DNA from: Pseudisothecium myosuroides
Lineage: Eukaryota > Streptophyta > Bryopsida > Hypnales > Lembophyllaceae
NCBI GenBank assembly: GCA_951799445.1
Contig: OX637297.1
Span: 3,968,001-4,032,000 of the forward strand
Length of the DNA: 64,000 bases
Direction of reading: 5' to 3'
The notes under the pieces were generated by a model, which was given only the letters and a program-made list of their open reading frames with translations, did no database searches and had not been told where the DNA came from. Shown here piece by piece: positions 1 to 64,000 of the stretch (its first letter is position 1; the number at the start of each line of letters is the position of its first letter). Made by a program: the position numbers and the translations under genes.

Positions 1-434
1 ATCGGAACCAGGAACTGTAGAAGGTTTTGATGCCGGTCGTCCAAACAATCCGCGATCGCATGCCCATCCTTTGAGTCCACCGTGCACCGGAACTTCCCCC
101 GAGTGTAACCCTCCTTTGAGGTGGCCATCCCTCGACCTCCTGACCGGAATTCGTATACGGCCTTCCACATCTCTTCCGTCCAACTGCCCGGAATTCCGCG
201 GATGGTCTTGTCGAACTGATTCGAGAGTTTTCCCAACAGCTCTCGAATCATCCACTCCTCCCTAAACCCCCAGGGTTTATCGATCAGTCCTCCGCAACCC
301 ATCTTGGCAAGATCCTCTATCAGGTTGTCCTTTTCCTTCTCGTCTACTGGAATAATCGGACACACCTTCCGGAGTTTAACTTCTACTGCGGAGGAACTGG
401 ACGGCCCTGCTCTACTCTTGCGGAGTTGAGGCAT
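1..434 (-). CDS. Gag-like protein, N-terminal part (copy A, partial)
   Basis: The reading frame starts at the ATG at 434 (MPQLRKSRAGPSSSSAVE) and stays open for about 144 codons to the window edge. It is nearly the same protein as the one starting at 14882: a serine-rich start, a KEKDNLIEDLAKMGCGG segment, then a GGRGMATSKEGYTRGKFR segment. The protein resembles gag-like or 'plant transposon protein' sequences in general character (basic, no signal peptide, no membrane segment), but I cannot place it in a named family. The frame is clean, so this copy is young. Function is inferred only from the repeated, element-borne context. Confidence 0.7.
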   Translation of the reverse strand, partial: MPQLRKSRAGPSSSSAVEVKLRKVCPIIPVDEKEKDNLIEDLAKMGCGGLIDKPWGFREEWMIRELLGKLSNQFDKTIRGIPGSWTEEMWKAVYEFRSGGRGMATSKEGYTRGKFRCTVDSKDGHAIADCLDDRHQNLLQFLVP

Positions 435-706
435 GGACACGAGCTGTGCTAAACCGGATTCTGACTGAGGCTACCTTTCCCTCTCCTAGCCGCACGTCTC
501 GTTTCTCACCTTCGCTCTTCCGATCTCAACCGGAATACCTCTAAACCTGCAACAAACACTAAAGCGCTGCGCGCCCTCACACACACACGCACACACAAAC
601 TCACAGAACAAGGGAGAAAATCGCTGGAGAAGGAAGCTAAGTATGCGCTGGAGAGCGATTTCCGCAAAAGAAATTTGAAAAAGAGTGGCAACTGGATTGG
701 TCAGCC

Positions 707-714
707 TATTTATA
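707..714 (-). promoter_or_regulatory. TATA box of copy A
   Basis: TATAAATA on the minus strand, about 270 bases before the ATG at 434. The same box at the same distance is present in copy B (14603-14610), so it is a conserved part of the element. Confidence 0.6.
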
Positions 715-944
715 GTCTGATCTGTCATCATGACCAAATCCGTTCCTGACCCAATCCGTTCCAACTCAGATCCGCTCCAATTCTAATCCGGTTTAGATTC
801 AGATCAAATCCGGATTGTCACCTATTCCATTCCGTAGTTAATTTCCGATTTTCCGTTATCTCTTACTCAATTCCGGATCCCAGATCACGGTTTCCGTTCC
901 AAGGTTTAGATAACTTACAAAAACCAAAAATTCACATTGCGACA

Positions 945-2940
945 ACTAGAGATTTCCATATTTTAAGATGAAATTTTAATAGAAGGTGGGTGCAAGGAAT
1001 ATCTTTCATATGCACTAAATTTCAGCACATTTGGAAATAGGAGTCAAAAGTTATGGCCAAATATGTGACTTTTCTTCGTAACTGGGCAATCTGGGCAAGA
1101 AAAAACATTTGGCAGGAATTGGATTTTATTTTTTTGTATTTTTCTTCTCATAGATAATATTTTAGTCTATCTGGAAAGCTTTGGTTCATTTTATTTGGAT
1201 TTGTTATGAGACAGTTAATAGGGACATTCTTGTTTTTCGGGCAGTTAGAGCATCTTCTTAAAAAAAATAACTTGTAGGATTCATTTCTGAATGCTATTTT
1301 TGCAATTTAAAAAAAAATAAAATTCTCATGGTTTAATTTACTTGCTAGAACAATGTCACCATTGGAATTAGTGTATTTTAATTCCATCTAAAATATATGA
1401 ATATTTTAGATTTTCCTTCTATCTTGTGTTGACTTCTACTTAATAATTTTTTTAGGAATGATAATTCAGTTTTTTTGAATATTCTTTTTTTCCCTAGACT
1501 CTCAACTCAATTCACTATTATATAGATCGAAAGCTCAAAACTTTGTAGTGCCAAAATTTAAAGTTAAAAATGTTTAAAGTTTAAAAATCTAGTCCCGCAA
1601 TGTGTTGAAATACTTGTTTTTCCCACTTTAAACGCATATATCTTGCAATCTGGGCGGTCCAGAATTCTGAAATTTTTCTGAAATGAAAAAACCTGAAAAC
1701 CATTTTGTTTATTAGTATACGTGGATACATTTTGAAGCAAATAATATATTATTTGAAATTTCTTTTAAAAATTGGGAGAACTTAGGTTTACAAATGAGAA
1801 GAGTAATTGCATTGATATTCTTCCAATTTTATGTTTTCCATTATGGGAAAGCCTCCATTCTTTGGTAAGTTACGAATGAACCTTTTTTCTAAAGGAAGAA
1901 GAGCACTTATTTTATTTCTTCTTTACCTCTTAATTTTTAAAAAATAAGAACCCCAATTTGTATTAGTTTATTTAAAAGAAAACTTGCGTAGAAGAAGAAG
2001 AGGTCCGATATTTTTCCTTCATTGTATTTTTAATTCTTGATTTCTACTTGTAGAACTCTATGCTTCAATGATTTATAAATGAAAATTATTTGGATAAAGT
2101 AAAGGGCATTGATTTTATTTATTAGTATATTTGAATATATTTTGATGCAAATAATAAATATTTTTTAATCTATTTAAGAAGTTTTCAGAATTTTCCCTCA
2201 TAAAAATAATTGCAACACTATTCTTTTATATTCATATTCCAAATTTTGAGGTACCTTGAAACCGAGTAAATTCCATTTCTTTTTGTAAGTAAGGAACAAG
2301 GATGATTTAAATAAGTTCAGTGTAGCCATTTTTTTCCTATATTATATTAGTAATTTTTTTTAGGGAACCTAAACTTTTTTTTTCATTTAAGATATTGTAG
2401 TCTTGTTGGATCTTTCCTTTATAAGAAAAAGAGCACCAATTTCTTTCCCTTGAGCGGCTGCATTTTTGGTGGGTTCAACATCTTTTTATAGCCCACTAAC
2501 AACTGTATTTTTGCGTTAGAAGTTCATCATAGTTGAGTATATTTTTTTATAACAATCTGAAATGGAAAAAACCCCTTATTGTTAGTTAACATGATGTAAG
2601 AGCTTTTAAAAAAAATTCAACTTCAAACTGAGAAGAGGAAACATTTTTGGGGGATATTTCTTTCAATATAATAGTGGAGTAATAAAACCCAAAATGAGAA
2701 CAAACATTTATTCCTCGCTCAAAAAATTGACTCACAATATTGCAAGGATAGTATATATTAAAAAATCCAAGCAATATATAATTGCTATGCATGAGCACAA
2801 TACAAAGCCGTAGAATTGGAATTGACGCAACAAATAAAAAACAACACATATTACTTAGCTAGGTGACCATGGATATACTATGAGCCCATATGTATAAGCC
2901 TTACATTATATCTAATAACGAGAAGTGATGTTCAAGTAAA
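945..2940. other. AT-rich sequence without recognisable genes
   Basis: Long A/T runs and short ORFs only. I see no domain, no splice-linked coding pattern and no tandem repeat. Confidence 0.6.
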
Positions 2941-3238
2941 TGATTGCAACAAATGTCTAACTGATAACATTTGGGTTGTTCTGAGAACCGCTTCCTTCGC
3001 CACGTTCAAAATTGGATGACTCTCCAACCCCTAGCTTGCGCTTTGCACGAGTGCGAGAAGCTGGTCCATCCGCATTCAAAATGGATTCTAAGACATTGGA
3101 ATCCTTCAGAGCTAGGAGGGTTTTTTGGGTCTGTGGAGAGTGTTTTTCCAATAGATAGTCCAATGCTTGACTTTGGTAATAAGGCCCTTACGTGGAGTCC
3201 ATGTATTGCATATCATTCAACTCTTGAATGGAGGCATT

Positions 3239-4807
3239 TTAATCCTGATTGGCCACCCTTTTGCCTTGAAAATTCCAACGATGCTTCTCCGGATGAAGAC
3301 CCCACTTGAAGGTTGCGGAGCTCTTATCGAAATATCCACCAAGGCATTGGAAGAAGAACGCCCTCTTCCCTTCATATTGTGCTCCCTTTCCCATTAGCTT
3401 GGGTGCAACGGCCGCAATTTCAGCCGGGTCTGTTTCCCAGTTCAATTGCGAGCTAACATCTCTCGGTTCTTTATTATGAAAGCCTTGTCGCCAACTCCAA
3501 AGCAAGTCTTGGCCCCAAAATTTCGTTTCATCCGTTGTGTCACCGCTGTGTTCCCAAGACGGTGGCATGTAAGTCATCAAGTTGAACATGGCATACAACC
3601 GTTTATGGAATGGCGCTGGACATATGACACATCGTCGCCTAATCAACCATTGCGTGATGAGACATTGAGGATGGTATACATGTGCGCAGGATCCAAGTGC
3701 CCAACCTCTTTTGGGGCCAAATGGGTCTAGACATATGGGGCATTTGGTGTGGTCCAAGACGAAATGTGCAGGCTTCGGCCACAGCAACTTCTGTTGCTCT
3801 TTGTCAAGGTGGGAAGACTTGTGATTCATGTGGTCCCACCCATTTTGTATCCAATCTATGACAGTCTTCCCAGGCAACTCCAACATGGGCATGTCACTGG
3901 GAAAAAGGGTATCAAGCAATGTCCAAGATGTGAGTCCATTCTCCTGTTTAGGAGCACTTGCAATAAAGTTCTTCGAAACTTTATCCAACTCTTGGGCAAT
4001 TTGTTGTGATCTGTCCACGGAGAAAATGCAGGCGACCTTCCAATGGTAGTATGTGGCCGCCAACTCTCCCAACTGCGCTTGAAGAGTACGGTTTTCCTCT
4101 TCAAGTCCCGATTTCTTCACCGACTGTACGGGGCATGGAACAACAGGAAACGAAAGTGAATCTTGGGTCCCACGGAGATCATTTGTGTCAGCGGTAGTGT
4201 CTTCCGTGATGGTAGGAAGATGCGCAATTGGAAGAAGTGAAGAACGCTTGGTACGCTTGGCAGGAGGAGTCTGTTGAAGGATGTCGTCGGTGAGGTCCCC
4301 TACAACCTTGTCCAGATGATGTAGATCATGCTCAATGAAGGGGTCGTCCATGTCTGACAAAGTCAACATTTCTCGCTCTTTCTCCCAAAGGCGTTGTAGT
4401 TCTTTAGATTGCTGAGATATGATAGCGCTTTTGTGATCGCAAAGTGATTGCAATTTCCTGACATCCGACTGAAGTGAGGCAATCGTGGAGTCTTTGGTCT
4501 TCAAGATATCGAGGGCCTTACACAAGGCCACAATGTTGTCAGCTGGAGTCGCTTGAGGCTGGGAAATGGTAGTACGAACACCTCCGTCCATGGGTAAGTC
4601 CTCATTTGGTCCAAAGTCAAAGACATTGACAGCATCCTCTTCTGCCAACGGTGGGCCTGAAACCGTCGCTGAGGCTAGTACAGATCTGACTCGATTTGTA
4701 GAGCGCCGCACCTTCGGAGGATGTTTTATTCTCCGTCCTCGTGATGATGAAGGTGCCTCAACATTTTGAACCTGAACTTCCACGGGGGCGACGGGCTGCT
4801 CCCTGAT
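3239..4807 (-). CDS. Coiled-coil and RING-H2 second half of gag-like protein (element C)
   Basis: This frame is the direct in-phase continuation of the 213-residue ORF that ends with TGA at 4808-4810. It has no ATG near its 5' end, so it is made either by reading through the TGA or not at all in this copy. In order it shows a basic PSSSRGRRIKHPPKVRR segment, a heptad-rich region (KALDILKTKDSTIASLQSDV, continuing through LWEKEREML), and near 3610-3745 a RING-H2 finger. The finger has CPIC, then CAHVYHPQC, then CVIC, which satisfies C-x2-C...C-x-H-x2-H-x2-C...C-x2-C. RING-H2 proteins are usually ubiquitin E3 ligases; an E3 role here is inference. It ends at TAA 3239-3241. The same frame continues after two TAA stops into 68 more basic residues (stop near 2957), so the C-terminus may be shortened by decay. 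Confidence 0.6.
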   Translation of the reverse strand: MREQPVAPVEVQVQNVEAPSSSRGRRIKHPPKVRRSTNRVRSVLASATVSGPPLAEEDAVNVFDFGPNEDLPMDGGVRTTISQPQATPADNIVALCKALDILKTKDSTIASLQSDVRKLQSLCDHKSAIISQQSKELQRLWEKEREMLTLSDMDDPFIEHDLHHLDKVVGDLTDDILQQTPPAKRTKRSSLLPIAHLPTITEDTTADTNDLRGTQDSLSFPVVPCPVQSVKKSGLEEENRTLQAQLGELAATYYHWKVACIFSVDRSQQIAQELDKVSKNFIASAPKQENGLTSWTLLDTLFPSDMPMLELPGKTVIDWIQNGWDHMNHKSSHLDKEQQKLLWPKPAHFVLDHTKCPICLDPFGPKRGWALGSCAHVYHPQCLITQWLIRRRCVICPAPFHKRLYAMFNLMTYMPPSWEHSGDTTDETKFWGQDLLWSWRQGFHNKEPRDVSSQLNWETDPAEIAAVAPKLMGKGAQYEGKRAFFFQCLGGYFDKSSATFKWGLHPEKHRWNFQGKRVANQD

Positions 4808-5449
4808 TCATGTTGTCCTTGGGACTCGTGTACCATCGGAATCTTCATCCTCCTCTGATTCGTCAGTGGGAACTTCAAGAGTCTCTTTGTTTCGAGGATC
4901 ACTTTGAATAGGTCCAAGTCCGCCCTCTAGAAATTTTAGAATCCCTCTTGGGATTAATCCAATTTCTGGACGTTTGACGTACGGACTTTCTTTTATCGTG
5001 CTCCAGTCCACCTCCTTTTTCAATGCCACCTCAGCATACGCTCCTCTGGCAATGCATAGAGTAACCTCGTTCCTCTCTACGAAAGGGGTTTTGTAAAGGA
5101 CCTGCCACACTTCCACGCACCTTTGAACGAAAGTTGGACTTTCACAATACTTCAGGTTTGCCTTATTGGTGCGCCGGTTGTAATGATGGCGCCATGCCGG
5201 AAACAACTTCCCGATGTGGCACCATTCAATGTAATCTTCGCAAGTTTGCATTGTCCACGGCTCGGTCTCCTCTTTCCAGCCTTTAAAAGCGAGGTGGTCT
5301 GGGCTGTTCAACACGTGCCATCGCTTGCGATGAACGGTACCCCTGCGCTTCCGCCCCTTATCTAAAAGAGCCTTCCTGGCTACACCAGGAGTGACAACTG
5401 CAGTGTGCAGGATAGGTAGTGATCCACCGCTACTTCCCCCCGTGGCCAT
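4808..5449 (-). CDS. Gag-like N-terminal protein of element C
   Basis: The 213-residue frame starts at ATG 5449 (MATGGSSGGSLPILH) and ends at TGA 4808-4810. It ends in an acidic tail (TDESEEDEDSDGT). A segment reading RNEVTLCIARGAYAEVALKK followed by EVDWSTI aligns with VTIAIGNLIFGALSGERK followed by VDWARI in the protein at 14882-15787, and both lie a similar distance before an acidic stretch and an in-frame stop. I therefore treat the two as distant members of one gag-like family. There is no enzyme motif. A structural, nucleic-acid-packaging role is inference. Confidence 0.6.
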   Translation of the reverse strand: MATGGSSGGSLPILHTAVVTPGVARKALLDKGRKRRGTVHRKRWHVLNSPDHLAFKGWKEETEPWTMQTCEDYIEWCHIGKLFPAWRHHYNRRTNKANLKYCESPTFVQRCVEVWQVLYKTPFVERNEVTLCIARGAYAEVALKKEVDWSTIKESPYVKRPEIGLIPRGILKFLEGGLGPIQSDPRNKETLEVPTDESEEDEDSDGTRVPRTT

Positions 5450-5619
5450 TGGATTTGTCGGTGTTGCAAACTCGCGGTAACAAAGGGTTGAATGAATCCA
5501 AGAAGAAATAAATATTCAACGAGAGGGTAACGCATGCACCCAATTACGGATACAAGACCGAAAGCCTCAAAGGAGAATGAAGGTGCGAGAAATGGCATGG
5601 GCGAGTGAACTTATAGGCG

Positions 5620-6290
5620 GGGCGAGCACGGGTGAATTAGGTTTGGACAGGCGCGTGCGACTCCAACGACCGCGCATACGGCGACTTCGGGTACAGATTC
5701 TGGGCGACTCCGTGTCCGCCTGGGCGACCTCGGGTCCCAATAGGCGACTTTGGGTACAGAGTCAGGGCGACTCCGTGTCCGCCTAGGCGACCTCAGGTCC
5801 CAGTAGGCAACTTCGGGTACAGATTTTGGGCGACCTCGGGTCCACTTGGGCGACCTCGGGTACCCAGTAGGCAAATGCGGGTCCCTCATCAGGCGACCTC
5901 GGGTCCATTGGATGCGACTACGGATTCTAGTGGGCGACTTCGGGTCAACCTTGCCCACCCGTGGTCGCCCCTCCCCGCGGTCGACCACCTACAAGCTCCC
6001 ACCCGCGGTCGCCAAATCCGCGGTCGCCATATCTGCAGTCGCCCACCCACGGTCCCCTTACCCAAAGTCGCCTGAATCCGAGGTCGCCCACATCCGCGGT
6101 CGCGCTATACCCAAAGTCGCCACACACGCATGCGCCCCAGATTCTGCCACGCGAGCGCTTTATGGCATCCAGGTGGCGTAAATAAAAGGGTACTTACCTT
6201 TTCGGAAAGTCAAAGGTAAAGTTGACTCTACTAGATGTCGCGGGAGTTCTACTCGACGTCGCGTGATGTCGAGTTGTCGCGATGTCGTGG
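5620..6290. repeat. GC-rich repeat array with orientation switch
   Basis: Degenerate copies of GGCGACCTCGGGT and GGCGACTTCGGGTACAG run from about 5620 to 5945. From about 5950 to 6125 the same words appear inverted (GTCGCC preceded by CCACCCGTG or CCCAAA). A different short word, with GATGTCGCG and ACGTCGCG, follows at 6215-6290. The array lies directly upstream of the gag-like gene starting at 5449. Its base composition is far more GC-rich than the sequence beyond it. Confidence 0.75.
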
Positions 6291-6939
6291 CATCGGGGAA
6301 GACAACCCTGATCCAAAATACTAATTTAAGTTGTTGGTGGACCCTTCTTTGTTCATGTCCAAATTGACAGTTCAAACAACGGGAGGGAGGAGGCGTGGTC
6401 CCAAAATTTTGACATAACTCAAAGAACAAAACAGAAAAAATAAGCCAGAGCCAAAACAAATAAACAAAATAGAATTAAACAAAAAACCTCACTTGAGTTC
6501 CGGTTTACGTGTAATTTATTATTTCATTTATAGCTTCAATTAGGTTGTTTGTTTTGTCTTCTTCTTCTGTTTGTTTGATTGTTTGGTAATGTGAGATTTA
6601 GAGTAACTTAGTGTCCTGTTCAAGAGTACATTATATATCCTTTTTTAGCTTTAAATAGTGGAAAAATAAACAGATATCATTTGTCACAGTATTATACTAA
6701 AGAGTATGTTTAATATTTATTTTCAGCTTTACAAATTATGGCTTTTTAGCTTTACAAATTATTTTCAGCTTTTTAAATTATTGTATGTTGCTCAATAATA
6801 TTTTATGCATTTATCAAATATTCATTAAAGAATATTAGTCAAGGTGTACCGCAATCTGGTAGCACTTCTCGTCTATTAAGTTTGTATGGTATATTTTTCT
6901 ATGTTTAGGTGCCATATTTGTTTTGTTTGTCACGTTTAG

Positions 6940-7960
6940 ATCTCCCGGACCATGTGTCCACCAGTGGCATGCTGGGTACTGTCGGAAAGTCCCCGGCAAG
7001 GAGGGGTGTATGAGCTTGGTTTAGTTGCGTCTGGAGTTACGCTGAGGAAGTTTTACGGTTTAGGAGTATTTATGGTTAAAAAAATTAGGAAATTACTTTT
7101 ACTTTTATTTTGGTCACGTTCTTGGTACCGTTAGAAAACTCTCCGCGGGGAGGCCTGGGGTGCATAGGCTTGGTTGTGTGGCATTTGGACCTATAGTGGG
7201 AAAATTATGGGTTCATGAACTATTTCTAGTTCTTAAGAATTACTAAATTTATGATGCTAATTTAGGTATCTTTTGAACCGTGTGGCAATTGATCATGTTC
7301 TTGTTACCACTGGAAAGCCCTTGAGGGGGGGCACCTAGTATTTTACTACAAACCATGTGCGAACAAGTGGTTTCTAATGAACTATAATTTCAACTTAAAA
7401 TTTTGAGGGTTGCTTAATAATGACTATAGGTTTCCATTGCCAAAATTTCAAACTAAAATAATAGTTGAAAAGATTTGTACAAGAGGTTGAAAATGGCCTA
7501 AAACGGCAAGTTTTTCAACTCAAATATTTAAAGAGATCACATTTAGATGACCATTGCATCAATACTCAACTCAAAATGAACTTTCAATAGAAAGCTATTT
7601 TTAGGAATTTTTTGTTCATTTTTTAGACAATTTTTTAGGATATAATATAGGGGTGTGAAAGTTATTTTTCAGTTGTACAGTGTATCTAATTACTTCAAAA
7701 ATTTGTAACTAATTATCATTAACAAATAAAAATATCAATAATTCAAAACATAAACTTTTGAAGTAGGAAGATCTAGTCATATTTTTTTTATTTCATTTTA
7801 TTTAAATTTTAGGATATAATATAGGGGGTCCTAAGTTTTGTTCGCACGTGTTTTCTAATGGACACTCTAAGTGACCCCTACGAGGGAAAGCCCTTAGCGA
7901 GGAAGGGTGCACGGGCTTTGTTTTTTGGTGTTTGAACCTATGGTGGGAAAGTTATGGATT
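6940..7960 (+). repeat. Dispersed repeat module, several diverged copies
   Basis: A module of roughly 100-200 bp recurs: GATCTCCCGGACC, then GGAAAGTCC..GGCAAGGAGGGGTG, then GGCTTGGTTTNGTGG and a GGTGGGAAAGTTATG-like end. Copies are near 6942-7050, 7125-7215, 7300-7345 and 7860-7960. The same module occurs inverted at 38.27-39.11 kb. No coding potential is evident. Confidence 0.55.
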
Positions 7961-8399
7961 TATGAGTTATTCTTGGTTTTCAAAATTACTTTTACTTTTG
8001 TTTTGGCTGTAGCAACAACATAGGGCTTCAATAGTGTAATTAAATTTTCAATATAACAATGGTTCTGGCATATGTTAAAAATAAAAAATAAATAAAAAAA
8101 AGAGAAATAGAGAAGGGGGAATTCATAGAAGACTATTCCTTGATTCTTTGAACTCATGGATGGATTCGTTTGAATTTTGGGATTGCCGGGAGTGGGTACG
8201 TACTTACTTTTGGGATTTGGATTTTCAATGCTGGGGTTGTTGCTGGGAACGTTCCGGGCTCGTAATTTGAGGAGGCATCCATTAGATGAAAAACTGGTTT
8301 AAGAGATTGTCTTTTACAGTATTTGTGTTAAGAAAATTAATTTAAAAGAATCGTCCGTTTGTTTCAAAAAAAATAAAATAAAAATAAATTAATTAATTT

Positions 8400-9120
8400 A
8401 AGAAAATCCCTGTTATAACCCCCCCTGGAAATGGGACGGATGGCAAGCAAGTCTCGGGCAGTCTAGGGCTGAGGCCGGTTATGAAGCAGGAAAGTTCTCG
8501 GTTTCTGGCGGTTCAGGTTACGAGGAAACAGCAGTCGGCGCGCTAGGGTCCCGGTATCGGAGAGAGAAGTCGACGAGCTAGGATTTGGCGCAGTTTTTTT
8601 TTTTCCTTTGATTTTTGTCGTTGCTTCTCGAAATCTTGTGTGCGTTGCGAAGTTTCCTTTCTTTGTGCGCCTGGAGTACTTGCATGTGCGCGTGCTCTAG
8701 GCTTTCCTTGGTTTCACAAGTGGAACGAAACAAAATTGAAGACTTTGAGAGTCGGCGGTGGCGAGCGGTGATGTGCGCAGCCGGTGGTGAGCGACGAAGT
8801 TGGCAATGAGGTGCGCAGCAGGTGGTGAGGTGCGTAGCAGGTGGTGAAGTGTGGAGCAGGTGGTGAGGTGTGGAGCAGGTGGTGAGGTGCAGAGCAAGTG
8901 GTGAAGTGCGGAGCAAGTGGTGAGGTGCGGAGCAAGTGGTGAGGTGCGGAGCAAGTGGTGAGGTGCGGAGCAGGTGGTGAGCGGCAAAGTCTGCGCGGAG
9001 CGGCGGAGGTGCATCTTCTCGTTTCATGTGCGTTTTTTTTCTTTTGATTGATTTTGGATGCTTGATTTTCCTTTACGCCTAGAGTACTTGCTACGTGGTC
9101 TAGATAAGGAGGGGAACTGA
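8400..9120 (+). promoter_or_regulatory. GC-rich leader upstream of the E1 gene
   Basis: Composition rises sharply at 8415 and stays high to about 9100, in contrast to the AT-rich surroundings. No long coding frame or known domain is present. A similar GC-rich block precedes the E2 gene at 40.1-40.7 kb, and in both cases a palindrome-rich region and then the ParB-like exon follow 2.5-3.3 kb later. I infer a promoter or non-coding first exon; no TATA box is convincing. Confidence 0.35.
8810..8980. repeat. 19-bp minisatellite, about 9 copies
   Basis: The unit is GGTGCGGAGCAAGTGGTGA, with substitutions. Because 19 is not a multiple of 3, all frames on the opposite strand read as His/Leu/Thr-rich repeats; these are not genes. 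Confidence 0.85.
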
Positions 9121-10490
9121 TGCTTCAATGGTGGGCATTGGCCACAATTAGGGTTCACAAGTCTCGGAAGCAGCAAGTTGCTGTCCTCCAGTACATCGTA
9201 GTTCTATTTAAGGTTTTAGTGTTTATTAGACCCACAGGAAAGCCCCCTTGTGCAGCCATTCCATCTTCATAGAGTTTGTGAAGTATGAGGGACTGCAAAG
9301 CACAGCAAACCCTATATGAATATGGTCCATGTTGGTGCCACTTCGCTTCTTTGTTATTATTTGACCCTGGTTCTATTGTTTGCTGTTAGAAGTCTTGCTT
9401 AGAAGTCTGCTTGTTTTGATTGCTTTTGAAGATGTTGTTTAGGTTTTGGGTTTTGGGTGTTATCAAAGTTGACATGTGTTGTTAGATGGCCCTGAGGTTG
9501 TTGCTGGTTTTTTGAAACACCTGTTTACGTTTGTTCTTTAGGTTGTTGTTAGGGTATAAGGTTTAGGGGGTCCTCATTTAGTGTCAGTTGCAGCTCATTT
9601 GCGTGGTTAATGGCTGTGACTAACATCGCATGAAATCGGGATTTCCTCCTAATATTATTGGATTATTTATTCAAAACAATTGCACGTATCATGTGTTGAT
9701 GTTCAAGGAAGGTAGTCAGAGTATCATGGTCATTTACTTTGCAGTTTAGTGTATTGTTAGGTTCCAGGGGGTTGTTTGGGTGTTGCTGGTTGTTGTTCAA
9801 TCTTTTGTCAATTTTAGGGTGCTTTGGAGTAAGTTTTGACCTCGTATGTCATGGTCTAAGTTGTTTCCTGCATGTTTTTCCTGTCTTGTAGAGAAGAAGT
9901 GGCAGCACCAGGGATTTGAGCGCAATAGAAATTTCAGCAGCAACCTTATTTCATAGGAAGTGAGTTTCGTGGTCCTGAAATTGTGTGTTTTACTTTCCGT
10001 AGTCACTATTTTTGCATCAGAAGTGTGTGTGATCTGATTTTTAGATTTGTTTTCCCTTTGCCAGTTCTTTCTTTCAGATTTTCAGATTTTCAGATTTGTT
10101 TCCCCAGGTTGTTGTACAGGTCCTGCAAATGCCAGGGAAGCTGTTGTTGCGTTTTGTTCAGCTGTTTGAATTATCACTAATTCCCTCTTTTCAATATGTA
10201 TTTAGGAAGAATTGAAGCTTGCGGGGCTGCTGGTGCATTCAAGTTCTTGCTCAGACCGATCAATGCTCTCGATTAGTTATTGGAGGAGAAAGCACAATTA
10301 TCGGTAAGTAAAGTTCTGTGCACACTCATCTGGAGCAATACTTGTTTTCAAATCAAAATGTAGTGTGACGCCGTGGACGCAATAGTAAACCACGTTTTAG
10401 AGCACAAAAAGCCATTTGCTGGCTCAGCTTGAAACAAATTCATGTCGACGGTACCTTACCTTTGCCCAAGTTAGTGGAATTTCAAATAAA
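9121..10490. other. Non-coding sequence, probable 5' leader or intron of E1
   Basis: T- and G-rich sequence with repeated TTGTTGTTAGG-like words. No domain-bearing frame was found. Confidence 0.4.
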
Positions 10491-10559
10491 ATTTCTATAC
10501 TAGCACTGATAATTGAAACAAGTACGCTCAACCTCGATTCTACACAGAATCTGCCGTCA

Positions 10560-11510
10560 CAACAGGTTTACCTCGCATCGAGTTAAACTATACTAGTCAG
10601 ACCCTATACACAGCAGATTTACCTCGCATCGAGTTAAACTATCCCAGTCAGACCCAACACAAAGAAGATTTAACTTGCATCAAGCTAAACTATCCCAGTC
10701 TGACCCAATACACGGCAGGTTTACCTCGAACCAAGTTAAATTATCCCAGTCAGACACAATACAAACAAGATTTAACTCGCATCGAGATAAACTTGCCAAG
10801 ACAGTCCTAACCCACAAAAATCAAACACGTAGAAAAGAAAATTGCCAGCACTCCAGATTTAACTTGCATCGAGTTAAAATAGCCCAGATACTGCCAGAAT
10901 AGAACAAATTAAACTCAAACCGAGTAGAATAAACCAGCCGTCCTAAATCCTTCTAGTTCAAAGCAATATTGCAGCGAAACATCTACTACGCGCAGCAAAG
11001 AGACACAAAAGCCTTGTTAACACTAAGACCCTGTTAGACCACCCGTAAACTTGACGTAGACCAGAACATAGCAGACAACAGAGAAGTAACCTCGATGCGA
11101 GTTAAACTTGGCATCCCGCACCAATAGCCGAGATCCAAATTAGGAAAACCACAAAACAAAAGAGAAGCTTAATTTGATGCGAGTTGAACGCAACCACTGA
11201 ATGCAGAGCTGAATACTGGTGCACAGTTTAAATATCCTTCAACCAAGACTTTGAACAAACAGAAAAACAGTGCAAGGGTTGGTCGTATCAGGAAGAGATA
11301 GTCAGAAGTACCCCTTTGTTTAACTCGGACCGAGTTAAATGAAAGCACGCCGTGTAGAGAAGAATAAGTTGTTTGAGCCTAGAGACCAGTTCAACAAAAC
11401 CAATGAAGTTGATACACCTGAATTGAAGAAGACTACTAAATCAAAAGTCCCCCTGGAGAAAAATACGACGGCTTTGAGTAGAGAGAACTTTCTTGAGTCG
11501 ATTTAAAACT
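10560..11510 (+). repeat. E1-type palindrome cluster
   Basis: From 10560 to about 10900 a unit of about 50-60 bp repeats. Each unit carries an interrupted palindrome with arms TTTAACTCG (or TTTACCTCG) and CGAGTTAAA, then ATCCCAGTCAGACCCAA-like sequence. Further isolated palindromes follow near 10908, 11092, 11170 and 11319, with a half-site near 11495. The cluster ends just before the first E1 exon. The same palindrome recurs inside E1 introns at 13127, 18765, 18809 and 19883. Confidence 0.8.
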
Positions 11511-11676
11511 CAGAAAAGCAAGCACAGTCGACGGTAGTGGATTAAAATCTAATTCTGAGAGTTTCTGGTTGAGGTCCACGTTGCTTTATAACCGTAACTC
11601 AAAGCAAGTTGAATACCACAGGGATTCATGAGAGATGTCCAAGTAAACCTAATCAGTTATCTTGTGATGTACGCAG

Positions 11677-13119
11677 ATGGAATCCCAGAAGGAAAAACTC
11701 CAAACGCACTTCAAGATATTCGAGATACCAAAAGCGGACGCTGAAAAATATGGTGACCTCGACGTTCTTGGACAGTGCTGGGAGTGGAAGGAGCCTGACT
11801 AGGTGGAGTTTTGGACGACCATGCTTGTTCCTATGTCGACAGAGTTTAGTTTCATGACTAAATACAAAAGGTCCGAGGCAAACCTGCCGGTGTCACTGCA
11901 CGAGTCCATCAGAGAGGTTACGACGGGCCCAAATGGGATTGTTTTCGTGTGCTGCAAAACAATTGACCCGGATCAGAAAGAAGAATACCTCTTCTTGTAC
12001 GTTGTACACACCCGGAAGACTATATACTCCGTGTCCATATACTTCAGCAGCCTCACGAATTTGAGCTTCTAGGATCTGCAGAAGGACTTGGAGAAGAATA
12101 TAGCTGAGAAGAAATGGGTAGCAAAAGACGGCGGGCTGCTTATTTGGAAATCCTTGGCCTCGAAACTCAACGCCCTCATCAAGTCATTCGACTACATGAA
12201 AGTCAGCATGGACGAAAAACTGAAGAGAATGGCTCCAATATCCCTCACACGGGATTATAGCAGTCAAAGGGGAAGCCAAACTTCCCTCGTCTTGACTACT
12301 CCAGAGATAGGTCGAAGCCACACAAGGAAGAAATCCACTGACCACTTCTCTCGTGGTAACCCCGCCGAGGCCGCTCCACCAGTTGTTAAGGGTCGGAAGA
12401 AAAAAGCAGCCGTTGAGAGCGAGAAGTCAAATTTAGGGGAAACCAGCATGGCCTCTGAACTTCTGAACATTCCAGAGGACATTGGAGGCCACGTGAAAGA
12501 AATCAAGTATGAGGAGTCCTGCAAGTCCTACGATGACTATTGGAAGGAGTGCACAGATTCATATGTCGAGGGGATTGGGCTCCATTTACGAATCCCCTTG
12601 GAGCAGTTGGAGACGCCACCTAAAACATTGAACATCTGCGAGCTGGAGGAGGGTGGCATCAAGAAGTCACTTAATTATCTTCTAAACATGATAGACCCAG
12701 ACAAGAAGATGACCCTGTGCGTTATGCCATAGGACCAGACCAAGAAGCCGGAAAAGTTTGATGATGCGAAGGACTGCAAGTTCTGGATGGTCAATGGCCA
12801 GCATTGTGTGGAGGCAGCCAAGCAGATGCAGAAAATGGACCAAATTAAGGACACCAAGAAAGAGAAGTTTAAGGTTTGGGAGTGCTTTGTGGTTTGGAAT
12901 AAAGACCACAGGATCATCCGAAAAATTTCAGCATATTATAACCGGGTGAACCATTTCCAGAACTTCATGCCAATGTGGGCAACAAATATTATTGGGGCAC
13001 GCTACGTGTGGACACAAATGGGAAGCCCAACACCACCAAGGGAGGCAACTGAGCTAGGAAAACCTGTCAGGCCAACAAAACAAACATCCAAGGACGTGAA
13101 CAATGCCATTCTCTTTGCG
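11677..13119 (+). pseudogene. E1 exon 1: N-terminal region with DGQHR/ParB-like motif (decayed)
   Basis: The exon starts with ATG (MESQKEKLQTHFKIFEIP) directly after a CAG, and ends before a GTAAAA donor. At 481 codons it matches the 480-codon exon 1 of E2 along its whole length. Three in-frame TAG stops (11800, 12070, 12730) interrupt it, but no frameshift does. The best-conserved block is FWMVNGQHCVEAAKQM, resembling the DGQHR/ParB-like core. ECFVVWNKDHRIIRKISAYY then follows within about 25 residues. In prokaryotes such domains bind or cleave DNA and are often fused to DNA methyltransferases. Assignment is by motif only. Confidence 0.6.
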
Positions 13120-13915
13120 GTAAAATTTTAACTCGGCTCGAGTTGAATAGTTGATGTAGATTTTTATATTCTCGAGTAGATGCATGGATGAGTGTCTCAA
13201 TAAACTGGTCACAAAGATGTTTTCAGAAATTGTTAGTATTGGAAAGACTCTATGCCACAAATGGTCACATTTTTTCACAATTTTTTTGCCCAAAATACTT
13301 AACAACTTGATTATAGAGATATTTATGTAGTTGGTTTAAGGAATTTCAATTTTTAATAGGTGTATGGGACTTTTGAAGTGTAGTATATGGACTTGTCACA
13401 ACTGAACAAAAATTACATGTGGACTTTTTTGAGGATGTAGATATATTTGAATGTTTTCTAACTTTGTTATAAGTGCTCCAAAGGTTTTGCTTGAGTGAAA
13501 TGCTTTCTATATTACAAGAATTTCTCTTAATATAGAATTAGGGACTTTTTAGTAGAAAAAATGAAGGTTAAATTTTGAGGATTTTTTTTGATAAATAATA
13601 ATTATTATTGTTATTATTATTTTTTCTATTGTATTCAATTTTAGAAGATTAACGTGGGCCACCCTTTACTTTTCACTTTTTTCTATTTTATTTCCAATGT
13701 AGTAGCCATTAAAGGAAATAGCCTTCAATTTTAGTGACTTTTTGTGAGGTTCCGGGTGCCGCTTTTGAGACACTCATCCATGCATCTACCCTCTCGGGGT
13801 ACTCGTGATATTGTATACTTGTAGTTTATATTTCCTGTTCCTGCAGGCTTTATATCGATGCAAGCTAAAACACCTTTTAATCCAATACTAACTTGATCAT
13901 ATTGCATGTGATCAG
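13120..13915 (+). other. E1 intron 1
   Basis: AT-rich sequence between the donor at 13120 (GTAAAA) and the acceptor ending at 13915 (GATCAG). Joining at these sites keeps the frame and the alignment to E2 exons 1 and 2. Confidence 0.6.
13127..13148 (+). promoter_or_regulatory. E1 palindrome in intron 1
   Basis: TTTAACTCG, two bases, TCGAGTTGAA: a copy of the E1 palindrome just after the exon-1 donor. E2 intron 1 carries the E2-type palindrome at 44948. Confidence 0.65.
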
Positions 13916-14371
13916 GATTTCAATGAAGCTGTCAAGCTTTGGTTCTCCATGATTGACACGAAGAAGAACCAGAAGGATATGAACCAGAAAAAAGAGATGG
14001 ACGTCTACAACAAAATTAAGCTTATTACGGCTGCCCCAGATGTCTACGACCTGTGGGGTCAGGTCATCTCTAGTCATGCCCAAGGGGAGCTCATTAGTCC
14101 CGACTTCCTAACAAATTTCAAGCACACTAAGGCTTGGGATGCGGAGAAGGACGGAGTTATTACCTGAGAGTTTTTTAATTGGATGGAAAACTGCTCTGAG
14201 GCCGACCTCAAGCGATTGGCTTTGCATTTGCTAAATAGGACCAAGGATAGGACGCTGCCTTATCTGAAGGTCACCATGAAGTTAATGAAGAAGGTTATCC
14301 CTGAGACTTGTAATGCCAAGGAGTGGCTCGAGTGGTGTAAGCAGAAGACGGCTGTGAAGAGGCAGCTCCAT
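13916..14371 (+). pseudogene. E1 exon 2, left part (broken by insertion)
   Basis: The frame begins DFNEAVKLWFSMIDTKKNQK and aligns with E2 exon 2. The conserved MID lies exactly 33 bases into both exons. One TGA (14165) replaces a lysine of E2. The exon is split after AVKRQLH by the element at 14372-17846. The right part resumes at 17852 with HLKSDL, so removing the insertion and one TCCAT restores the alignment. Confidence 0.7.
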
Positions 14372-14602
14372 TGTCGCAATGTGAATTTTTGGTTTTTTGT
14401 AAGTTATCTAAATCTTGGAACGAAAACCGTGATCTGGGATCCGAAATTGAGCAAGAGATAACGGGAAACTGGAAATTAACTACGGAACGGAAGAGGTGAC
14501 AATCCGGATTTGATCTGAATCTAAACCGGATTAGAGTTGGAGCGGATCTGAGTTGGAACGGATTGGGTCAGGAACGGATTTGGTCATGATGACAGATCAG
14601 AC

Positions 14603-14610
14603 TATAAATA
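14603..14610 (+). promoter_or_regulatory. TATA box of copy B
   Basis: TATAAATA about 275 bases before the ATG at 14882, conserved in copy A. Confidence 0.6.
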
Positions 14611-14881
14611 GGCTGACCAATCCAGTTGCCACTCTTTTTCAAATTTCTTTTGCGAAAATCGCTCTCTAGCGCATACTTAGCTTCCCTCTCCAGCCATTTG
14701 CTCCCTTGTTCTGTGAGTTTGTGTGCGTGGGTGTGTGTAAGGGCGCGCAGCGCTTTAGTGTGTATTGCAGGTTAAGAGGTATTCCGGTTGAGATCGGAAG
14801 AGCGAAGGTGAGAAACGAGACGTGCGGCTAGGAGAGGGAAAGGTAGCCTCAGTCAGAATCCGGTTAGCACAGTTCGTGTCC

Positions 14882-15787
14882 ATGCCTCAGCTGTGCAAGA
14901 GTAGAGCAGGACCGTCCAGTTCCTCCGCAGTAGAAGTTAAACTCCGGAAGGTGTGTCCCATTATTCCAGCAGAAGAGAAGGAAAAGGACAACCTCATAGA
15001 GGACCTTGCCAAGATGGGTTGCGGAGGACTGATCGATAAACCCTGGGGGTTTAGGGAGGAACGGATGATTCGAGAGCTGTTGGGAAAACTCTCGAATCAG
15101 TTTGACAAGACCATCCGCGGGATTCCGGGCAGTTGGACGGAAGAAATGTGGAGGTCCGTGTACGATTTCCGGTTAGGAGGTCGAGGGATGGCCACCTCGA
15201 AGGAAGGTTACACCCGAGGGAAGTTCCGGACCACGGTGGACTCGAAGGATGGGCATGCGGTCGCGGATTGTTTGGACGACCGGCATCAAAACCTTCTACA
15301 GTTCCTGGTTCCGATCATCCACCCGGAGAAGCCGACGAGGGTGACAATCGCCATCGGGAACCTGATTTTCGGAGCCCTGAGCGGGGAACGGAAAGTGGAC
15401 TGGGCCCGGATCTTTTCCGATCTGGTCAGCCGTCTAGTTCCAAAGATCGGAGGAAGTAGGCCGACTCCGTTGAGTCCCTACATCTTCCATCTTTACAAGC
15501 ACAATCAACTCCTCACGGATACGGAGGAGAAGGAGTGGAAGACTCATGAGTCACTCCTGAAGTATGGGGAATCGGAATCGAAAGAAGAACAGGAGGAAGT
15601 ATCCGGTTCCGAGGAAGAAGAAGAAGAAGAGGAGCAACACCGGCCGCAGCACAAGCGGCAGAAAATGACGCCTCCTCACCGGAGAGGAACCCCAACCCCT
15701 CCGGGTGAGACCTCCAACCTTGGGAAGAAACCGGTTTTTGAAGAACCGGGTCCTTCCGGAGCGGATCCGACGGATCCGTTCAACTAG
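14882..15787 (+). CDS. Gag-like protein, first half (copy B)
   Basis: I chose ATG 14882 (MPQLCKSRAGPSSSS) because the same start is kept in copy A; the frame extends upstream to a GTG at 14822. The protein is about 301 residues. Central segments include GGRGMATSKEGYTRGKFR and VTIAIGNLIFGALSGERK followed by VDW. The C-terminal part is acidic (runs of Glu near 15616-15640) and then proline-rich. It ends at TAG 15785-15787. The next frame continues in phase and starts without an ATG for 24 bases. No enzyme motif is visible; a capsid-like role is inference. Confidence 0.65.
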   Translation: MPQLCKSRAGPSSSSAVEVKLRKVCPIIPAEEKEKDNLIEDLAKMGCGGLIDKPWGFREERMIRELLGKLSNQFDKTIRGIPGSWTEEMWRSVYDFRLGGRGMATSKEGYTRGKFRTTVDSKDGHAVADCLDDRHQNLLQFLVPIIHPEKPTRVTIAIGNLIFGALSGERKVDWARIFSDLVSRLVPKIGGSRPTPLSPYIFHLYKHNQLLTDTEEKEWKTHESLLKYGESESKEEQEEVSGSEEEEEEEEQHRPQHKRQKMTPPHRRGTPTPPGETSNLGKKPVFEEPGPSGADPTDPFN

Positions 15788-16645
15788 CTGATCAACATCC
15801 TGAGCGATGTGCGAGCAGACTGGACAGTGAAGAAGCTGATTCTGAACCAGATCAGCAAGCTGGTGGGAGCACCAGCAGATAGCAACCTTGCAGGAGTGGT
15901 TGCAGAATTCATCTCCAACCCGGATGAGATCCGAAAACAAGAAGCGGAGATACGACGACTCCAAGAGGAGAACGAGTCGTTGAAGACGGAATTGTTGCTC
16001 CTCAAGGAGGACATGGCTACCACACGGGAGATGGCGGAGGCTACCCGGAAAGTAGCCGAGGATGTGAAGGCCACTTTTGGGACAACCGGAGAGGCCGTCA
16101 CGAAGTCAAAGCTATTTGACGAGGGAGTCCTCAAGGAGAAGAAAATATCCGGAACTAGGTTGGTCCGGATTTTGACGGACTACTCCGAGAAGGTGGAATT
16201 GGTGATGATGGAAGCGCGAGAAGCTGCAAACCGGATGGAGGAGAGCAGCCGGAAGCTGAACGGAGTGACGTTGTCATGGTCGTTCCATCTGTCCGACCTT
16301 TCAATGCCCGGGTCTTTTCCGAACGTGGGCATTCAGACGGAAGGAAAGGAGGGAACTCCCCAGTCAAAGAAGAGTGGGAGGAAGCTCGCGCACACCATCA
16401 ACTTGGATTTGTCACCGGATCTCCCAGAACGTGAAACTGGGGAGCGGAACCGGAACCTGACGGACGTCTTCGAACAGCTTGGAGCGGAACCACCTAGAAG
16501 TCCCACACTGAACTCGGGGCAGGATCAAAGTATGGATCTAACCCCAGATCAGGGTGCGGATCAAGATCAGAGCGTGGACCAAGGCGAAGACCAAGTTATG
16601 GACGAAGGAACGGATCAAGAAGTAGATCCGGTTATGATAGGATAG
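15788..16645 (+). CDS. Coiled-coil second half of gag-like protein (copy B)
   Basis: This is the same frame as the preceding ORF, beginning LINILSDVRADWTVKKLI after the TAG. A strong coiled coil follows (IRRLQEENESLKTELLLLKE). The tail is Asp/Gln-rich with a repeated DQ-containing pattern and ends at TAG 16643-16645. An independent start could be the ATG at 16012, but the frame is conserved right up to the TAG, which suggests one protein of about 587 residues made by readthrough, or a recent nonsense mutation. Unlike element C, no RING finger is present. Confidence 0.55.
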   Translation: MINILSDVRADWTVKKLILNQISKLVGAPADSNLAGVVAEFISNPDEIRKQEAEIRRLQEENESLKTELLLLKEDMATTREMAEATRKVAEDVKATFGTTGEAVTKSKLFDEGVLKEKKISGTRLVRILTDYSEKVELVMMEAREAANRMEESSRKLNGVTLSWSFHLSDLSMPGSFPNVGIQTEGKEGTPQSKKSGRKLAHTINLDLSPDLPERETGERNRNLTDVFEQLGAEPPRSPTLNSGQDQSMDLTPDQGADQDQSVDQGEDQVMDEGTDQEVDPVMIG

Positions 16646-17846
16646 ATAGGATTTAGTTTTGTAAATATTTGTTAGTTAGGACCGGACCAGATTTGATCCG
16701 GTGTGTCTGGTCTGGATCGGATGTTTTCCGGTCTGGCCAGCTCGGCAGGGACCGAAAGTTCCGCGCGGACTTTCCGGGCCCCTTTTTGTTGACTTTTGAG
16801 TTTTAAAGTGTATAATAGTCAGTCTCTGCGAAGGAGACTGGGAGTCTTTTCCCTTGACTTTTTGTGTGTTTTCTATTGATTTCTTGTTGTACGTCTCTCC
16901 CGCGCGTGGCAGGGTTGTTTTGGTGAGAAGTTAGGAAAATGTATGCAGATTCTAGAGAGATTTCTCCCCTTAGTGCGTTTGTTTTGCTCTTATGTGCATG
17001 TGAGTGGGTATTCTAAGTGTTGGGAACGGATTTCAGTTCCTCAGCACCTCTACAGTTCTCGGTTCCGGGCGAGAAAACCGTTGTTAGGCTAGGCGGATAG
17101 GGAAGGAGTCCTTAGTCACGCTAGAATTCCTGGATAGGAAATCCGGTTGAGTGTCCGATCTCCCGTGAGGTCTCGCTGCCCTAGTTGGTAAACGGAAGGA
17201 CTTTAGTTGATGTTGGAACGGACGAGTTTGCTTGTAACCACCTGACTTTGCACGGAGGGAACTTGGCATCAAGGTCGTTGTAGTATGAGAAGATCGTACG
17301 GGGGGTCTTTGTGTGACCTGCAAACCGGATCGCTATCCCGGTGGCTGTGAGAGATCAAACCGGATCCGCGCTAGTGTAGGAAGTAATGGATTAGAGAAGT
17401 GGGTCTTCAGCCACTATAAGTCACGGAAGGAGTGGCGGGCCTGCCACTCTCAAAAGCAAGCGGCAAACCCTCTGATGGTGAAACAGAGGCAAAACTAAAC
17501 CGGAGTAGAGTGAGAGTACGTGTGAAAGGACCGGATCGGATCGGTCCAGAGAAGTTCCAGGATCAGAAATTGTAGGATCCTGGGTTGTGATAGGATTACA
17601 GGACCGAATAGCTTGATAGACCGGCAGAAATAGAGAGAGGTCTGGTCGTTGTTTTCGGTGTGTTGTTGTTTCTGGTTTTAGATCTAGGACCGGAAAGTAG
17701 AAATTGGATACTGGCTGAGCTTAAGTTGGGAATAGAGCTATACACTTCACAAAATCTCGTGGGTTCGATCTTTAGAGTCATTTTGTTATGCTTTAGAGTG
17801 GTTTTGGGGAGTATAACAGGGAGTTCACTTACTCTGTGCTGCGACA
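16646..17846 (+). other. Non-coding 3' part of copy B
   Basis: Composition is moderately GC-rich, with many CCGGAT/ATCCGG words. TATAATAG occurs near 16811. No coding frame of note and no internal copy of the left terminus were found. Confidence 0.5.
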
Positions 17847-17851
17847 TCCAT

Positions 17852-18739
17852 CACCTGAAGTCGGATCTCTGACTCTATGACAAGGAGGGTAACTACAAGA
17901 AGGAGTGGAAGAAGTTCAAAAGAGATTATAACGTTACGAATGCAACAAAGAACACTCTTGTCACTGCACCGGGGGAGCAGTTCTTTTCACTGTCCAAGAT
18001 GCCGTCCAACAAGTTCAAGAGTTTGGGAGAACTGTCTACGATAGCGAAGGAGTTCTTCAAAGTATTTTTGGAGAGCAAGGGTCGGTTCGTGAGGCCAAAG
18101 GCAAGGGCGTTCTTCAGACCCTATGAAATGGAGGATGATGTCCTTGGAGAGTGGGACACCAATGTGTGGAGCGAATCCAAGAAGTCCACAATGAAGTTGG
18201 CTGTCATGGACTTCAAGAACATCCCGGGGATTGATGACAAAGAGTTGAAGTCGGAAGCTGACGCATATTATGAGTCATTTCTCTCCGTCCTCGAGACATA
18301 TGTGGACCCTGCGGTCACTGACCCTGAGGTTTGGTTTTGGATCTGTGGTGAGAAGGAGGTAGAGGTAGACTTGCGCAATCACATAAGGGTCTCCTCGTTT
18401 GGAAAGTCCTATTCGGTGCACTATGCGGACTACATGCCTGCACCGTTTGAGCGGGTTGGAGACGTCCCCGAGAGAAGCAAAGGGGCCAGGGACCCTATTC
18501 AGTTGCTGTTCTTGGTGAAGAATGGGACGACGCCAAAGACCACAAGAATACCAAGGCGGTTTGTTGTTGCTCCAAAGTCCGGGCACAACATCCGCAGGCA
18601 AGGCTACGAGATTGACTACAGGTTGTACAACACGGAGCTTCGGATGGAGTTCTACTTGAAGGTGTTTGACCTGTTTGTTTCTCCGCGAGAGGAAGTTCTG
18701 TCTATTTTCGCAGGAGGGAAGATAACGTGTGCCGCCTGG
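17852..18739 (+). pseudogene. E1 exon 2, right part: methyltransferase-like domain
   Basis: The frame resumes after the insertion and aligns with E2 exon 2 to the donor TGG|GTATGT. Apart from one TGA at 17870 it is open. It contains VMDFKNIPG (where an N4/N6 DNA methyltransferase would have DPPY), then PEVWFWICGEKEVEVDLRNH, then ADYMPAPFERV. It ends with EEVLSIFAGGKITCAAW, close to the S-adenosylmethionine-binding motif (VLDxFAGxGT..AA). That order, catalytic-like segment first and AdoMet motif last, is that of the beta-type N4/N6 enzymes. The DPPY motif is missing, so catalysis is doubtful. Confidence 0.5.
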
Positions 18740-18764
18740 GTATGTTCTAGCCTGTCACCCTTGA

Positions 18765-18786
18765 TTTAACTCAATCCGAGATGAAC
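18765..18786 (+). promoter_or_regulatory. E1 palindrome in intron 2, 25 nt after donor
   Basis: TTTAACTCAATCCGAGATGAA is a degenerate E1 palindrome. It starts 25 bases after the exon-2 donor GT at 18740. The E2-type palindrome starts 25 bases after the equivalent E2 donor. Confidence 0.6.
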
Positions 18787-18808
18787 TTGAGCTGAGTGTA
18801 TTGTTAGG

Positions 18809-18830
18809 TTTTAACTCGCTTTGAGTTGAT
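18809..18830 (+). promoter_or_regulatory. Second E1 palindrome in intron 2
   Basis: TTTAACTCGCTTTGAGTTGA, within 50 bases of the previous one and just before the exon-3 acceptor region. Confidence 0.6.
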
Positions 18831-18862
18831 CTTCACTAACTTTTCCTTCTCTAGTGTTGCAG

Positions 18863-19855
18863 ATGAACTCCATCGATCACTACGTGATCGACGATAGTTA
18901 TAACAAAGATGATTTCCTTAACCTTTGCGTCAAGTCCAAGAACATGGACAGAGACGACTTCCTTGACTCTCACTACTTCCTGGACGAAGATGATTTCGAG
19001 CCGAGACAGGGTTGAGCGTCTTCGTCTTCTAGGAAAGGAAAGGAGCCCGTTGACATTGAGGAAGAAGATGTCGAGGAGGCCTCTCTTGTAGACACTACTG
19101 TGAACGTGTCCTCACAGGTACAAGAGCTAGGGAAGGAGGAGGAGGATGCAGCGGATGCAGTTGTGGAGCTGACACCAACAACTGGTCAAGGCTCGGCTGT
19201 GATTTTGGAGACTAGCGACATGCGGGGTTCATCTAGGTTCTGAACGTAGCGTGGACAAACCCCGGTATCCAACCGTCGGGCCACTCAGAAGAGAAAGGTG
19301 CCACCCGCTAGGAGAGATTCACTTGAGAAGCCTAATCAATGGGTGATTGACCTCGTGCAACAGCAAATGGAGGAGAATGCCAAGATGAGGGAGGAGCAGA
19401 GGGAAGAGAATAAGAGAGCTTGGTTGGACACTAAAGAAATGATGAATGACTTCCTGAAGATACTTCCCACCGTGGTGGCCACCACAATGCTCAGCATAAA
19501 ATTTGTGTTGGCGATTGAGCCTCCATCAGATTCTACCCCCTTGCAGATTAGCAGTCTGATAGTAAAAGATAGGAGCAAACAGGATCTGGGACAGTTTTAG
19601 GTAGGCAGACGGTACCGGATCGGGTGGTGGTTCAGCACTCTTTAGCTTTTGCTTCTAATAAAGCACAGTTGGTGCTTGTCAAAGGAGAAGGCCTAGGCAA
19701 GCACATGCAGGTCGATCCGTTTTTGACAGTGGTGGTGGATGCAGCGCCAGCACAGCCTGTTGCTCTCGACTCGCAGCGGGAGATTGATGACGCTCGTGAC
19801 TCGGAAGGAGTAGAGGCCGAGCAGTCACAGGACCCTGTGATTGGTAATCCTCCAG
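18863..19855 (+). pseudogene. E1 exon 3: acidic linker, decayed
   Basis: It starts after TTGCAG with MNSIDHYVIDDSYNKDDFLN, aligned to MNLLINYIIGDSDETK of E2. It holds TGA (19013, 19241) and TAG (19247, 19598), and a frame change near 19590, since the downstream coding frame (ending NPPG) is shifted by one. KMREEQREENKRAWLDTKE matches the E2 region that carries the TAG at 47014. It is a charged, low-complexity linker with no recognised domain. The donor is CCAG|GTTGAT. Confidence 0.55.
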
Positions 19856-19882
19856 GTTGATCCTAGTGACTCTCTGCCTCTA

Positions 19883-19905
19883 TTTCAACTCGATTTGAGT
19901 TGAAA
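19883..19905 (+). promoter_or_regulatory. E1 palindrome in intron 3
   Basis: TTTCAACTCGATTTGAGTTG followed by AAA, 28 bases after the exon-3 donor. An E2 counterpart in intron 3 is not evident. Confidence 0.6.
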
Positions 19906-20058
19906 ACTCCTTCCGTTCACTTGCTGTAGTTCGTGGTATACTTAGACAAGGGTAGTTTGAGTAGAACTCCAGTTTTGTATATTTGTGTATACTCCTCTGT
20001 TGGAGGTTTTTTCTAATATATTACTGTCTTACAGTTTTTTTCTACATTGAATTTGCAG

Positions 20059-20327
20059 ATCAAATAACTTGGACAGAATGCGTTCCAATTTTGTCAAACT
20101 CTGGTGTAATTGATGCTCCTCCGTTATGTCCTGAGCATGTCTGCACCGAGTCATTGTATTCACATGGTGAACCCTTTGTAGACGCACTTGAATCACATCC
20201 GTCAGTGTCCCTTGAAGAAAGTGCAGATGTTATTCTAGACGAAGCACTTCTAGAGTTGCACATCCCTGCCTCCGAATCATTGGTTAATGCAAGCAGTCCT
20301 TCCCCTAGGGGTGAGGAGGTGAATCCT
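20059..20327 (+). pseudogene. E1 exon 4
   Basis: Short exon between TTTGCAG and GTAAGT. It matches E2 exon 4 mainly in its last third (DEALLELHIP against DDVLMEVHIP). The phase agrees with exon 3 and with exon 5. The function is unknown. Confidence 0.55.
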
Positions 20328-20482
20328 GTAAGTGTTCCGTTGTTTTGTCCCTTGATTTTTGCCTTGATATGCTTTTTTCCTCTTGGGATTACAGGTACGC
20401 TTTTATTTTTATTTTCTTACGCAAAATGTGCTAGACAGTGCATCAGTTTAACTGTGCACATTTCGTTGTAATTCGTGGACAG

Positions 20483-21412
20483 GGTAGCAGTGAGGCCATC
20501 GTTCCAAGTGGTGAGGTGGAGGACCAAGTCCTCCCTTCATTCACGTCTGGGCAGGCAACAAAATGGCTCAATGTCGTCCTGGATCTGAATGGAATACTCT
20601 GCGTATGTGAAGATAAGAAGTATAATATCAGGGAGAGCAAATACACCAAACCCGAGGAAATTTATCCGGGTTTAGACACGTTCATTGTTGGGGTCAAGAA
20701 AGTCATAATTTGACCTCAGCGTCTAGCTGTTCTACGAGAGTTATCCAAGATTGTTAACCTCTCGGTCTGGAGCTCCATGAAGAGGTCTATAGTTAGGGAT
20801 GTATGTGGGTACTTGTTTAAAGGTTTAGACCCCCCCTTGCATGTCTTTGGACAAGAGCAATGCGACATCCTGAAGTGCAAGCTGAAAAATGGAAGGCCGG
20901 GCACCTACAAGGTGAAGGGAACAAGCAAGGACTTGTTCCTAAAACTGCTGGAGAGATTGTTCCAGATGAGTGATTCCGTATTCACGAGTAAAAATACACT
21001 TATAGTGGATGACAATCCTACAAAGCACGTGACAAATCACCCAAAGAATGTGATTCTCTTCGAGTCGTGGTCATACGGGGGGTACGGAGTGCTGGATGGG
21101 ATTCTCATTGACCACCTACTTCCTTATATTCAACGCTTGCATGCAGCTAGGCCTAGTGAATTGTACCCCTTCCAGAGAGACAATGTTTTTGGGCGTTTGC
21201 ACCTTTTTCACAAAGAGGATCAAACCGAGTTCAAAGAACTCAAGGAGGCAGTGGAGTATTCCAATAGTTTTTTCCTTCAGTGTAGTGTAGGGAATCCTAA
21301 TTACTCGTCTGCTTTTGAAGAATCCGAAGACCCCAGCATAGAGAGGTCAAAGTCGATGAATTTTGTCTCTTATACTATCACGTATCAGAGTCACGGTGAC
21401 TTGAACTCTTAG
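20483..21412 (+). pseudogene. E1 exon 5: DLNG-type HAD/FCP1-like phosphatase domain
   Basis: The exon opens GSSEAIVPSG and contains the plant HAD/NLI-interacting-factor signature: WLNVVLDLNGILCV (catalytic segment, DLN in place of DxD), LSVWSSM (motif II region) and LIVDDNPTKH (acidic metal-binding motif). Host relatives read K/V-R-P shortly before the VWSS region; here the Arg position is TGA (20711-20713), exactly codon 77 of the exon, as in E2. The rest of the frame is open to TAG 21410. Such enzymes dephosphorylate proteins such as the RNA polymerase II tail; substrate and activity here are unknown. Confidence 0.7.
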
Positions 21413-21585
21413 GAATCACCGTGTAATAGTCCATATGACCCCGTAACCTATTTGTTGTTTTGGAATTTGTTATTGTATTATATTTATATGAAATTTGTTT
21501 TTTCTTTTGTCCTTATGATCTTTTGTGTGTGGCTACGTCTGTATTTTGTACTGCTTCTAATGACTTCATTTCTTGTCGTGGACAG

Positions 21586-21849
21586 TTGATCGTATCGTAT
21601 CATGGATTGAAGCATGTCTTGTATTCAGAGCTAACTGCGCAATCAACAATGGATTTCTCCATGATGCCTGTCGACGACAGGGTTGTTGATAGTCCACCAA
21701 AGGAAAAAAAGCGAGCTCAGCCTTTGAGCTCGCCTTCTTCGCTCAAATGTTGTCCACTATCAAACTCTCCACGGGATTATTCAAGTGGGAATGTAGTGAA
21801 ACAAAGGAAGCTCTATGACAACGAAATGGCTATAAGGCCTGCCATTCAG
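21586..21849 (+). pseudogene. E1 exon 6: conserved MDFS/VVDSPP segment
   Basis: Open frame of 88 codons between GGACAG and a GTAACG donor. The block STMDFSMMPVDDRVVDSPP followed by KKRAQPLSSPSSLK matches E2 exon 6. It is proline/serine-rich and basic, possibly a nuclear-localisation or protein-binding tail. No family is known to me. Confidence 0.55.
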
Positions 21850-21955
21850 GTAACGGGCTGGATTCCTTGTAGTTGATAATCCACCCAATATTTGTTTTTG
21901 TGTGTTTTATGTTTTTCATTGTTTGTGTAAGGTTTGATTTCATTTGTGTTTTCAG

Positions 21956-22300
21956 GGTGACCATGTAGGCGATGAGTCTATTGGCTTTCGCGTCATGGAT
22001 TCTTGAGATTCAAAGTCTCCTAAGTTCAATGGTCGGGAGCAAATTGTATTACGTAATGTTCTTCGATGTAATTTGCCTAAGTGCAATTCAATAGGAGTAC
22101 GATGGTGTGAACAAAAGCCATGTGAAGATAATCTTGTATTGGAGCATCCAAGCCATCATCCATGGGATGCTTGGGAATTGAGGTCCTTGAGGAAACAAAG
22201 ACGAGAGGCATCGAGTCATAGATCGGCCAAATTTACTAGATACAGTTGAGGACCTGAGATACTTGAGGCGATGAAAAAGATTGAAATTTTCGAGTCATAG
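21956..22300 (+). pseudogene. E1 exon 7: C-terminal PWDAW segment
   Basis: It starts after TTTCAG and ends at TAG 22298. The segment HHPWDAWELRSLRKQRR and later S*GPEILEAM match HRPWDAWEKRSFK and SRGPEIWKAM of E2. The TGA here aligns with CGA in E2 inside an otherwise identical stretch, which shows a CGA-to-TGA change. A second TGA (codon 17) is also present. Confidence 0.6.
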
Positions 22301-23090
22301 GAATTGTATACAGGATATGATAGCTCTCTTAGAAGGATTATAAATGTGGATAGGGTTGAAGACTATTGTAGAGTAGAGAAGGTGCCACGATGTTATAAGT
22401 GAGAATTTGTAAAGAAAGTACCACAATGTTTGAGGGATTAAATGAACTGCAAAGTGTAGGTAGCAACTAGTTCCACAACAAATATGAACTCAAGACTTGA
22501 ACTTAGAAAATTCTAGAATCAAACTATGTCATTTTTCTTCACAAATACTCTTATAGACTGCAGTTTACATACTTCGGTGTGTAAGAGTACTTGTCAAGGA
22601 GAGTGATATAGCTTGTTTCTATAGTTTTCTAAGTTCTGATCTTGACTTCATATCCGTTGTGGGTATAGTTGCTACGTATAGCTTGCAATGAATTTCATCC
22701 TTCAAATACTGAGGTATCTTTTTTACAAACATTTATTGTCAACAACGTATCATTTTCTTTGGAAGGGTGCGCACGTGTCTAGCGGAAATAGTTAATTACT
22801 AGTAATGCAACAGTATAGGAGCTTAGTTGCTTTCACAAAGTCACATGTCATAGTGATTGTACATTCAGTGATATATACATTCAATGATTATTTTCATGAA
22901 ATTGCAGTATATTTTGTAAGTAGTACTTAGTATGTACAAATTTTGCTACTATATGCATGCTTTCTCTGTTAGTGCATTGCTAGTTTTGTATATATAGAGA
23001 TCAAAATCTCTTCAACATATAATTTGTAGTGTTCTCTATACTCCCATTTCCCTGGAAAACTCCCATTTTAATGAATATGATGTTATATGA
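22301..23090. other. No gene seen
   Basis: AT-rich sequence after the E1 gene; only short frames, no repeat structure. Confidence 0.5.
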
Positions 23091-23094
23091 GAAG

Positions 23095-23737
23095 TTAAAG
23101 GTCTAACCTATGGCTTAGAAATCTTGCAACATTCCCATAGTGAGTGGAATCTAAGCAAAGAGCTGTATCATTGTCTAATTTGTTTTTAGTAGCCCAATCA
23201 GCATCAAGTTGCGACAAGTACATTTGTCCATCCTTAACTACAAGGTTTCTAATATGCATCTTAGCATTTGTTAATATCTTTTCAGTCATCTCAAACACAA
23301 ATGTACCTTTTGGAATGTGACTAAATGGCTGAAATTGCCCAACGGATTTGTGTTGTACAAAAAAATTCTACCAAATACTTCATCCCCTGTTGAACCACAA
23401 AATTACCACATTTATTGTGGCATCAACACTTGAAATTACATTTCCCAATTGGGGCTCAAGGTACACCTACATTAGTTTGCAAGAAACGGTCTTTTAGGAA
23501 GCCACCTGGCTTGTATGCAAATTCACCTCTGGTTCCCTTGGTACAATCACAATGAAAGTCTATAGTCAAATAATCTTCCTTACTACAACTACAAAACTCA
23601 CCCTTTTCTAGCCCAACAACAGAAGTATGTACTCGTGCTTTGTTATGGACCACATTAGTAGTCATGTACTTGAAAGGACTTAAGGGAACACCAAGTGGAA
23701 CTACAAATACCGGAATTGCCTCCAAGCCACGAGACAA
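23095..23737 (-). pseudogene. SUVR-type histone H3K9 methyltransferase fragment (pre-SET and SET)
   Basis: Read on the minus strand, 23737-23456 gives a pre-SET-like region: AIPVFVVPLGVPLSPFKYM, CSCSKEDYLTIDFHCDCTKG, then GEFAYKPGGFLKDRF, the hallmark of plant SUVR proteins. After a short broken stretch containing KCGNFVVQQGMKY, the frame at 23298-23095 reads FEMTEKILTNAKMHIRN and then ALCLDSTHYGNVARFLSHR, the SET core. Frameshifts and a stop lie between the halves, and the sequence stops before the catalytic end of the SET domain. SUVR enzymes methylate histone H3 lysine 9 in transposon silencing. This copy cannot be active. Confidence 0.85.
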
Positions 23738-24690
23738 ATCTCCAGCAAAGTATCAAGGTAGGGTCTGCTATAAAACACATCCAAACAAGTCACATTAGAA
23801 TATACCAATACTGCAGAAAAAGGTGAAGGTTAGGTAAAAGATAGTCTTTGTTTCAGTTGCCTCCACTCAAGATACCATGTACAAGCCTACATGGGTGATT
23901 GTATGAAAGACCGGTACTAGAACTTTGTCACAGAGGGAGTGCCAAAGCTTCCCTTTGCTATAACTTTTGCAACATGACTCGCATGAACTTGAAATTTTTA
24001 TTGGAGATGCCTCTCTTGAATTTAATCATATCTCATATTTTTCAGAAATTTTCAAAAGTCATCTTATATTTAAAAATCATTTGAACTAATATGTCACTTG
24101 AATTTTAAAGGTTTTTAGTACTACATGGAGTCCCCAAATTTAATGATTTGGAGCTGAAATTTCTATGGTCTATTTCCATGGTAGGAAGTCATGCTCCTAC
24201 CAAGGTGCATTAAAAAATATTATATTTTATGTCCTCTACGTCCATGCAAAGAAGGCTCCTTTGCGCTTGCAATTTTGAATGTTGAAATGGTTTCAAGATA
24301 ATTTTTTTGGTGAAATCTCTTCAACATAAAGTCTTTCCAAATGGCCAGTTTTTAGTTTCTTTGAAAAACGTTTTTCCTGTTTTGTACAAATTAAAACGTC
24401 AAAGTACATATTTCCTTCAGAATTTCAAATCACATTTTTTTGTGAATAACTTTTTACCTAGATTTTTTTTAGGTCTAAAATTTTGGTGATATACTATTTT
24501 TAGTGTAATACTAATTATCCTTATTTTATTTTATTTTAAAAAATTCATATGCAAAAAGCTCATAGTACTGGGAGTACTAGCCAAAATCAACCAAAGTGGA
24601 ACAAAAATAGCCAATCATTCATGCAATCACCCACATGCACTACATAGCAAACTAAAATTTATAGATAACGACGGAGGTGGAAAAACTATT
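23738..24690. other. No gene seen
   Basis: AT-rich sequence between the SET fragment and the acidic ORFs. It could be an intron of a former gene covering both, since all lie on the minus strand. Confidence 0.4.
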
Positions 24691-24696
24691 CTAAAA

Positions 24697-25296
24697 CTAA
24701 GAGCATTGACGCTTCTGTTTAATTGATTTGTCTACTTGTGTATACATATTAGGATGGTTGGAACTCACATGCTGCAACTTGGTAGTTCTCTTGCTTGGAG
24801 GCTCAATAATGGGAGAGGGGGGCTCTACAACGTCCTCACTACCATCATTCAAACTCCTAGATGCTATATTGGACAATTCAGCAAAAGAAGTGTGCTCTAC
24901 ATTGAAAAGATTCTCTAAGGATGTTGGTGGATCCTCCTCATCACCCACCCTCTTTTGGTACTTCTTGTCCTCCTTCTTCTCTTCCTTCTTCTTTTTGTTC
25001 ACCATGCCTTCCTTAGGTGCATCTTCTACAAGGTCCTCATTCTCTTCATGTGACTTTGCAAGTTCTTGAGCGACTTTCTTGTGAGTATTCTTCTCCTCCT
25101 CCTCATCTCCTCCACCTTCAACCTTTTCCTCACTAGCATTCCCCAAATGAATACCCTTTTCAATAGCACTGTCCTTGTAATCAAAATGTCTTTTCTCCCT
25201 AGCATTTCTCTGGCCTCCACTTTTCCGCTCTTGAATTCCTCCCTCATAAACTTCCATCTCTTCTTCCACATCTGCATTTGTAGATTCTTTCATCAT
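24697..25296 (-). CDS. Glu/Lys-rich hypothetical protein
   Basis: The 199-residue frame begins MMKESTNADVEEEMEVYEGG and is highly charged, with runs such as NKKKKEEKKEDKK. Residues near the C-terminus read VVEPPSPIIEPPSKRTTK. No catalytic domain is visible. It overlaps the end of the upstream ORF by one base-shifted ATGA, which in a plant more likely marks a frameshift or splice site than coupling. Lying upstream of the SET fragment on the same strand, it might be the N-terminal part of that broken SUVR-like gene. Low complexity makes this uncertain. Confidence 0.35.
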   Translation of the reverse strand: MMKESTNADVEEEMEVYEGGIQERKSGGQRNAREKRHFDYKDSAIEKGIHLGNASEEKVEGGGDEEEEKNTHKKVAQELAKSHEENEDLVEDAPKEGMVNKKKKEEKKEDKKYQKRVGDEEDPPTSLENLFNVEHTSFAELSNIASRSLNDGSEDVVEPPSPIIEPPSKRTTKLQHVSSNHPNMYTQVDKSIKQKRQCS

Positions 25297-25685
25297 GTAG
25301 TTTTATTAGTATGTACCATGGCTGCCTTAGGTGCCAATTTGTGGAGCTCCTCCATTGACAACGGAAGCTGCTCCTCACCAACATGTCCTTTACCTTCACA
25401 AATCCCTTTCCTAGCATGCCCTTCAATTCCTTCCATTTCTTCTCCTACATTTTTCTCTATAGCCTCATGTTCCCTCCTAGTAGCCCTATTAATTGAGGTT
25501 GGTGGACTTGCCACCTTAGCCTTTCTTTCAAATGTCTCACCTTTTTTTTGTCTACATACTTGCCTTGGTTTCAATGGTTTCAACCGACTAATGAAGTTTG
25601 GGTCCCAAAACTTAAAGAACACTATATTCAATATTTTGAGAGAGTCGGCCCCTCTCAAAATAGCATTACCCATATAGACGTCCAA
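25293..25685 (-). CDS. Hypothetical protein, possible upstream exon of the acidic ORF
   Basis: The 130-residue frame (MDVYMGNAILRGADSLKI...) is basic in its first half (LKPLKPRQVCRQKKGE) and ends at TGA 25293-25295. The next frame begins in the overlapping ATG. The composition is similar to that of the next frame, so both may derive from one gene. No domain was recognised. Confidence 0.3.
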   Translation of the reverse strand: MDVYMGNAILRGADSLKILNIVFFKFWDPNFISRLKPLKPRQVCRQKKGETFERKAKVASPPTSINRATRREHEAIEKNVGEEMEGIEGHARKGICEGKGHVGEEQLPLSMEELHKLAPKAAMVHTNKTT

Positions 25686-25860
25686 AAATTGAATTTTGAG
25701 TTTAGCAAATTTAGGATGATAAACACTAAGCTCATTAGTTGTAAAGTAAAATTTCCATTAAAATGAGAGTTATTGTACTCAGTAAGTCTTTAAATATATA
25801 CAATTCAGTATAATAATCGTTTTTCAATTTATATAAGTGAAGATCATGCCATCTATTGAA

Positions 25861-25975
25861 CACCAAGTCATGAGGTCTACAGTTGGTTGTATGGGAATGC
25901 TTATCTCATTCAACCGGTCCGAGTTCGATTCCCGTTGAGTTTGGACGAGCACCTATGAAATATACATGACTTGGT
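25861..25975 (+). ncRNA. tRNA-like sequence enclosed by a 12-bp inverted repeat
   Basis: CACCAAGTCATG at 25861 is answered by its exact complement CATGACTTGGTG at about 25964-25975. Between them lie an A-box-like CTACAGTTGGTTGTATGG (with TAC/GTA able to form a D stem) and a B box GAGTTCGATTCCC. The two boxes are what RNA polymerase III uses. The T stem pairs poorly and no 7-bp acceptor stem of normal tRNA geometry is visible. I read it as a tRNA-derived short element or relic, not a working tRNA gene. Confidence 0.45.
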
Positions 25976-25989
25976 GCTGCTAAGTAAAT

Positions 25990-26508
25990 TTTGTAGGCAG
26001 AAAAGTTGTAACAATATAGAAGCCCCTATCCCAAAATGTGACAAGTGCTTAACATGTTAACAAAATAAAAAGTGGAAATACCTACTACCATTTTTTTCAA
26101 TTCTTTCAGATATTGAAATGCATTTTCTATAGTCAATTTAGAAGGAAACTAAAGTCAATCATAGAAACATGTAAAGGTAGAATGCAATAATAAAATATAT
26201 TCATATATAAATGCAATTGCTTCACAAAAGCAATTAATACACTGTCTTGAAACCGTGATTCCAATGGAAATCCATAAGGTTAAATCAAAACATACAAACT
26301 TATACTATTTATTGTATACCACGCAACATAGAATTTCTATTGCTTATGGAAAGCAAATCTATAGTATAAAAACACTTAACACGCAAATATATTACGTCTC
26401 TTGTATGACGCACAATACAAAATTCTATAAGAAAACCAGAAGCATTACCTACACAATATAAAAGCAAAGTATTACTATAGAATGAACTGAGTAGAGTAAT
26501 ATTTATGC
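25990..26508. other. No gene seen
   Basis: AT-rich sequence downstream of the minus-strand DUF7869-like gene; its 3' flank. Confidence 0.4.
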
Positions 26509-29349
26509 TCAAGTGGAATTCAAGGCAGCTAAACTGTTGTGAATCACTTCAATTTGAGCGGCCGGGATCTTCAGCTTACACTGAGTCGTGTCCTTCTTGA
26601 TCTGTGACTTCCATGCAGTCATCAAGGAATCTGTATGCTCCCAAATAGGACGGAGAGCTTCGTCAACCTTCCAGTGTAATCCTCCTGTAGAATCCCAACC
26701 AGTGTAGAATTCTTGAATGTTTCGGTTTCTTGATGTAGGCTTGAAATACTGAATGAGCACAGAATTGGGTTCTTTAGGGTTGCAATTTGGATCAGACAAC
26801 GCTCTTGCAATCCAAACAAGCCTTGCATCGCCATCCGCGGGACGAATAGCAAGAAAGTATCTTGCATAGACATCACGCATTACCCGAAAGGATTGTTGTG
26901 GGCGATCGCGTAATTGCCCAACATAGATGTCATCCTCTGCAAACTCTTCCCGAATCTCACCATTATCTTCAAACTGATCTTCAATCGTCGGTGCAACACG
27001 AGTGGATGGCCAAAAGCCATCTTTCAAAGAAGATGGAGGTTCAATAGGTTCATGCAACACTGCTTTCACTGCTTGCCAATAGTATATTAAATGCTCATAC
27101 CGTCTTCTGTACTCCCCAGTTTGGTCTTCATTGGACAATTTCTCCCAATAATTGATGAATCCCGTTAAACCCTTGAATATGTCATCAACACCTCTCATGG
27201 GGCGTGAAAAAACGGAGACCGGCTCTCCACGCGGCCACAAACTCCGACCTTCAGAGTCTTCTTGCCATAATTTAATGCCTCCACCTTCTTTAGGAAGCCA
27301 ATCTACATCCGTGCACAGAAGCTTGTACTTCATGACTGGGCAGTCATTTGACTCCAGGTAGAATTTGAATTGTTGAGCCTTGGTGTGCCCAACAAGAGAC
27401 TCGTCTCCCTCCATGATGAATCCCTGAATGAAAGCCTTAAAATCAGGCACTTCTTCTACAAGATGGGGAATTGTAGGAACCGATTCTACGTCCATGAAGG
27501 ACTTCATAAGTGAAGGAATGGTGGGAAAGTTTTCTTTCTTCAGCAACATGCTCCACCTCCCAAACAGTGCATCGATATCATCGTGAGTATGTCCCACGAG
27601 CATGAAATTCACATACACTTCCCGGAAATTTTTTTTGGCAACAAGAAGGGACCAGAAGCAAAACACAAATCTATTCTTATTATCACCAGTAGCATTGTCC
27701 ATCTGAACATTCAAAATCGGAGGGAGTGACAGCCCTAAAATTGGGATCTCTGGAGCTGGTCAAAGAGATGTTTTGCAAATGTGATCTCCTCGTAGAACTG
27801 CATCAAAAAGAGGAGCTGATCTGGAGCCAACAAACAACTCCCTGGAGGAATACTTTGGAGGCAATTCCAAATCTCGCAACAACTTAGCAAAGGAGCCGAT
27901 TGTGTAGTTGGAATCATGAGAGAAGATGTCCAGGCCATAATGGGCATAACGGACATCACCATGACCGTGGGCTATCATACCGGTTACAGATACAGGCAAC
28001 TTGATTAGACCATCAATAGCCTTATGTTTGTGGGAGAAAACAGGGGAAGCGGTCTTGGCATGATCCATTTTATCATGCATGATCGTCAAGCACTCATGTG
28101 GGTAGGAACTTGACCTGTAACGATTTGCATAATACAATTCCCTGTGCGCCCTAGCAACAACCAAATGCAAATCTAACTTCTTGGCCCATGTTAAAGCTGA
28201 TTGAGACCCAGCAGGTGCACTTCTCCTAAGTGAATGGTATCTATCACATGTGGAACAACGTGCAAAATTGTCTCCAGGTTTCTTAGCGTCAAACTCTGAA
28301 AAGTTAACCTTCCTGATCTTGCTCAAATTGGATGTAGATACTTCTTTCAATCCAAAGACCGTGTTCACAGAGTTAATTTCAGGAATAGCTTCCTTCCATT
28401 TCCACGTAGCTGGAAGAATCATGGAGACTACCTTCTCGCCCGACTTCAGCGTCCGAGTACGGTGAGGCATGTGATCAGCGTTCTTCTCTAGAATGCACTT
28501 CAAAGTGGCAGTGGCTTGCTCAGTGTGCTTCCAAGGCTTCTGCAAACCAGTATTTCCATGGGGCTGGGCATTGAAACCCTGGTCTGCATATCCTTGGAAA
28601 CGATGAAAAGTTGCTTCCGATACTCCAGCAATATGCCTCCAAGCAGACACACAAACATCTATACCCTCCACGGTGACCATCCTCTTTCCTTGCGTATCAC
28701 GATGAACTTGTCTATGAACATCAAGCTTCATGTGGTATTGAAACTTATACGATGTGTCTCGATACATACGCTCTCGAAAAGCTCTAATTTTGTCTCTGGA
28801 AAACGGTTGAACGCAGTTGTTGACACAGCAAGTGTTGCTTGAAACACTATTTATGGAGTCTTGAGTGAGAAGAGCTTTGGCCTTCACACAAGTTTCTCTT
28901 GGCGGGTTCCTCACTGTACTTGTATACCGTGTGCTCCGTGTCGATAGAGGAGCCAAAAGAGCTCCCTGACGACAATTGTAATTGTAACGGAGCTCGTGAT
29001 TCCGAAGACTTGCACCATTATAGAACACGTTCTCAATCGGCCACGCACGGACTGAAAACCTCCATTCATCTGGAACATGATTGGTATCTAACGTCTTTGA
29101 GATTTGGACGGCAACATAAGAGTCGCCAAGTGCACCTGTAGCACCAACTACAAGCTCGGAGCTTACACTGTGACAGATCCCTTCCGCTACTGCAAGACCA
29201 CCCTCATTGAGAAGTGTTACTAACTTTGTGCTCCAAAGACTTCGTGGAACACCTTCGCATTCGGGAATATCCAATGCCTCCTCTGGATGAACTTGGACAT
29301 TGTCATCTGAATAGTTATCCTCCGCTTCCTTCACTCTTGTTGGGTTCAT
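26509..29349 (-). CDS. DUF7869-like protein, putative DDE-type transposase (E2), one in-frame TGA
   Basis: The frame starts at ATG 29349 (MNPTRVKEAEDNYSDDN) and runs 946 codons to TGA 26509-26511, broken only by an in-phase TGA at 27760-27762. The N-terminal half holds cysteine pairs (CCVNNC) and the GIDVCVSAWRHIAGVSEATF segment common in this family, then CSTCDRYH, a zinc-knuckle-like site. Three acidic clusters follow: MHDKMDHAKT (about residue 425), VQMDNATGDNKNR (about 550) and VGHTHDDIDALFGRWS (about 585). From memory these are the signature of DUF7869 proteins; their spacing suits an RNase H-fold DDE nuclease, which is inference. The C-terminal part includes VLIQYFKPTSRN. An array of E2 palindromes lies upstream, and the copy at 53.8-57.2 kb is homologous throughout. 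Confidence 0.7.
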
Positions 29350-29594
29350 GATCTGTTCACCAAATCAAAGATGATCTCAATCGCCAACTTAACAAAGAAA
29401 ATATGGGCGTTGTACTGGGACGGAGTTTTCTATTTTGAACAAGCGAAATATATACTCCATAAGTCATAAGAAAGGCTAGTACTTAGTCACTATAACTCAT
29501 TTACAATTATGGTGAGCAAAGGTGATATAGCTACTTCCTGAAAGTACTATATTACCTGCAGTCTAGCTAAATGAAATAATTTCATCAAGTCGTA

Positions 29595-31080
29595 TTCACT
29601 TCAAGTGGAGTTGGTTCAAAATAAAATGCAAGTTGTATTCACCTCGAATGAAGGTGAATCAAGAACCTCCAAAAATAAGTTTCAACTCAGAAGAAGGAAA
29701 AATAGCCTTCATGATGGTGTGGTATTCAATTAACATTTACTTTCATTGGAGGTGAATTACAAACCTTATACAAGATGAATTTTTTTATGTATAAGTAAAC
29801 TAATTAAAATCTATAATCGATATTTACCTCGAGTGGAAGTGAATTGATGAATTGACCTACTCTTATAGACCCCTAATTCGTATTCACCTTGAGTGGAGGT
29901 GAAATGATGAATTGACCTACTCTTATAGACCCCTAATTCATATTCAACTCGAGTGGAGGTGAAATGATGAATTGACATTCTTTTATACCCATAATCAATA
30001 TTCACCTCGAGTGGAGGTGAATTGATGAATTGACCTATTTTCAAATACCCATAATCGATATTCACCTCAAGTGAAGGTGAATTGATGAATTGACCTGTTT
30101 TCAAATACCTATAATCGATATCCACCTCGAGTGGAGGTGAATTGATGAATTGACTTGTTTTCAAATTCCAATAATCGATATTCACCTCGACTGGAGGTGA
30201 ACTGATGAATTGACCTGTTCTTAGATACACATAATTGATATTCACCTCGAGTAGAGGTGAATTGATGAATTGACCTCTTCTTATATACACATAATCAATA
30301 TTCACCTCGACTGGAGGTGAATTGATGAAATGATCTATCGATTATAAATCTAAAATCGATATTCACCTCGAGTGGAGGTAAATTGATGAATTGACCTGTT
30401 TTTAGATACCCATAATTGACATTCACCTCGAGTAGAGGTGAATTGATGAATTGACCTCTTCTTATATACACATAATCAATATTCACCTCGACTGGAGGTG
30501 AATTGATGAAATGATCTATTGATTATAAATCTAAAATCGATATTCACCTCGAGTGGAGGTGAATTGATGAATTGACCTGTTTTTAGATACCCATAATTGA
30601 CATTCACCTCGAGTAGAGGTGAATTGATGAATTGACCTCTTCTTATATACACATAATCAATATTCACCTCGACTGGAGGTGAATTGATGAAATGATCTAT
30701 CGATTATAAATCTAAAATCGATATTCACCTCGACTGAAGGTGAATTGATGAATTGACCAATTTTTAGATACCCATAATTGACATTCACCTCGAGTAGAGG
30801 TGAATTGATGAATTGACCTCTTCTTATATACACATAATCAATATTCACCTCGACTAGAGGTGAAATGATGAATTGATCTATTGATTATAAATCTATAATC
30901 GATATTCACCTCGACTGAAGGTGAATTGATGAATTGACCTGTTCATAGATATCTATAACTGATATTCACCTCGATTAGAGGTGAATTGATGAATTGACCT
31001 CTTCTTATATTCACATAATCAATATTCACCTCCAGTCGAGGTGAATTGATGAATTGACCTATTCTTAGATAACCAATTTG
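29595..31080. repeat. 60-bp palindromic satellite, E2 type, with 181-bp higher-order repeat
   Basis: About 21 tandem units of 60 bp fill 29820-31080, preceded by isolated palindromes at about 29595, 29635 and 29742. Each unit has arms TTCACCTC and GAGGTGAA around a 5-bp centre (GAGTG, GACTG or GAGTA), then AATTGATGAATTGACCT and a variable ATAATCGATA-like end. Between about 30295 and 30850 three successive units repeat as a 181-bp block almost without change. The array lies directly upstream (5') of the DUF7869-like gene. Confidence 0.9.
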
Positions 31081-32800
31081 TGATTAAGTAATTCCACTCT
31101 ATCTCATTTATAGACTTTGAAAACCTCTTCTCATCTTGTTTTCCAATCAGAATATAAAGTAGTACATTCAAGTCGACTATGAATTCATATTGTTCGTAGC
31201 AAATTCCATTCAAATGAAGAATTACAACTACACTTGCAATGTACACCCTTCATTGTGGGAGGTGCTACAACCTGCTGTCACTTACTAACAAGATCCAATA
31301 CAAACAACTACACTAATAACAGGAATCATAATGGGGTGCAATTTTCCTTGCAATTATCAGTCAATAAAACAATTGAAACCATCAATTCCAATGTAGACGC
31401 ATGCCTCCTTGAACTCCTCGGCGTAATCTTCAGAGTTAATAATAGAGTAGTGTACACACAAGTTCGAAAAAATCGGTCAATCTCTTAAAATCTCCCTTTA
31501 TACAAAATCATTTGAACAAGTACAAGTGACAACAATTGAGACCAAACTGTTGCAAGAAATACAATCGAACACAAAATTGTCCATTACGATTGCACAATTT
31601 CCGCTATTCAAGCTACATCTGCGGTCAATTGCCTCACACATTCTGGATTGCAATTCAATAATCCGAAAGACAAATGGTCTTCAATTGAACAACTCTGTGC
31701 ATGCAATACAATTCTATTTTCGATCCTACTTTTTAAGATTTAGGGTTTTCTAATTCACTAAACTTTGTCATCACTACAACAGCGATCAGCACAGTGAAGT
31801 TCACCTTCTACATACTAAATTATAAGTTGAAGGACTTCAATTCAGAAATATTGTCTCCACAAAACATTCTCAAAGGGATGTGAGCAGAATCTGTACCTTT
31901 ACTATTACCTCTTCTATCTCAGATGGCACTACTATACTACAATAACGATGCGAACGCCTAAATCCTATAGCCGCATCAGTTGAGAATCACCGAAGAAAAA
32001 AAAAATCAGAACTAGAAATCCAAGAATTGGACATAGCTTTTCTACACTTGCACTGAATTGAAGATAACTAGCAGCGTTACATCTTGATTACGAACCAAAA
32101 TCACAACCATTGATAGGTTGAATGATGCGACGATGTTTCCATGGAGTCCACACAAGCAAGAGAAAAGACAGAGCATATTGCACAATACAAAGAGTATCAA
32201 ATTCAAATCAAAGGGATACGTCATACCTCCATAGAAATTGCCTGACTCCTTCGACCGCAACCTCAACACGAAATGAAGCTCGTAGCAAGCGCCGCAGCAC
32301 AACTTGAACAAGCACCGGACTCGACCACTTGCCCACCAGTACTCAAAAGTTTAATCACGAACACTTGAAATAGCACCGGACTCGACCACTTGCCCATCGG
32401 TACTCAAAAGTTTAATCGCAAACACTCATAAGAACAATATTTGCACATCTCAGGCGCAAGAGCAAAGAGACCTCACAGGAGCAGACAAACAAACTTCGTC
32501 CAAAAATTTGGAATGGCCGCAACAATAATCACTGAGGCGGGAAATTTTGGGAGGGAAGTGCGTTTCCAAAGTTGAAACGGTTCTCCTCAAATCTAGTGCG
32601 CTTACAACGGAAGAGTGACAGATCCTTCTCCACCTGCAAAATCAAATTCCATTTACTACTTCAAAGGCATTTATGTTGCCGTCACTTTATTCCACCGTCT
32701 CTAAACTTGCAGGTAGGTGACAGAAATGGGAAAAGTTCACATTCACCTACTTGAGTTTATGAGAGGCTCAGTCCTCGTCAGGGAATTTTAGGAATACAAG
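31081..32800 (-). promoter_or_regulatory. Probable 5' leader/promoter region of the DUF7869-like gene
   Basis: No protein domain is visible. On the minus strand the sequence near 32500-32550 is purine-rich and more GC-rich than its surroundings. An imperfect direct repeat lies at 32310-32420 (CACCGGACTCGACCACTTGC twice, each followed by AGTACTCAAAAGTTTAATC-like sequence). Assignment as a leader rests on position: the E2 seven-exon gene has a comparable leader beyond its palindrome array. Confidence 0.3.
32310..32420. repeat. Direct repeat, two copies of about 56 bp
   Basis: CACCGGACTCGACCACTTGC followed by CCA and a CGGTACTCAAAAGTTTAATC-like end occurs twice in tandem. Confidence 0.75.
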
Positions 32801-33146
32801 GTTCAGGAGTTAGGATCCACATGCACATATTTTAAGTAGGATAATTTGCACATTATCACCTGACATGGCTAAGGCCTACCCTTTACATAGCTCATCCCAT
32901 TCAACCTCATTTCATTTGGCTATTTAAAATACATCCAATGAAATTGGATCTAGTGCTCAAATCAAGGTTCCAAAAACCTTACATTAGGTATTACATTTGG
33001 AGCAAATTATCAATGGAAATTGATGAAATTATCTTCATAATTATGGATTTTTTTGCCGTATATTCTTCTTCCTAAAGTGGACAACAATTCGAATTGCCAG
33101 CAAACTTTGGAGCAATAACGCTCTATCCATACCATAAGAGAGGCTA

Positions 33147-33197
33147 CTGGGTTTAGGGTTTAGGGTTTAGGATTTAGGATTTAGAGTTTAGGGTTTG
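33147..33197 (+). repeat. Interstitial telomere repeat (TTTAGGG)n
   Basis: About seven units of TTTAGGG, some changed to TTTAGGA or TTTAGAG. TTTAGGG is the telomere unit of most land plants. Confidence 0.85.
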
Positions 33198-35039
33198 AAT
33201 GTTGCAACAACACAAGGCAGAGTAGTATCTATTAAAACTAAAGAAGGGCACCTAGAGTGATTTTATAGGAATTAATCTACAAAAGAAGCAACTACTTTTT
33301 CAATACTTATGTGATACTTGGATCACACTTAAGTGATATTTATTGACTGAAATAAATATCAGAAGTAAATGATACATACTTAGATGAAATTCAATATTAG
33401 TTTTAAAAAATAATTGTGATTTGATCATTTTGAATTAAGTAAATTAAAGTTTTTTTCAGCGGTTCAGGGTTATATAACTAGCCAAAAATCATGCATAAAA
33501 AAACATTAAATATTGTAAATGAAAATTTAGCACACACACAAAAAATTCATCAAATTTTACAATGAATGCTCTTTATTTTACCCTTTCTGATGTTAGAATA
33601 TGACTTTGTACTATATAAGTCTCAAACCATATAGAAATGACATGTTTGTATTTTGAAGGAGAGTCGTTCAATTTCTTTAGAATTGAGAGCACAAAGTTAG
33701 GGGTACTAATTTTTACTTCTCAATACATCAAAGTAACTAATTCTTTATTTATATCTATGCCTTTCCAAGGTAATGAGACTAAAGTAAAGATGAAAGGTGG
33801 CACATCTTTGGTTAATATTTAATTATTTCCAAAAAGTTTGATTAGATAAAATCTAAAAGTAAAAATATGACTCAAGGTGGGTTTTTTTTATGCATTGGAA
33901 TTTACAAAACAATGTAATTTTCTAGGGATTATTTTGTGTTCAATCTATCCCATATGTACATTATTAATCATGATTCTAATTTTTTAATAGGATATTTTTA
34001 GCATAAAAGTATAACATTAATTTAATTGGTCATAAGAGAAAAGAAATAAAGACTACAATTTTGTAGTATTAAATTTTTTTTCAAGGTTGAGAAGTCTATA
34101 AATTCAAACTAAGTAATTGAATTATTTATAACAATAAAAAATTCATTCATATTTTTTATAATTTCTTATATTGAAAGAATATATTAGGTTACTAGAGTTC
34201 AACTAGTATAATGTGCTGTAAAAATTATCTTTAACCGCTTTCATATTAAATGCAATCTCTAAGAATTCTTTAATCCTTCTAGGGGGGGTCACACAATTGC
34301 CTTGTTGTAGATTGCTTCTCTTAGTATTTGAAGATTCACTATTTGTGCATAAATATACAAAGAAATTAAAATAGAATCAAAGATACTTTTGTATCCCACA
34401 TGGGGGGGTTATACAGAAAAACTTAGCAAACTATGTGCAGCATGATATAGGGAGGTATTAATTCACAACATCTAAAATTTAGAAATAACTTAGAGATAAT
34501 ACATGGTATACTAAATCATATGCACTCAATTATAAATAAGATATATAGGTAAGTAATACCACGTATTCAAAAAATTGCACCCAATGTAGGACACAAGCTA
34601 TAGATGCTAGAAATTTTTTGTTACTATGTTCAATTTATGGAACTGCTGATCCATTTAGGGGATGAAGACATATTGGTACTGGTCAAATTTGGATGGACGA
34701 TTTTGCCCACTACTATCCGTTGCCTGGGACGTGCCAACTTTAGAGTGGTCAGGATTTTGGGTGCAACTGAACTGGTTTGGGGATTCCTGTGCATATTGTA
34801 GTATTTGCATACTATAGTGCATATTGTATTGCATACTGTATTATTCACATATTATAGTACATGATTTGTGTCTGTGGCTTTTAATTTTTTAAACATGCTT
34901 ACCTTATCAATTTAAATTTGTGAACTTTCAGTGCGAATTTCAAGGTTCTTCATCTAATGTTGTTTCAACTGGCTGGTTACTTCTTTAGGAAGTGCAAGCT
35001 AAGTAGTGAATGGAAAACAACAGGAATTTTGTTGCAACC

Positions 35040-35370
35040 AGTTTGAAGTAGTTTATGGTTATTTTTCCTTTCCATTTTTTGGGGTCTTAACGTAGTCTAC
35101 AATTACTTTTTCTTCTTATTTTTTTGGACTCAAGGTAGTTTATATTTTCTTTTCCATCCCATTTTTTTTGGACTAAAGGTAGTTTATGGTTTTTGTCCTT
35201 CCCATTTTGGGGGGCTGAAGGTAGTTTTTGATTTTTGTCCCTTCCCATTTTTTTGGTGATTAAGGTAGTTTACAAATTTTTTCCCTTCCCATTTTTTTGG
35301 ACTGATGGTAGTTACATTTTCCTTACCTTCCAATTTTATAACGCTTTAGGTAGTTTTTGATATTTGTTTC
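35040..35370. repeat. T-rich tandem repeat, unit about 50 bp
   Basis: About six to seven degenerate units of the form AAGGTAGTTTATGGTTTTTG, CCCTTCCCATTTTTTTGGACT. Confidence 0.7.
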
Positions 35371-38166
35371 AGTTCCAATTTTTTATGGATTTTTAATATT
35401 TGAATAATGTGGCAAGCATTGCAGTAGTTCCAACCTCGGAAAACTAAAATTACTTTCTAAAATTTTATACATACTAATTGTTTGAATAGAAGTCTTCAAA
35501 GAAATAGACAATTTTATTCAATGCTTTCAGTTCTTGGAAAGTAATACACATTCATAACAATAAAATATAAAGTAGACTTTCTTAAATTTTTTGAAAACGA
35601 GGACCTACCTAGCACTGATTAGTGCCAACAAATGTCTATAAATATGTATAAGAGGCCATGAAAAGATTGCATTTGATTTTTTCCAGTTCTAAATGTATAT
35701 GACTAAGGTAGATATATAGGTTCAAACCACAGTAATAGGAGCTAGTATTGGACGTTATTGAGGTACTCATGCAGGTTCTTATTGGAATATTCTAACAGAA
35801 ATTGTTGCTTATTCATCTAAAATAATCCTGAATTGGATGAATTAAAGAACCATTAATATGGATGACTGAATGAGTGTTGACAACTAAATTTTTTTTATTG
35901 AAACTTAGAAACTTAACATAGTTATTTTATTTTGTATTATGTCAAATAACCGTAAGTTAAGAACAAAGTACTACAAAAAGATTTCATGTTTTAAGGCATA
36001 TTCAACAATTAGAACAAAGATTCTTTAAAAAAAGCAGTGGTTATGCCAAAATCATCTCCTATAAATTTGTTGGGACCCTATAGGCTTTTTATTATAGTCA
36101 ATGATTGAGTGCTTTCTACGTGAAAGTATGCCTTACTAAGAAAATCGATCAATTTGACCCTAAACCAAAAAAATCACAAGAATTAGAATTATAAATTGAG
36201 AAGTTTATCTTTCTCATTGAGAATACTCCGTACTATTGTATGTTAATGGCAACTTGATTCATCCCATTAATTTTGGACTAGTGATGAAAAAATTATGGAG
36301 TGTTTTATTTATCAAGCAATCTCATCATCTTCTTCAAAAAATAACTCATGATTCATTATTGAACTCCATTTTCACATTTTTGTAAGAAAAGAAGTTGCAT
36401 ATGGATGAGGTTGCTAGCTAAAACAATGTCTTTGTTGCAATTAGTGTATTGAAATTCTATCTTACAAGTACTGAAGATTAATTTTCATGTTTTCCTTCAC
36501 TGTGGTATTTCATATGGAGTATTTGCTTCAACATTTCAATTTCTTGACGAATTAAAATGAAGTGTGCTTTTAAAACAAAAATGTAGACCCTCAACTGACG
36601 TCTTGAACACAATTTTTTTATTCAATACCTATAGTGCAAAATCTTTTTAGTTAAATAGATTCAAAGTAAAAAAATCAAATCACGGAAGGTTCCCTCAAAA
36701 TTGGCATTCTTTACTTTGAATGCAAAGATCTTGCTAAACATGTGGGAGAAGTTTTTTAAATTTCTACCACACATCCTTTTACTTGTGTACTGCAAGATTG
36801 AAGAATGTAAAACATTAATCAAATTTGTAAAGCCTATAAAGGAAAAGTGTCACAAAATCTGAATCATTTCATTGGAATACAATGGAACACCTTATTTAGT
36901 TGCATTTTGGCAATCATTACACAATTAATTGAATAAATGTCTACAATGTTACAATGCACAGTGTTGATTGTCAATTCAACGTTTGGTTTCAAGTTCATGA
37001 TTATTTTGCATTACATGATAGGGTCAATATTAGTTGCAACTATAACATAAAGGGTACTAGAAGTTAAAGCATAAATTACATACAACCGCATTCTTGTGTT
37101 AACAAGAAATATGAAATGTCCATTTATAAACTATAAATTTTTTTATGAATATGTATACTTTATTTTGCGACAATATGGCCATTATGACCTCTAAATATGA
37201 TATTTATTGTTTTTAGAATAAAATCATTCAATTAAACCCCTCATTGTTGGGTACTACCTCAAAATCTCAAAATAGCATTCATTATCTTCAAGGCCATCTC
37301 ATCATCTACATAAAAGCTTCTAGAAAGGTTAATTATAGAGGGCAATGATCAACGCATTTAAAAGTTACCTTGTGTAAAATTTTGACAATATCTTTTGAAC
37401 TTCAACTTGAAGTATACCATTCTTTGCAAACATCCAAAATCACAAGCTTTTATTTTTCTATTTGTTAAAAATATTAATATATATATAAATATGGGACCAA
37501 AGAAATGTCCAAAATTGCAAAATTGAGAATATTATTACAAAATGCAACTTCAAAGAAAAAAATGAAGATGACAATGAAACATAATTTGGAAAATGTGATG
37601 TATATATTACATTTAGGTACCGGTAATTGTTTAAATCAAACCCTACACTAACCAATTTTATTTAAATAGAATTAAAAAAAAAATTCAGTAGAATTATTCA
37701 AATAGTTTTATAACATTCACGTTCAACATTTCTTTTTTAATTTAAACTTCAAAAATGTTGAAAACATAGTATACTGTAGCATGTCTGGGTTTTGTCCCAA
37801 AATCTTCTAAATCAAATCTTTCTATGCAAAATAAATTACTTTGTATGAAAAAAAAAGTTCTACATTTTCTTGAATTTTTTGAATTTTAAAACATATTTCA
37901 AGTCTTTTTATCCTCTTGTCACATGTCAAATTTGTCACCAACAAAATATGAAGATAAAGGGCATATTTTACATAATTCAAACCAATTCATGTCTTTTCAA
38001 AATGTACTTTACAATTTTTTTAAATGAATTTTATTGTCATTTTTTCTTACAATTGTAGTGCACCTGAGGCTTATTTCTACAAGCCCTGAACACTAGAAAA
38101 TGAAGATTTTAAACAAGCACCTTTGCATAACATCTTGAGTACAATGATCAAAATCATTCACATTGA

Positions 38167-38201
38167 ATTGATTATATACATATATATATATATATATATA
38201 T
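38167..38201. repeat. (TA)n microsatellite
   Basis: Continuous ATATAT run. Confidence 0.85.
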
Positions 38202-38269
38202 TAGTGTGCCATGTACCGTTGCCACAATCCAAAAAATAAAAATAAAAATATTTTTCTATTTTTTTATTC

Positions 38270-39110
38270 AATAAAAACTTCAAAATTCAATAACTTTCTC
38301 ATTGCAGGTTCCCCTGCCACGAAACAAAGCCCGTGCACCCCTCCTAGCCAAGGGCTTTTTGACAATACCAAGCACGCCCTCGGGGAACACACGGTTCGGA
38401 AGATCTCAATGTAACAAACAAACAAAACAAAACAAATCAAAACAAAACAAACAAAACTAACAGCCAAACTTAAGGTATGGACTTGTATTGCTACTACAAT
38501 CAAAACAAAAGTAAAAGCCATTTTAAAACCAAAAATAACTCAAAAATCCATAATTTTTCTACCATAGGTCCAAACTCCACAAAGCAAAGTGTGCCTTGTG
38601 CTGTTGCTACAACCAAAAAGTCATTTTCTAATTTTTTTATTCAATAAGAACTTTCAAATTCAATAATTTCTCCGTCGTGGATCCAAACGCCACAAAACCA
38701 AGTGTAGCCCTGTGCCGTTGCCACAGCCCTCCAAAAAATAAAAGTTGTTTTAAAAAAAGAATAAAATAAAAATAAAAATAATTTTGAAAACAAAAAATAA
38801 CTCAAGAATCTCTAACTTTTACATCGCTGGTCCAAACGCCACAAAATAAAGCCCATACACCCCTCCTAGTTTAGGGCTTTCCAATGCTACCATGAACATG
38901 ACAAATTGTCACACGGTTCAAAAGATATATAATTTAGCATAGTTTAGTAGTTTTTTTTATCCATAAATACTTTTTAATTCAATAACTTCCACGCCCTAAT
39001 TCCAAACGCAACGAAACCAAGCCCGTGCACCCCTCCTTGCCGAGGACTTTTTGACGATACCAAGCACGCGCCTGGGGGGCGTACGGTCCAAGAAATCTGA
39101 ACGTGACAAA
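38270..39110 (-). repeat. Dispersed repeat module, inverted copies
   Basis: Copies near 38300-38405, 38565-38620, 38680-38725, 38825-38935 and 38990-39110 match the module at 6.94-7.96 kb in reverse orientation: CCCGTGCACCCCTCCT, GGGCTTTTTGACAATACCAA, then AGATCT. Copies differ in length, as on the left side. Confidence 0.55.
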
Positions 39111-40084
39111 CCAACCAACAAAACAAAACAAAACAAAAAGCCTGTCTTAATCCTCGAGCGCCCCGACATCCATTTTCTGGACGATGAACAGATTCAGAAC
39201 CTTGTTTTTGTCTCAATCCTGCTTGGATGATAGTCATCCTAATTTTTGGTGATACTTTATCAAGTTGTTGTCCTATCCATAAGTTGGATTTGGTGTTACT
39301 AGAATATATACATTTCTAAAATTACAGATGTGGAAGTATGTCAAGTGGTCAATTTGCATTGACTTTAGTTCAAAACTAGATGTGCAAAAATGAGATCAAA
39401 GATGTAAAGGTTACAAAAATTTCAAAAAATCACCATATGAAGATAACCTTATTTCAAATCCATTCCAACAAGTTCTACTCAAAAAATGATAATATTCTAC
39501 TTGTAATTGAATTTAGAAGGAATTCTAAAATTTTCTTTTTAAAATTTATAGAAAAAGATTGGTGATAGCATTCGTAGATCTAACTGTACGGATAGAATTT
39601 AAAAATCAAAATCTACAGCTTTCATTTGTATACCAATTCCAAAATATTCTTCCAAATTGTAGTTTATAATGTTTTTTCTCAAATCATCAATTTTGGAGAT
39701 GAATCCAGACGTTTAGGGGTTAAGGTATGGATTTTTTAAAAGTGCATGATGTCACAAAGTACCAAATAGCATGATTTCTAAGGGTCACCAGTCTGGCGTT
39801 GAACGTTTAAAGTGTATGTTTGTTGTCTACTAAAGTAGGAGGCTTGCACTCTGATTGGGCATTTTAAACCAAACATGACACAGAGGTACATTTTGCTTTC
39901 TTTAATATACCAAAATGTACAAAAGGTGTACATTCTAGGAGGTGGTCACTTTTAGAGCCATATGGTATTTCAACTTCAAAATTTTATAGCTAATTCTGCA
40001 AACCTCCAATTAATATGAAACAACTTGGATTACATGTCATTTCTGATTATCTTTCAAGGAAAATTAAGAAAATAAATATTTCGT

Positions 40085-40720
40085 AATCACTGTGATCGCT
40101 GAGGTCACGGTTTGGGTCGGGAATGGTTCGGATATATATGCTGGGGTCCGGGTATATGTACAGGGTCCGGGTATATCTACTGGGGTCCGGGTATGAACGG
40201 AGGTTGTTCCTCGTTATCTTCAGCGCCTCCTAGGGTTTCTGGGGTTTGCTTTCCCGGGCTCTGCCGTCGTCGTGGTTCTGAGAGTACTGCTGTCAGAAAC
40301 TTGTGGTGAATAGCGACGTGCTTGCGAGCGTGCTTGTCTTGTCCCTCCGTGCGGGCGCGGACCGAGATTTTTGTTGGAGTTCTCTTGTGTTGGCTGGGCG
40401 TAGGTGTGTAGCTTCGTTTTTCATTGCGGGTGTTGGGGTTTATAGTATCCTTCTAGCTAGATTTGCAGCAGGAGAAACTTGCGTGAGTGCTGCCAGTTTT
40501 TGCCTTGTTCCTCGTCGCAAAGAAGACCAAGGAGGAGCGGACAATTTGGGCTTGTGAAGCTGCGCCTCCTACTACCGATTTCTTCTTGGGCGCCTGCAGC
40601 GGTGCTTTTCACGGACGTCCTTGCAAGCACGTCGTGAAGCGCAAGCAGCCAGGTGCTTTCCCGAAATTGTCATTCTTATTGCTTTGATTTCTCTCGGTTG
40701 CTCATGTAGGCTCTGTCGGC
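40085..40720 (+). promoter_or_regulatory. GC-rich leader upstream of the E2 gene
   Basis: A sharp GC-rich island in AT-rich DNA begins with three copies of GGGTCCGGGTAT (40145-40195). It resembles the E1 leader at 8.4-9.1 kb in position and composition. Short frames exist but carry no domain. A non-coding first exon with promoter is inferred. Confidence 0.35.
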
Positions 40721-41269
40721 TTTGTTTGAGTCTCGGTAGGTTGCTTTGTGGACTTCATTGCGGTGGGCGTGGAAGTCAAGATCTCTGGTTGGGGTGAGTT
40801 TCGGGCGATGTGGTATTAGGTTGTGAGTTTTGTTTTGGTCGTTGTTTTGACTTACGTACTCAAGATTTGCTGTAGGAAGTGCTAGCTTTCAAGAGCAAGT
40901 CGCTACTGCAGGAAAGTTTTGTGATACTGGTTGTCAATCTGAGTTTGGATTTGCACCTGTTTTTAGGCATGCCGTGACTGTGTCACCGCAATCTCACCGG
41001 CCGGCTTTTTAAACCTCAGTACTCGTATCGGTTCAATCAGTCCTCAATAATCTCACCCACGAGAATCTGAACTCAAAATTCAAATCTAGTACCAACGTAA
41101 CTAGCGCTACATCTTTCAGCACTTACATTGTTTGAATAGTGACGATTGAGTTGCTGGGGTTTCAGATTTGGCTTCACTGTTTTTGATTCGGCCTTGGATT
41201 TGGTTTCCAGCTTGACTGTATGGTTTGGCGGTCTTACTGTTGAGGGTTTTCGTTCCAATAATCGAGGGC

Positions 41270-41540
41270 TTGCAGTGATCGACTTTTTCCAAATGATCGG
41301 TGATTTCTAGGCTGATCAGTGATTTCTAGGCTTGCAGTGATCGACTGTTTCCAAATGATCGAGGATGTTTACCCGGTTGGCTGCATCGATCCAGTGATCG
41401 ACTAATCAGGATGTTTAGGGTTGGCTGCATCGATCCAGTGATTGACTGATCAGGAAGTTTAGGGTTGGCTACATTGATTTAGTGATCGACTGATCAGGAA
41501 GTTTATGTTTGATTGCAGTGATCGACTGATTGATCAGGAT
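41270..41540. repeat. GATCGACTGATCAGG tandem repeat
   Basis: About six diverged units spaced 37-60 bp, each with CAGTGATCGACTGATCAGG and often GTTTAGGGTTGGCTGCATCG. It lies in the presumed leader of the E2 gene. Confidence 0.75.
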
Positions 41541-42159
41541 GTTCATGAATTTCGAGCTGGAGGAAGCTCGTTCTTTGACATGTTTCTGAATTTTGAACTC
41601 AATATGCATTTTGAATGATTCCCGAGGCGCTTTATCAATTTTGAGAGAATCGTTGTGAACATTTAAGGGTTTAGGACCGTGAGTATACGATGTTGCCTTT
41701 GCAGTCATGGTTGATTCTTTGTGAGCTTTGTAGTCATCTTTGATTCATTGTTGATTAATTGTGACCTTTACAGGCTGTTGAGTCATCGTTATTTCTTTGT
41801 GAGCTCCTTAGCCATAGTTCAAATGAGCAATTTCAAAACAAGAGTTCAAAATTAGGTTCCAATGAGTAGTTCTAATTATTAGCTTTTGAGTTTCCAATTC
41901 TTTAAGTTCTTGCGACTATAACTATCATAACATTGTGGAGGTGTCACTATTTTTTGAGGAATGTCAATCTCACTTCAACATGTGGTTTGATTGTTTGCAG
42001 CGTGTACGACATCCAAATTTCTAGAAGACTTCCGTGGCATTTTGGCTATGTACATTCATTTGTGAAGTTAGAGGTGAGCGATTTTAATGGATGTTAGTCT
42101 TTCCCTTACATAAAATGATTTTTCTCCTTCTTCTGGTCTATATCTAGAACAAGTATTCC

Positions 42160-43200
42160 AAACTCAAATCACCTTGATTCGAGGTGAATCAAAGGCCACT
42201 TTGTATTCTTCTAGAATTAGTATTCCAAACTCAATTCACCTTGAGTGGAGGTGAATGAATGGCCCCTTTGTCTTCTTGTAGAAGTACAAAATTCACCTTG
42301 AGTCGAGGTGAATCAATCAGTGGCCGCTTTGTCTTCTTGTAGAAGTAGTATCCCAAACTCAATTCACCTTGATTCGAGGTGAATCAAAGGCAACTTTGTC
42401 TTCTGGTAGAAGTAGTATCCCAAATACATTTCACCTTGAGTTGAGGTGAATCAAAGACCGCTTTGTCTTCTTATAAAAGTAGTATCCCAAGCTCAAATCA
42501 CCTTGAGTGGAGGTGAATCAATCAATAGACGCATTGTCTTGTAGAATTAGAACGCCAAACTCAATTCACCTTGATTCGAGGTGAATCAATGGCCGCTTGG
42601 TCTTCTTGTCAAAGTAGTATCTCAAACTCAATTCACCTTGATTCGAGGTGAATCAAAGGCAACTTTGTCTTCTAGTAGAAGTAGTATCCCAAATACAATT
42701 CACCTTGAATGGAGGTGAATCGAAGGCCGCTTGGTCTTCTTATAAAAGTAGTATCCCAAGCTCAAATCACCTTGAGTGGAGGTGAATCAATAAATGGACT
42801 CATTGTCTTCTTGTAGAATTAGAACGCCAAACCCAAATCACCTTGATTCGAGGTGAATCAATGGCCGCCTGGTCTTCTTGTCAAAGTAGTATCCCAAACT
42901 CAATTCACCATGATTCGAGTTGAATCAAAAGCCGCTTTGTCTTCTTGTAGAAGTAGTATACTATACTTAAATCACCTCGAGTGGAGGTGAATTGAAGGCC
43001 GCTTTGTCTTCTTATAGAAGTAGTATCCAAAACTCAATTCACCTTGATTCGAGGTGAATCAGAAGACGCTTTGTCTTCTTATAGAAGTAGTTTCCGGACT
43101 CAAATCACCTCGAGTGGAGGTGAATCAACGGCTGCTTGCCTTTCTTGTACAAGTAGTATCCATAAATAAAATCACCTTGACTCGAGGTGAATAGCTTGTA
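42160..43200 (+). repeat. E2-type palindromic array upstream of the seven-exon gene
   Basis: About 16 units of 60-72 bp, each with arms TTCACCT and AGGTGAA around TGATTCG, TGAGTGG or CGAGTGG, followed by a GGCCGCTTTGTCTTCTTGTA and GAAGTAGTATCCCAAACTCA-type spacer. The palindrome is the same as in the 29.8-31.1 kb satellite, but the spacer sequence is unrelated, so the two arrays arose separately around a shared motif. The coding region starts 190 bases further on. Confidence 0.9.
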
Positions 43201-43390
43201 GCTCCATTCGTGGTGAATTTAATCTATTCCTATTTATGAGGTTCTTCAATTCAATTGATATATAGAGTGTTCCATTAGGAGCCAATGGAAATTTGGTTAC
43301 TACCAATTTCGTGTTGTATAAGCAAAACGTTTAGGCCTTCAGTTGAATATCTTTTCTAATTAAATTCTTCTTGTGTGCTTCAATAAAGGT

Positions 43391-44830
43391 ATGGACGAAC
43401 ACAAAAAGAAACTAGACTTGTACTTCAATCAATATGAAGTACCCGAAGACTTGGTCGAAGAATTTGGTGAAGAGGCCGACAACGGGGATTATTGGAAACT
43501 AAAAGAGCCAGAGAGCGTTGAGTTCTGGAGCATCATTCTTTATCCAATGACGCAAAACGTTGGGTTCATGAAGAAATTCAAAAATGGGCCTGACGCCACA
43601 CTTCTAATTTCTCACTATGAAGAAGTTGTTGATATTGCCAAGGGTCCTCCAGGAATGCTTTTGATCACGTGCCTGATCAAGAACGACCCAGACATGCCAG
43701 AGGAATACAAGTACACTTATGCCGTCAATCCTCAAGAGACGCCATTCAGTATTCATGAATGTTGTACGTCTCTCATGAACTCCCAGTACAAAGGCCTCTA
43801 TAAGGAGCTGGAAATACAAATCCAGAAAGGAAGGTGGATGAATAAGGATGGAGGACTGCTACCTTCAGCAATTCTGGCAACTCGACTGGAGCAGCTGTTA
43901 GTCTCTTTTCAAATTGAGACAACAACATTAAGGACTAGTCACAAGAACATGACCCCTCAACATTTGTCTCGAGAGTCAAGTGGCGTGGTCGGGAGCCAGC
44001 AGTCCCGCCTAAATCTCACCCCTGAGACAGGCAGAAGTGAAAATCAAAAACGTCGACCTAGTACTTCAAGAACGGTGCGTACTAGCACGCCAATAAGGAC
44101 GTGGGACACTACAACAGCTGAAGCCAATGATGAAGATCCCGAGTCTAGCTCACTCTCAGTCCTTACAAACATACCAAAGGATTTCAAGTTTATACCCAAG
44201 GATAAAGACTCAGGGAAAGCGAATTACGAGGAGTCCTTGAAGATCTATGATAGTTATTGGTCTGAATGCCAAGAAGCATATTGTTTTGGTAGTGATAAAG
44301 TTGAAGAGATTTCGATTGATCAGTTGATGGTACCTCTCCCTGACATGAACTGCCGTAGTCTAGAGCCGTCCGGCATCGACCACACCATGCATTATTTGTT
44401 GGAGATGCCTGACAAAGATAGGAAGCAGGCCCTTTGTGCTATGCCTATCGGATTGGAGGAAATGCCAAAGGATTGGAAAGACATACAAGATTGCAAGTTC
44501 TACATGATCAATGGCCAGCATAGTGTCGAGGCATCAAAGAAGATGGGGACCGAGGCATCTGCATCCAAGATCGTGGAGAAGTTTGAAAAATGGCCATGCT
44601 TCATTGTCTGGAGCAAGGACCACTCCATTCTACGACGAATTTCATCTTATTATAATCGAGTGAATCACTTCGACAGATATACACCTACCTGGGCAACTAA
44701 TATAATTGGTGCTCGTGGAGTGTGGGTAAGGATGGGAGAACCAACGCCTCCAAAACAAGCGTCCGAAGTGGGACGATCAGTTTCAAGAACAAAGTCACAA
44801 TCCAAGGGCAACAATGCCGAAAATTGGAAG
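43391..44830 (+). CDS. E2 exon 1: N-terminal region with DGQHR/ParB-like motif
   Basis: I chose ATG 43391 (MDEHKKKLDLYFNQYEVP) because it aligns with the E1 start. The exon is 480 codons, fully open, and ends at AAG|GTATGT. Residues 372-382 read MINGQHSVEAS, and about 25 residues later come CFIVWSKDHSILRRISSYYN and RVNHF. An NGQH core followed by a basic helix is what the DGQHR/ParB-like nuclease superfamily shows. The middle (about residues 195-260) is Ser/Thr/Arg-rich and probably unstructured. In phages ParB-like domains are commonly joined to DNA methyltransferases, which fits the next exon. DNA binding is likely by analogy; nuclease activity is unproven. Confidence 0.6.
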
Positions 44831-44947
44831 GTATGTCATAAGGAAGTAGTTTTATATTATTCAACTAAATTCTTTCTAATACATATAAGTTAGGAGGTCA
44901 AGCAGTCTATTCTTGAAGCTTGTAGAATGCAATTTTCTAGTTCATAA

Positions 44948-44968
44948 TTCACCTCCATCCAAGGTGAA
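44948..44968 (+). promoter_or_regulatory. E2 palindrome in intron 1
   Basis: TTCACCTCCATCCAAGGTGA plus A: arms TTCACCT and AGGTGAA. It lies between the donor at 44831 and the acceptor at 45013. Confidence 0.7.
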
Positions 44969-45013
44969 TTTTCTATTCAGTGACTAACCTGTTTACATTA
45001 TCTTTGAGTGTAG

Positions 45014-46378
45014 AAATTTGACGCTGCTTGCCAGCTACGGTTTGGTATGATTGACATTAAGAAGCAGCAAAGAACCAAGTTTGGCAAGCCCGTGAAAGTT
45101 GACATTATAAACGAGCTCAAAATTATTACTGCTCCAACAGATGTCTATGAGTTATACTCTGAACTCATTTCCGCTGCCTCAATGGGAGAGTTGATCAATC
45201 CGGAGTCAAGAACATTGTTCAAGAACAACAAGGGTTGGGTTCCGGAGAAGGATGGCATCATCAGTAAAGAGTTCTTCAAATGGCTTAGCAACCTTTCCAA
45301 CGCAAGCCTCAAGCGACTTGCAGAGCATCTATTGATGAAGCCTGACCCACCACAGAAGAAGAACAAGAGAATGGAGGATTATCCAAAGGTGACATTTAAG
45401 AAGCTGAAGAAGGTTATACCAAACTGCTGTACTTATCGACAGTGGTGTGAGAGGCGCAAAAGAAAACAAATTGTAAAGGTGCAGCTCAATGATATGAAGC
45501 CTGAACTTGATTTGTTAACCACGACGGGAGAGACTAAGAAGGACATGTGGAAGAAATTCAAAAAGGATTACAAGATCACGGACGCTACCATGCATGTCCT
45601 CATCACAGGTCCATCTGAGATATTCTTCACTACATCGAAGCTTTTGTGTAACATCAACAAGAGCATTCGAGAATTGTCACCCTATGCCGAGGAATTTCTG
45701 AAGGTCTTCTTGAGAAATAAAGGAAGGTTTACAATTCCCACCAGTCAAGCATTCTACCGTCCATTCAACGAAAACACAGACGACTTAGCAAAGTGGGCCA
45801 GAGGTGATTGGGATCATTTGGATGTCGACCGTATAAAGATGGGATTCATGGACTTCAGAATTTTTCCAAGCAACAAGAAGGAGGCTGGAGGGATGGCAAC
45901 TCCGTATTTTTATTCTTTTTTGATGTTGCTGATGCGGCTAACTGATCCTACAATTCTTGATATCCCTGTGTGGGTGTGGTTATCTGGAGATAAGAAGACC
46001 GACTCCAGTCTCATACACCATTTTTACAATTCTGTATTTACAGATAATTATGTCCTTCACCACACAGAGTACATGCCGGCAAAGTACGAGCGACTTGAAG
46101 ATCTTGAGTTGAACAAGAAGAAAGTCGAAGCAAACGTCCACATCATGTTCCTCATTAAGAAGAACCACAAGGCAAAATGCAACTCCTTGCCAACAAAATT
46201 CAAGGCTCCGGAAACGCATGAATTCATTACCTCGGGAGCTTACAATGAAATGCAGTATCGAATCTATGAGAATGAACTACGGATGGAATTCTACATAAGC
46301 ATTTTGGCTTTATTTTGCAATTCTGGAGACGCGATCTTTACCATATACGAGGGTGGAAAAATCATCTGTGCGGCATGG
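45014..46378 (+). CDS. E2 exon 2: methyltransferase-like domain
   Basis: The exon begins KFDAACQLRFGMIDIKKQQR after GTGTAG, runs 455 open codons and ends TGG|GTGAGT. It is the best-preserved copy of the domain. GFMDFRIFPSNKK stands where a DPPY motif would be, followed by PVWVWLSGDKKTDSSLIHHF, then TEYMPAKYERL, and a final GDAIFTIYEGGKIICAAW resembling the AdoMet motif of beta-type N4/N6 DNA methyltransferases. E1 reads FAGGKITCAAW there, closer to FAGxGT. Substitution of DPPY suggests a non-catalytic or changed enzyme. The call rests on motif order and the ParB-like neighbour, not on a search. Confidence 0.5.
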
Positions 46379-46403
46379 GTGAGTATGTTGTTCTTTCTAA
46401 GTA

Positions 46404-46424
46404 TTCACCTCCATTCAAGGTGAA
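46404..46424 (+). promoter_or_regulatory. E2 palindrome in intron 2, 25 nt after donor
   Basis: TTCACCTCCATTCAAGGTGA plus A, starting 25 bases after the donor GT at 46379. The equivalent E1 intron has the E1-type palindrome at the identical offset. Confidence 0.75.
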
Positions 46425-46497
46425 TTGACATGTTTGTTTGTCTTGGAATTTATTATCTAAAATATGTTATTCTAACTATTTTTCCATCTTCTTCCAG

Positions 46498-47278
46498 ATG
46501 AATTTGTTGATAAATTATATCATTGGGGATTCTGACGAGACGAAATCCTTTAGTGACCTCTCGCAATTGTCTGTGGACTTGGACAAGGCGGATTTCCTTC
46601 AGTCAGGGTACTATGTTGATGAAGAGAAGTATCCAAAGACGGTCGATAATGACACCTCGTCATCCGGTAGGGGCAAGAGAGATCGTATTCAGTTGGTTGC
46701 TCAAGATTCGGAGCACGACATGATTGACCAAGGAGAAGGTGACAAAGTCCTCATGATCAATCCTCCCGCGTCCCAAGAGTTTAGCACTCCACATGCTGGA
46801 ACAGTCGCCCCTATGGATCCACCAGCAAGTGAACGTCGTGGTTCATCGTTCACTTCTCCATCCCCTTCTTCAGAGCGTGATCGAGGAAAGAGGAAGTTGG
46901 ATGAAACAGAAGATCTTACTATGAAGGATTACATGAAAATGATGCATGAGAGGATGCAGAAGTATGAGGAGGACCAATTTGAGGAGAGGAAACGTTCAAG
47001 GATTGAATATGCTTAGTTGATGACTATCATCAAGGGAACTCTACCTTCTGGAAACTCTTCCCTTCCAGCTATTGAGATGAATGAGCCGGCCCCTCACGTT
47101 TTGTCGGAGAACCGTGTATCGGTATCTTCAGGTAGTGGAGCTCATGTTCTTCCTAGGACATCCATGGAATTGGATCTAGTGTTCCATAGTCCTTTCGAGG
47201 CGCAGCAGCAGTCAGATGACCTGCAGACTCCTGCAATGAGTTCGGGGGTTGGAAATGAGGAAGTCAATGATCCCCAAG
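46498..47278 (+). CDS. E2 exon 3: charged linker with one in-frame TAG
   Basis: The frame starts MNLLINYIIGDSDETKSFSD after TTCCAG. It is rich in Ser, Pro, Asp and Glu, with a basic and acidic helix-like stretch (ERMQKYEEDQFEERKRSRIE) just before a TAG at 47014-47016. The frame continues past it (LMTIIKGTLPSGNSSLP) to the donor CAAG|GTTCAT. The matching part of E1 reads WLDTKEMMNDFLKILP, with Glu where the TAG stands. So the TAG looks like a nonsense change in this copy. The function is a spacer between the methyltransferase-like and phosphatase-like parts. Confidence 0.55.
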
Positions 47279-47842
47279 GTTCATCTCAGTGAACTCTCAC
47301 TGTAATGATTTGGGATCTTTTGAAGTTGCGTTATATTTTTTTTTTTTTTGTATGGTTTCTTTTCCTTTTACAGGATTGTTTTGTATTGTTGAATGTAATT
47401 TTGAAGATTGCATTTACAAGTATGAAGTTGTAAATATTGCAATCGTTTTTTCAAGATTTTTAGTTATTTTCAAAATGTATGTGTATAGAATTGCAAAAGT
47501 ATTCCATCTTTTTTTCGCTTGCTTTTATATGTATAATCCAGTTTCACCTTTAAAGAATTGTAAATATTACATTTTTTTTTTCAAGATTTTAATTGTGAAT
47601 TCATACTTAACTATTTAAGTGCATGAAAATATAAATATTGAATTTTTTTCATTTACATTATAAATGTAAATCCATAGTTACATGTACATAAATTATAAGT
47701 GCAACTTTTGTTTGGTGATTTTTGATGTGAGTCCACACTTATGTGCATTAGATTGTGAACATAATATATTTTCATAAGATTTGAAGTGTAAATCTACATT
47801 TGTTTTGGAAACTACTCATTATCCACTTGTATTAATTTGCAG
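47279..47842 (+). other. E2 intron 3
   Basis: AT-rich, between CAAG|GTTCAT and TTTGCAG. Splicing here keeps phase 1 on both sides, as in E1. Confidence 0.55.
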
Positions 47843-48132
47843 GTTCTCTTAATGAGGACATAGTGCCCCAACCTCTTCCACCTTCTACCATTGATCCCTC
47901 GAATGTGTCCTTCCCAAAGAGCCCTTCATGTGTTCCAAGATCAAACCATTCAAATTCTGGTGGAAGAGTCGACCTTAATTTGGAAGTGTCACTTCAAGGA
48001 GTCCAATTGCAAGAGGATATGGAGGTTGATGTGAATATTCCAGATGATGTTCTCATGGAGGTTCATATACCGCCTCCAACAAATAATGCATGCACTAAAG
48101 AATCCTTACAAAGTCCTAAGTCTGAGGAAATT
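47843..48132 (+). CDS. E2 exon 4
   Basis: Open in the phase set by exon 3 (GSLNEDIVPQPLPPS...) to ATT|GTAAGT. The last third (DDVLMEVHIP...SPKSEEI) matches E1 exon 4. Acidic and proline-rich; no domain recognised. Confidence 0.55.
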
Positions 48133-48293
48133 GTAAGTGGTCAACTTTTCTTTATTCTAATGTGCATCTATTGAGATATTTGTTCTTGTGACTTGGATCT
48201 TCTACTGTTTGAGTCCCTTCATTTGTGTTTCTATTTTGTGTTCAAATGTTTACTAACAATTGTTGGCGTATTTCTTTGCCTTGATTTTAACAG

Positions 48294-49109
48294 AGGAGCG
48301 AAATTTCAAAAATACGTATAGGTGCAACACAAGAGCCTATCCTAAAACCGCTGGCTTCCAGGCCGAGAAGAAGGTGGCTCAATGTCATTCTAGACCTGAA
48401 TGGGATCCTTTGTGTATCTAAGGAAAAGAAAAATCTTCCTAAGGGCACAGTCTACAATGATCTCTCGGAGCCACATTCCAGCGTTTTTCCAGTATCTATT
48501 GGTTCAAAAGCTGTATATGTTTGACCTCATTGCGAGGAATTCCTCCGACAATTAGCCACAGTCGCATATATTTCTGTTTGGAGTTCCATGATGACTTCTA
48601 CAACAAAATTCATATGCGAGTACCTATTCAGAGGATTAGAGACACCATGGAGTATCCATGGGCAAGAGTTTTGCGACAATCTGAAGTGTAGGGGTCCGCG
48701 AGGAAACATCACAACTTTGAAAGTGAAGGGAACCGACAAAGACGTCTTCCTCAAACCTCTGGACAAACTGTTCGATGCACAGAACTCAAAGTTTACTATT
48801 GGCAATACTATTATGGTAGACGACAGTCCTGAGAAGCATGTTCTGAACGAGCCTGAAAACGTTGTGCTTTCGGATTCGTGGTCAAAGGAAGGAGATGGTT
48901 TTAAAGACACTTTCTTGATGGATGAGCTTTTGCCTTGGATTACACGCTTGCATGGCACCAAGGATCGTGGACTATTGTCCTTTCGGAAGAATGACAACAT
49001 TGGACGGCGGATGCTTGTTGAGGAGCAGGATACGCAAGAATACGATGAACTTATAGACGCCATAGAGGAGTCTAAGATGCTAGTTAAGGATCATTCCAGT
49101 CTTCGCTAA
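48294..49109 (+). CDS. E2 exon 5: DLNG-type HAD/FCP1-like phosphatase domain, TGA at codon 77
   Basis: After AACAG the frame reads RSEISKIRIGATQEP, then RRWLNVILDLNGILCV (nucleophile segment), YISVWSSMM (motif II) and NTIMVDDSPEKHVLNEPEN (acidic metal site). This is the plant DLNG branch of HAD/NLI-interacting-factor phosphatases. TGA at 48522-48524 takes the place of the Arg of the usual RP(F/H)C.EFL motif (here TGA-PHCEEFL), the same codon 77 as in E1. Otherwise the exon is open to TAA 49107-49109. How exon 5 joins exon 6 is unclear; a GTTAAG donor near 49082 would be in phase. Target and activity are unknown. Confidence 0.75.
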
Positions 49110-49311
49110 TACTGAACAATATTCCTTGCGTTTGTGCATTTTATCTATTGCTATGGTGTTTCATTAAAGACGAGTGTATCCATTATAGTTCTATCATAGT
49201 CGTCTTGCAAAATGGATGATTGTTTAATTCATTTCGAGTTGTTTTATTGTTTGTATTCCAATTGTCCACCCTTTATTCTTTGTAATCACACTGACTTTTG
49301 TGACTCTTCAG

Positions 49312-49659
49312 GATTTGCGTGATTGTTCCGTACCATATACTGGTAGTGTTTCCAAGTGTAATGCGTCGGTGGATTCCATTTTAGAATACGGCCAATATGC
49401 ATTATCTCAAAGCGGTGTGGGTCACATTATGGTCTCGGCAGCTACTGCACTATCTACTATGGACTTCTCCACAAGACCCATCAATGATGGTGTGGTGGAT
49501 AGTCCACCAAGCGGGAGAAAGCGATTGCTTCCAGTGAGCTCCCCGTCGCCACTCAAATCTCGAAAAATAGCTCCTTCAGCTTGTCTACGTTCAGCTGATG
49601 TTATTGTTCCACAAAGAAAGTTGTATGTTGACAACAGACACATTTCTACAACTTCTAAG
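49312..49659 (+). CDS. E2 exon 6: conserved MDFS/VVDSPP segment
   Basis: An open 116-codon exon between CTTCAG and AAG|GTATGA. STMDFSTRPINDGVVDSPP and then RKRLLPVSSPSPLKSRK are shared with E1. The segment is basic and proline/serine-rich. It may be the C-terminal tail of the same protein or belong to a separate transcript, since exon 5 has a TAA before it. Confidence 0.5.
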
Positions 49660-49781
49660 GTATGAATGAATTTGGTTTTTTATCCATTTGCTACAATTGT
49701 GTTCTATGCACGAGTTGGATTACTTTAACACATATTATTGCAATTATAACTTTTTAATTTATTGTCTTCTTTGTTTTATAG

Positions 49782-50120
49782 GTATCGAGTGGATCCCAAA
49801 GAAAAGATTGTATAGGCACAAAGTCCATTCCAATACCTCCACGACCTATCAATTCAGCAAATGCTGAATATCCGAGGAAATTAGGATTACAAGTTCAACC
49901 TGGTCTACTTCCTAAAAAATTGGTACAACGTCATCGTCCATCGAAGTCACATGATGAACGACTCATGCATTGTACCCATCGACCTTGGGATGCATGGGAG
50001 AAGAGGTCCTTCAAGATGCAAGAACTACAACATCCCCACCAAATACGCCCTCAAGAATGTAGTCGAGGACCTGAGATATGGAAAGCAATGGTAGATCCAA
50101 GGAGTAGATCTCATGCATGA
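49782..50120 (+). CDS. E2 exon 7: C-terminal PWDAW segment
   Basis: Open from the acceptor TTATAG to TGA 50118. HRPWDAWEKRSFKMQEL and SRGPEIWKAM are the parts shared with E1. It is strongly basic at its start (RHRPSKSHDERLMHCTHR), compatible with nucleic-acid binding. I know no family with this motif. Confidence 0.55.
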   Translation, partial: VSSGSQRKDCIGTKSIPIPPRPINSANAEYPRKLGLQVQPGLLPKKLVQRHRPSKSHDERLMHCTHRPWDAWEKRSFKMQELQHPHQIRPQECSRGPEIWKAMVDPRSRSHA

Positions 50121-52350
50121 AATTATGTGTATCTATAGGGATTTCATGGATCAAGTAAGATGATTTATCTGTTATATATTATACGGTATATGTTATACCT
50201 TTATATATATATGTTATATACCTGCTATACCTGTTATGTATTATATGGTATATGTTATACCTATATATATTACAATAAATTCTATACAATCATTTGACAT
50301 TTGGATGCAAGATTGAATCACATTATTAGATTTACAATGAAATAGGCATTCTAGAAGTCCAAAGCTAATCTAATGCTTGTCATATTTGGCAATCTTACTA
50401 TAAATATATGGACCATCAATCTCCAATTGTTTTTTTTAGTTTATGTTGCTCTTACTTTAAGTATTAATGTTACGATTTGATTATTGACTGTGAATGAATG
50501 ACTTCTGCATTGCAAATGACTGATATTTTTCACCATGATTGTATGCAATTGTAGCATATAATTAGATTGAAAAGGGCTATCAAAACTCTCATAATCTGAG
50601 AATTCTCTCAAATTAATGAATATGGTGTTAAAGATAGATATTTGGACGTCCTTTTCACCTCCATCATCTCCTTCAACCTACATCGCATCTAATTCGCCTT
50701 CAAAACCTTTTTTGTCACTTTCACGGGTAGAAATGGTGGTACCTGAGGAAGAGGGCAAGTTCAGCACTTTTGGGGAGAGGCTAACTTTGCTTGATTCCAT
50801 CCATAAACTAAGATTTGGCTCTTCATCCTTCTCTCCCTTGGTGAGACCATCCTCAATACACTCATACACAATTTTACTTTTCTTTCTTAGTATCACCTTG
50901 AGAAGATCAACTTGAATTCCATCACAGAGTCTCTTCTTCCTTTATTTCAGATCAGTGGCTTCCTCTGCAAGCTTTGAAAATTCTACCCCCCTTCCAATCA
51001 ATAGCCTTCATTGAGAAAGAAGCTTCGCTAGTTGCTCCCTCTGTAAAATTTGTTGGAGAGCTTGCAAGATGGGCAAACTTCTCGTTGGAGACTGCATGTA
51101 GAGCAACACATTGACTTTAGTTTAGTTGAATTGTACGCCCTCAAACTTTAAAAGATAACTACAATAATGTCCATAACCAATAATTTAAAGTATAAAACAA
51201 CAACATAAATTGAACACCTCGTACTTAGTACAAAGTATAAATTCCATTGTGCACCATGTGTTGAGTACAAATTATTTTTTATATTTGTACTCAAGGGACT
51301 ACTAAATGAGTACTACACTAAGATTGTTTTATACAAATTATATCACTTAAAGTCAGTAAGGACATTTAATACAATTCAATGTTTAAAAAATAGTATAACA
51401 AGTAAGTTTCATTGTGAACCACTTTTCAAAAATGTACATGTGGTACATTCAATAAATTCAAATTTAATGTATATTCTAAGTACGGTTGAGGTAATCTAGT
51501 TTTGTACACTCCAATGTAGTGTACAAAGAAACAACTGACATAGTCTATGAAGAGTACCTGCATAGCTAAGGAGTACAAGAAAGTCATACCCAAATTAGAA
51601 ACACTTTGGTACTCTAAATACTTTGAATTGACAATTTTACTCTTAAACAAAGAAGTAGAGGTACTATGACTACCAGTGCTACACTTGGGACATTTTGGCA
51701 AACAAGCAAATACTATAAATTATTGTGAAGTCTTTCTTATCCTACGACATGTACATTATGTACCAATAATGTAGACTATGGTTGGCAATACTATATTGTA
51801 CTAGTGAGTGAGAGAATGCCATTGCAAAAGGTACTGAAATAGCGTGTAAGAGATTGTAAAGTTACGAATATGGATTTTAGGACTTGGAAGTCTCTGAAGT
51901 AGGAAATTACAATTATACACTCTATGAAACTCAAAATTTGGAATCCAAAAGCATGGACTTACCAACAACTAAACACTGACTTCACTACTAGAAAATCGTG
52001 ACCAAAAGGATAGAAAATCAACCACTATTTGCTAATTTGGGCACACAGGCTTAGTTTCTGTCAGATTTTGTATATTTTTGTTGAGGCTTCTGATGCCTAC
52101 TCTTTTGTTGTTAATCCGGGTATTGCACACTTGGAAATAGCATTCAACAAAGTGTTGCCCCAGATCTTGCTCGTTTCTTATGCCAAGTCATCAACATGTA
52201 GCATTAATTGCTATAGCTCTTTTGACTTTTTTGACTTTTTTTGACTTTTTTTTTGACTTTCTGGCTTTTTTGACTTTTGATGGAGCATACAACTGAAGAA
52301 AGAGAATTTCTCTACAGTTCTTGCGCTTATGAAGTCATTCATATGCCATA
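50121..52350. other. No gene seen
   Basis: AT-rich 3' flank of E2. A palindromic TATA/GGTATATGTTATACC stretch lies at 50170-50270, and a (TTTTTTGACTT)n run at 52215-52285. Confidence 0.5.
52215..52285. repeat. Simple repeat TGACTTTTTT
   Basis: Six irregular units of TTTTTTGACTT. Confidence 0.75.
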
Positions 52351-52379
52351 TTTAACTACTTCTGGACTTTCAATAGTCC

Positions 52380-53030
52380 AAAAGTAAAGAGGTGGTGAAA
52401 TCCCCCGATGTTTTCCTATGGGTTTGGAGATCTTCCGAAATAGGAACGCTTTGCATGCATCCAATTCAACACCCATAAGTATATTGGGGAGTGCTTCATG
52501 TGCTTGGAAATGAAAGAAATTGTGTAGTTGTAACATAGTTCACCGTGCTAGAGTTCACATGATTGTATTGGGAGATTTGTGGACCGGGTTTACATAGTTT
52601 AGGCATCCAATTTACAACACAACTGAAGTCTGAGAACCTATCGAGAGATCCTCCACTGACAACCACTTGTTGCAAACATGGCTCCCTTCCATATTAATCC
52701 CTCAGTGAGCGCTGATCTTTACATAATTCTATCGGGAGATCCCTTGACGGGGGTGTAGAATATGAGTCAGCTTCACTAACAATCTTGGTGTCGAAGTGGT
52801 ACAATTTGATTCCTGTGCTATAGTGCAAGTCATATCCGAGTTCATCAAGAATGATTCACAGTAAGGCATAATTTAGGCAATTCTTTCAAAGATATGATAT
52901 CCCGAGAGTTCAACGGAAGTATATACAAGTGAATTTGAAAGTCAAACATCAGTTCACAATTATCAAATGAGCAATTGCTTTGGGAATAAGGAGACTAGTT
53001 CTAGAAATCAGCGGGAGATCCTCCAATGGA
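52380..53030. repeat. E3-type palindrome words downstream of the DUF7869-like pseudogene
   Basis: Scattered, not tandem, copies around GAGATC: TCGAGAGATCCTCCACTGA (about 52640), ATCGGGAGATCCCTTGAC (about 52732), GATATCCCGAGAG (about 52897) and GCGGGAGATCCTCC (about 53012). They are imperfect versions of ATCGTGGGATCCCACGAT at 57629. Confidence 0.5.
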
Positions 53031-53799
53031 GTGCTAACATAGTAGAGCTAAGGTAGTTAGGATATAACGAAGTGACAAGGGCATATCTCAATATTCACAG
53101 TGACATTTGAAGAACTGTAGACCACTAAGTCACAGGTGCTCAGACGTTCAACATACATCTGAAGATGAATAACGGCTAAGTAAACATAATATTCCATCCA
53201 AAATAATGACATTAGTTTTAGTTTGTGTGAAGAACATCAAGGTTCTTTCATTGCAAAAAAAAGATCTGTACTTGGTTGTCCGCTATATAATTGTGAAGAT
53301 GCAAAACCCAGAAGACTAGAATTCCAACAGTGACTAACTGTGAGAGAAAAGAAATGCATTATTCAAACTCATCTGATTGCATGTATGACCCAAGCAATGT
53401 ATTCTTTTTTGGAAACAAACATAAACCACTTCCATTTCAAGAGATGAGAGGAAAGACATCCCGCGCTTTTGCTATCAAGTCATTGCCCCTGTGCCGCATG
53501 CAAAGAATAGAAATCATAAACATATTAATATATTCATAAATTTTTTTTTACATAAACATGTCACAAACAGCAGCTCTGAGAAATTAATCGAAGAACAATC
53601 ATACTAAATCAGCGGAATGTAATTCGAAAACCTGACTTGCAACTGTGCTTACTGGATGTAGGATGCGTCGTGCAATCTCACAATGTCCACGACAATCCAC
53701 AGAATGCATCGTTACATCTCATGATTGCCCCAATGACTGACACAATGTGTTGGAAATTCCCAAGATGGCAATAGTGACCCCGAACTAGGCACTCAATCA

Positions 53800-56700
53800 T
53801 GGGTCCACCACGTTTGCCCAATACAAAATTTGCTAAGGCAATCTCCCTATTCTTCTAAGGAATTGTCCGTGATTTTTGATCCACTCTCTTGGACCAATTC
53901 GCATACATTGCAACACCTACATCCACCCAAGCGGGGGGACTATTTTCAACAATCCATTTACCGTACTAGCAATTCTGGTACCTCAATTCTAGCATCGTTT
54001 TGGAGTTATCGGGTCGCCAGTACTGAAGCAAGAACTTCCTGTTATTCACATCTCCTTCTAATCTGCATACAGTAGACAATGCTCTTTCCTGCCAAACAGC
54101 ACATGATTCCGAGGCTTCCAGTCTGAGAAGTACTCAACAGCCTAGTTGTATGTCTAGCCACGGATTAAAGCTTTCCCTTGGCGCTTCATTTACAGGGCCG
54201 CAATAAGGTTCGGGCTCCTCTTCTTCCTCTGAAATCACATCCATGGGATTGACCGTTGATCCTGGGCGAGGGACTCCATAACGCGCCACCCTCCAATTGT
54301 GCTGTGGCAAGAAGCCTTCTACCAACTCGGAGGACACTCGGATAGTGGTTCCTTCAGCTCATCGAGAACACACTTCCAATAATCCACATATGGACCAAAC
54401 GCAGTTGCAAATCCCTCGCATTTAGACATTCCGTATTGCCAGTACTGAATGTATTTCTTGAGTCCTACTAGCATGAAACCCTTGTTCAAGGTAGCTCTCT
54501 GCGCCATTTCCCTTGCCTTCTTTTGATTTCCATTCGGTATAGGAACCTTGCTGCCTTACATGGGCTTAAATGGAACAGGCTTTGGACAGCCACAAGGGAG
54601 CATGGGCCGACCATTGTTGTCTCTTTTCCAAAGGCGTTCAAAAGGTTTATCAGATGGCAACCAGTTTGAATAAATTGCTGACCTTTTGAAGTTCATGACG
54701 GGAACCCCATCAGTGTCCACGTAGAACTTGAACAAGTGCATCTCCCCCAATCCAATTAATCTTTCCCCGCGATCGCACTGGTAACCCTCCACAAACAACT
54801 TGAAATCCCCCACCTCCTGTATGAACTCCGGCATAAATGACAATTCTTGGGACTGCATGAAGGCTTTTATGAGGTTAGCGACAACAAAAGTGTTCTTGGT
54901 CTTTAGAGCCTTGGAAAGGTGGCTGAAATATGCATTGATGTACTTGTGAGTGTGTCCAACTAGTAGAAACCCAACCTAAATTTCCTTGAAGACACCTCGT
55001 GCAGTGAGCAAGGATAAGAATGCCATCAGATATTTGTTCTTGTTATCCTTGGCAGAGTTGTCAAGCTGAAGATATAAATTTTCAAGAAGGGGGGTACTTC
55101 CGACCCAAGCTCCAGGTTCAATGAGGATTAGGCTATCCATGCATCTAGACTTTCCTCTAAATAGTGCCTCAAACAATGAGTTAACTGACGGACATGGAAA
55201 GCAGTCGCCTACCTCTCAAATAGATGGACCCTCTAGTTGGTGCAACAACCTTGCCGAAGACGAAATGGTGAAGTTGGAGTCCACAGGCCAGCAAGATGGA
55301 GCATAATGGGCGTAAGCACTGTCACCATGGCCATGAGCTACCATTCTAGTAACGCTCATCGGAAGCTGCCCCAAACCGGTCATGGCCTTCGTTGTCACCC
55401 GTAGTCTAGGTAGAGCCGTCTTGGATGTATCCATCTTGTCGTGAATTATACATAAAATTCTTTGAGGATCTCGTTTGATTCGTCACGCCAAGACGCATAC
55501 AAACAACGGCAAGAAGCTTGGTGATTGAGATGATGAGTCCGCTGCTTCACAAACTCCACGTACTCAAGGCTTCCTTTCGGAGACTTCAGAATAAAGTGTT
55601 GTAGATCGTCGCACGTAGTACATTTGGTGAACGAACTTCCAACAAGCTTAATGGAGACGTTGTTGAAGTGCTCCCACTTGAGTCTACTAATAGTCGACTG
55701 GCTCACGAGCGACAGACCATAGTCGGCATTCCACTGCACATCCAAAATTGGTACGCTTAAGCATCGATACGAGCGAAGGGGAAGGAATGCAAATGACAAG
55801 CAATGCTCCAGAAGAATGATCGTGACATCTCACGATCATTGATCTCGTCGAGAGACCTCACGATCAATAATAGCTATGACTAGAAATTAGGGGCACTACC
55901 TCGTTGGCGTCTGCTCGGACTCGTTTCCAATTTCTTCCTGAAGGAAGAAATTTTAGAGTGTCCGTTCGCCCGTTCACGATGCCGCATTTGGTGGGGCATT
56001 TGATCAACATTCTCATCAATAATGGCTTTCATAGTCCCAATGATCTGAACAGTCCGAGTCCGCGGGTGCTTAATCCCTTTGTTTTCGTGCATCCCTGAGA
56101 TCATGCCGTCATTATACATCGTAATTGTGGTAAGTGGACTTCGGGATGCCGTGAATTATGTACCACGCCTTGCCACAAACATCAACTCCCTGTAGCGTGA
56201 TGTATTTCCGCTTCCGCTCCCCATACCTTTCGTGAAGTTGTCCTCCCACTCCAATCCCATATTCATGGCGCTCGTCAAACAACTTCAAGTAGTATTTCTG
56301 CCTTACCAACAGCGTGAACTCATGGTTAAAATGCTAACAACACAAACGTCTGCTGCACTTCTCCGAGCTGATTTTCCGAATCTCCTCGTCTGCCGTTTTG
56401 CGGGAGTTCTGCGATTCCTTCAGTTGCAGACTGGGTTTGCGAACTACAAAGTGGTATGGTACTTTCATTCTACCTTCAAGGTAAGCAAGAGGGTCGTCAA
56501 TATCGGGAATGGTGGCAAAATGATCCATTGTCTCCTTCAATGAACGACCATTGGGAAACCAACACTCCAAAATTGGCCACCTGTCGTGAGACATTATGGT
56601 TTTTCTGTCATCCACAAAAACATCAAGGACTGTCACACCTACAAAACCTTCACCAAGTACTTCGTCTTGGAAATGATCTTCCGGTCTCCAACAAATGATA

Positions 56701-57172
56701 CGACCCGAGGAAACAAGGAGTCTGCCTACGTCCTTCCGATGCACATCAAGTCCAAACCAAGCTCCTTGATGAATATACGGACATGGATCCATCGGGGGAT
56801 CCCCGACGCTCTAACAATGTCAGCAGCTCTCCACAACACTACATTCTCTTGAACATCCTCTAATGTCCTCATACCCCTCTGACAGGGAAAGCATTTTAAA
56901 TCCTGGAATTCTAATTTGATAGAATGAGGTCGCACCAAAATGTAAATCAAAGGTTCAACAGGTATGGGCACACCCAGCCACTGACCCTGGGGACAAACCT
57001 CTTTAACAATCCCTGCTCCAACTTCACCGAATCCAGGTACAATCAGCTAAACCCAATCACCATTCACAAATGGTTCACATCGAGCAGTGGACTCCTCTGA
57101 TTCACTTTGTACATGCGTTCCGTCCACATACGGAACTATCGCGTCAGCAACAAACTCACAAAATGAATCCAT
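53800..57172 (-). pseudogene. DUF7869-like protein copy E3, decayed
   Basis: Starting at ATG 57172 (MDSFCEFVADAIVPYVDG), fragments in all three minus frames align with the E2 protein from end to end. They are broken by TAG, TAA and frameshifts (for example TAG near 57048, TAG 54976, TAA near 54556, a shift near 54325). Recognisable parts are GVDVCGKAWYIIHGIPKSTY, CTTCDDLQHF, IHDKMDTSKT, LQLDNSAKDNKNKY and VGHTHKYINAYFSHLS. The last motif has lost the acidic residues of GHTHDDID, so the putative catalytic triad is broken. The C-terminal region (RALSTV.., LLQYWRPDNSK) reaches down to about 53.8 kb. Confidence 0.75.
55815..55872. repeat. E3-type palindrome words inside the pseudogene
   Basis: GATCGTGACATCTCACGATC, then GATCTCGTCGAGAGACCTCA and CGATCAATAATAG: two or three copies of the E3 palindrome between coding fragments, probably in an intron. 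Confidence 0.6.
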
Positions 57173-57399
57173 TCTAAGAGTGAATTTTGTCGAATCCCTT
57201 GGATGAGATTAAACCGACTTGGCAACCCTGTACATCATAAATTTAAGGAGTTAGGCGTGTCTACAGAAGAGTGCTTCATTCATGGCCTTGCAATGTCACA
57301 ACATGAAGGACAAAAGCATCAACGTGTATACAGCTGTGGGTTCAATTGATCTGCTACAGCAACACAAATTAAATAGTGGATCAAATTGAATCAATATGA

Positions 57400-57760
57400 C
57401 GAGTCCCCGACATATTATTAATCAATCAAGGGATCCCACGAGAACGGCATCGTGTAATTTTTGATACAGTGGTCTTAAAATCCCCCGAGTAGGAGAAACT
57501 GGCATCACCCCAAAAAATGATTGTGAGATCCCACGATGCACGGACAGGATTAATGAGAGAGTATGACGGTCATTGAAAAGTAAGGCACATAGAAGTACAC
57601 AAGAAAGGCCACAGCTAGGGTTCAATTGATCGTGGGATCCCACGATAAAATGATAGGGGATCCCTCGACTCTCAAACCGCGAGATCTCTATACTTAAAGA
57701 TTGCAAGGTCTCGCGATGCTTTATAAACAAAGATCGTGAGATCTCACAATGATTACATAC
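57400..57760. repeat. E3-type palindrome cluster upstream of the pseudogene
   Basis: At least six copies: GGGATCCCACGAG (about 57430), TTGTGAGATCCCACGATG (about 57522), the perfect ATCGTGGGATCCCACGAT (57629-57646), GGGGATCCCTCGA (57657), CGCGAGATCTC (57678) and ATCGTGAGATCTCACAAT (57731). The cluster sits just 5' of the DUF7869-like start at 57172, as the E2 palindromes do for their gene. Confidence 0.75.
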
Positions 57761-57779
57761 GTTGGATACATACATGTAT

Positions 57780-60740
57780 TCTACTAACGTAGACCAACGT
57801 ATCTACAGAAAATAGTGAAATCAGGTTTCTGGTCACTAGTTTCTTGACATTTGACACTCTATAAATATTTTCAGTTATCGTAGAAAAATTCTCTACTTTT
57901 AAAGTGGATTTTGCTATAATTGAGACTCATGAACCTCCATGTGTTCAATAGGAAACTTTTTTAGAAGTATTTGTTGAATTTGATGGCTTGTACAATGATT
58001 TTCTTGATGTAAGGTCTTCTAATTGTTAACGCAACCTAATTTCACTATTTTCTGTAGACGTTCTGACTTGTTGTCATCCACGTACACGGTTTTCATATCA
58101 ACTTTCCCTCAGAGCAGTACCGTCCCACGTTTCAAAGTGAACCTCGATGTCACCATAGCACGGTGATTCCTTAAGCACGTGAGTTTTTTGCAAAATGAAA
58201 CCAGTGCACGAAGCAAACTATCGCAGTCAGACTCCGTTTCACTCTCAATCTACAACATCCTCAGTTTTTGACAAAGTGCAGTGGCGTCAAGTCGACTACA
58301 GAATCCTCAACATTCGGAATCACATAACACTTTCAAGTGATGCATTCTTACCTTGTGGCAATTGGCTCAGTCACAACTTCATGCGCCTCCACGCCCACTC
58401 TGTCGCCAACACCGATAGACACCTACTCCACTCTCCGCAGCTTGCTCTGCCTATTTATGTGTGCAAACGAAAAGAGCAAGCTCTAGGTTCTTTTCGGGTT
58501 ATGAACTAGGTGACTGGGTAGGAATTCTTCAGCTCTGAATTCCCGCCATGAATTTTGAAATCACCAAGCCTTCCTTGTTTTTGAATGTTGGATGCGTTCT
58601 TAAATGCCGTGCCACAATCAACAACGGTTGGGGGGTACATGCGGTCCTTCACTTTGGAAGTTGATTGCATTCTCGAATTCCGCGCATCTTTGGCTACAAA
58701 GAGGGAGGGCATGGGACTCTTGACTTTGTGACTGGAACTTTGCAAATCCAGTCTTCACTGAAATTCCGATTCTTCACCGACATTTTGAAATTTGCCGCAT
58801 TCAAGGATGGTATCAATGCACTGTTTACTAGGAATCAATGATGCTTTGAGCGAAGCGGATCAAACTGTGAAGACTTTCACTTCCTCGAATGTCACATGCT
58901 TCCCCGATCAATACTCAGAGTTCTTCCCCTATATGGCCTGATTATACGTATCCTACAGAAATGAACCGTACAAAATCTTGTGAACCCAAAAACTTGAGCA
59001 CCTGAAACATGTGGAACACCTCACTTACAAAAAGAATAAACAAAAATTTTGAACTCAGAAATGTTCATATTTGTTATTTTCTATTCCAATGAATACAATC
59101 TTAGGGTCTAGGGTCCACAGTCATAGGGTCTACAGTCCACGGTCATAGGATTTAGGATACACATTGTAGTGTAGTGTTCACGGTTTCAAGGTCATGGTTC
59201 TTGGTTTGAGGGTTCAAGGTTTCAGGATTTAATAGGGTGTAGGATACAGTGGCAGCACTTTAGATTAACGTTTTCAGGGTGTTCAGTTCATGATTTAGGA
59301 TTTTTAGGGTTTAGGGTATTCTGAAAAGTGAAAATGAAGCTGATTATTTGTTTCCAATTTATTTCCTCAATTATATCATCTCAGACCGGGAACATATAAA
59401 CTTAAAATTCAATCTAACTCAATATTGCTAATTAAATATGTTAGTTAACCGATTGATTTCTTATATTGTTGTTATATAGTACAACATCCAATGGTTTCAT
59501 ATGGGACTTTACAATTTCAACAATGACACAATTTATATTTCATCTAGGAATTTCTAAATAAAGGACTTTGGATGTAAAATCATGATGGAACGAAGAACAA
59601 ACTAAACCATTATTTTGTATTTTAAATCTCAGTCTGAATGATTTAATGAGTTAAATGCTTTCAAATTAATGCATTTTGACAGGTGGTGAATGCTTAAACA
59701 TGTAGTCATGGGCCAAATCACACTCAAAGGTACCAAAAAAGGGATCAGACCCACTGAAATCTGCATTGTAACTTCTTTCTAGCTATTGTTTTTCACAACT
59801 TATCTATTAATTATAGGTAGCCTAGTCCTTTTTTATTAGTATTTTAAGTCTTATTAAGATTCCTATTTTTTATTCATCATAAAATCAAAAATTCTTTACT
59901 AGTGGTCTAATTGAAGTTCCAGTGTCAGCCTGTCAGGTTTTTCAATCGACAAGGAGTCTAATTTCTAATAACAATGTGATTGAATCCAAAAAATTCATGT
60001 ATATATATAATCATATGATATAGTAGAAAAGGAATCTTTTGCTATAATTTGAATATTTTTCTATTTTCTATAATATTCAAAAGTAAAAATATGTAAAAAT
60101 CCTTTTCAATATATAAAATAATCCAAATGATGATTGCATCAAAACAAAAAATGTATATATTATTCACGTCAAGGGCGCTATGTAAGCTATTTTTGGAATT
60201 GAATGTTTAATTTTTTTATAGAATAAATCAATAATTTGTCAATAATCAATTAATTAATTAAAAAATTACACTATTTTGTGTTCAAGATTTAATCACTAAA
60301 AATCTTTTTTAATAGTTGTATGCTTGAGAAGTGTAAGAAGTTTGGATAAAAATATTCTTTTTAAGTGCTATATTGTAAAAAAGACACTAAATTTAGCCTT
60401 AAAACTGGTGATTTACTTCTTTTTAAGGATTTTATCTATAAATGTTTTTCTCCAACTTATTAAAGAGGCTTATTGCAATACTATTCATCCATAAATTTAA
60501 AAAAACATGACAACATCAAAGTAATTTATAGCTTTAAAAGTTCAAAAAAGGACTCTATACCTAGTCCTACAAAAGTAATCCCAATGGTACCTTTGAGTGT
60601 GGTTTGACCCTCATGTCATTCATGAGAACATTGTAGGTCATGCAATCTTCATCTCAATTTTTGAAATGATCGTATGTGGTATACATCTACATCATTATTT
60701 GACTATGATGTACATAATTGTTATTTGAACAATCTCCACT
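57780..60740. other. No gene seen
   Basis: Mixed sequence. A short frame at 58195-58509 has no recognisable domain. 59095-59320 is rich in degenerate GGGTCTAGGGTCCACAGTCA and TTTAGGGTTTAGGG words. The rest is AT-rich. Confidence 0.5.
59095..59320. repeat. Degenerate telomere-like repeat
   Basis: TAGGGTC/TTAGGATTTAGG words, ending with TTTTTAGGGTTTAGGGTATT. Confidence 0.5.
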
Positions 60741-60744
60741 AACG

Positions 60745-61540
60745 TGAAAAAAAAAATCAGGAATGAAATGCGTGATGGCTTTGAACGGCTTAAACAATAT
60801 TAAAAATGTCATGAAATTTCATACGTGCATGCATAAAATTTGATTTAGGAAGATGTCATTGTTCTAGCTTTAGATTCCACCACTATTTTCAAGTCTTGCC
60901 CATTGCAAAAATCATCTTCACATGAAGTAAAATAAATCGGGAATGAAATGGGCCCTGCCAATCATTGAATGGCTTCATTTTTAAAATGTTATGGAATTTC
61001 ATGCATGCATGTATAAAATTTTATTCAGGAAGTTGTAATTACTCTTAAGATTTAGATTCCACCACTATTTTCAAGTCTTGCCCATTGCAAAAATCATCTT
61101 CACGTGAAGTAAAATAAATCAGGAATGAAATGGGCCTTGCCAATCATTGAATGGCTTCATTTTAAAAATGTCATGGAATTTCATACATGCATGCATAAAT
61201 TTTTTTCAGGAAGTTGTAATTATTCTTAAGATTTAGATTCCACTACTATTTTTACTTCTTGCCCATTGCAAAATTCATCTTCACGTGAAATAAAAAAAAT
61301 CAGGAATGAAATGGGCCCTACCATTGAATGTCTTCATTTTAAAAATGTCAGGGAATTCCATAAATGCATGCATAAAATTTTATTTAGGAAGTTGTAATTA
61401 CTCTAAAGATTTAGATTCCACGACTATTTTCAAGGCTTCCCTGTTGAAAAATCCATCGTCACGTGAAATAAAATAAACTGGGAACGAAATGGACCTTGCC
61501 ATTGAATGGCCTATTTTTAAAAATGTCATGAAATTTCATA
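60745..61540 (+). repeat. Satellite B, unit about 180 bp, 4-5 copies
   Basis: Units start with AGGAATGAAATGGGCC near 60750, 60941, 61122, 61300 and 61480. They carry ATGCATGCATAAAATTT, then GATTTAGATTCCACCACTAT, then ATCATCTTCACGTGAAG. Adjacent copies are highly similar. Confidence 0.85.
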
Positions 61541-61544
61541 CATA

Positions 61545-61650
61545 AGACACTACATGTCGGTATGAAAAAAAAAATGTACAAGTTGTAAATACTCCGCTCA
61601 TGAAGTGAAGAGTCAGGAGCGGGAAAAGTCCATGCTACGTTTTCCAAAAT
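61545..61650 (-). repeat. Inverted partial unit of satellite A
   Basis: Minus-strand ACGTAGCATGGACTTTTCCC, then CTCTTCACTTCATGAGCGGA and ACAACTTGTACATTTTTTTT match the unit of the array that starts at 62.2 kb. It lies directly at the end of satellite B. Confidence 0.8.
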
Positions 61651-62195
61651 TGCAATATATATTATATGTTGGTTTAAAAACAAAAAGTTTAAGTTGTAAC
61701 TTAATGTTATTTGTTTCATAAATTGAAGATCATTTTTTAATGTCCTTTGTTTGACATAATTTTTTTTAATTTCTATTTTTTCCAAGTAATCCCAAGATCA
61801 TGGGCGGCTGGGCTTGGTCACATTTTTTGGAGAACTGTCCCCAGATATGCTCCAAAACACAAGTTAATCAAATAGATTAATACAATGTCCCTTGTATTTA
61901 TGTAACAGTCATTTCTATTCAAATAAAATAATTTAAACTAATCCTTTCCTAGGAAAACGACACAAGTGCAAACTAGAAATCAAAGTTCATTATATTAAAG
62001 GTATATTTAGTGGATTGGAAAGAAAAAGTAATCATCAAAACCAAAATTAAACTTAGAAATCAATGTAGCAATCAATGAAATTAAACCGCTCATGATACTT
62101 ATCAAATGTTTGCATGGGCGGAACATTTAAAACTTTCTTCTACACATTTTTCTTCAAATTAACTTGGACAACATTATGCATGATTTATGGGATGA
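61651..62195. other. Spacer between inverted and direct satellite A copies
   Basis: AT-rich, no gene seen. Confidence 0.5.
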
Positions 62196-62199
62196 GCAC

Positions 62200-64000
62200 T
62201 TTCTGAATCACAGAACCAAGGGGGACCTTTTTAGGTTACGTGATAAGTTTGGGAAATAGTAGCATGGACTTTCCCGCTCATGATTCTTCACTTCATGAGC
62301 AGAGGGTTTACAACTTGTAAATTTTTTGTTTCATACCAACATGTACTGTCTTATGTATGATTTATGGAATGAAAGTTCTCTAAACGAGACGACCGAGGGG
62401 GACCTTTTAAGGTTACGTGATAAGTTTGGAAAAAACGTAGCATGGACTTTTCCCGCTCTTGACTCTTCACTTCATGAATGGAGTGTTTCCAACTTGTACA
62501 TTTTGTTTTTCATACTGACATGTCATGTCTTATGTATAATTTATGGAATGAGAGTTCTTTGAATCGCAGGACCGAGGAGGACCTTTTTAGGTTATGTAAT
62601 AAGTTTGGGAAATAGCAGCATGGAAATTTCCCGCTCCTGACTCTTCACTTCATGAGTGCGGTGTTTACAACTTGTACATTTTCTTTTTCATAACGACATG
62701 TAATGTCTTATGTATGATTTATGGAATGAGAGTTCTTTGAACCAGAGGACCGAGGGGGACCTTTTTAGGTTACGCGGTAAGTTTGGGAAAATGTAGCATG
62801 GACTTTTCCCGCTCTAACTCTTCACTTCATGAGCGAAGTGTTTAGAACTTGTACACCTTTTTATTCATATCGACATGTATTGTCTTATGTATGATTTATG
62901 GAATGAGAGTTCTTTGACCCGCAAGACCAAGGGGGACCTTTTTTAGATTACGTAATAAGTTTGGGAAAACGTAGCATGGACTTTTTCCGCTCCTGACTCT
63001 TCACTTTATGAGCAGAGTGTTTACAACTTCTACAATTTTCTCTTCATACCGACATGTATTGTCTTATGTTTGATTTATGGAATGAGAGTTCTTTGAACCA
63101 GAGGACCAAGGGGGACCTTTTTAGATTACGTAATAAGTTTGGGAATACGTAGCATGGCCTTTTCCTGCTCATGGCTCTTCACTTCATGAGCGGATTGTTT
63201 ACAACTTGTACATTTTTTTTTGATACCGACATGTATTGTCTTATGTATGATTTATGGAACAAGAGTTCTTTGAATTGCAGGACCGAGGGGACCTTTTTAG
63301 GGTAGGCGGTAAGTTTGGGAAAACATAGCATGGACTTTTCCCGCTCCTAATTCTTCACTTCATGAGCGTAGTGTTTACAACTTGTACAATTTTTTTTTCA
63401 TACCGACATGTACTGTCTTATGTATGACTTATAGAATGAGAGTTCTTTGAACCAGAGCACTGAGGGGGACTTTTTTAGGCTCCGTGATAAGTTCAGGAAA
63501 ACGTAGCATGGACTTTTCCCGCTCTGACTCTTCACTTCATGAGTGGCGTGCTTACAACTTGTACATTGTCTTCTACATATCGACATGTACTGTCTTATGT
63601 ATGATTTATGGAATGAGAGTTCTTTCAACTAAAGGACCAAGGCGGACCTTTCTAGGTTATGCGGTAAGTTTGGGAAAACCTAACATAGACTTTTCCCGCT
63701 CCTAACTCTTCACTTCATGAGCGGAATGTTTATATCTTGTATACCTTTTTTTTCATATCGACATCTACTGTCTTATGTATGATTTATAGAATGAGAGTTC
63801 TTTGAACCAGAGGACCGAGGGGGACCTTTCTAGGTTACTTGATAAGTTTGGGAAAACGTAGCATGGTCTTTTCCTGCTCCTGACTCTTCACTTTATGAGC
63901 TGAGTGTTTACAATTTGTACTATTTTTTTTCATACGGACATGTATTGTCTTATGTATGATTTATGGAATGAGAGTTCTTTGAATCGCAAGACCAAGGGAG
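62200..64000 (+). repeat. Satellite A, unit about 178 bp, at least 10 copies, continues past the window
   Basis: GAGGGGGACCTTTTTAGGTT recurs at about 62221, 62398, 62577, 62754, 62933, 63112, 63286, 63467, 63646 and 63823 (spacings 174-181). Each unit also has CGTAGCATGGACTTTTCCCG, CTCTTCACTTCATGAGCGG and ATGATTTATGGAATGAGAGT. A 178-bp unit is within the size range of plant centromeric or knob satellites; which it is cannot be told from sequence alone. Confidence 0.9.

Follow-up and report, generated by a model that had tools for sequence, protein, structure and literature searches.

It is an open question how selfish DNA can alter a regulator's specificity and, along with it, dozens of sites scattered over an element; VANC is a known case. 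The stretch of moss DNA analysed here, 64,000 nucleotides in length (henceforth the window), raises this question again: the initial annotation described three related elements in it, E1, E2 and E3, each with its own palindromic "dialect", and suggested that an element-coded DNA-binding protein, either ParB-like or DUF7869-like, might evolve together with these sites.

E2 is a complete DNA transposon of 25,012 bp (25618..50629), delimited by the break of homology in its copies, terminal inverted repeats (TIRs) and a target-site duplication (TSD). At two other loci (L012 and L014) homology to the window stops exactly at 25618. The 26-bp left TIR (25618..25643, forward strand) shows an 88% inverted match (E 2e-4) to the right TIR (50604..50629, reverse strand), and comparison of the flanks revealed a 4-bp TSD, AAAG (25614..25617 and 50630..50633), drawn from this one copy only; the joined flanks of the empty site give reading frames of 281 and 122 aa across the junction. 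The DUF7869 gene, encoding the putative transposase, lies on the reverse strand (26509..29349; Pfam PF25273, E 7.6e-35) and has one in-frame TGA in this copy (27760-27762), where its relatives read through. On the forward strand, exon 1 of the ParB-like gene (43391..44839; 12 protein-database homologues and at least 88 matches in its own genome) contains a ParB/sulfiredoxin-fold domain (44297..44677), and is followed by exon 2 with predicted splice sites (45015..46381; homologous to pieces of E1 13892-18766), a predicted exon 3 (46501..47016; homologous to E1 18830-19012) and a NIF-phosphatase-like gene (48321..49109; PF03031, E 9.7e-9 for 48525-49109) with an in-frame TGA at 48522-48524. E1 has, likewise on the forward strand, a ParB-like exon 1 recognised by homology to E2 (11677..13104; genome match C11:3979677-3981104), which carries three internal TAG stops, an unrelated element nested in exon 2 (14371..17846; related copies in L011 and L020, part of it in L023), and a NIF-phosphatase-like gene (20564..21412; PF03031, E 1.6e-6 for 20714-21412) with an in-frame TGA at the position homologous to that of E2. 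Its probable right end is tentatively placed at 23059..23084 (reverse strand; 8 mismatches when its 26 bp are aligned with the left TIR of E2), the final 18 bp differing from those of E2 at two places. On sequence grounds, E1 and E2 form one family of large DNA transposons with two divergent units, of which one encodes the DUF7869 protein, a probable DDD transposase, and the other a ParB-fold protein along with a NIF-like protein. E3 has only the DUF7869 gene in common with this family, in the form of a degenerate copy on the reverse strand (54325..55730; Pfam E 1.2e-12 for 54556-54975) with 30-47% amino acid identity to that of E2 (tblastn). A Pfam scan of 20 window ORFs at E up to 1 yielded no transposase candidate in E2 or E3 besides DUF7869.

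The palindromic repeats are real, each being found far above expectation. The sites of E1 and E2 are both 21-bp dyads with 8-bp arms around 5 bp, and the arms differ mainly at positions 3 and 5, in place of the two of nine positions originally reported. The E1 arm TTTAACTCG has 9 exact copies in the window, all within 10579-18818 (expected 0.51), and the E2 arm TTCACCTC has 55 (expected 2.5), of which 52 lie within E2. The E3 dyad occurs in 5 copies at up to 3 mismatches (expected 0.02), and when G or A is permitted at one arm position and up to 4 mismatches are allowed, there are 11 copies in 52-59 kb and none in the other 57 kb. A single match with 1 mismatch to this dyad in the homologues, among 132 proteins, was judged to be due to chance. 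As dyads, the repeats keep to their own elements as initially claimed, but single arms do so less strictly: TTCACCTC has three strays outside E2 (20316, 23522 and 50654), none of them part of a dyad, and the spelling within E1 is impure, three of its left arms reading TTTACCTC. The notion of three dialects of related elements likewise held in part, with E1 and E2 having diverged spellings within one family, whereas the E3 dyad is a separate one.

The dyads were found both upstream of and inside the genes of their own element. In E2, 25 sites (up to 4 mismatches, period ~60 bp) form an array upstream of the DUF7869 gene (29595..31045) and 17 sites (up to 5 mismatches, period ~67 bp, the last site weak) form one upstream of the ParB-like gene (42168..43217), with further dyads in intron 1 (44948..44968) and intron 2 (46404..46424) of the latter. 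E1 has 10 sites upstream of its ParB-like gene (10567..11339), five with a 51-bp period, one in intron 1 (13127..13147), two in intron 2 (18765..18830; starts 18765 and 18810) and one between the ParB-like and NIF-like genes (19884..19904). In E3, five dyads at up to 4 mismatches lie upstream of the DUF7869 gene (57425..57750), two in its probable intron, as deduced from sequence (55819..55864), and four weaker ones, at 3 or 4 mismatches, downstream (52392..53725). When a matrix was trained on the promoter arrays of the window alone, 6 of 6 sites in gene bodies were attributed to the element that holds them, one of them barely, by 0.38 bit.

This association extends across the genome. The E2 dyad has at least 1178 matches at up to 2 mismatches, and the 100 exact sites listed out of these, which were compared with gene positions, fall into 23 clusters. 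Among the matches listed, 22 of the 23 have an E2-family ParB match no more than 25 kb away and the remaining one has a divergent ParB match at that range, so the dyad is distributed neither evenly nor equally around the clades. Furthermore, 57 of the 88 listed ParB matches have a divergently oriented DUF7869 match within 25 kb, compared with a mean of 0.57 and a maximum of 4 in 200 trials of random placement, and all 57 pairs are concordant (35 E2-E2, 22 divergent-divergent). We fetched 20 of the 44 divergent ParB loci other than E1, picked for diversity, and an unseeded finder detected 7-18 dyad copies in each of the 20 as against 1-3 in shuffles, an A-rich candidate being tied at 7 in one of them (L032). 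A search seeded with TT[CT]A[AC]CT[CT] at up to 2 or 3 mismatches, which also underlies the counts given below for spelling, placement, tree changes, arm pairing and DUF7869 promoters, recovered 280 sites in 37,906 noncoding bp, whereas 27,000 bp of exon gave 5; upstream sites numbered 240, against 6.0 in shuffles.

The genome holds four clades of the ParB protein and three site spellings. Within clades, spelling is mostly the same at the promoters of the ParB-like and DUF7869 genes and in intron 1; the column and pairing counts use 6, 2 and 5 loci of clades II, III and IV, left after near-identical copies had been thinned out. Position 3 is T in both halves at 57 of 87 clade II sites and C in both halves at 50 of 71 clade IV sites. 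Clade III is mixed at this position, both in the ParB promoter halves (C27/T10/A1) and in the DUF7869 promoter (T14/C13/A1); the clade II DUF7869 promoters are also mixed (T20/C6, T9/C6, T7/C5, plus others), and one half of an intron site in L044 is spelled TTCACCTC, like E2. When mapped on the ParB tree (from which L040 was dropped by the fill rule, with P0131 and P0132 not included), the diagnostic positions show a single change each. Given just two changes in all, the case hinges on how far the separate sites of an element agree with one another. Arm columns carry 0.7-1.9 bits in clades II and IV, against 0.0-0.4 for the flanks, so a single copied repeat does not account for the sites there. 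Since the clade II and IV sites are dispersed and their flanks unrelated, satellite DNA was dropped as a full explanation. These comparisons support the view that each dialect stays with its own element clade. In other assemblies, the exon end was recognised in 10 of the 12 ParB-like homologues, of which four read at least 13 codons into intron 1; in all four an A5-type dyad is encoded 12-15 nt past the donor site, against a background of 0 in 196,806 positions (1 for a wider union motif). A palindrome-only test of these intron tails did no better than a shuffle P of 0.05.

We think it more likely than not that the dyads are binding sites of a dimeric, element-coded reader, likeliest the ParB-fold protein, which would regulate both units. 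The same 21-bp dyad recurs many times at the two promoters and in the early introns of the ParB-like gene, and a symmetric reader would occupy these arrays and then switch on, limit or shield from silencing both of its own units. We propose that, reader and sites being inherited together, an altered specificity of the reader would let a clade's sites shift along with it. Clade II would have changed from C to T at arm position 3, and clade I from A to C at arm position 5. One genome offers many copies with open reading frames, those of the E2 family being only a few percent apart; with four clades and three spellings, such a change is directly testable, clade by clade.

The candidacy of the ParB-like protein is suggested by its predicted structure. 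A model of the ParB/Srx fold, built from a domain-only alignment of 13 sequences, has nucleotide-bound ParB, Noc and KorB as its best matches; a full exon-1 model from 9 sequences had a mean pLDDT of 51 and no usable match. No helix-turn-helix was found; the modelled part lies in exon 1, and beyond the fold a large share of it falls below pLDDT 50. GERR and ENxxR are the nucleotide motifs of ParB CTPases; neither was found in the ParB-like sequences, where the place of box II reads NGQH in 13 of 13 aligned sequences, unlike the GERR of bacterial ParB, and YNRVNH occurs farther along in most of the 13. A Pfam scan of 9 homologues gave no match naming ParB, and querying PDB sequences with the profile brought up a single, unrelated match (E 0.32). 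At the sensitivity used, no relative was detected in phages (tblastn), in viral contigs, or in bacteria and archaea sampled at one genome per species. We found no description of a ParB-like protein in a plant transposon in the titles and abstract beginnings listed, and no paper on DUF7869, in literature searches covering few subscription journals and preprints. A bolder version of the proposal, which we hold to be doubtful, is a ParB-type nucleotide-gated clamp in the plant nucleus, loading at parS-like arrays and spreading over the 25-kb element. The spread protein would hold both promoters open or flag the element for the transposase it encodes; each clamp would load only at its own spelling, which would keep the clades independent.

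About as doubtful is the idea that the dyads are sites of the DUF7869 transposase, serving excision assembly and repression of its own promoter in the manner of TNPA/MURA subterminal motifs. DUF7869 pairs with both E2-family and divergent ParB matches and has dyad arrays at its own promoter, and E3 combines DUF7869 with a dyad and has, among the matches listed, no ParB-like match within 100 kb except that of E2. However, the E2 arrays do not adjoin the element ends: one lies 4.0-5.4 kb in from the left end and the other 7.4-8.5 kb in from the right end, and the latter, like the intron sites, goes with the ParB-like gene. A host transcription factor driving the element genes, with the dialects as founder effects at array positions that are not read, appears less likely still. 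The upstream and early-intron placement does resemble that of enhancers, and a founder base could spread in tandem arrays that are possibly distant copies: over all 300 spacer pairs of the E2 arrays the same-strand similarity is 6.7 versus 6.3 in shuffles, with 20 pairs reaching or exceeding the 99% point of the shuffles, blastn links two dyads with their spacer between the arrays (73%, E 4.5e-5), and by these sequence similarities the arrays may be old copies of each other. Yet a position that goes unread should be mixed, whereas the dispersed sites of clades II and IV, whose flanks are unrelated, show a strong bias at position 3; the E3 dyad, too, is unrelated. RNA hairpins in introns or 5' leaders, controlling splicing, nuclear retention or small RNAs, are the least probable explanation: all of the dyads are palindromes, introns or probable 5'-leader introns hold many of them, some upstream sites may lie in a 5'-UTR intron, which would permit an RNA role, and clade IV arms match better than shuffled partners (P 0.002), but the arms of clades I, II and III pair no better than other-site partners (P 1.0, 0.79 and 0.37) and A opposes A at position 5 in 35 of 87 clade II sites.

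A dimeric ParB-fold reader being the favored reading, the family may be set against known systems. CACTA elements have CACTA ends and a 3-bp target duplication; membership was rejected, with E2 ends beginning AACAC and a duplication of 4 bp. The Sola superfamily is typified by a 4-bp target duplication and a DDD-type transposase, and E2 resembles it, by these general features rather than by sequences, in the 4-bp TSD of its one copy. The D-rich motifs of DUF7869 relatives (HDK[MI]DH in 94, [QI][LMI]DN in 70 and GHTH.[DY]I in 56 of 132 proteins, 12 of them ParB-like) may be likened to the Sola transposase; to our knowledge ParB-like and NIF-like genes are not Sola features. Sola is also named in PMC11071193. 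According to PMC5735166, short motifs are repeated in tandem in noncoding parts of VANDAL elements, ahead of VANA21 and within the introns of VANB21 and VANC21; the VANC6 and VANC21 motifs differ by two or more nucleotides, and the VANC motif is enriched in the family it belongs to but seldom seen in others. The VANDAL-like pattern initially proposed is borne out by the layout as described there: the moss arrays lie upstream of the putative transposase gene and in introns, and are concentrated in the family. Whereas the VANC motif has nine bases in one orientation, each moss site is a dyad of 21 bp; a ParB fold is predicted for the candidate reader, the units stand head to head, 10-25 kb apart, and neither a Mutator-like transposase (VANA) nor a VANC-type domain was present in the 20 window ORFs at Pfam E up to 1. 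For bacterial ParB, a 22-bp palindromic parS DNA is used in PMC8367383. Unlike bacterial ParB systems, the moss family is a eukaryotic transposon with tens of sites per element and no ParA-like match among the 20 window ORFs scanned. Nevertheless, like ParB-parS, Noc-NBS and KorB, it has a predicted ParB/Srx fold with palindromic sites close to the gene; the fold is known as a bacterial partition and repressor module, and if our reading is true it would here enter the regulation of a eukaryotic transposon.

Three palindromic sites (dyads, each of two arms or half-sites) had been proposed in the initial annotation, one for each of the elements E1 (~10.5-23 kb), E2 (25618-50629) and E3 (~52-59 kb), and all three were found where claimed and above chance: the E1 arm TTTAACTCG occurs 9 times in the window against 0.5 expected, the E2 arm TTCACCTC 55 times against 2.5, and the E3 dyad 5 times against 0.02. 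The sites of E1 and E2 share a common frame of two 8-bp arms flanking 5 bp, most of their differences falling at arm positions 3 and 5. The idea of three dialects holds for E1 and E2, which have versions of one 21-bp dyad, but not for E3, which has a different palindrome, centred evenly. A seedless finder recovered 10 copies of the E3 dyad at 52.3-58.2 kb against 4 or fewer in ten shuffles, and at up to 4 mismatches none was detected in the 57 kb of the window outside 52-59 kb. The E2 arrays are tandem, with periods of 60 and 67 bp.

E2 is a complete DNA transposon of 25,012 bp, with a 26-bp inverted repeat (25618-25643 paired with 50604-50629) and a 4-bp flanking duplication, AAAG, on both sides. 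L012 and L014, two further copies in this genome, lose their match to the window exactly at base 25618, and reading frames run across the empty site obtained by joining the flanks; the apparently interrupted ORF comprises 24697-25617 and 50634-51100. The left part of E2 carries, on the minus strand, the gene for the putative transposase DUF7869 (Pfam E = 7.6e-35), and the right part carries the ParB-like and NIF-phosphatase-like genes (the latter with Pfam E = 9.7e-9) on the plus strand. The AT-rich middle includes an interstitial telomere-like repeat, 6.9 copies of GGGTTTA at 33149-33196. The plus-strand genes of E1 are homologous to those of E2 (34-57% amino acid identity over stretches), with three TAG stops in ParB-like exon 1; its left end lies outside the window, and by resemblance to the end of E2 its right end is probably at 23084. 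E1 also holds an unrelated 3.48-kb insertion (14371-17846), of which an inverted partial copy lies at the window's left edge (1-945, 94.5%) and whole or partial copies lie in L011, L020 and L023, close to E2 copies. The NIF-like genes of E2 and E1 have an in-frame TGA at an equivalent place (48522-48524 and 20711-20713), where relatives have the arginine of 'RP'; the stop may be old and shared, may have arisen repeatedly by C-to-T change, or may be decoded. The usual NIF/HAD motif is DxDx, and in both elements it reads DLNGIL (48375-48430 in E2; 20564-20619 in E1), making phosphatase activity doubtful because asparagine replaces the second aspartate. The DUF7869 gene of E3 is broken and 30-47% identical to that of E2, and among the matches listed in the genome search no ParB-like match except E2's own lies within 100 kb of E3. 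The stretch 60800-64000 contains two tandem satellites whose periods are close to 182 and 178 bp.

Searching the genome (388 Mb in 222 contigs, C1 to C11 being 55.0 to 16.9 Mb) with the E2 dyad at up to 2 mismatches yielded at least 1178 matches, against none for the reversed control. Placement relative to genes was assessed on the 100 exact sites among the matches listed, out of those 1178. These group into 23 clusters, of which 22 have an E2-family ParB match within 25 kb, 19 an E2-family DUF7869 match and only one a divergent ParB match, so that these sites are concentrated at the matching clade, as had been anticipated. Of 20 cluster loci fetched, 17 have an E2-type DUF7869 gene within the same 10 kb as the array. 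Searches with the proteins gave at least 88 ParB-like matches, 43 being E2-family (at 87% or above) and the other 45, which include E1, divergent (at 37-43%), and at least 83 DUF7869 matches; the DUF7869 relatives bearing species names belong to two mosses, Physcomitrium patens and Ceratodon purpureus, which makes a moss host likely. Of the 88 ParB-like matches listed, 57 have a DUF7869 match in divergent orientation within 25 kb, compared with a mean of 0.57 and a maximum of 4 over 200 random trials. Every one of these pairs is concordant (35 E2-E2, 22 divergent-divergent), so the two-gene unit is the rule. Three ParB-like matches have DUF7869 in another arrangement, and 31, some of them fragments, are without a divergent partner among the matches listed. 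The window corresponds to positions 3968001-4032000 of contig C11. This contig, with 16.9 of the 388 Mb, carries 21 of the 88 ParB-like and 23 of the 83 DUF7869 matches listed, several times its share. It is possibly a sex chromosome or another poorly recombining contig; beside this we note that two named Ceratodon DUF7869 relatives have locus tags with VG.

A ParB tree of 31 sequences, with L040 left out and the root unsure, divided the copies of this genome into four groups, between which relatives from other assemblies branched. Clade I (E2) has a long branch; clade II unites E1 with ten fetched loci (100/100); clade III (L044 and L047; 100/100) joins II at 96/96; and clade IV comprises seven loci (90/92, and 100/100 with the homologue P0008). 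For 20 of the 44 divergent ParB loci other than E1, the sequence fetched spanned 1.6 kb of upstream DNA, exon 1 and 250 bp from intron 1. A motif-naive finder recovered the same 21-bp dyad in all 20; copy numbers were 7-18 per locus, compared with 1-3 in the three shuffles made of each, and at L032 an A-rich candidate equalled it (both 7). By seeded count the sites avoid exons (280 per 37,906 noncoding bp versus 5 per 27,000 exon bp). In clades II and IV the arms carry 0.7-1.9 bits per column and the flanks 0.0-0.4, which rules out tandem copies of one unit; these dyads are therefore separate sites in unrelated sequence. Clade III dyads are extended by conserved bases, TGCAA preceding and TTGCA following.

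The expectation that spelling follows the protein clade was borne out: in seeded position counts half-sites are mostly TTCACCTC in clade I, TTTA(A/T)CTC in clade II and TTCAACTC in clades III and IV. Parsimony on the tree requires one change at each of the two positions, and the clade-level association of spelling with protein amounts to two events only. An A at position 5 looks ancestral, given that the A5 form appears in homologues from other assemblies, namely in all four proteins that read at least 13 codons beyond the splice donor of intron 1; the tails of E2's tree neighbours, P0001 and P0003, are too short to show this position. The four tails encode TTYAAYTY-N5-RARTTRAA 12-15 nt behind the donor (background 0 of 196,806 positions, or 1 for a wider motif), and six other tails examined, of up to 10 residues, contain no dyad. 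By seeded count on the DUF7869 side of 20 E2 copies, C is present at position 5 in 789 of 822 half-sites, and the same holds in the window for E2's ParB-side array and for its two intron sites.

All 300 spacer pairs between the two E2 arrays gave a slight same-strand excess of similarity (mean 6.7 versus 6.3 in shuffles), with 20 pairs at or beyond the 99% point of shuffles and no excess on the opposite strand, and blastn joined two dyads plus spacer between the arrays at 73%. This suggests that the arrays may be distantly related copies, and we therefore rest the weight on the dispersed clade II and IV sites and the intron sites. The DUF7869 promoters of six elements (three of clade II, one of III, two of IV) all contain the dyad, with 5-15 copies by the seedless finder against 3 or fewer in shuffles, and 6-14 seeded sites. 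Position 3 is C in 16/20 and 14/18 halves in clade IV, T in 20/28, 9/16 and 7/12 in clade II, and mixed in clade III (14 T, 13 C, 1 A), while A predominates at position 5 in every one of the six. The ParB-like and DUF7869 genes of one element roughly share a dialect, but the agreement is weak for two clade II promoters out of three and lacking at position 3 in clade III, which counts against a strict dialect reading.

The arm pattern is better accounted for by DNA half-sites than by RNA hairpins, since in clades I-III the arms of one site match no better than those of different sites and in 35 of 87 clade II sites an A faces an A at position 5; a slightly better match within sites in clade IV (P 0.002), and the possible location of some dyads in a 5'-leader intron, fit hairpins. 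Clade II sites (e.g. at L031, L033 and L035) seem directional relative to the gene, with left A and right T at position 5 in 35 of 87 sites and the reverse in 5, orthologous sites being counted more than once.

Sola superfamily elements have a 4-bp target duplication and a DDD-type transposase, and the moss elements resemble them in their 4-bp duplication and D-rich DUF7869 motifs, a likeness of traits rather than of compared sequences. In the VANDAL/VANC system of Arabidopsis, motif arrays sit both upstream of the transposase gene and within accessory-gene introns and are concentrated by family, and the motif diverges together with the protein (PMC5735166). Of the VANDAL/VANC-like pattern first proposed, the layout, common to both systems, and the clade spelling stand, with only two clade-level events behind the latter and the element-coded reader being putative; the proteins are not those of VANDAL. 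Because of this difference the moss elements appear to represent an independent second instance of the VANDAL/VANC strategy rather than a VANDAL.
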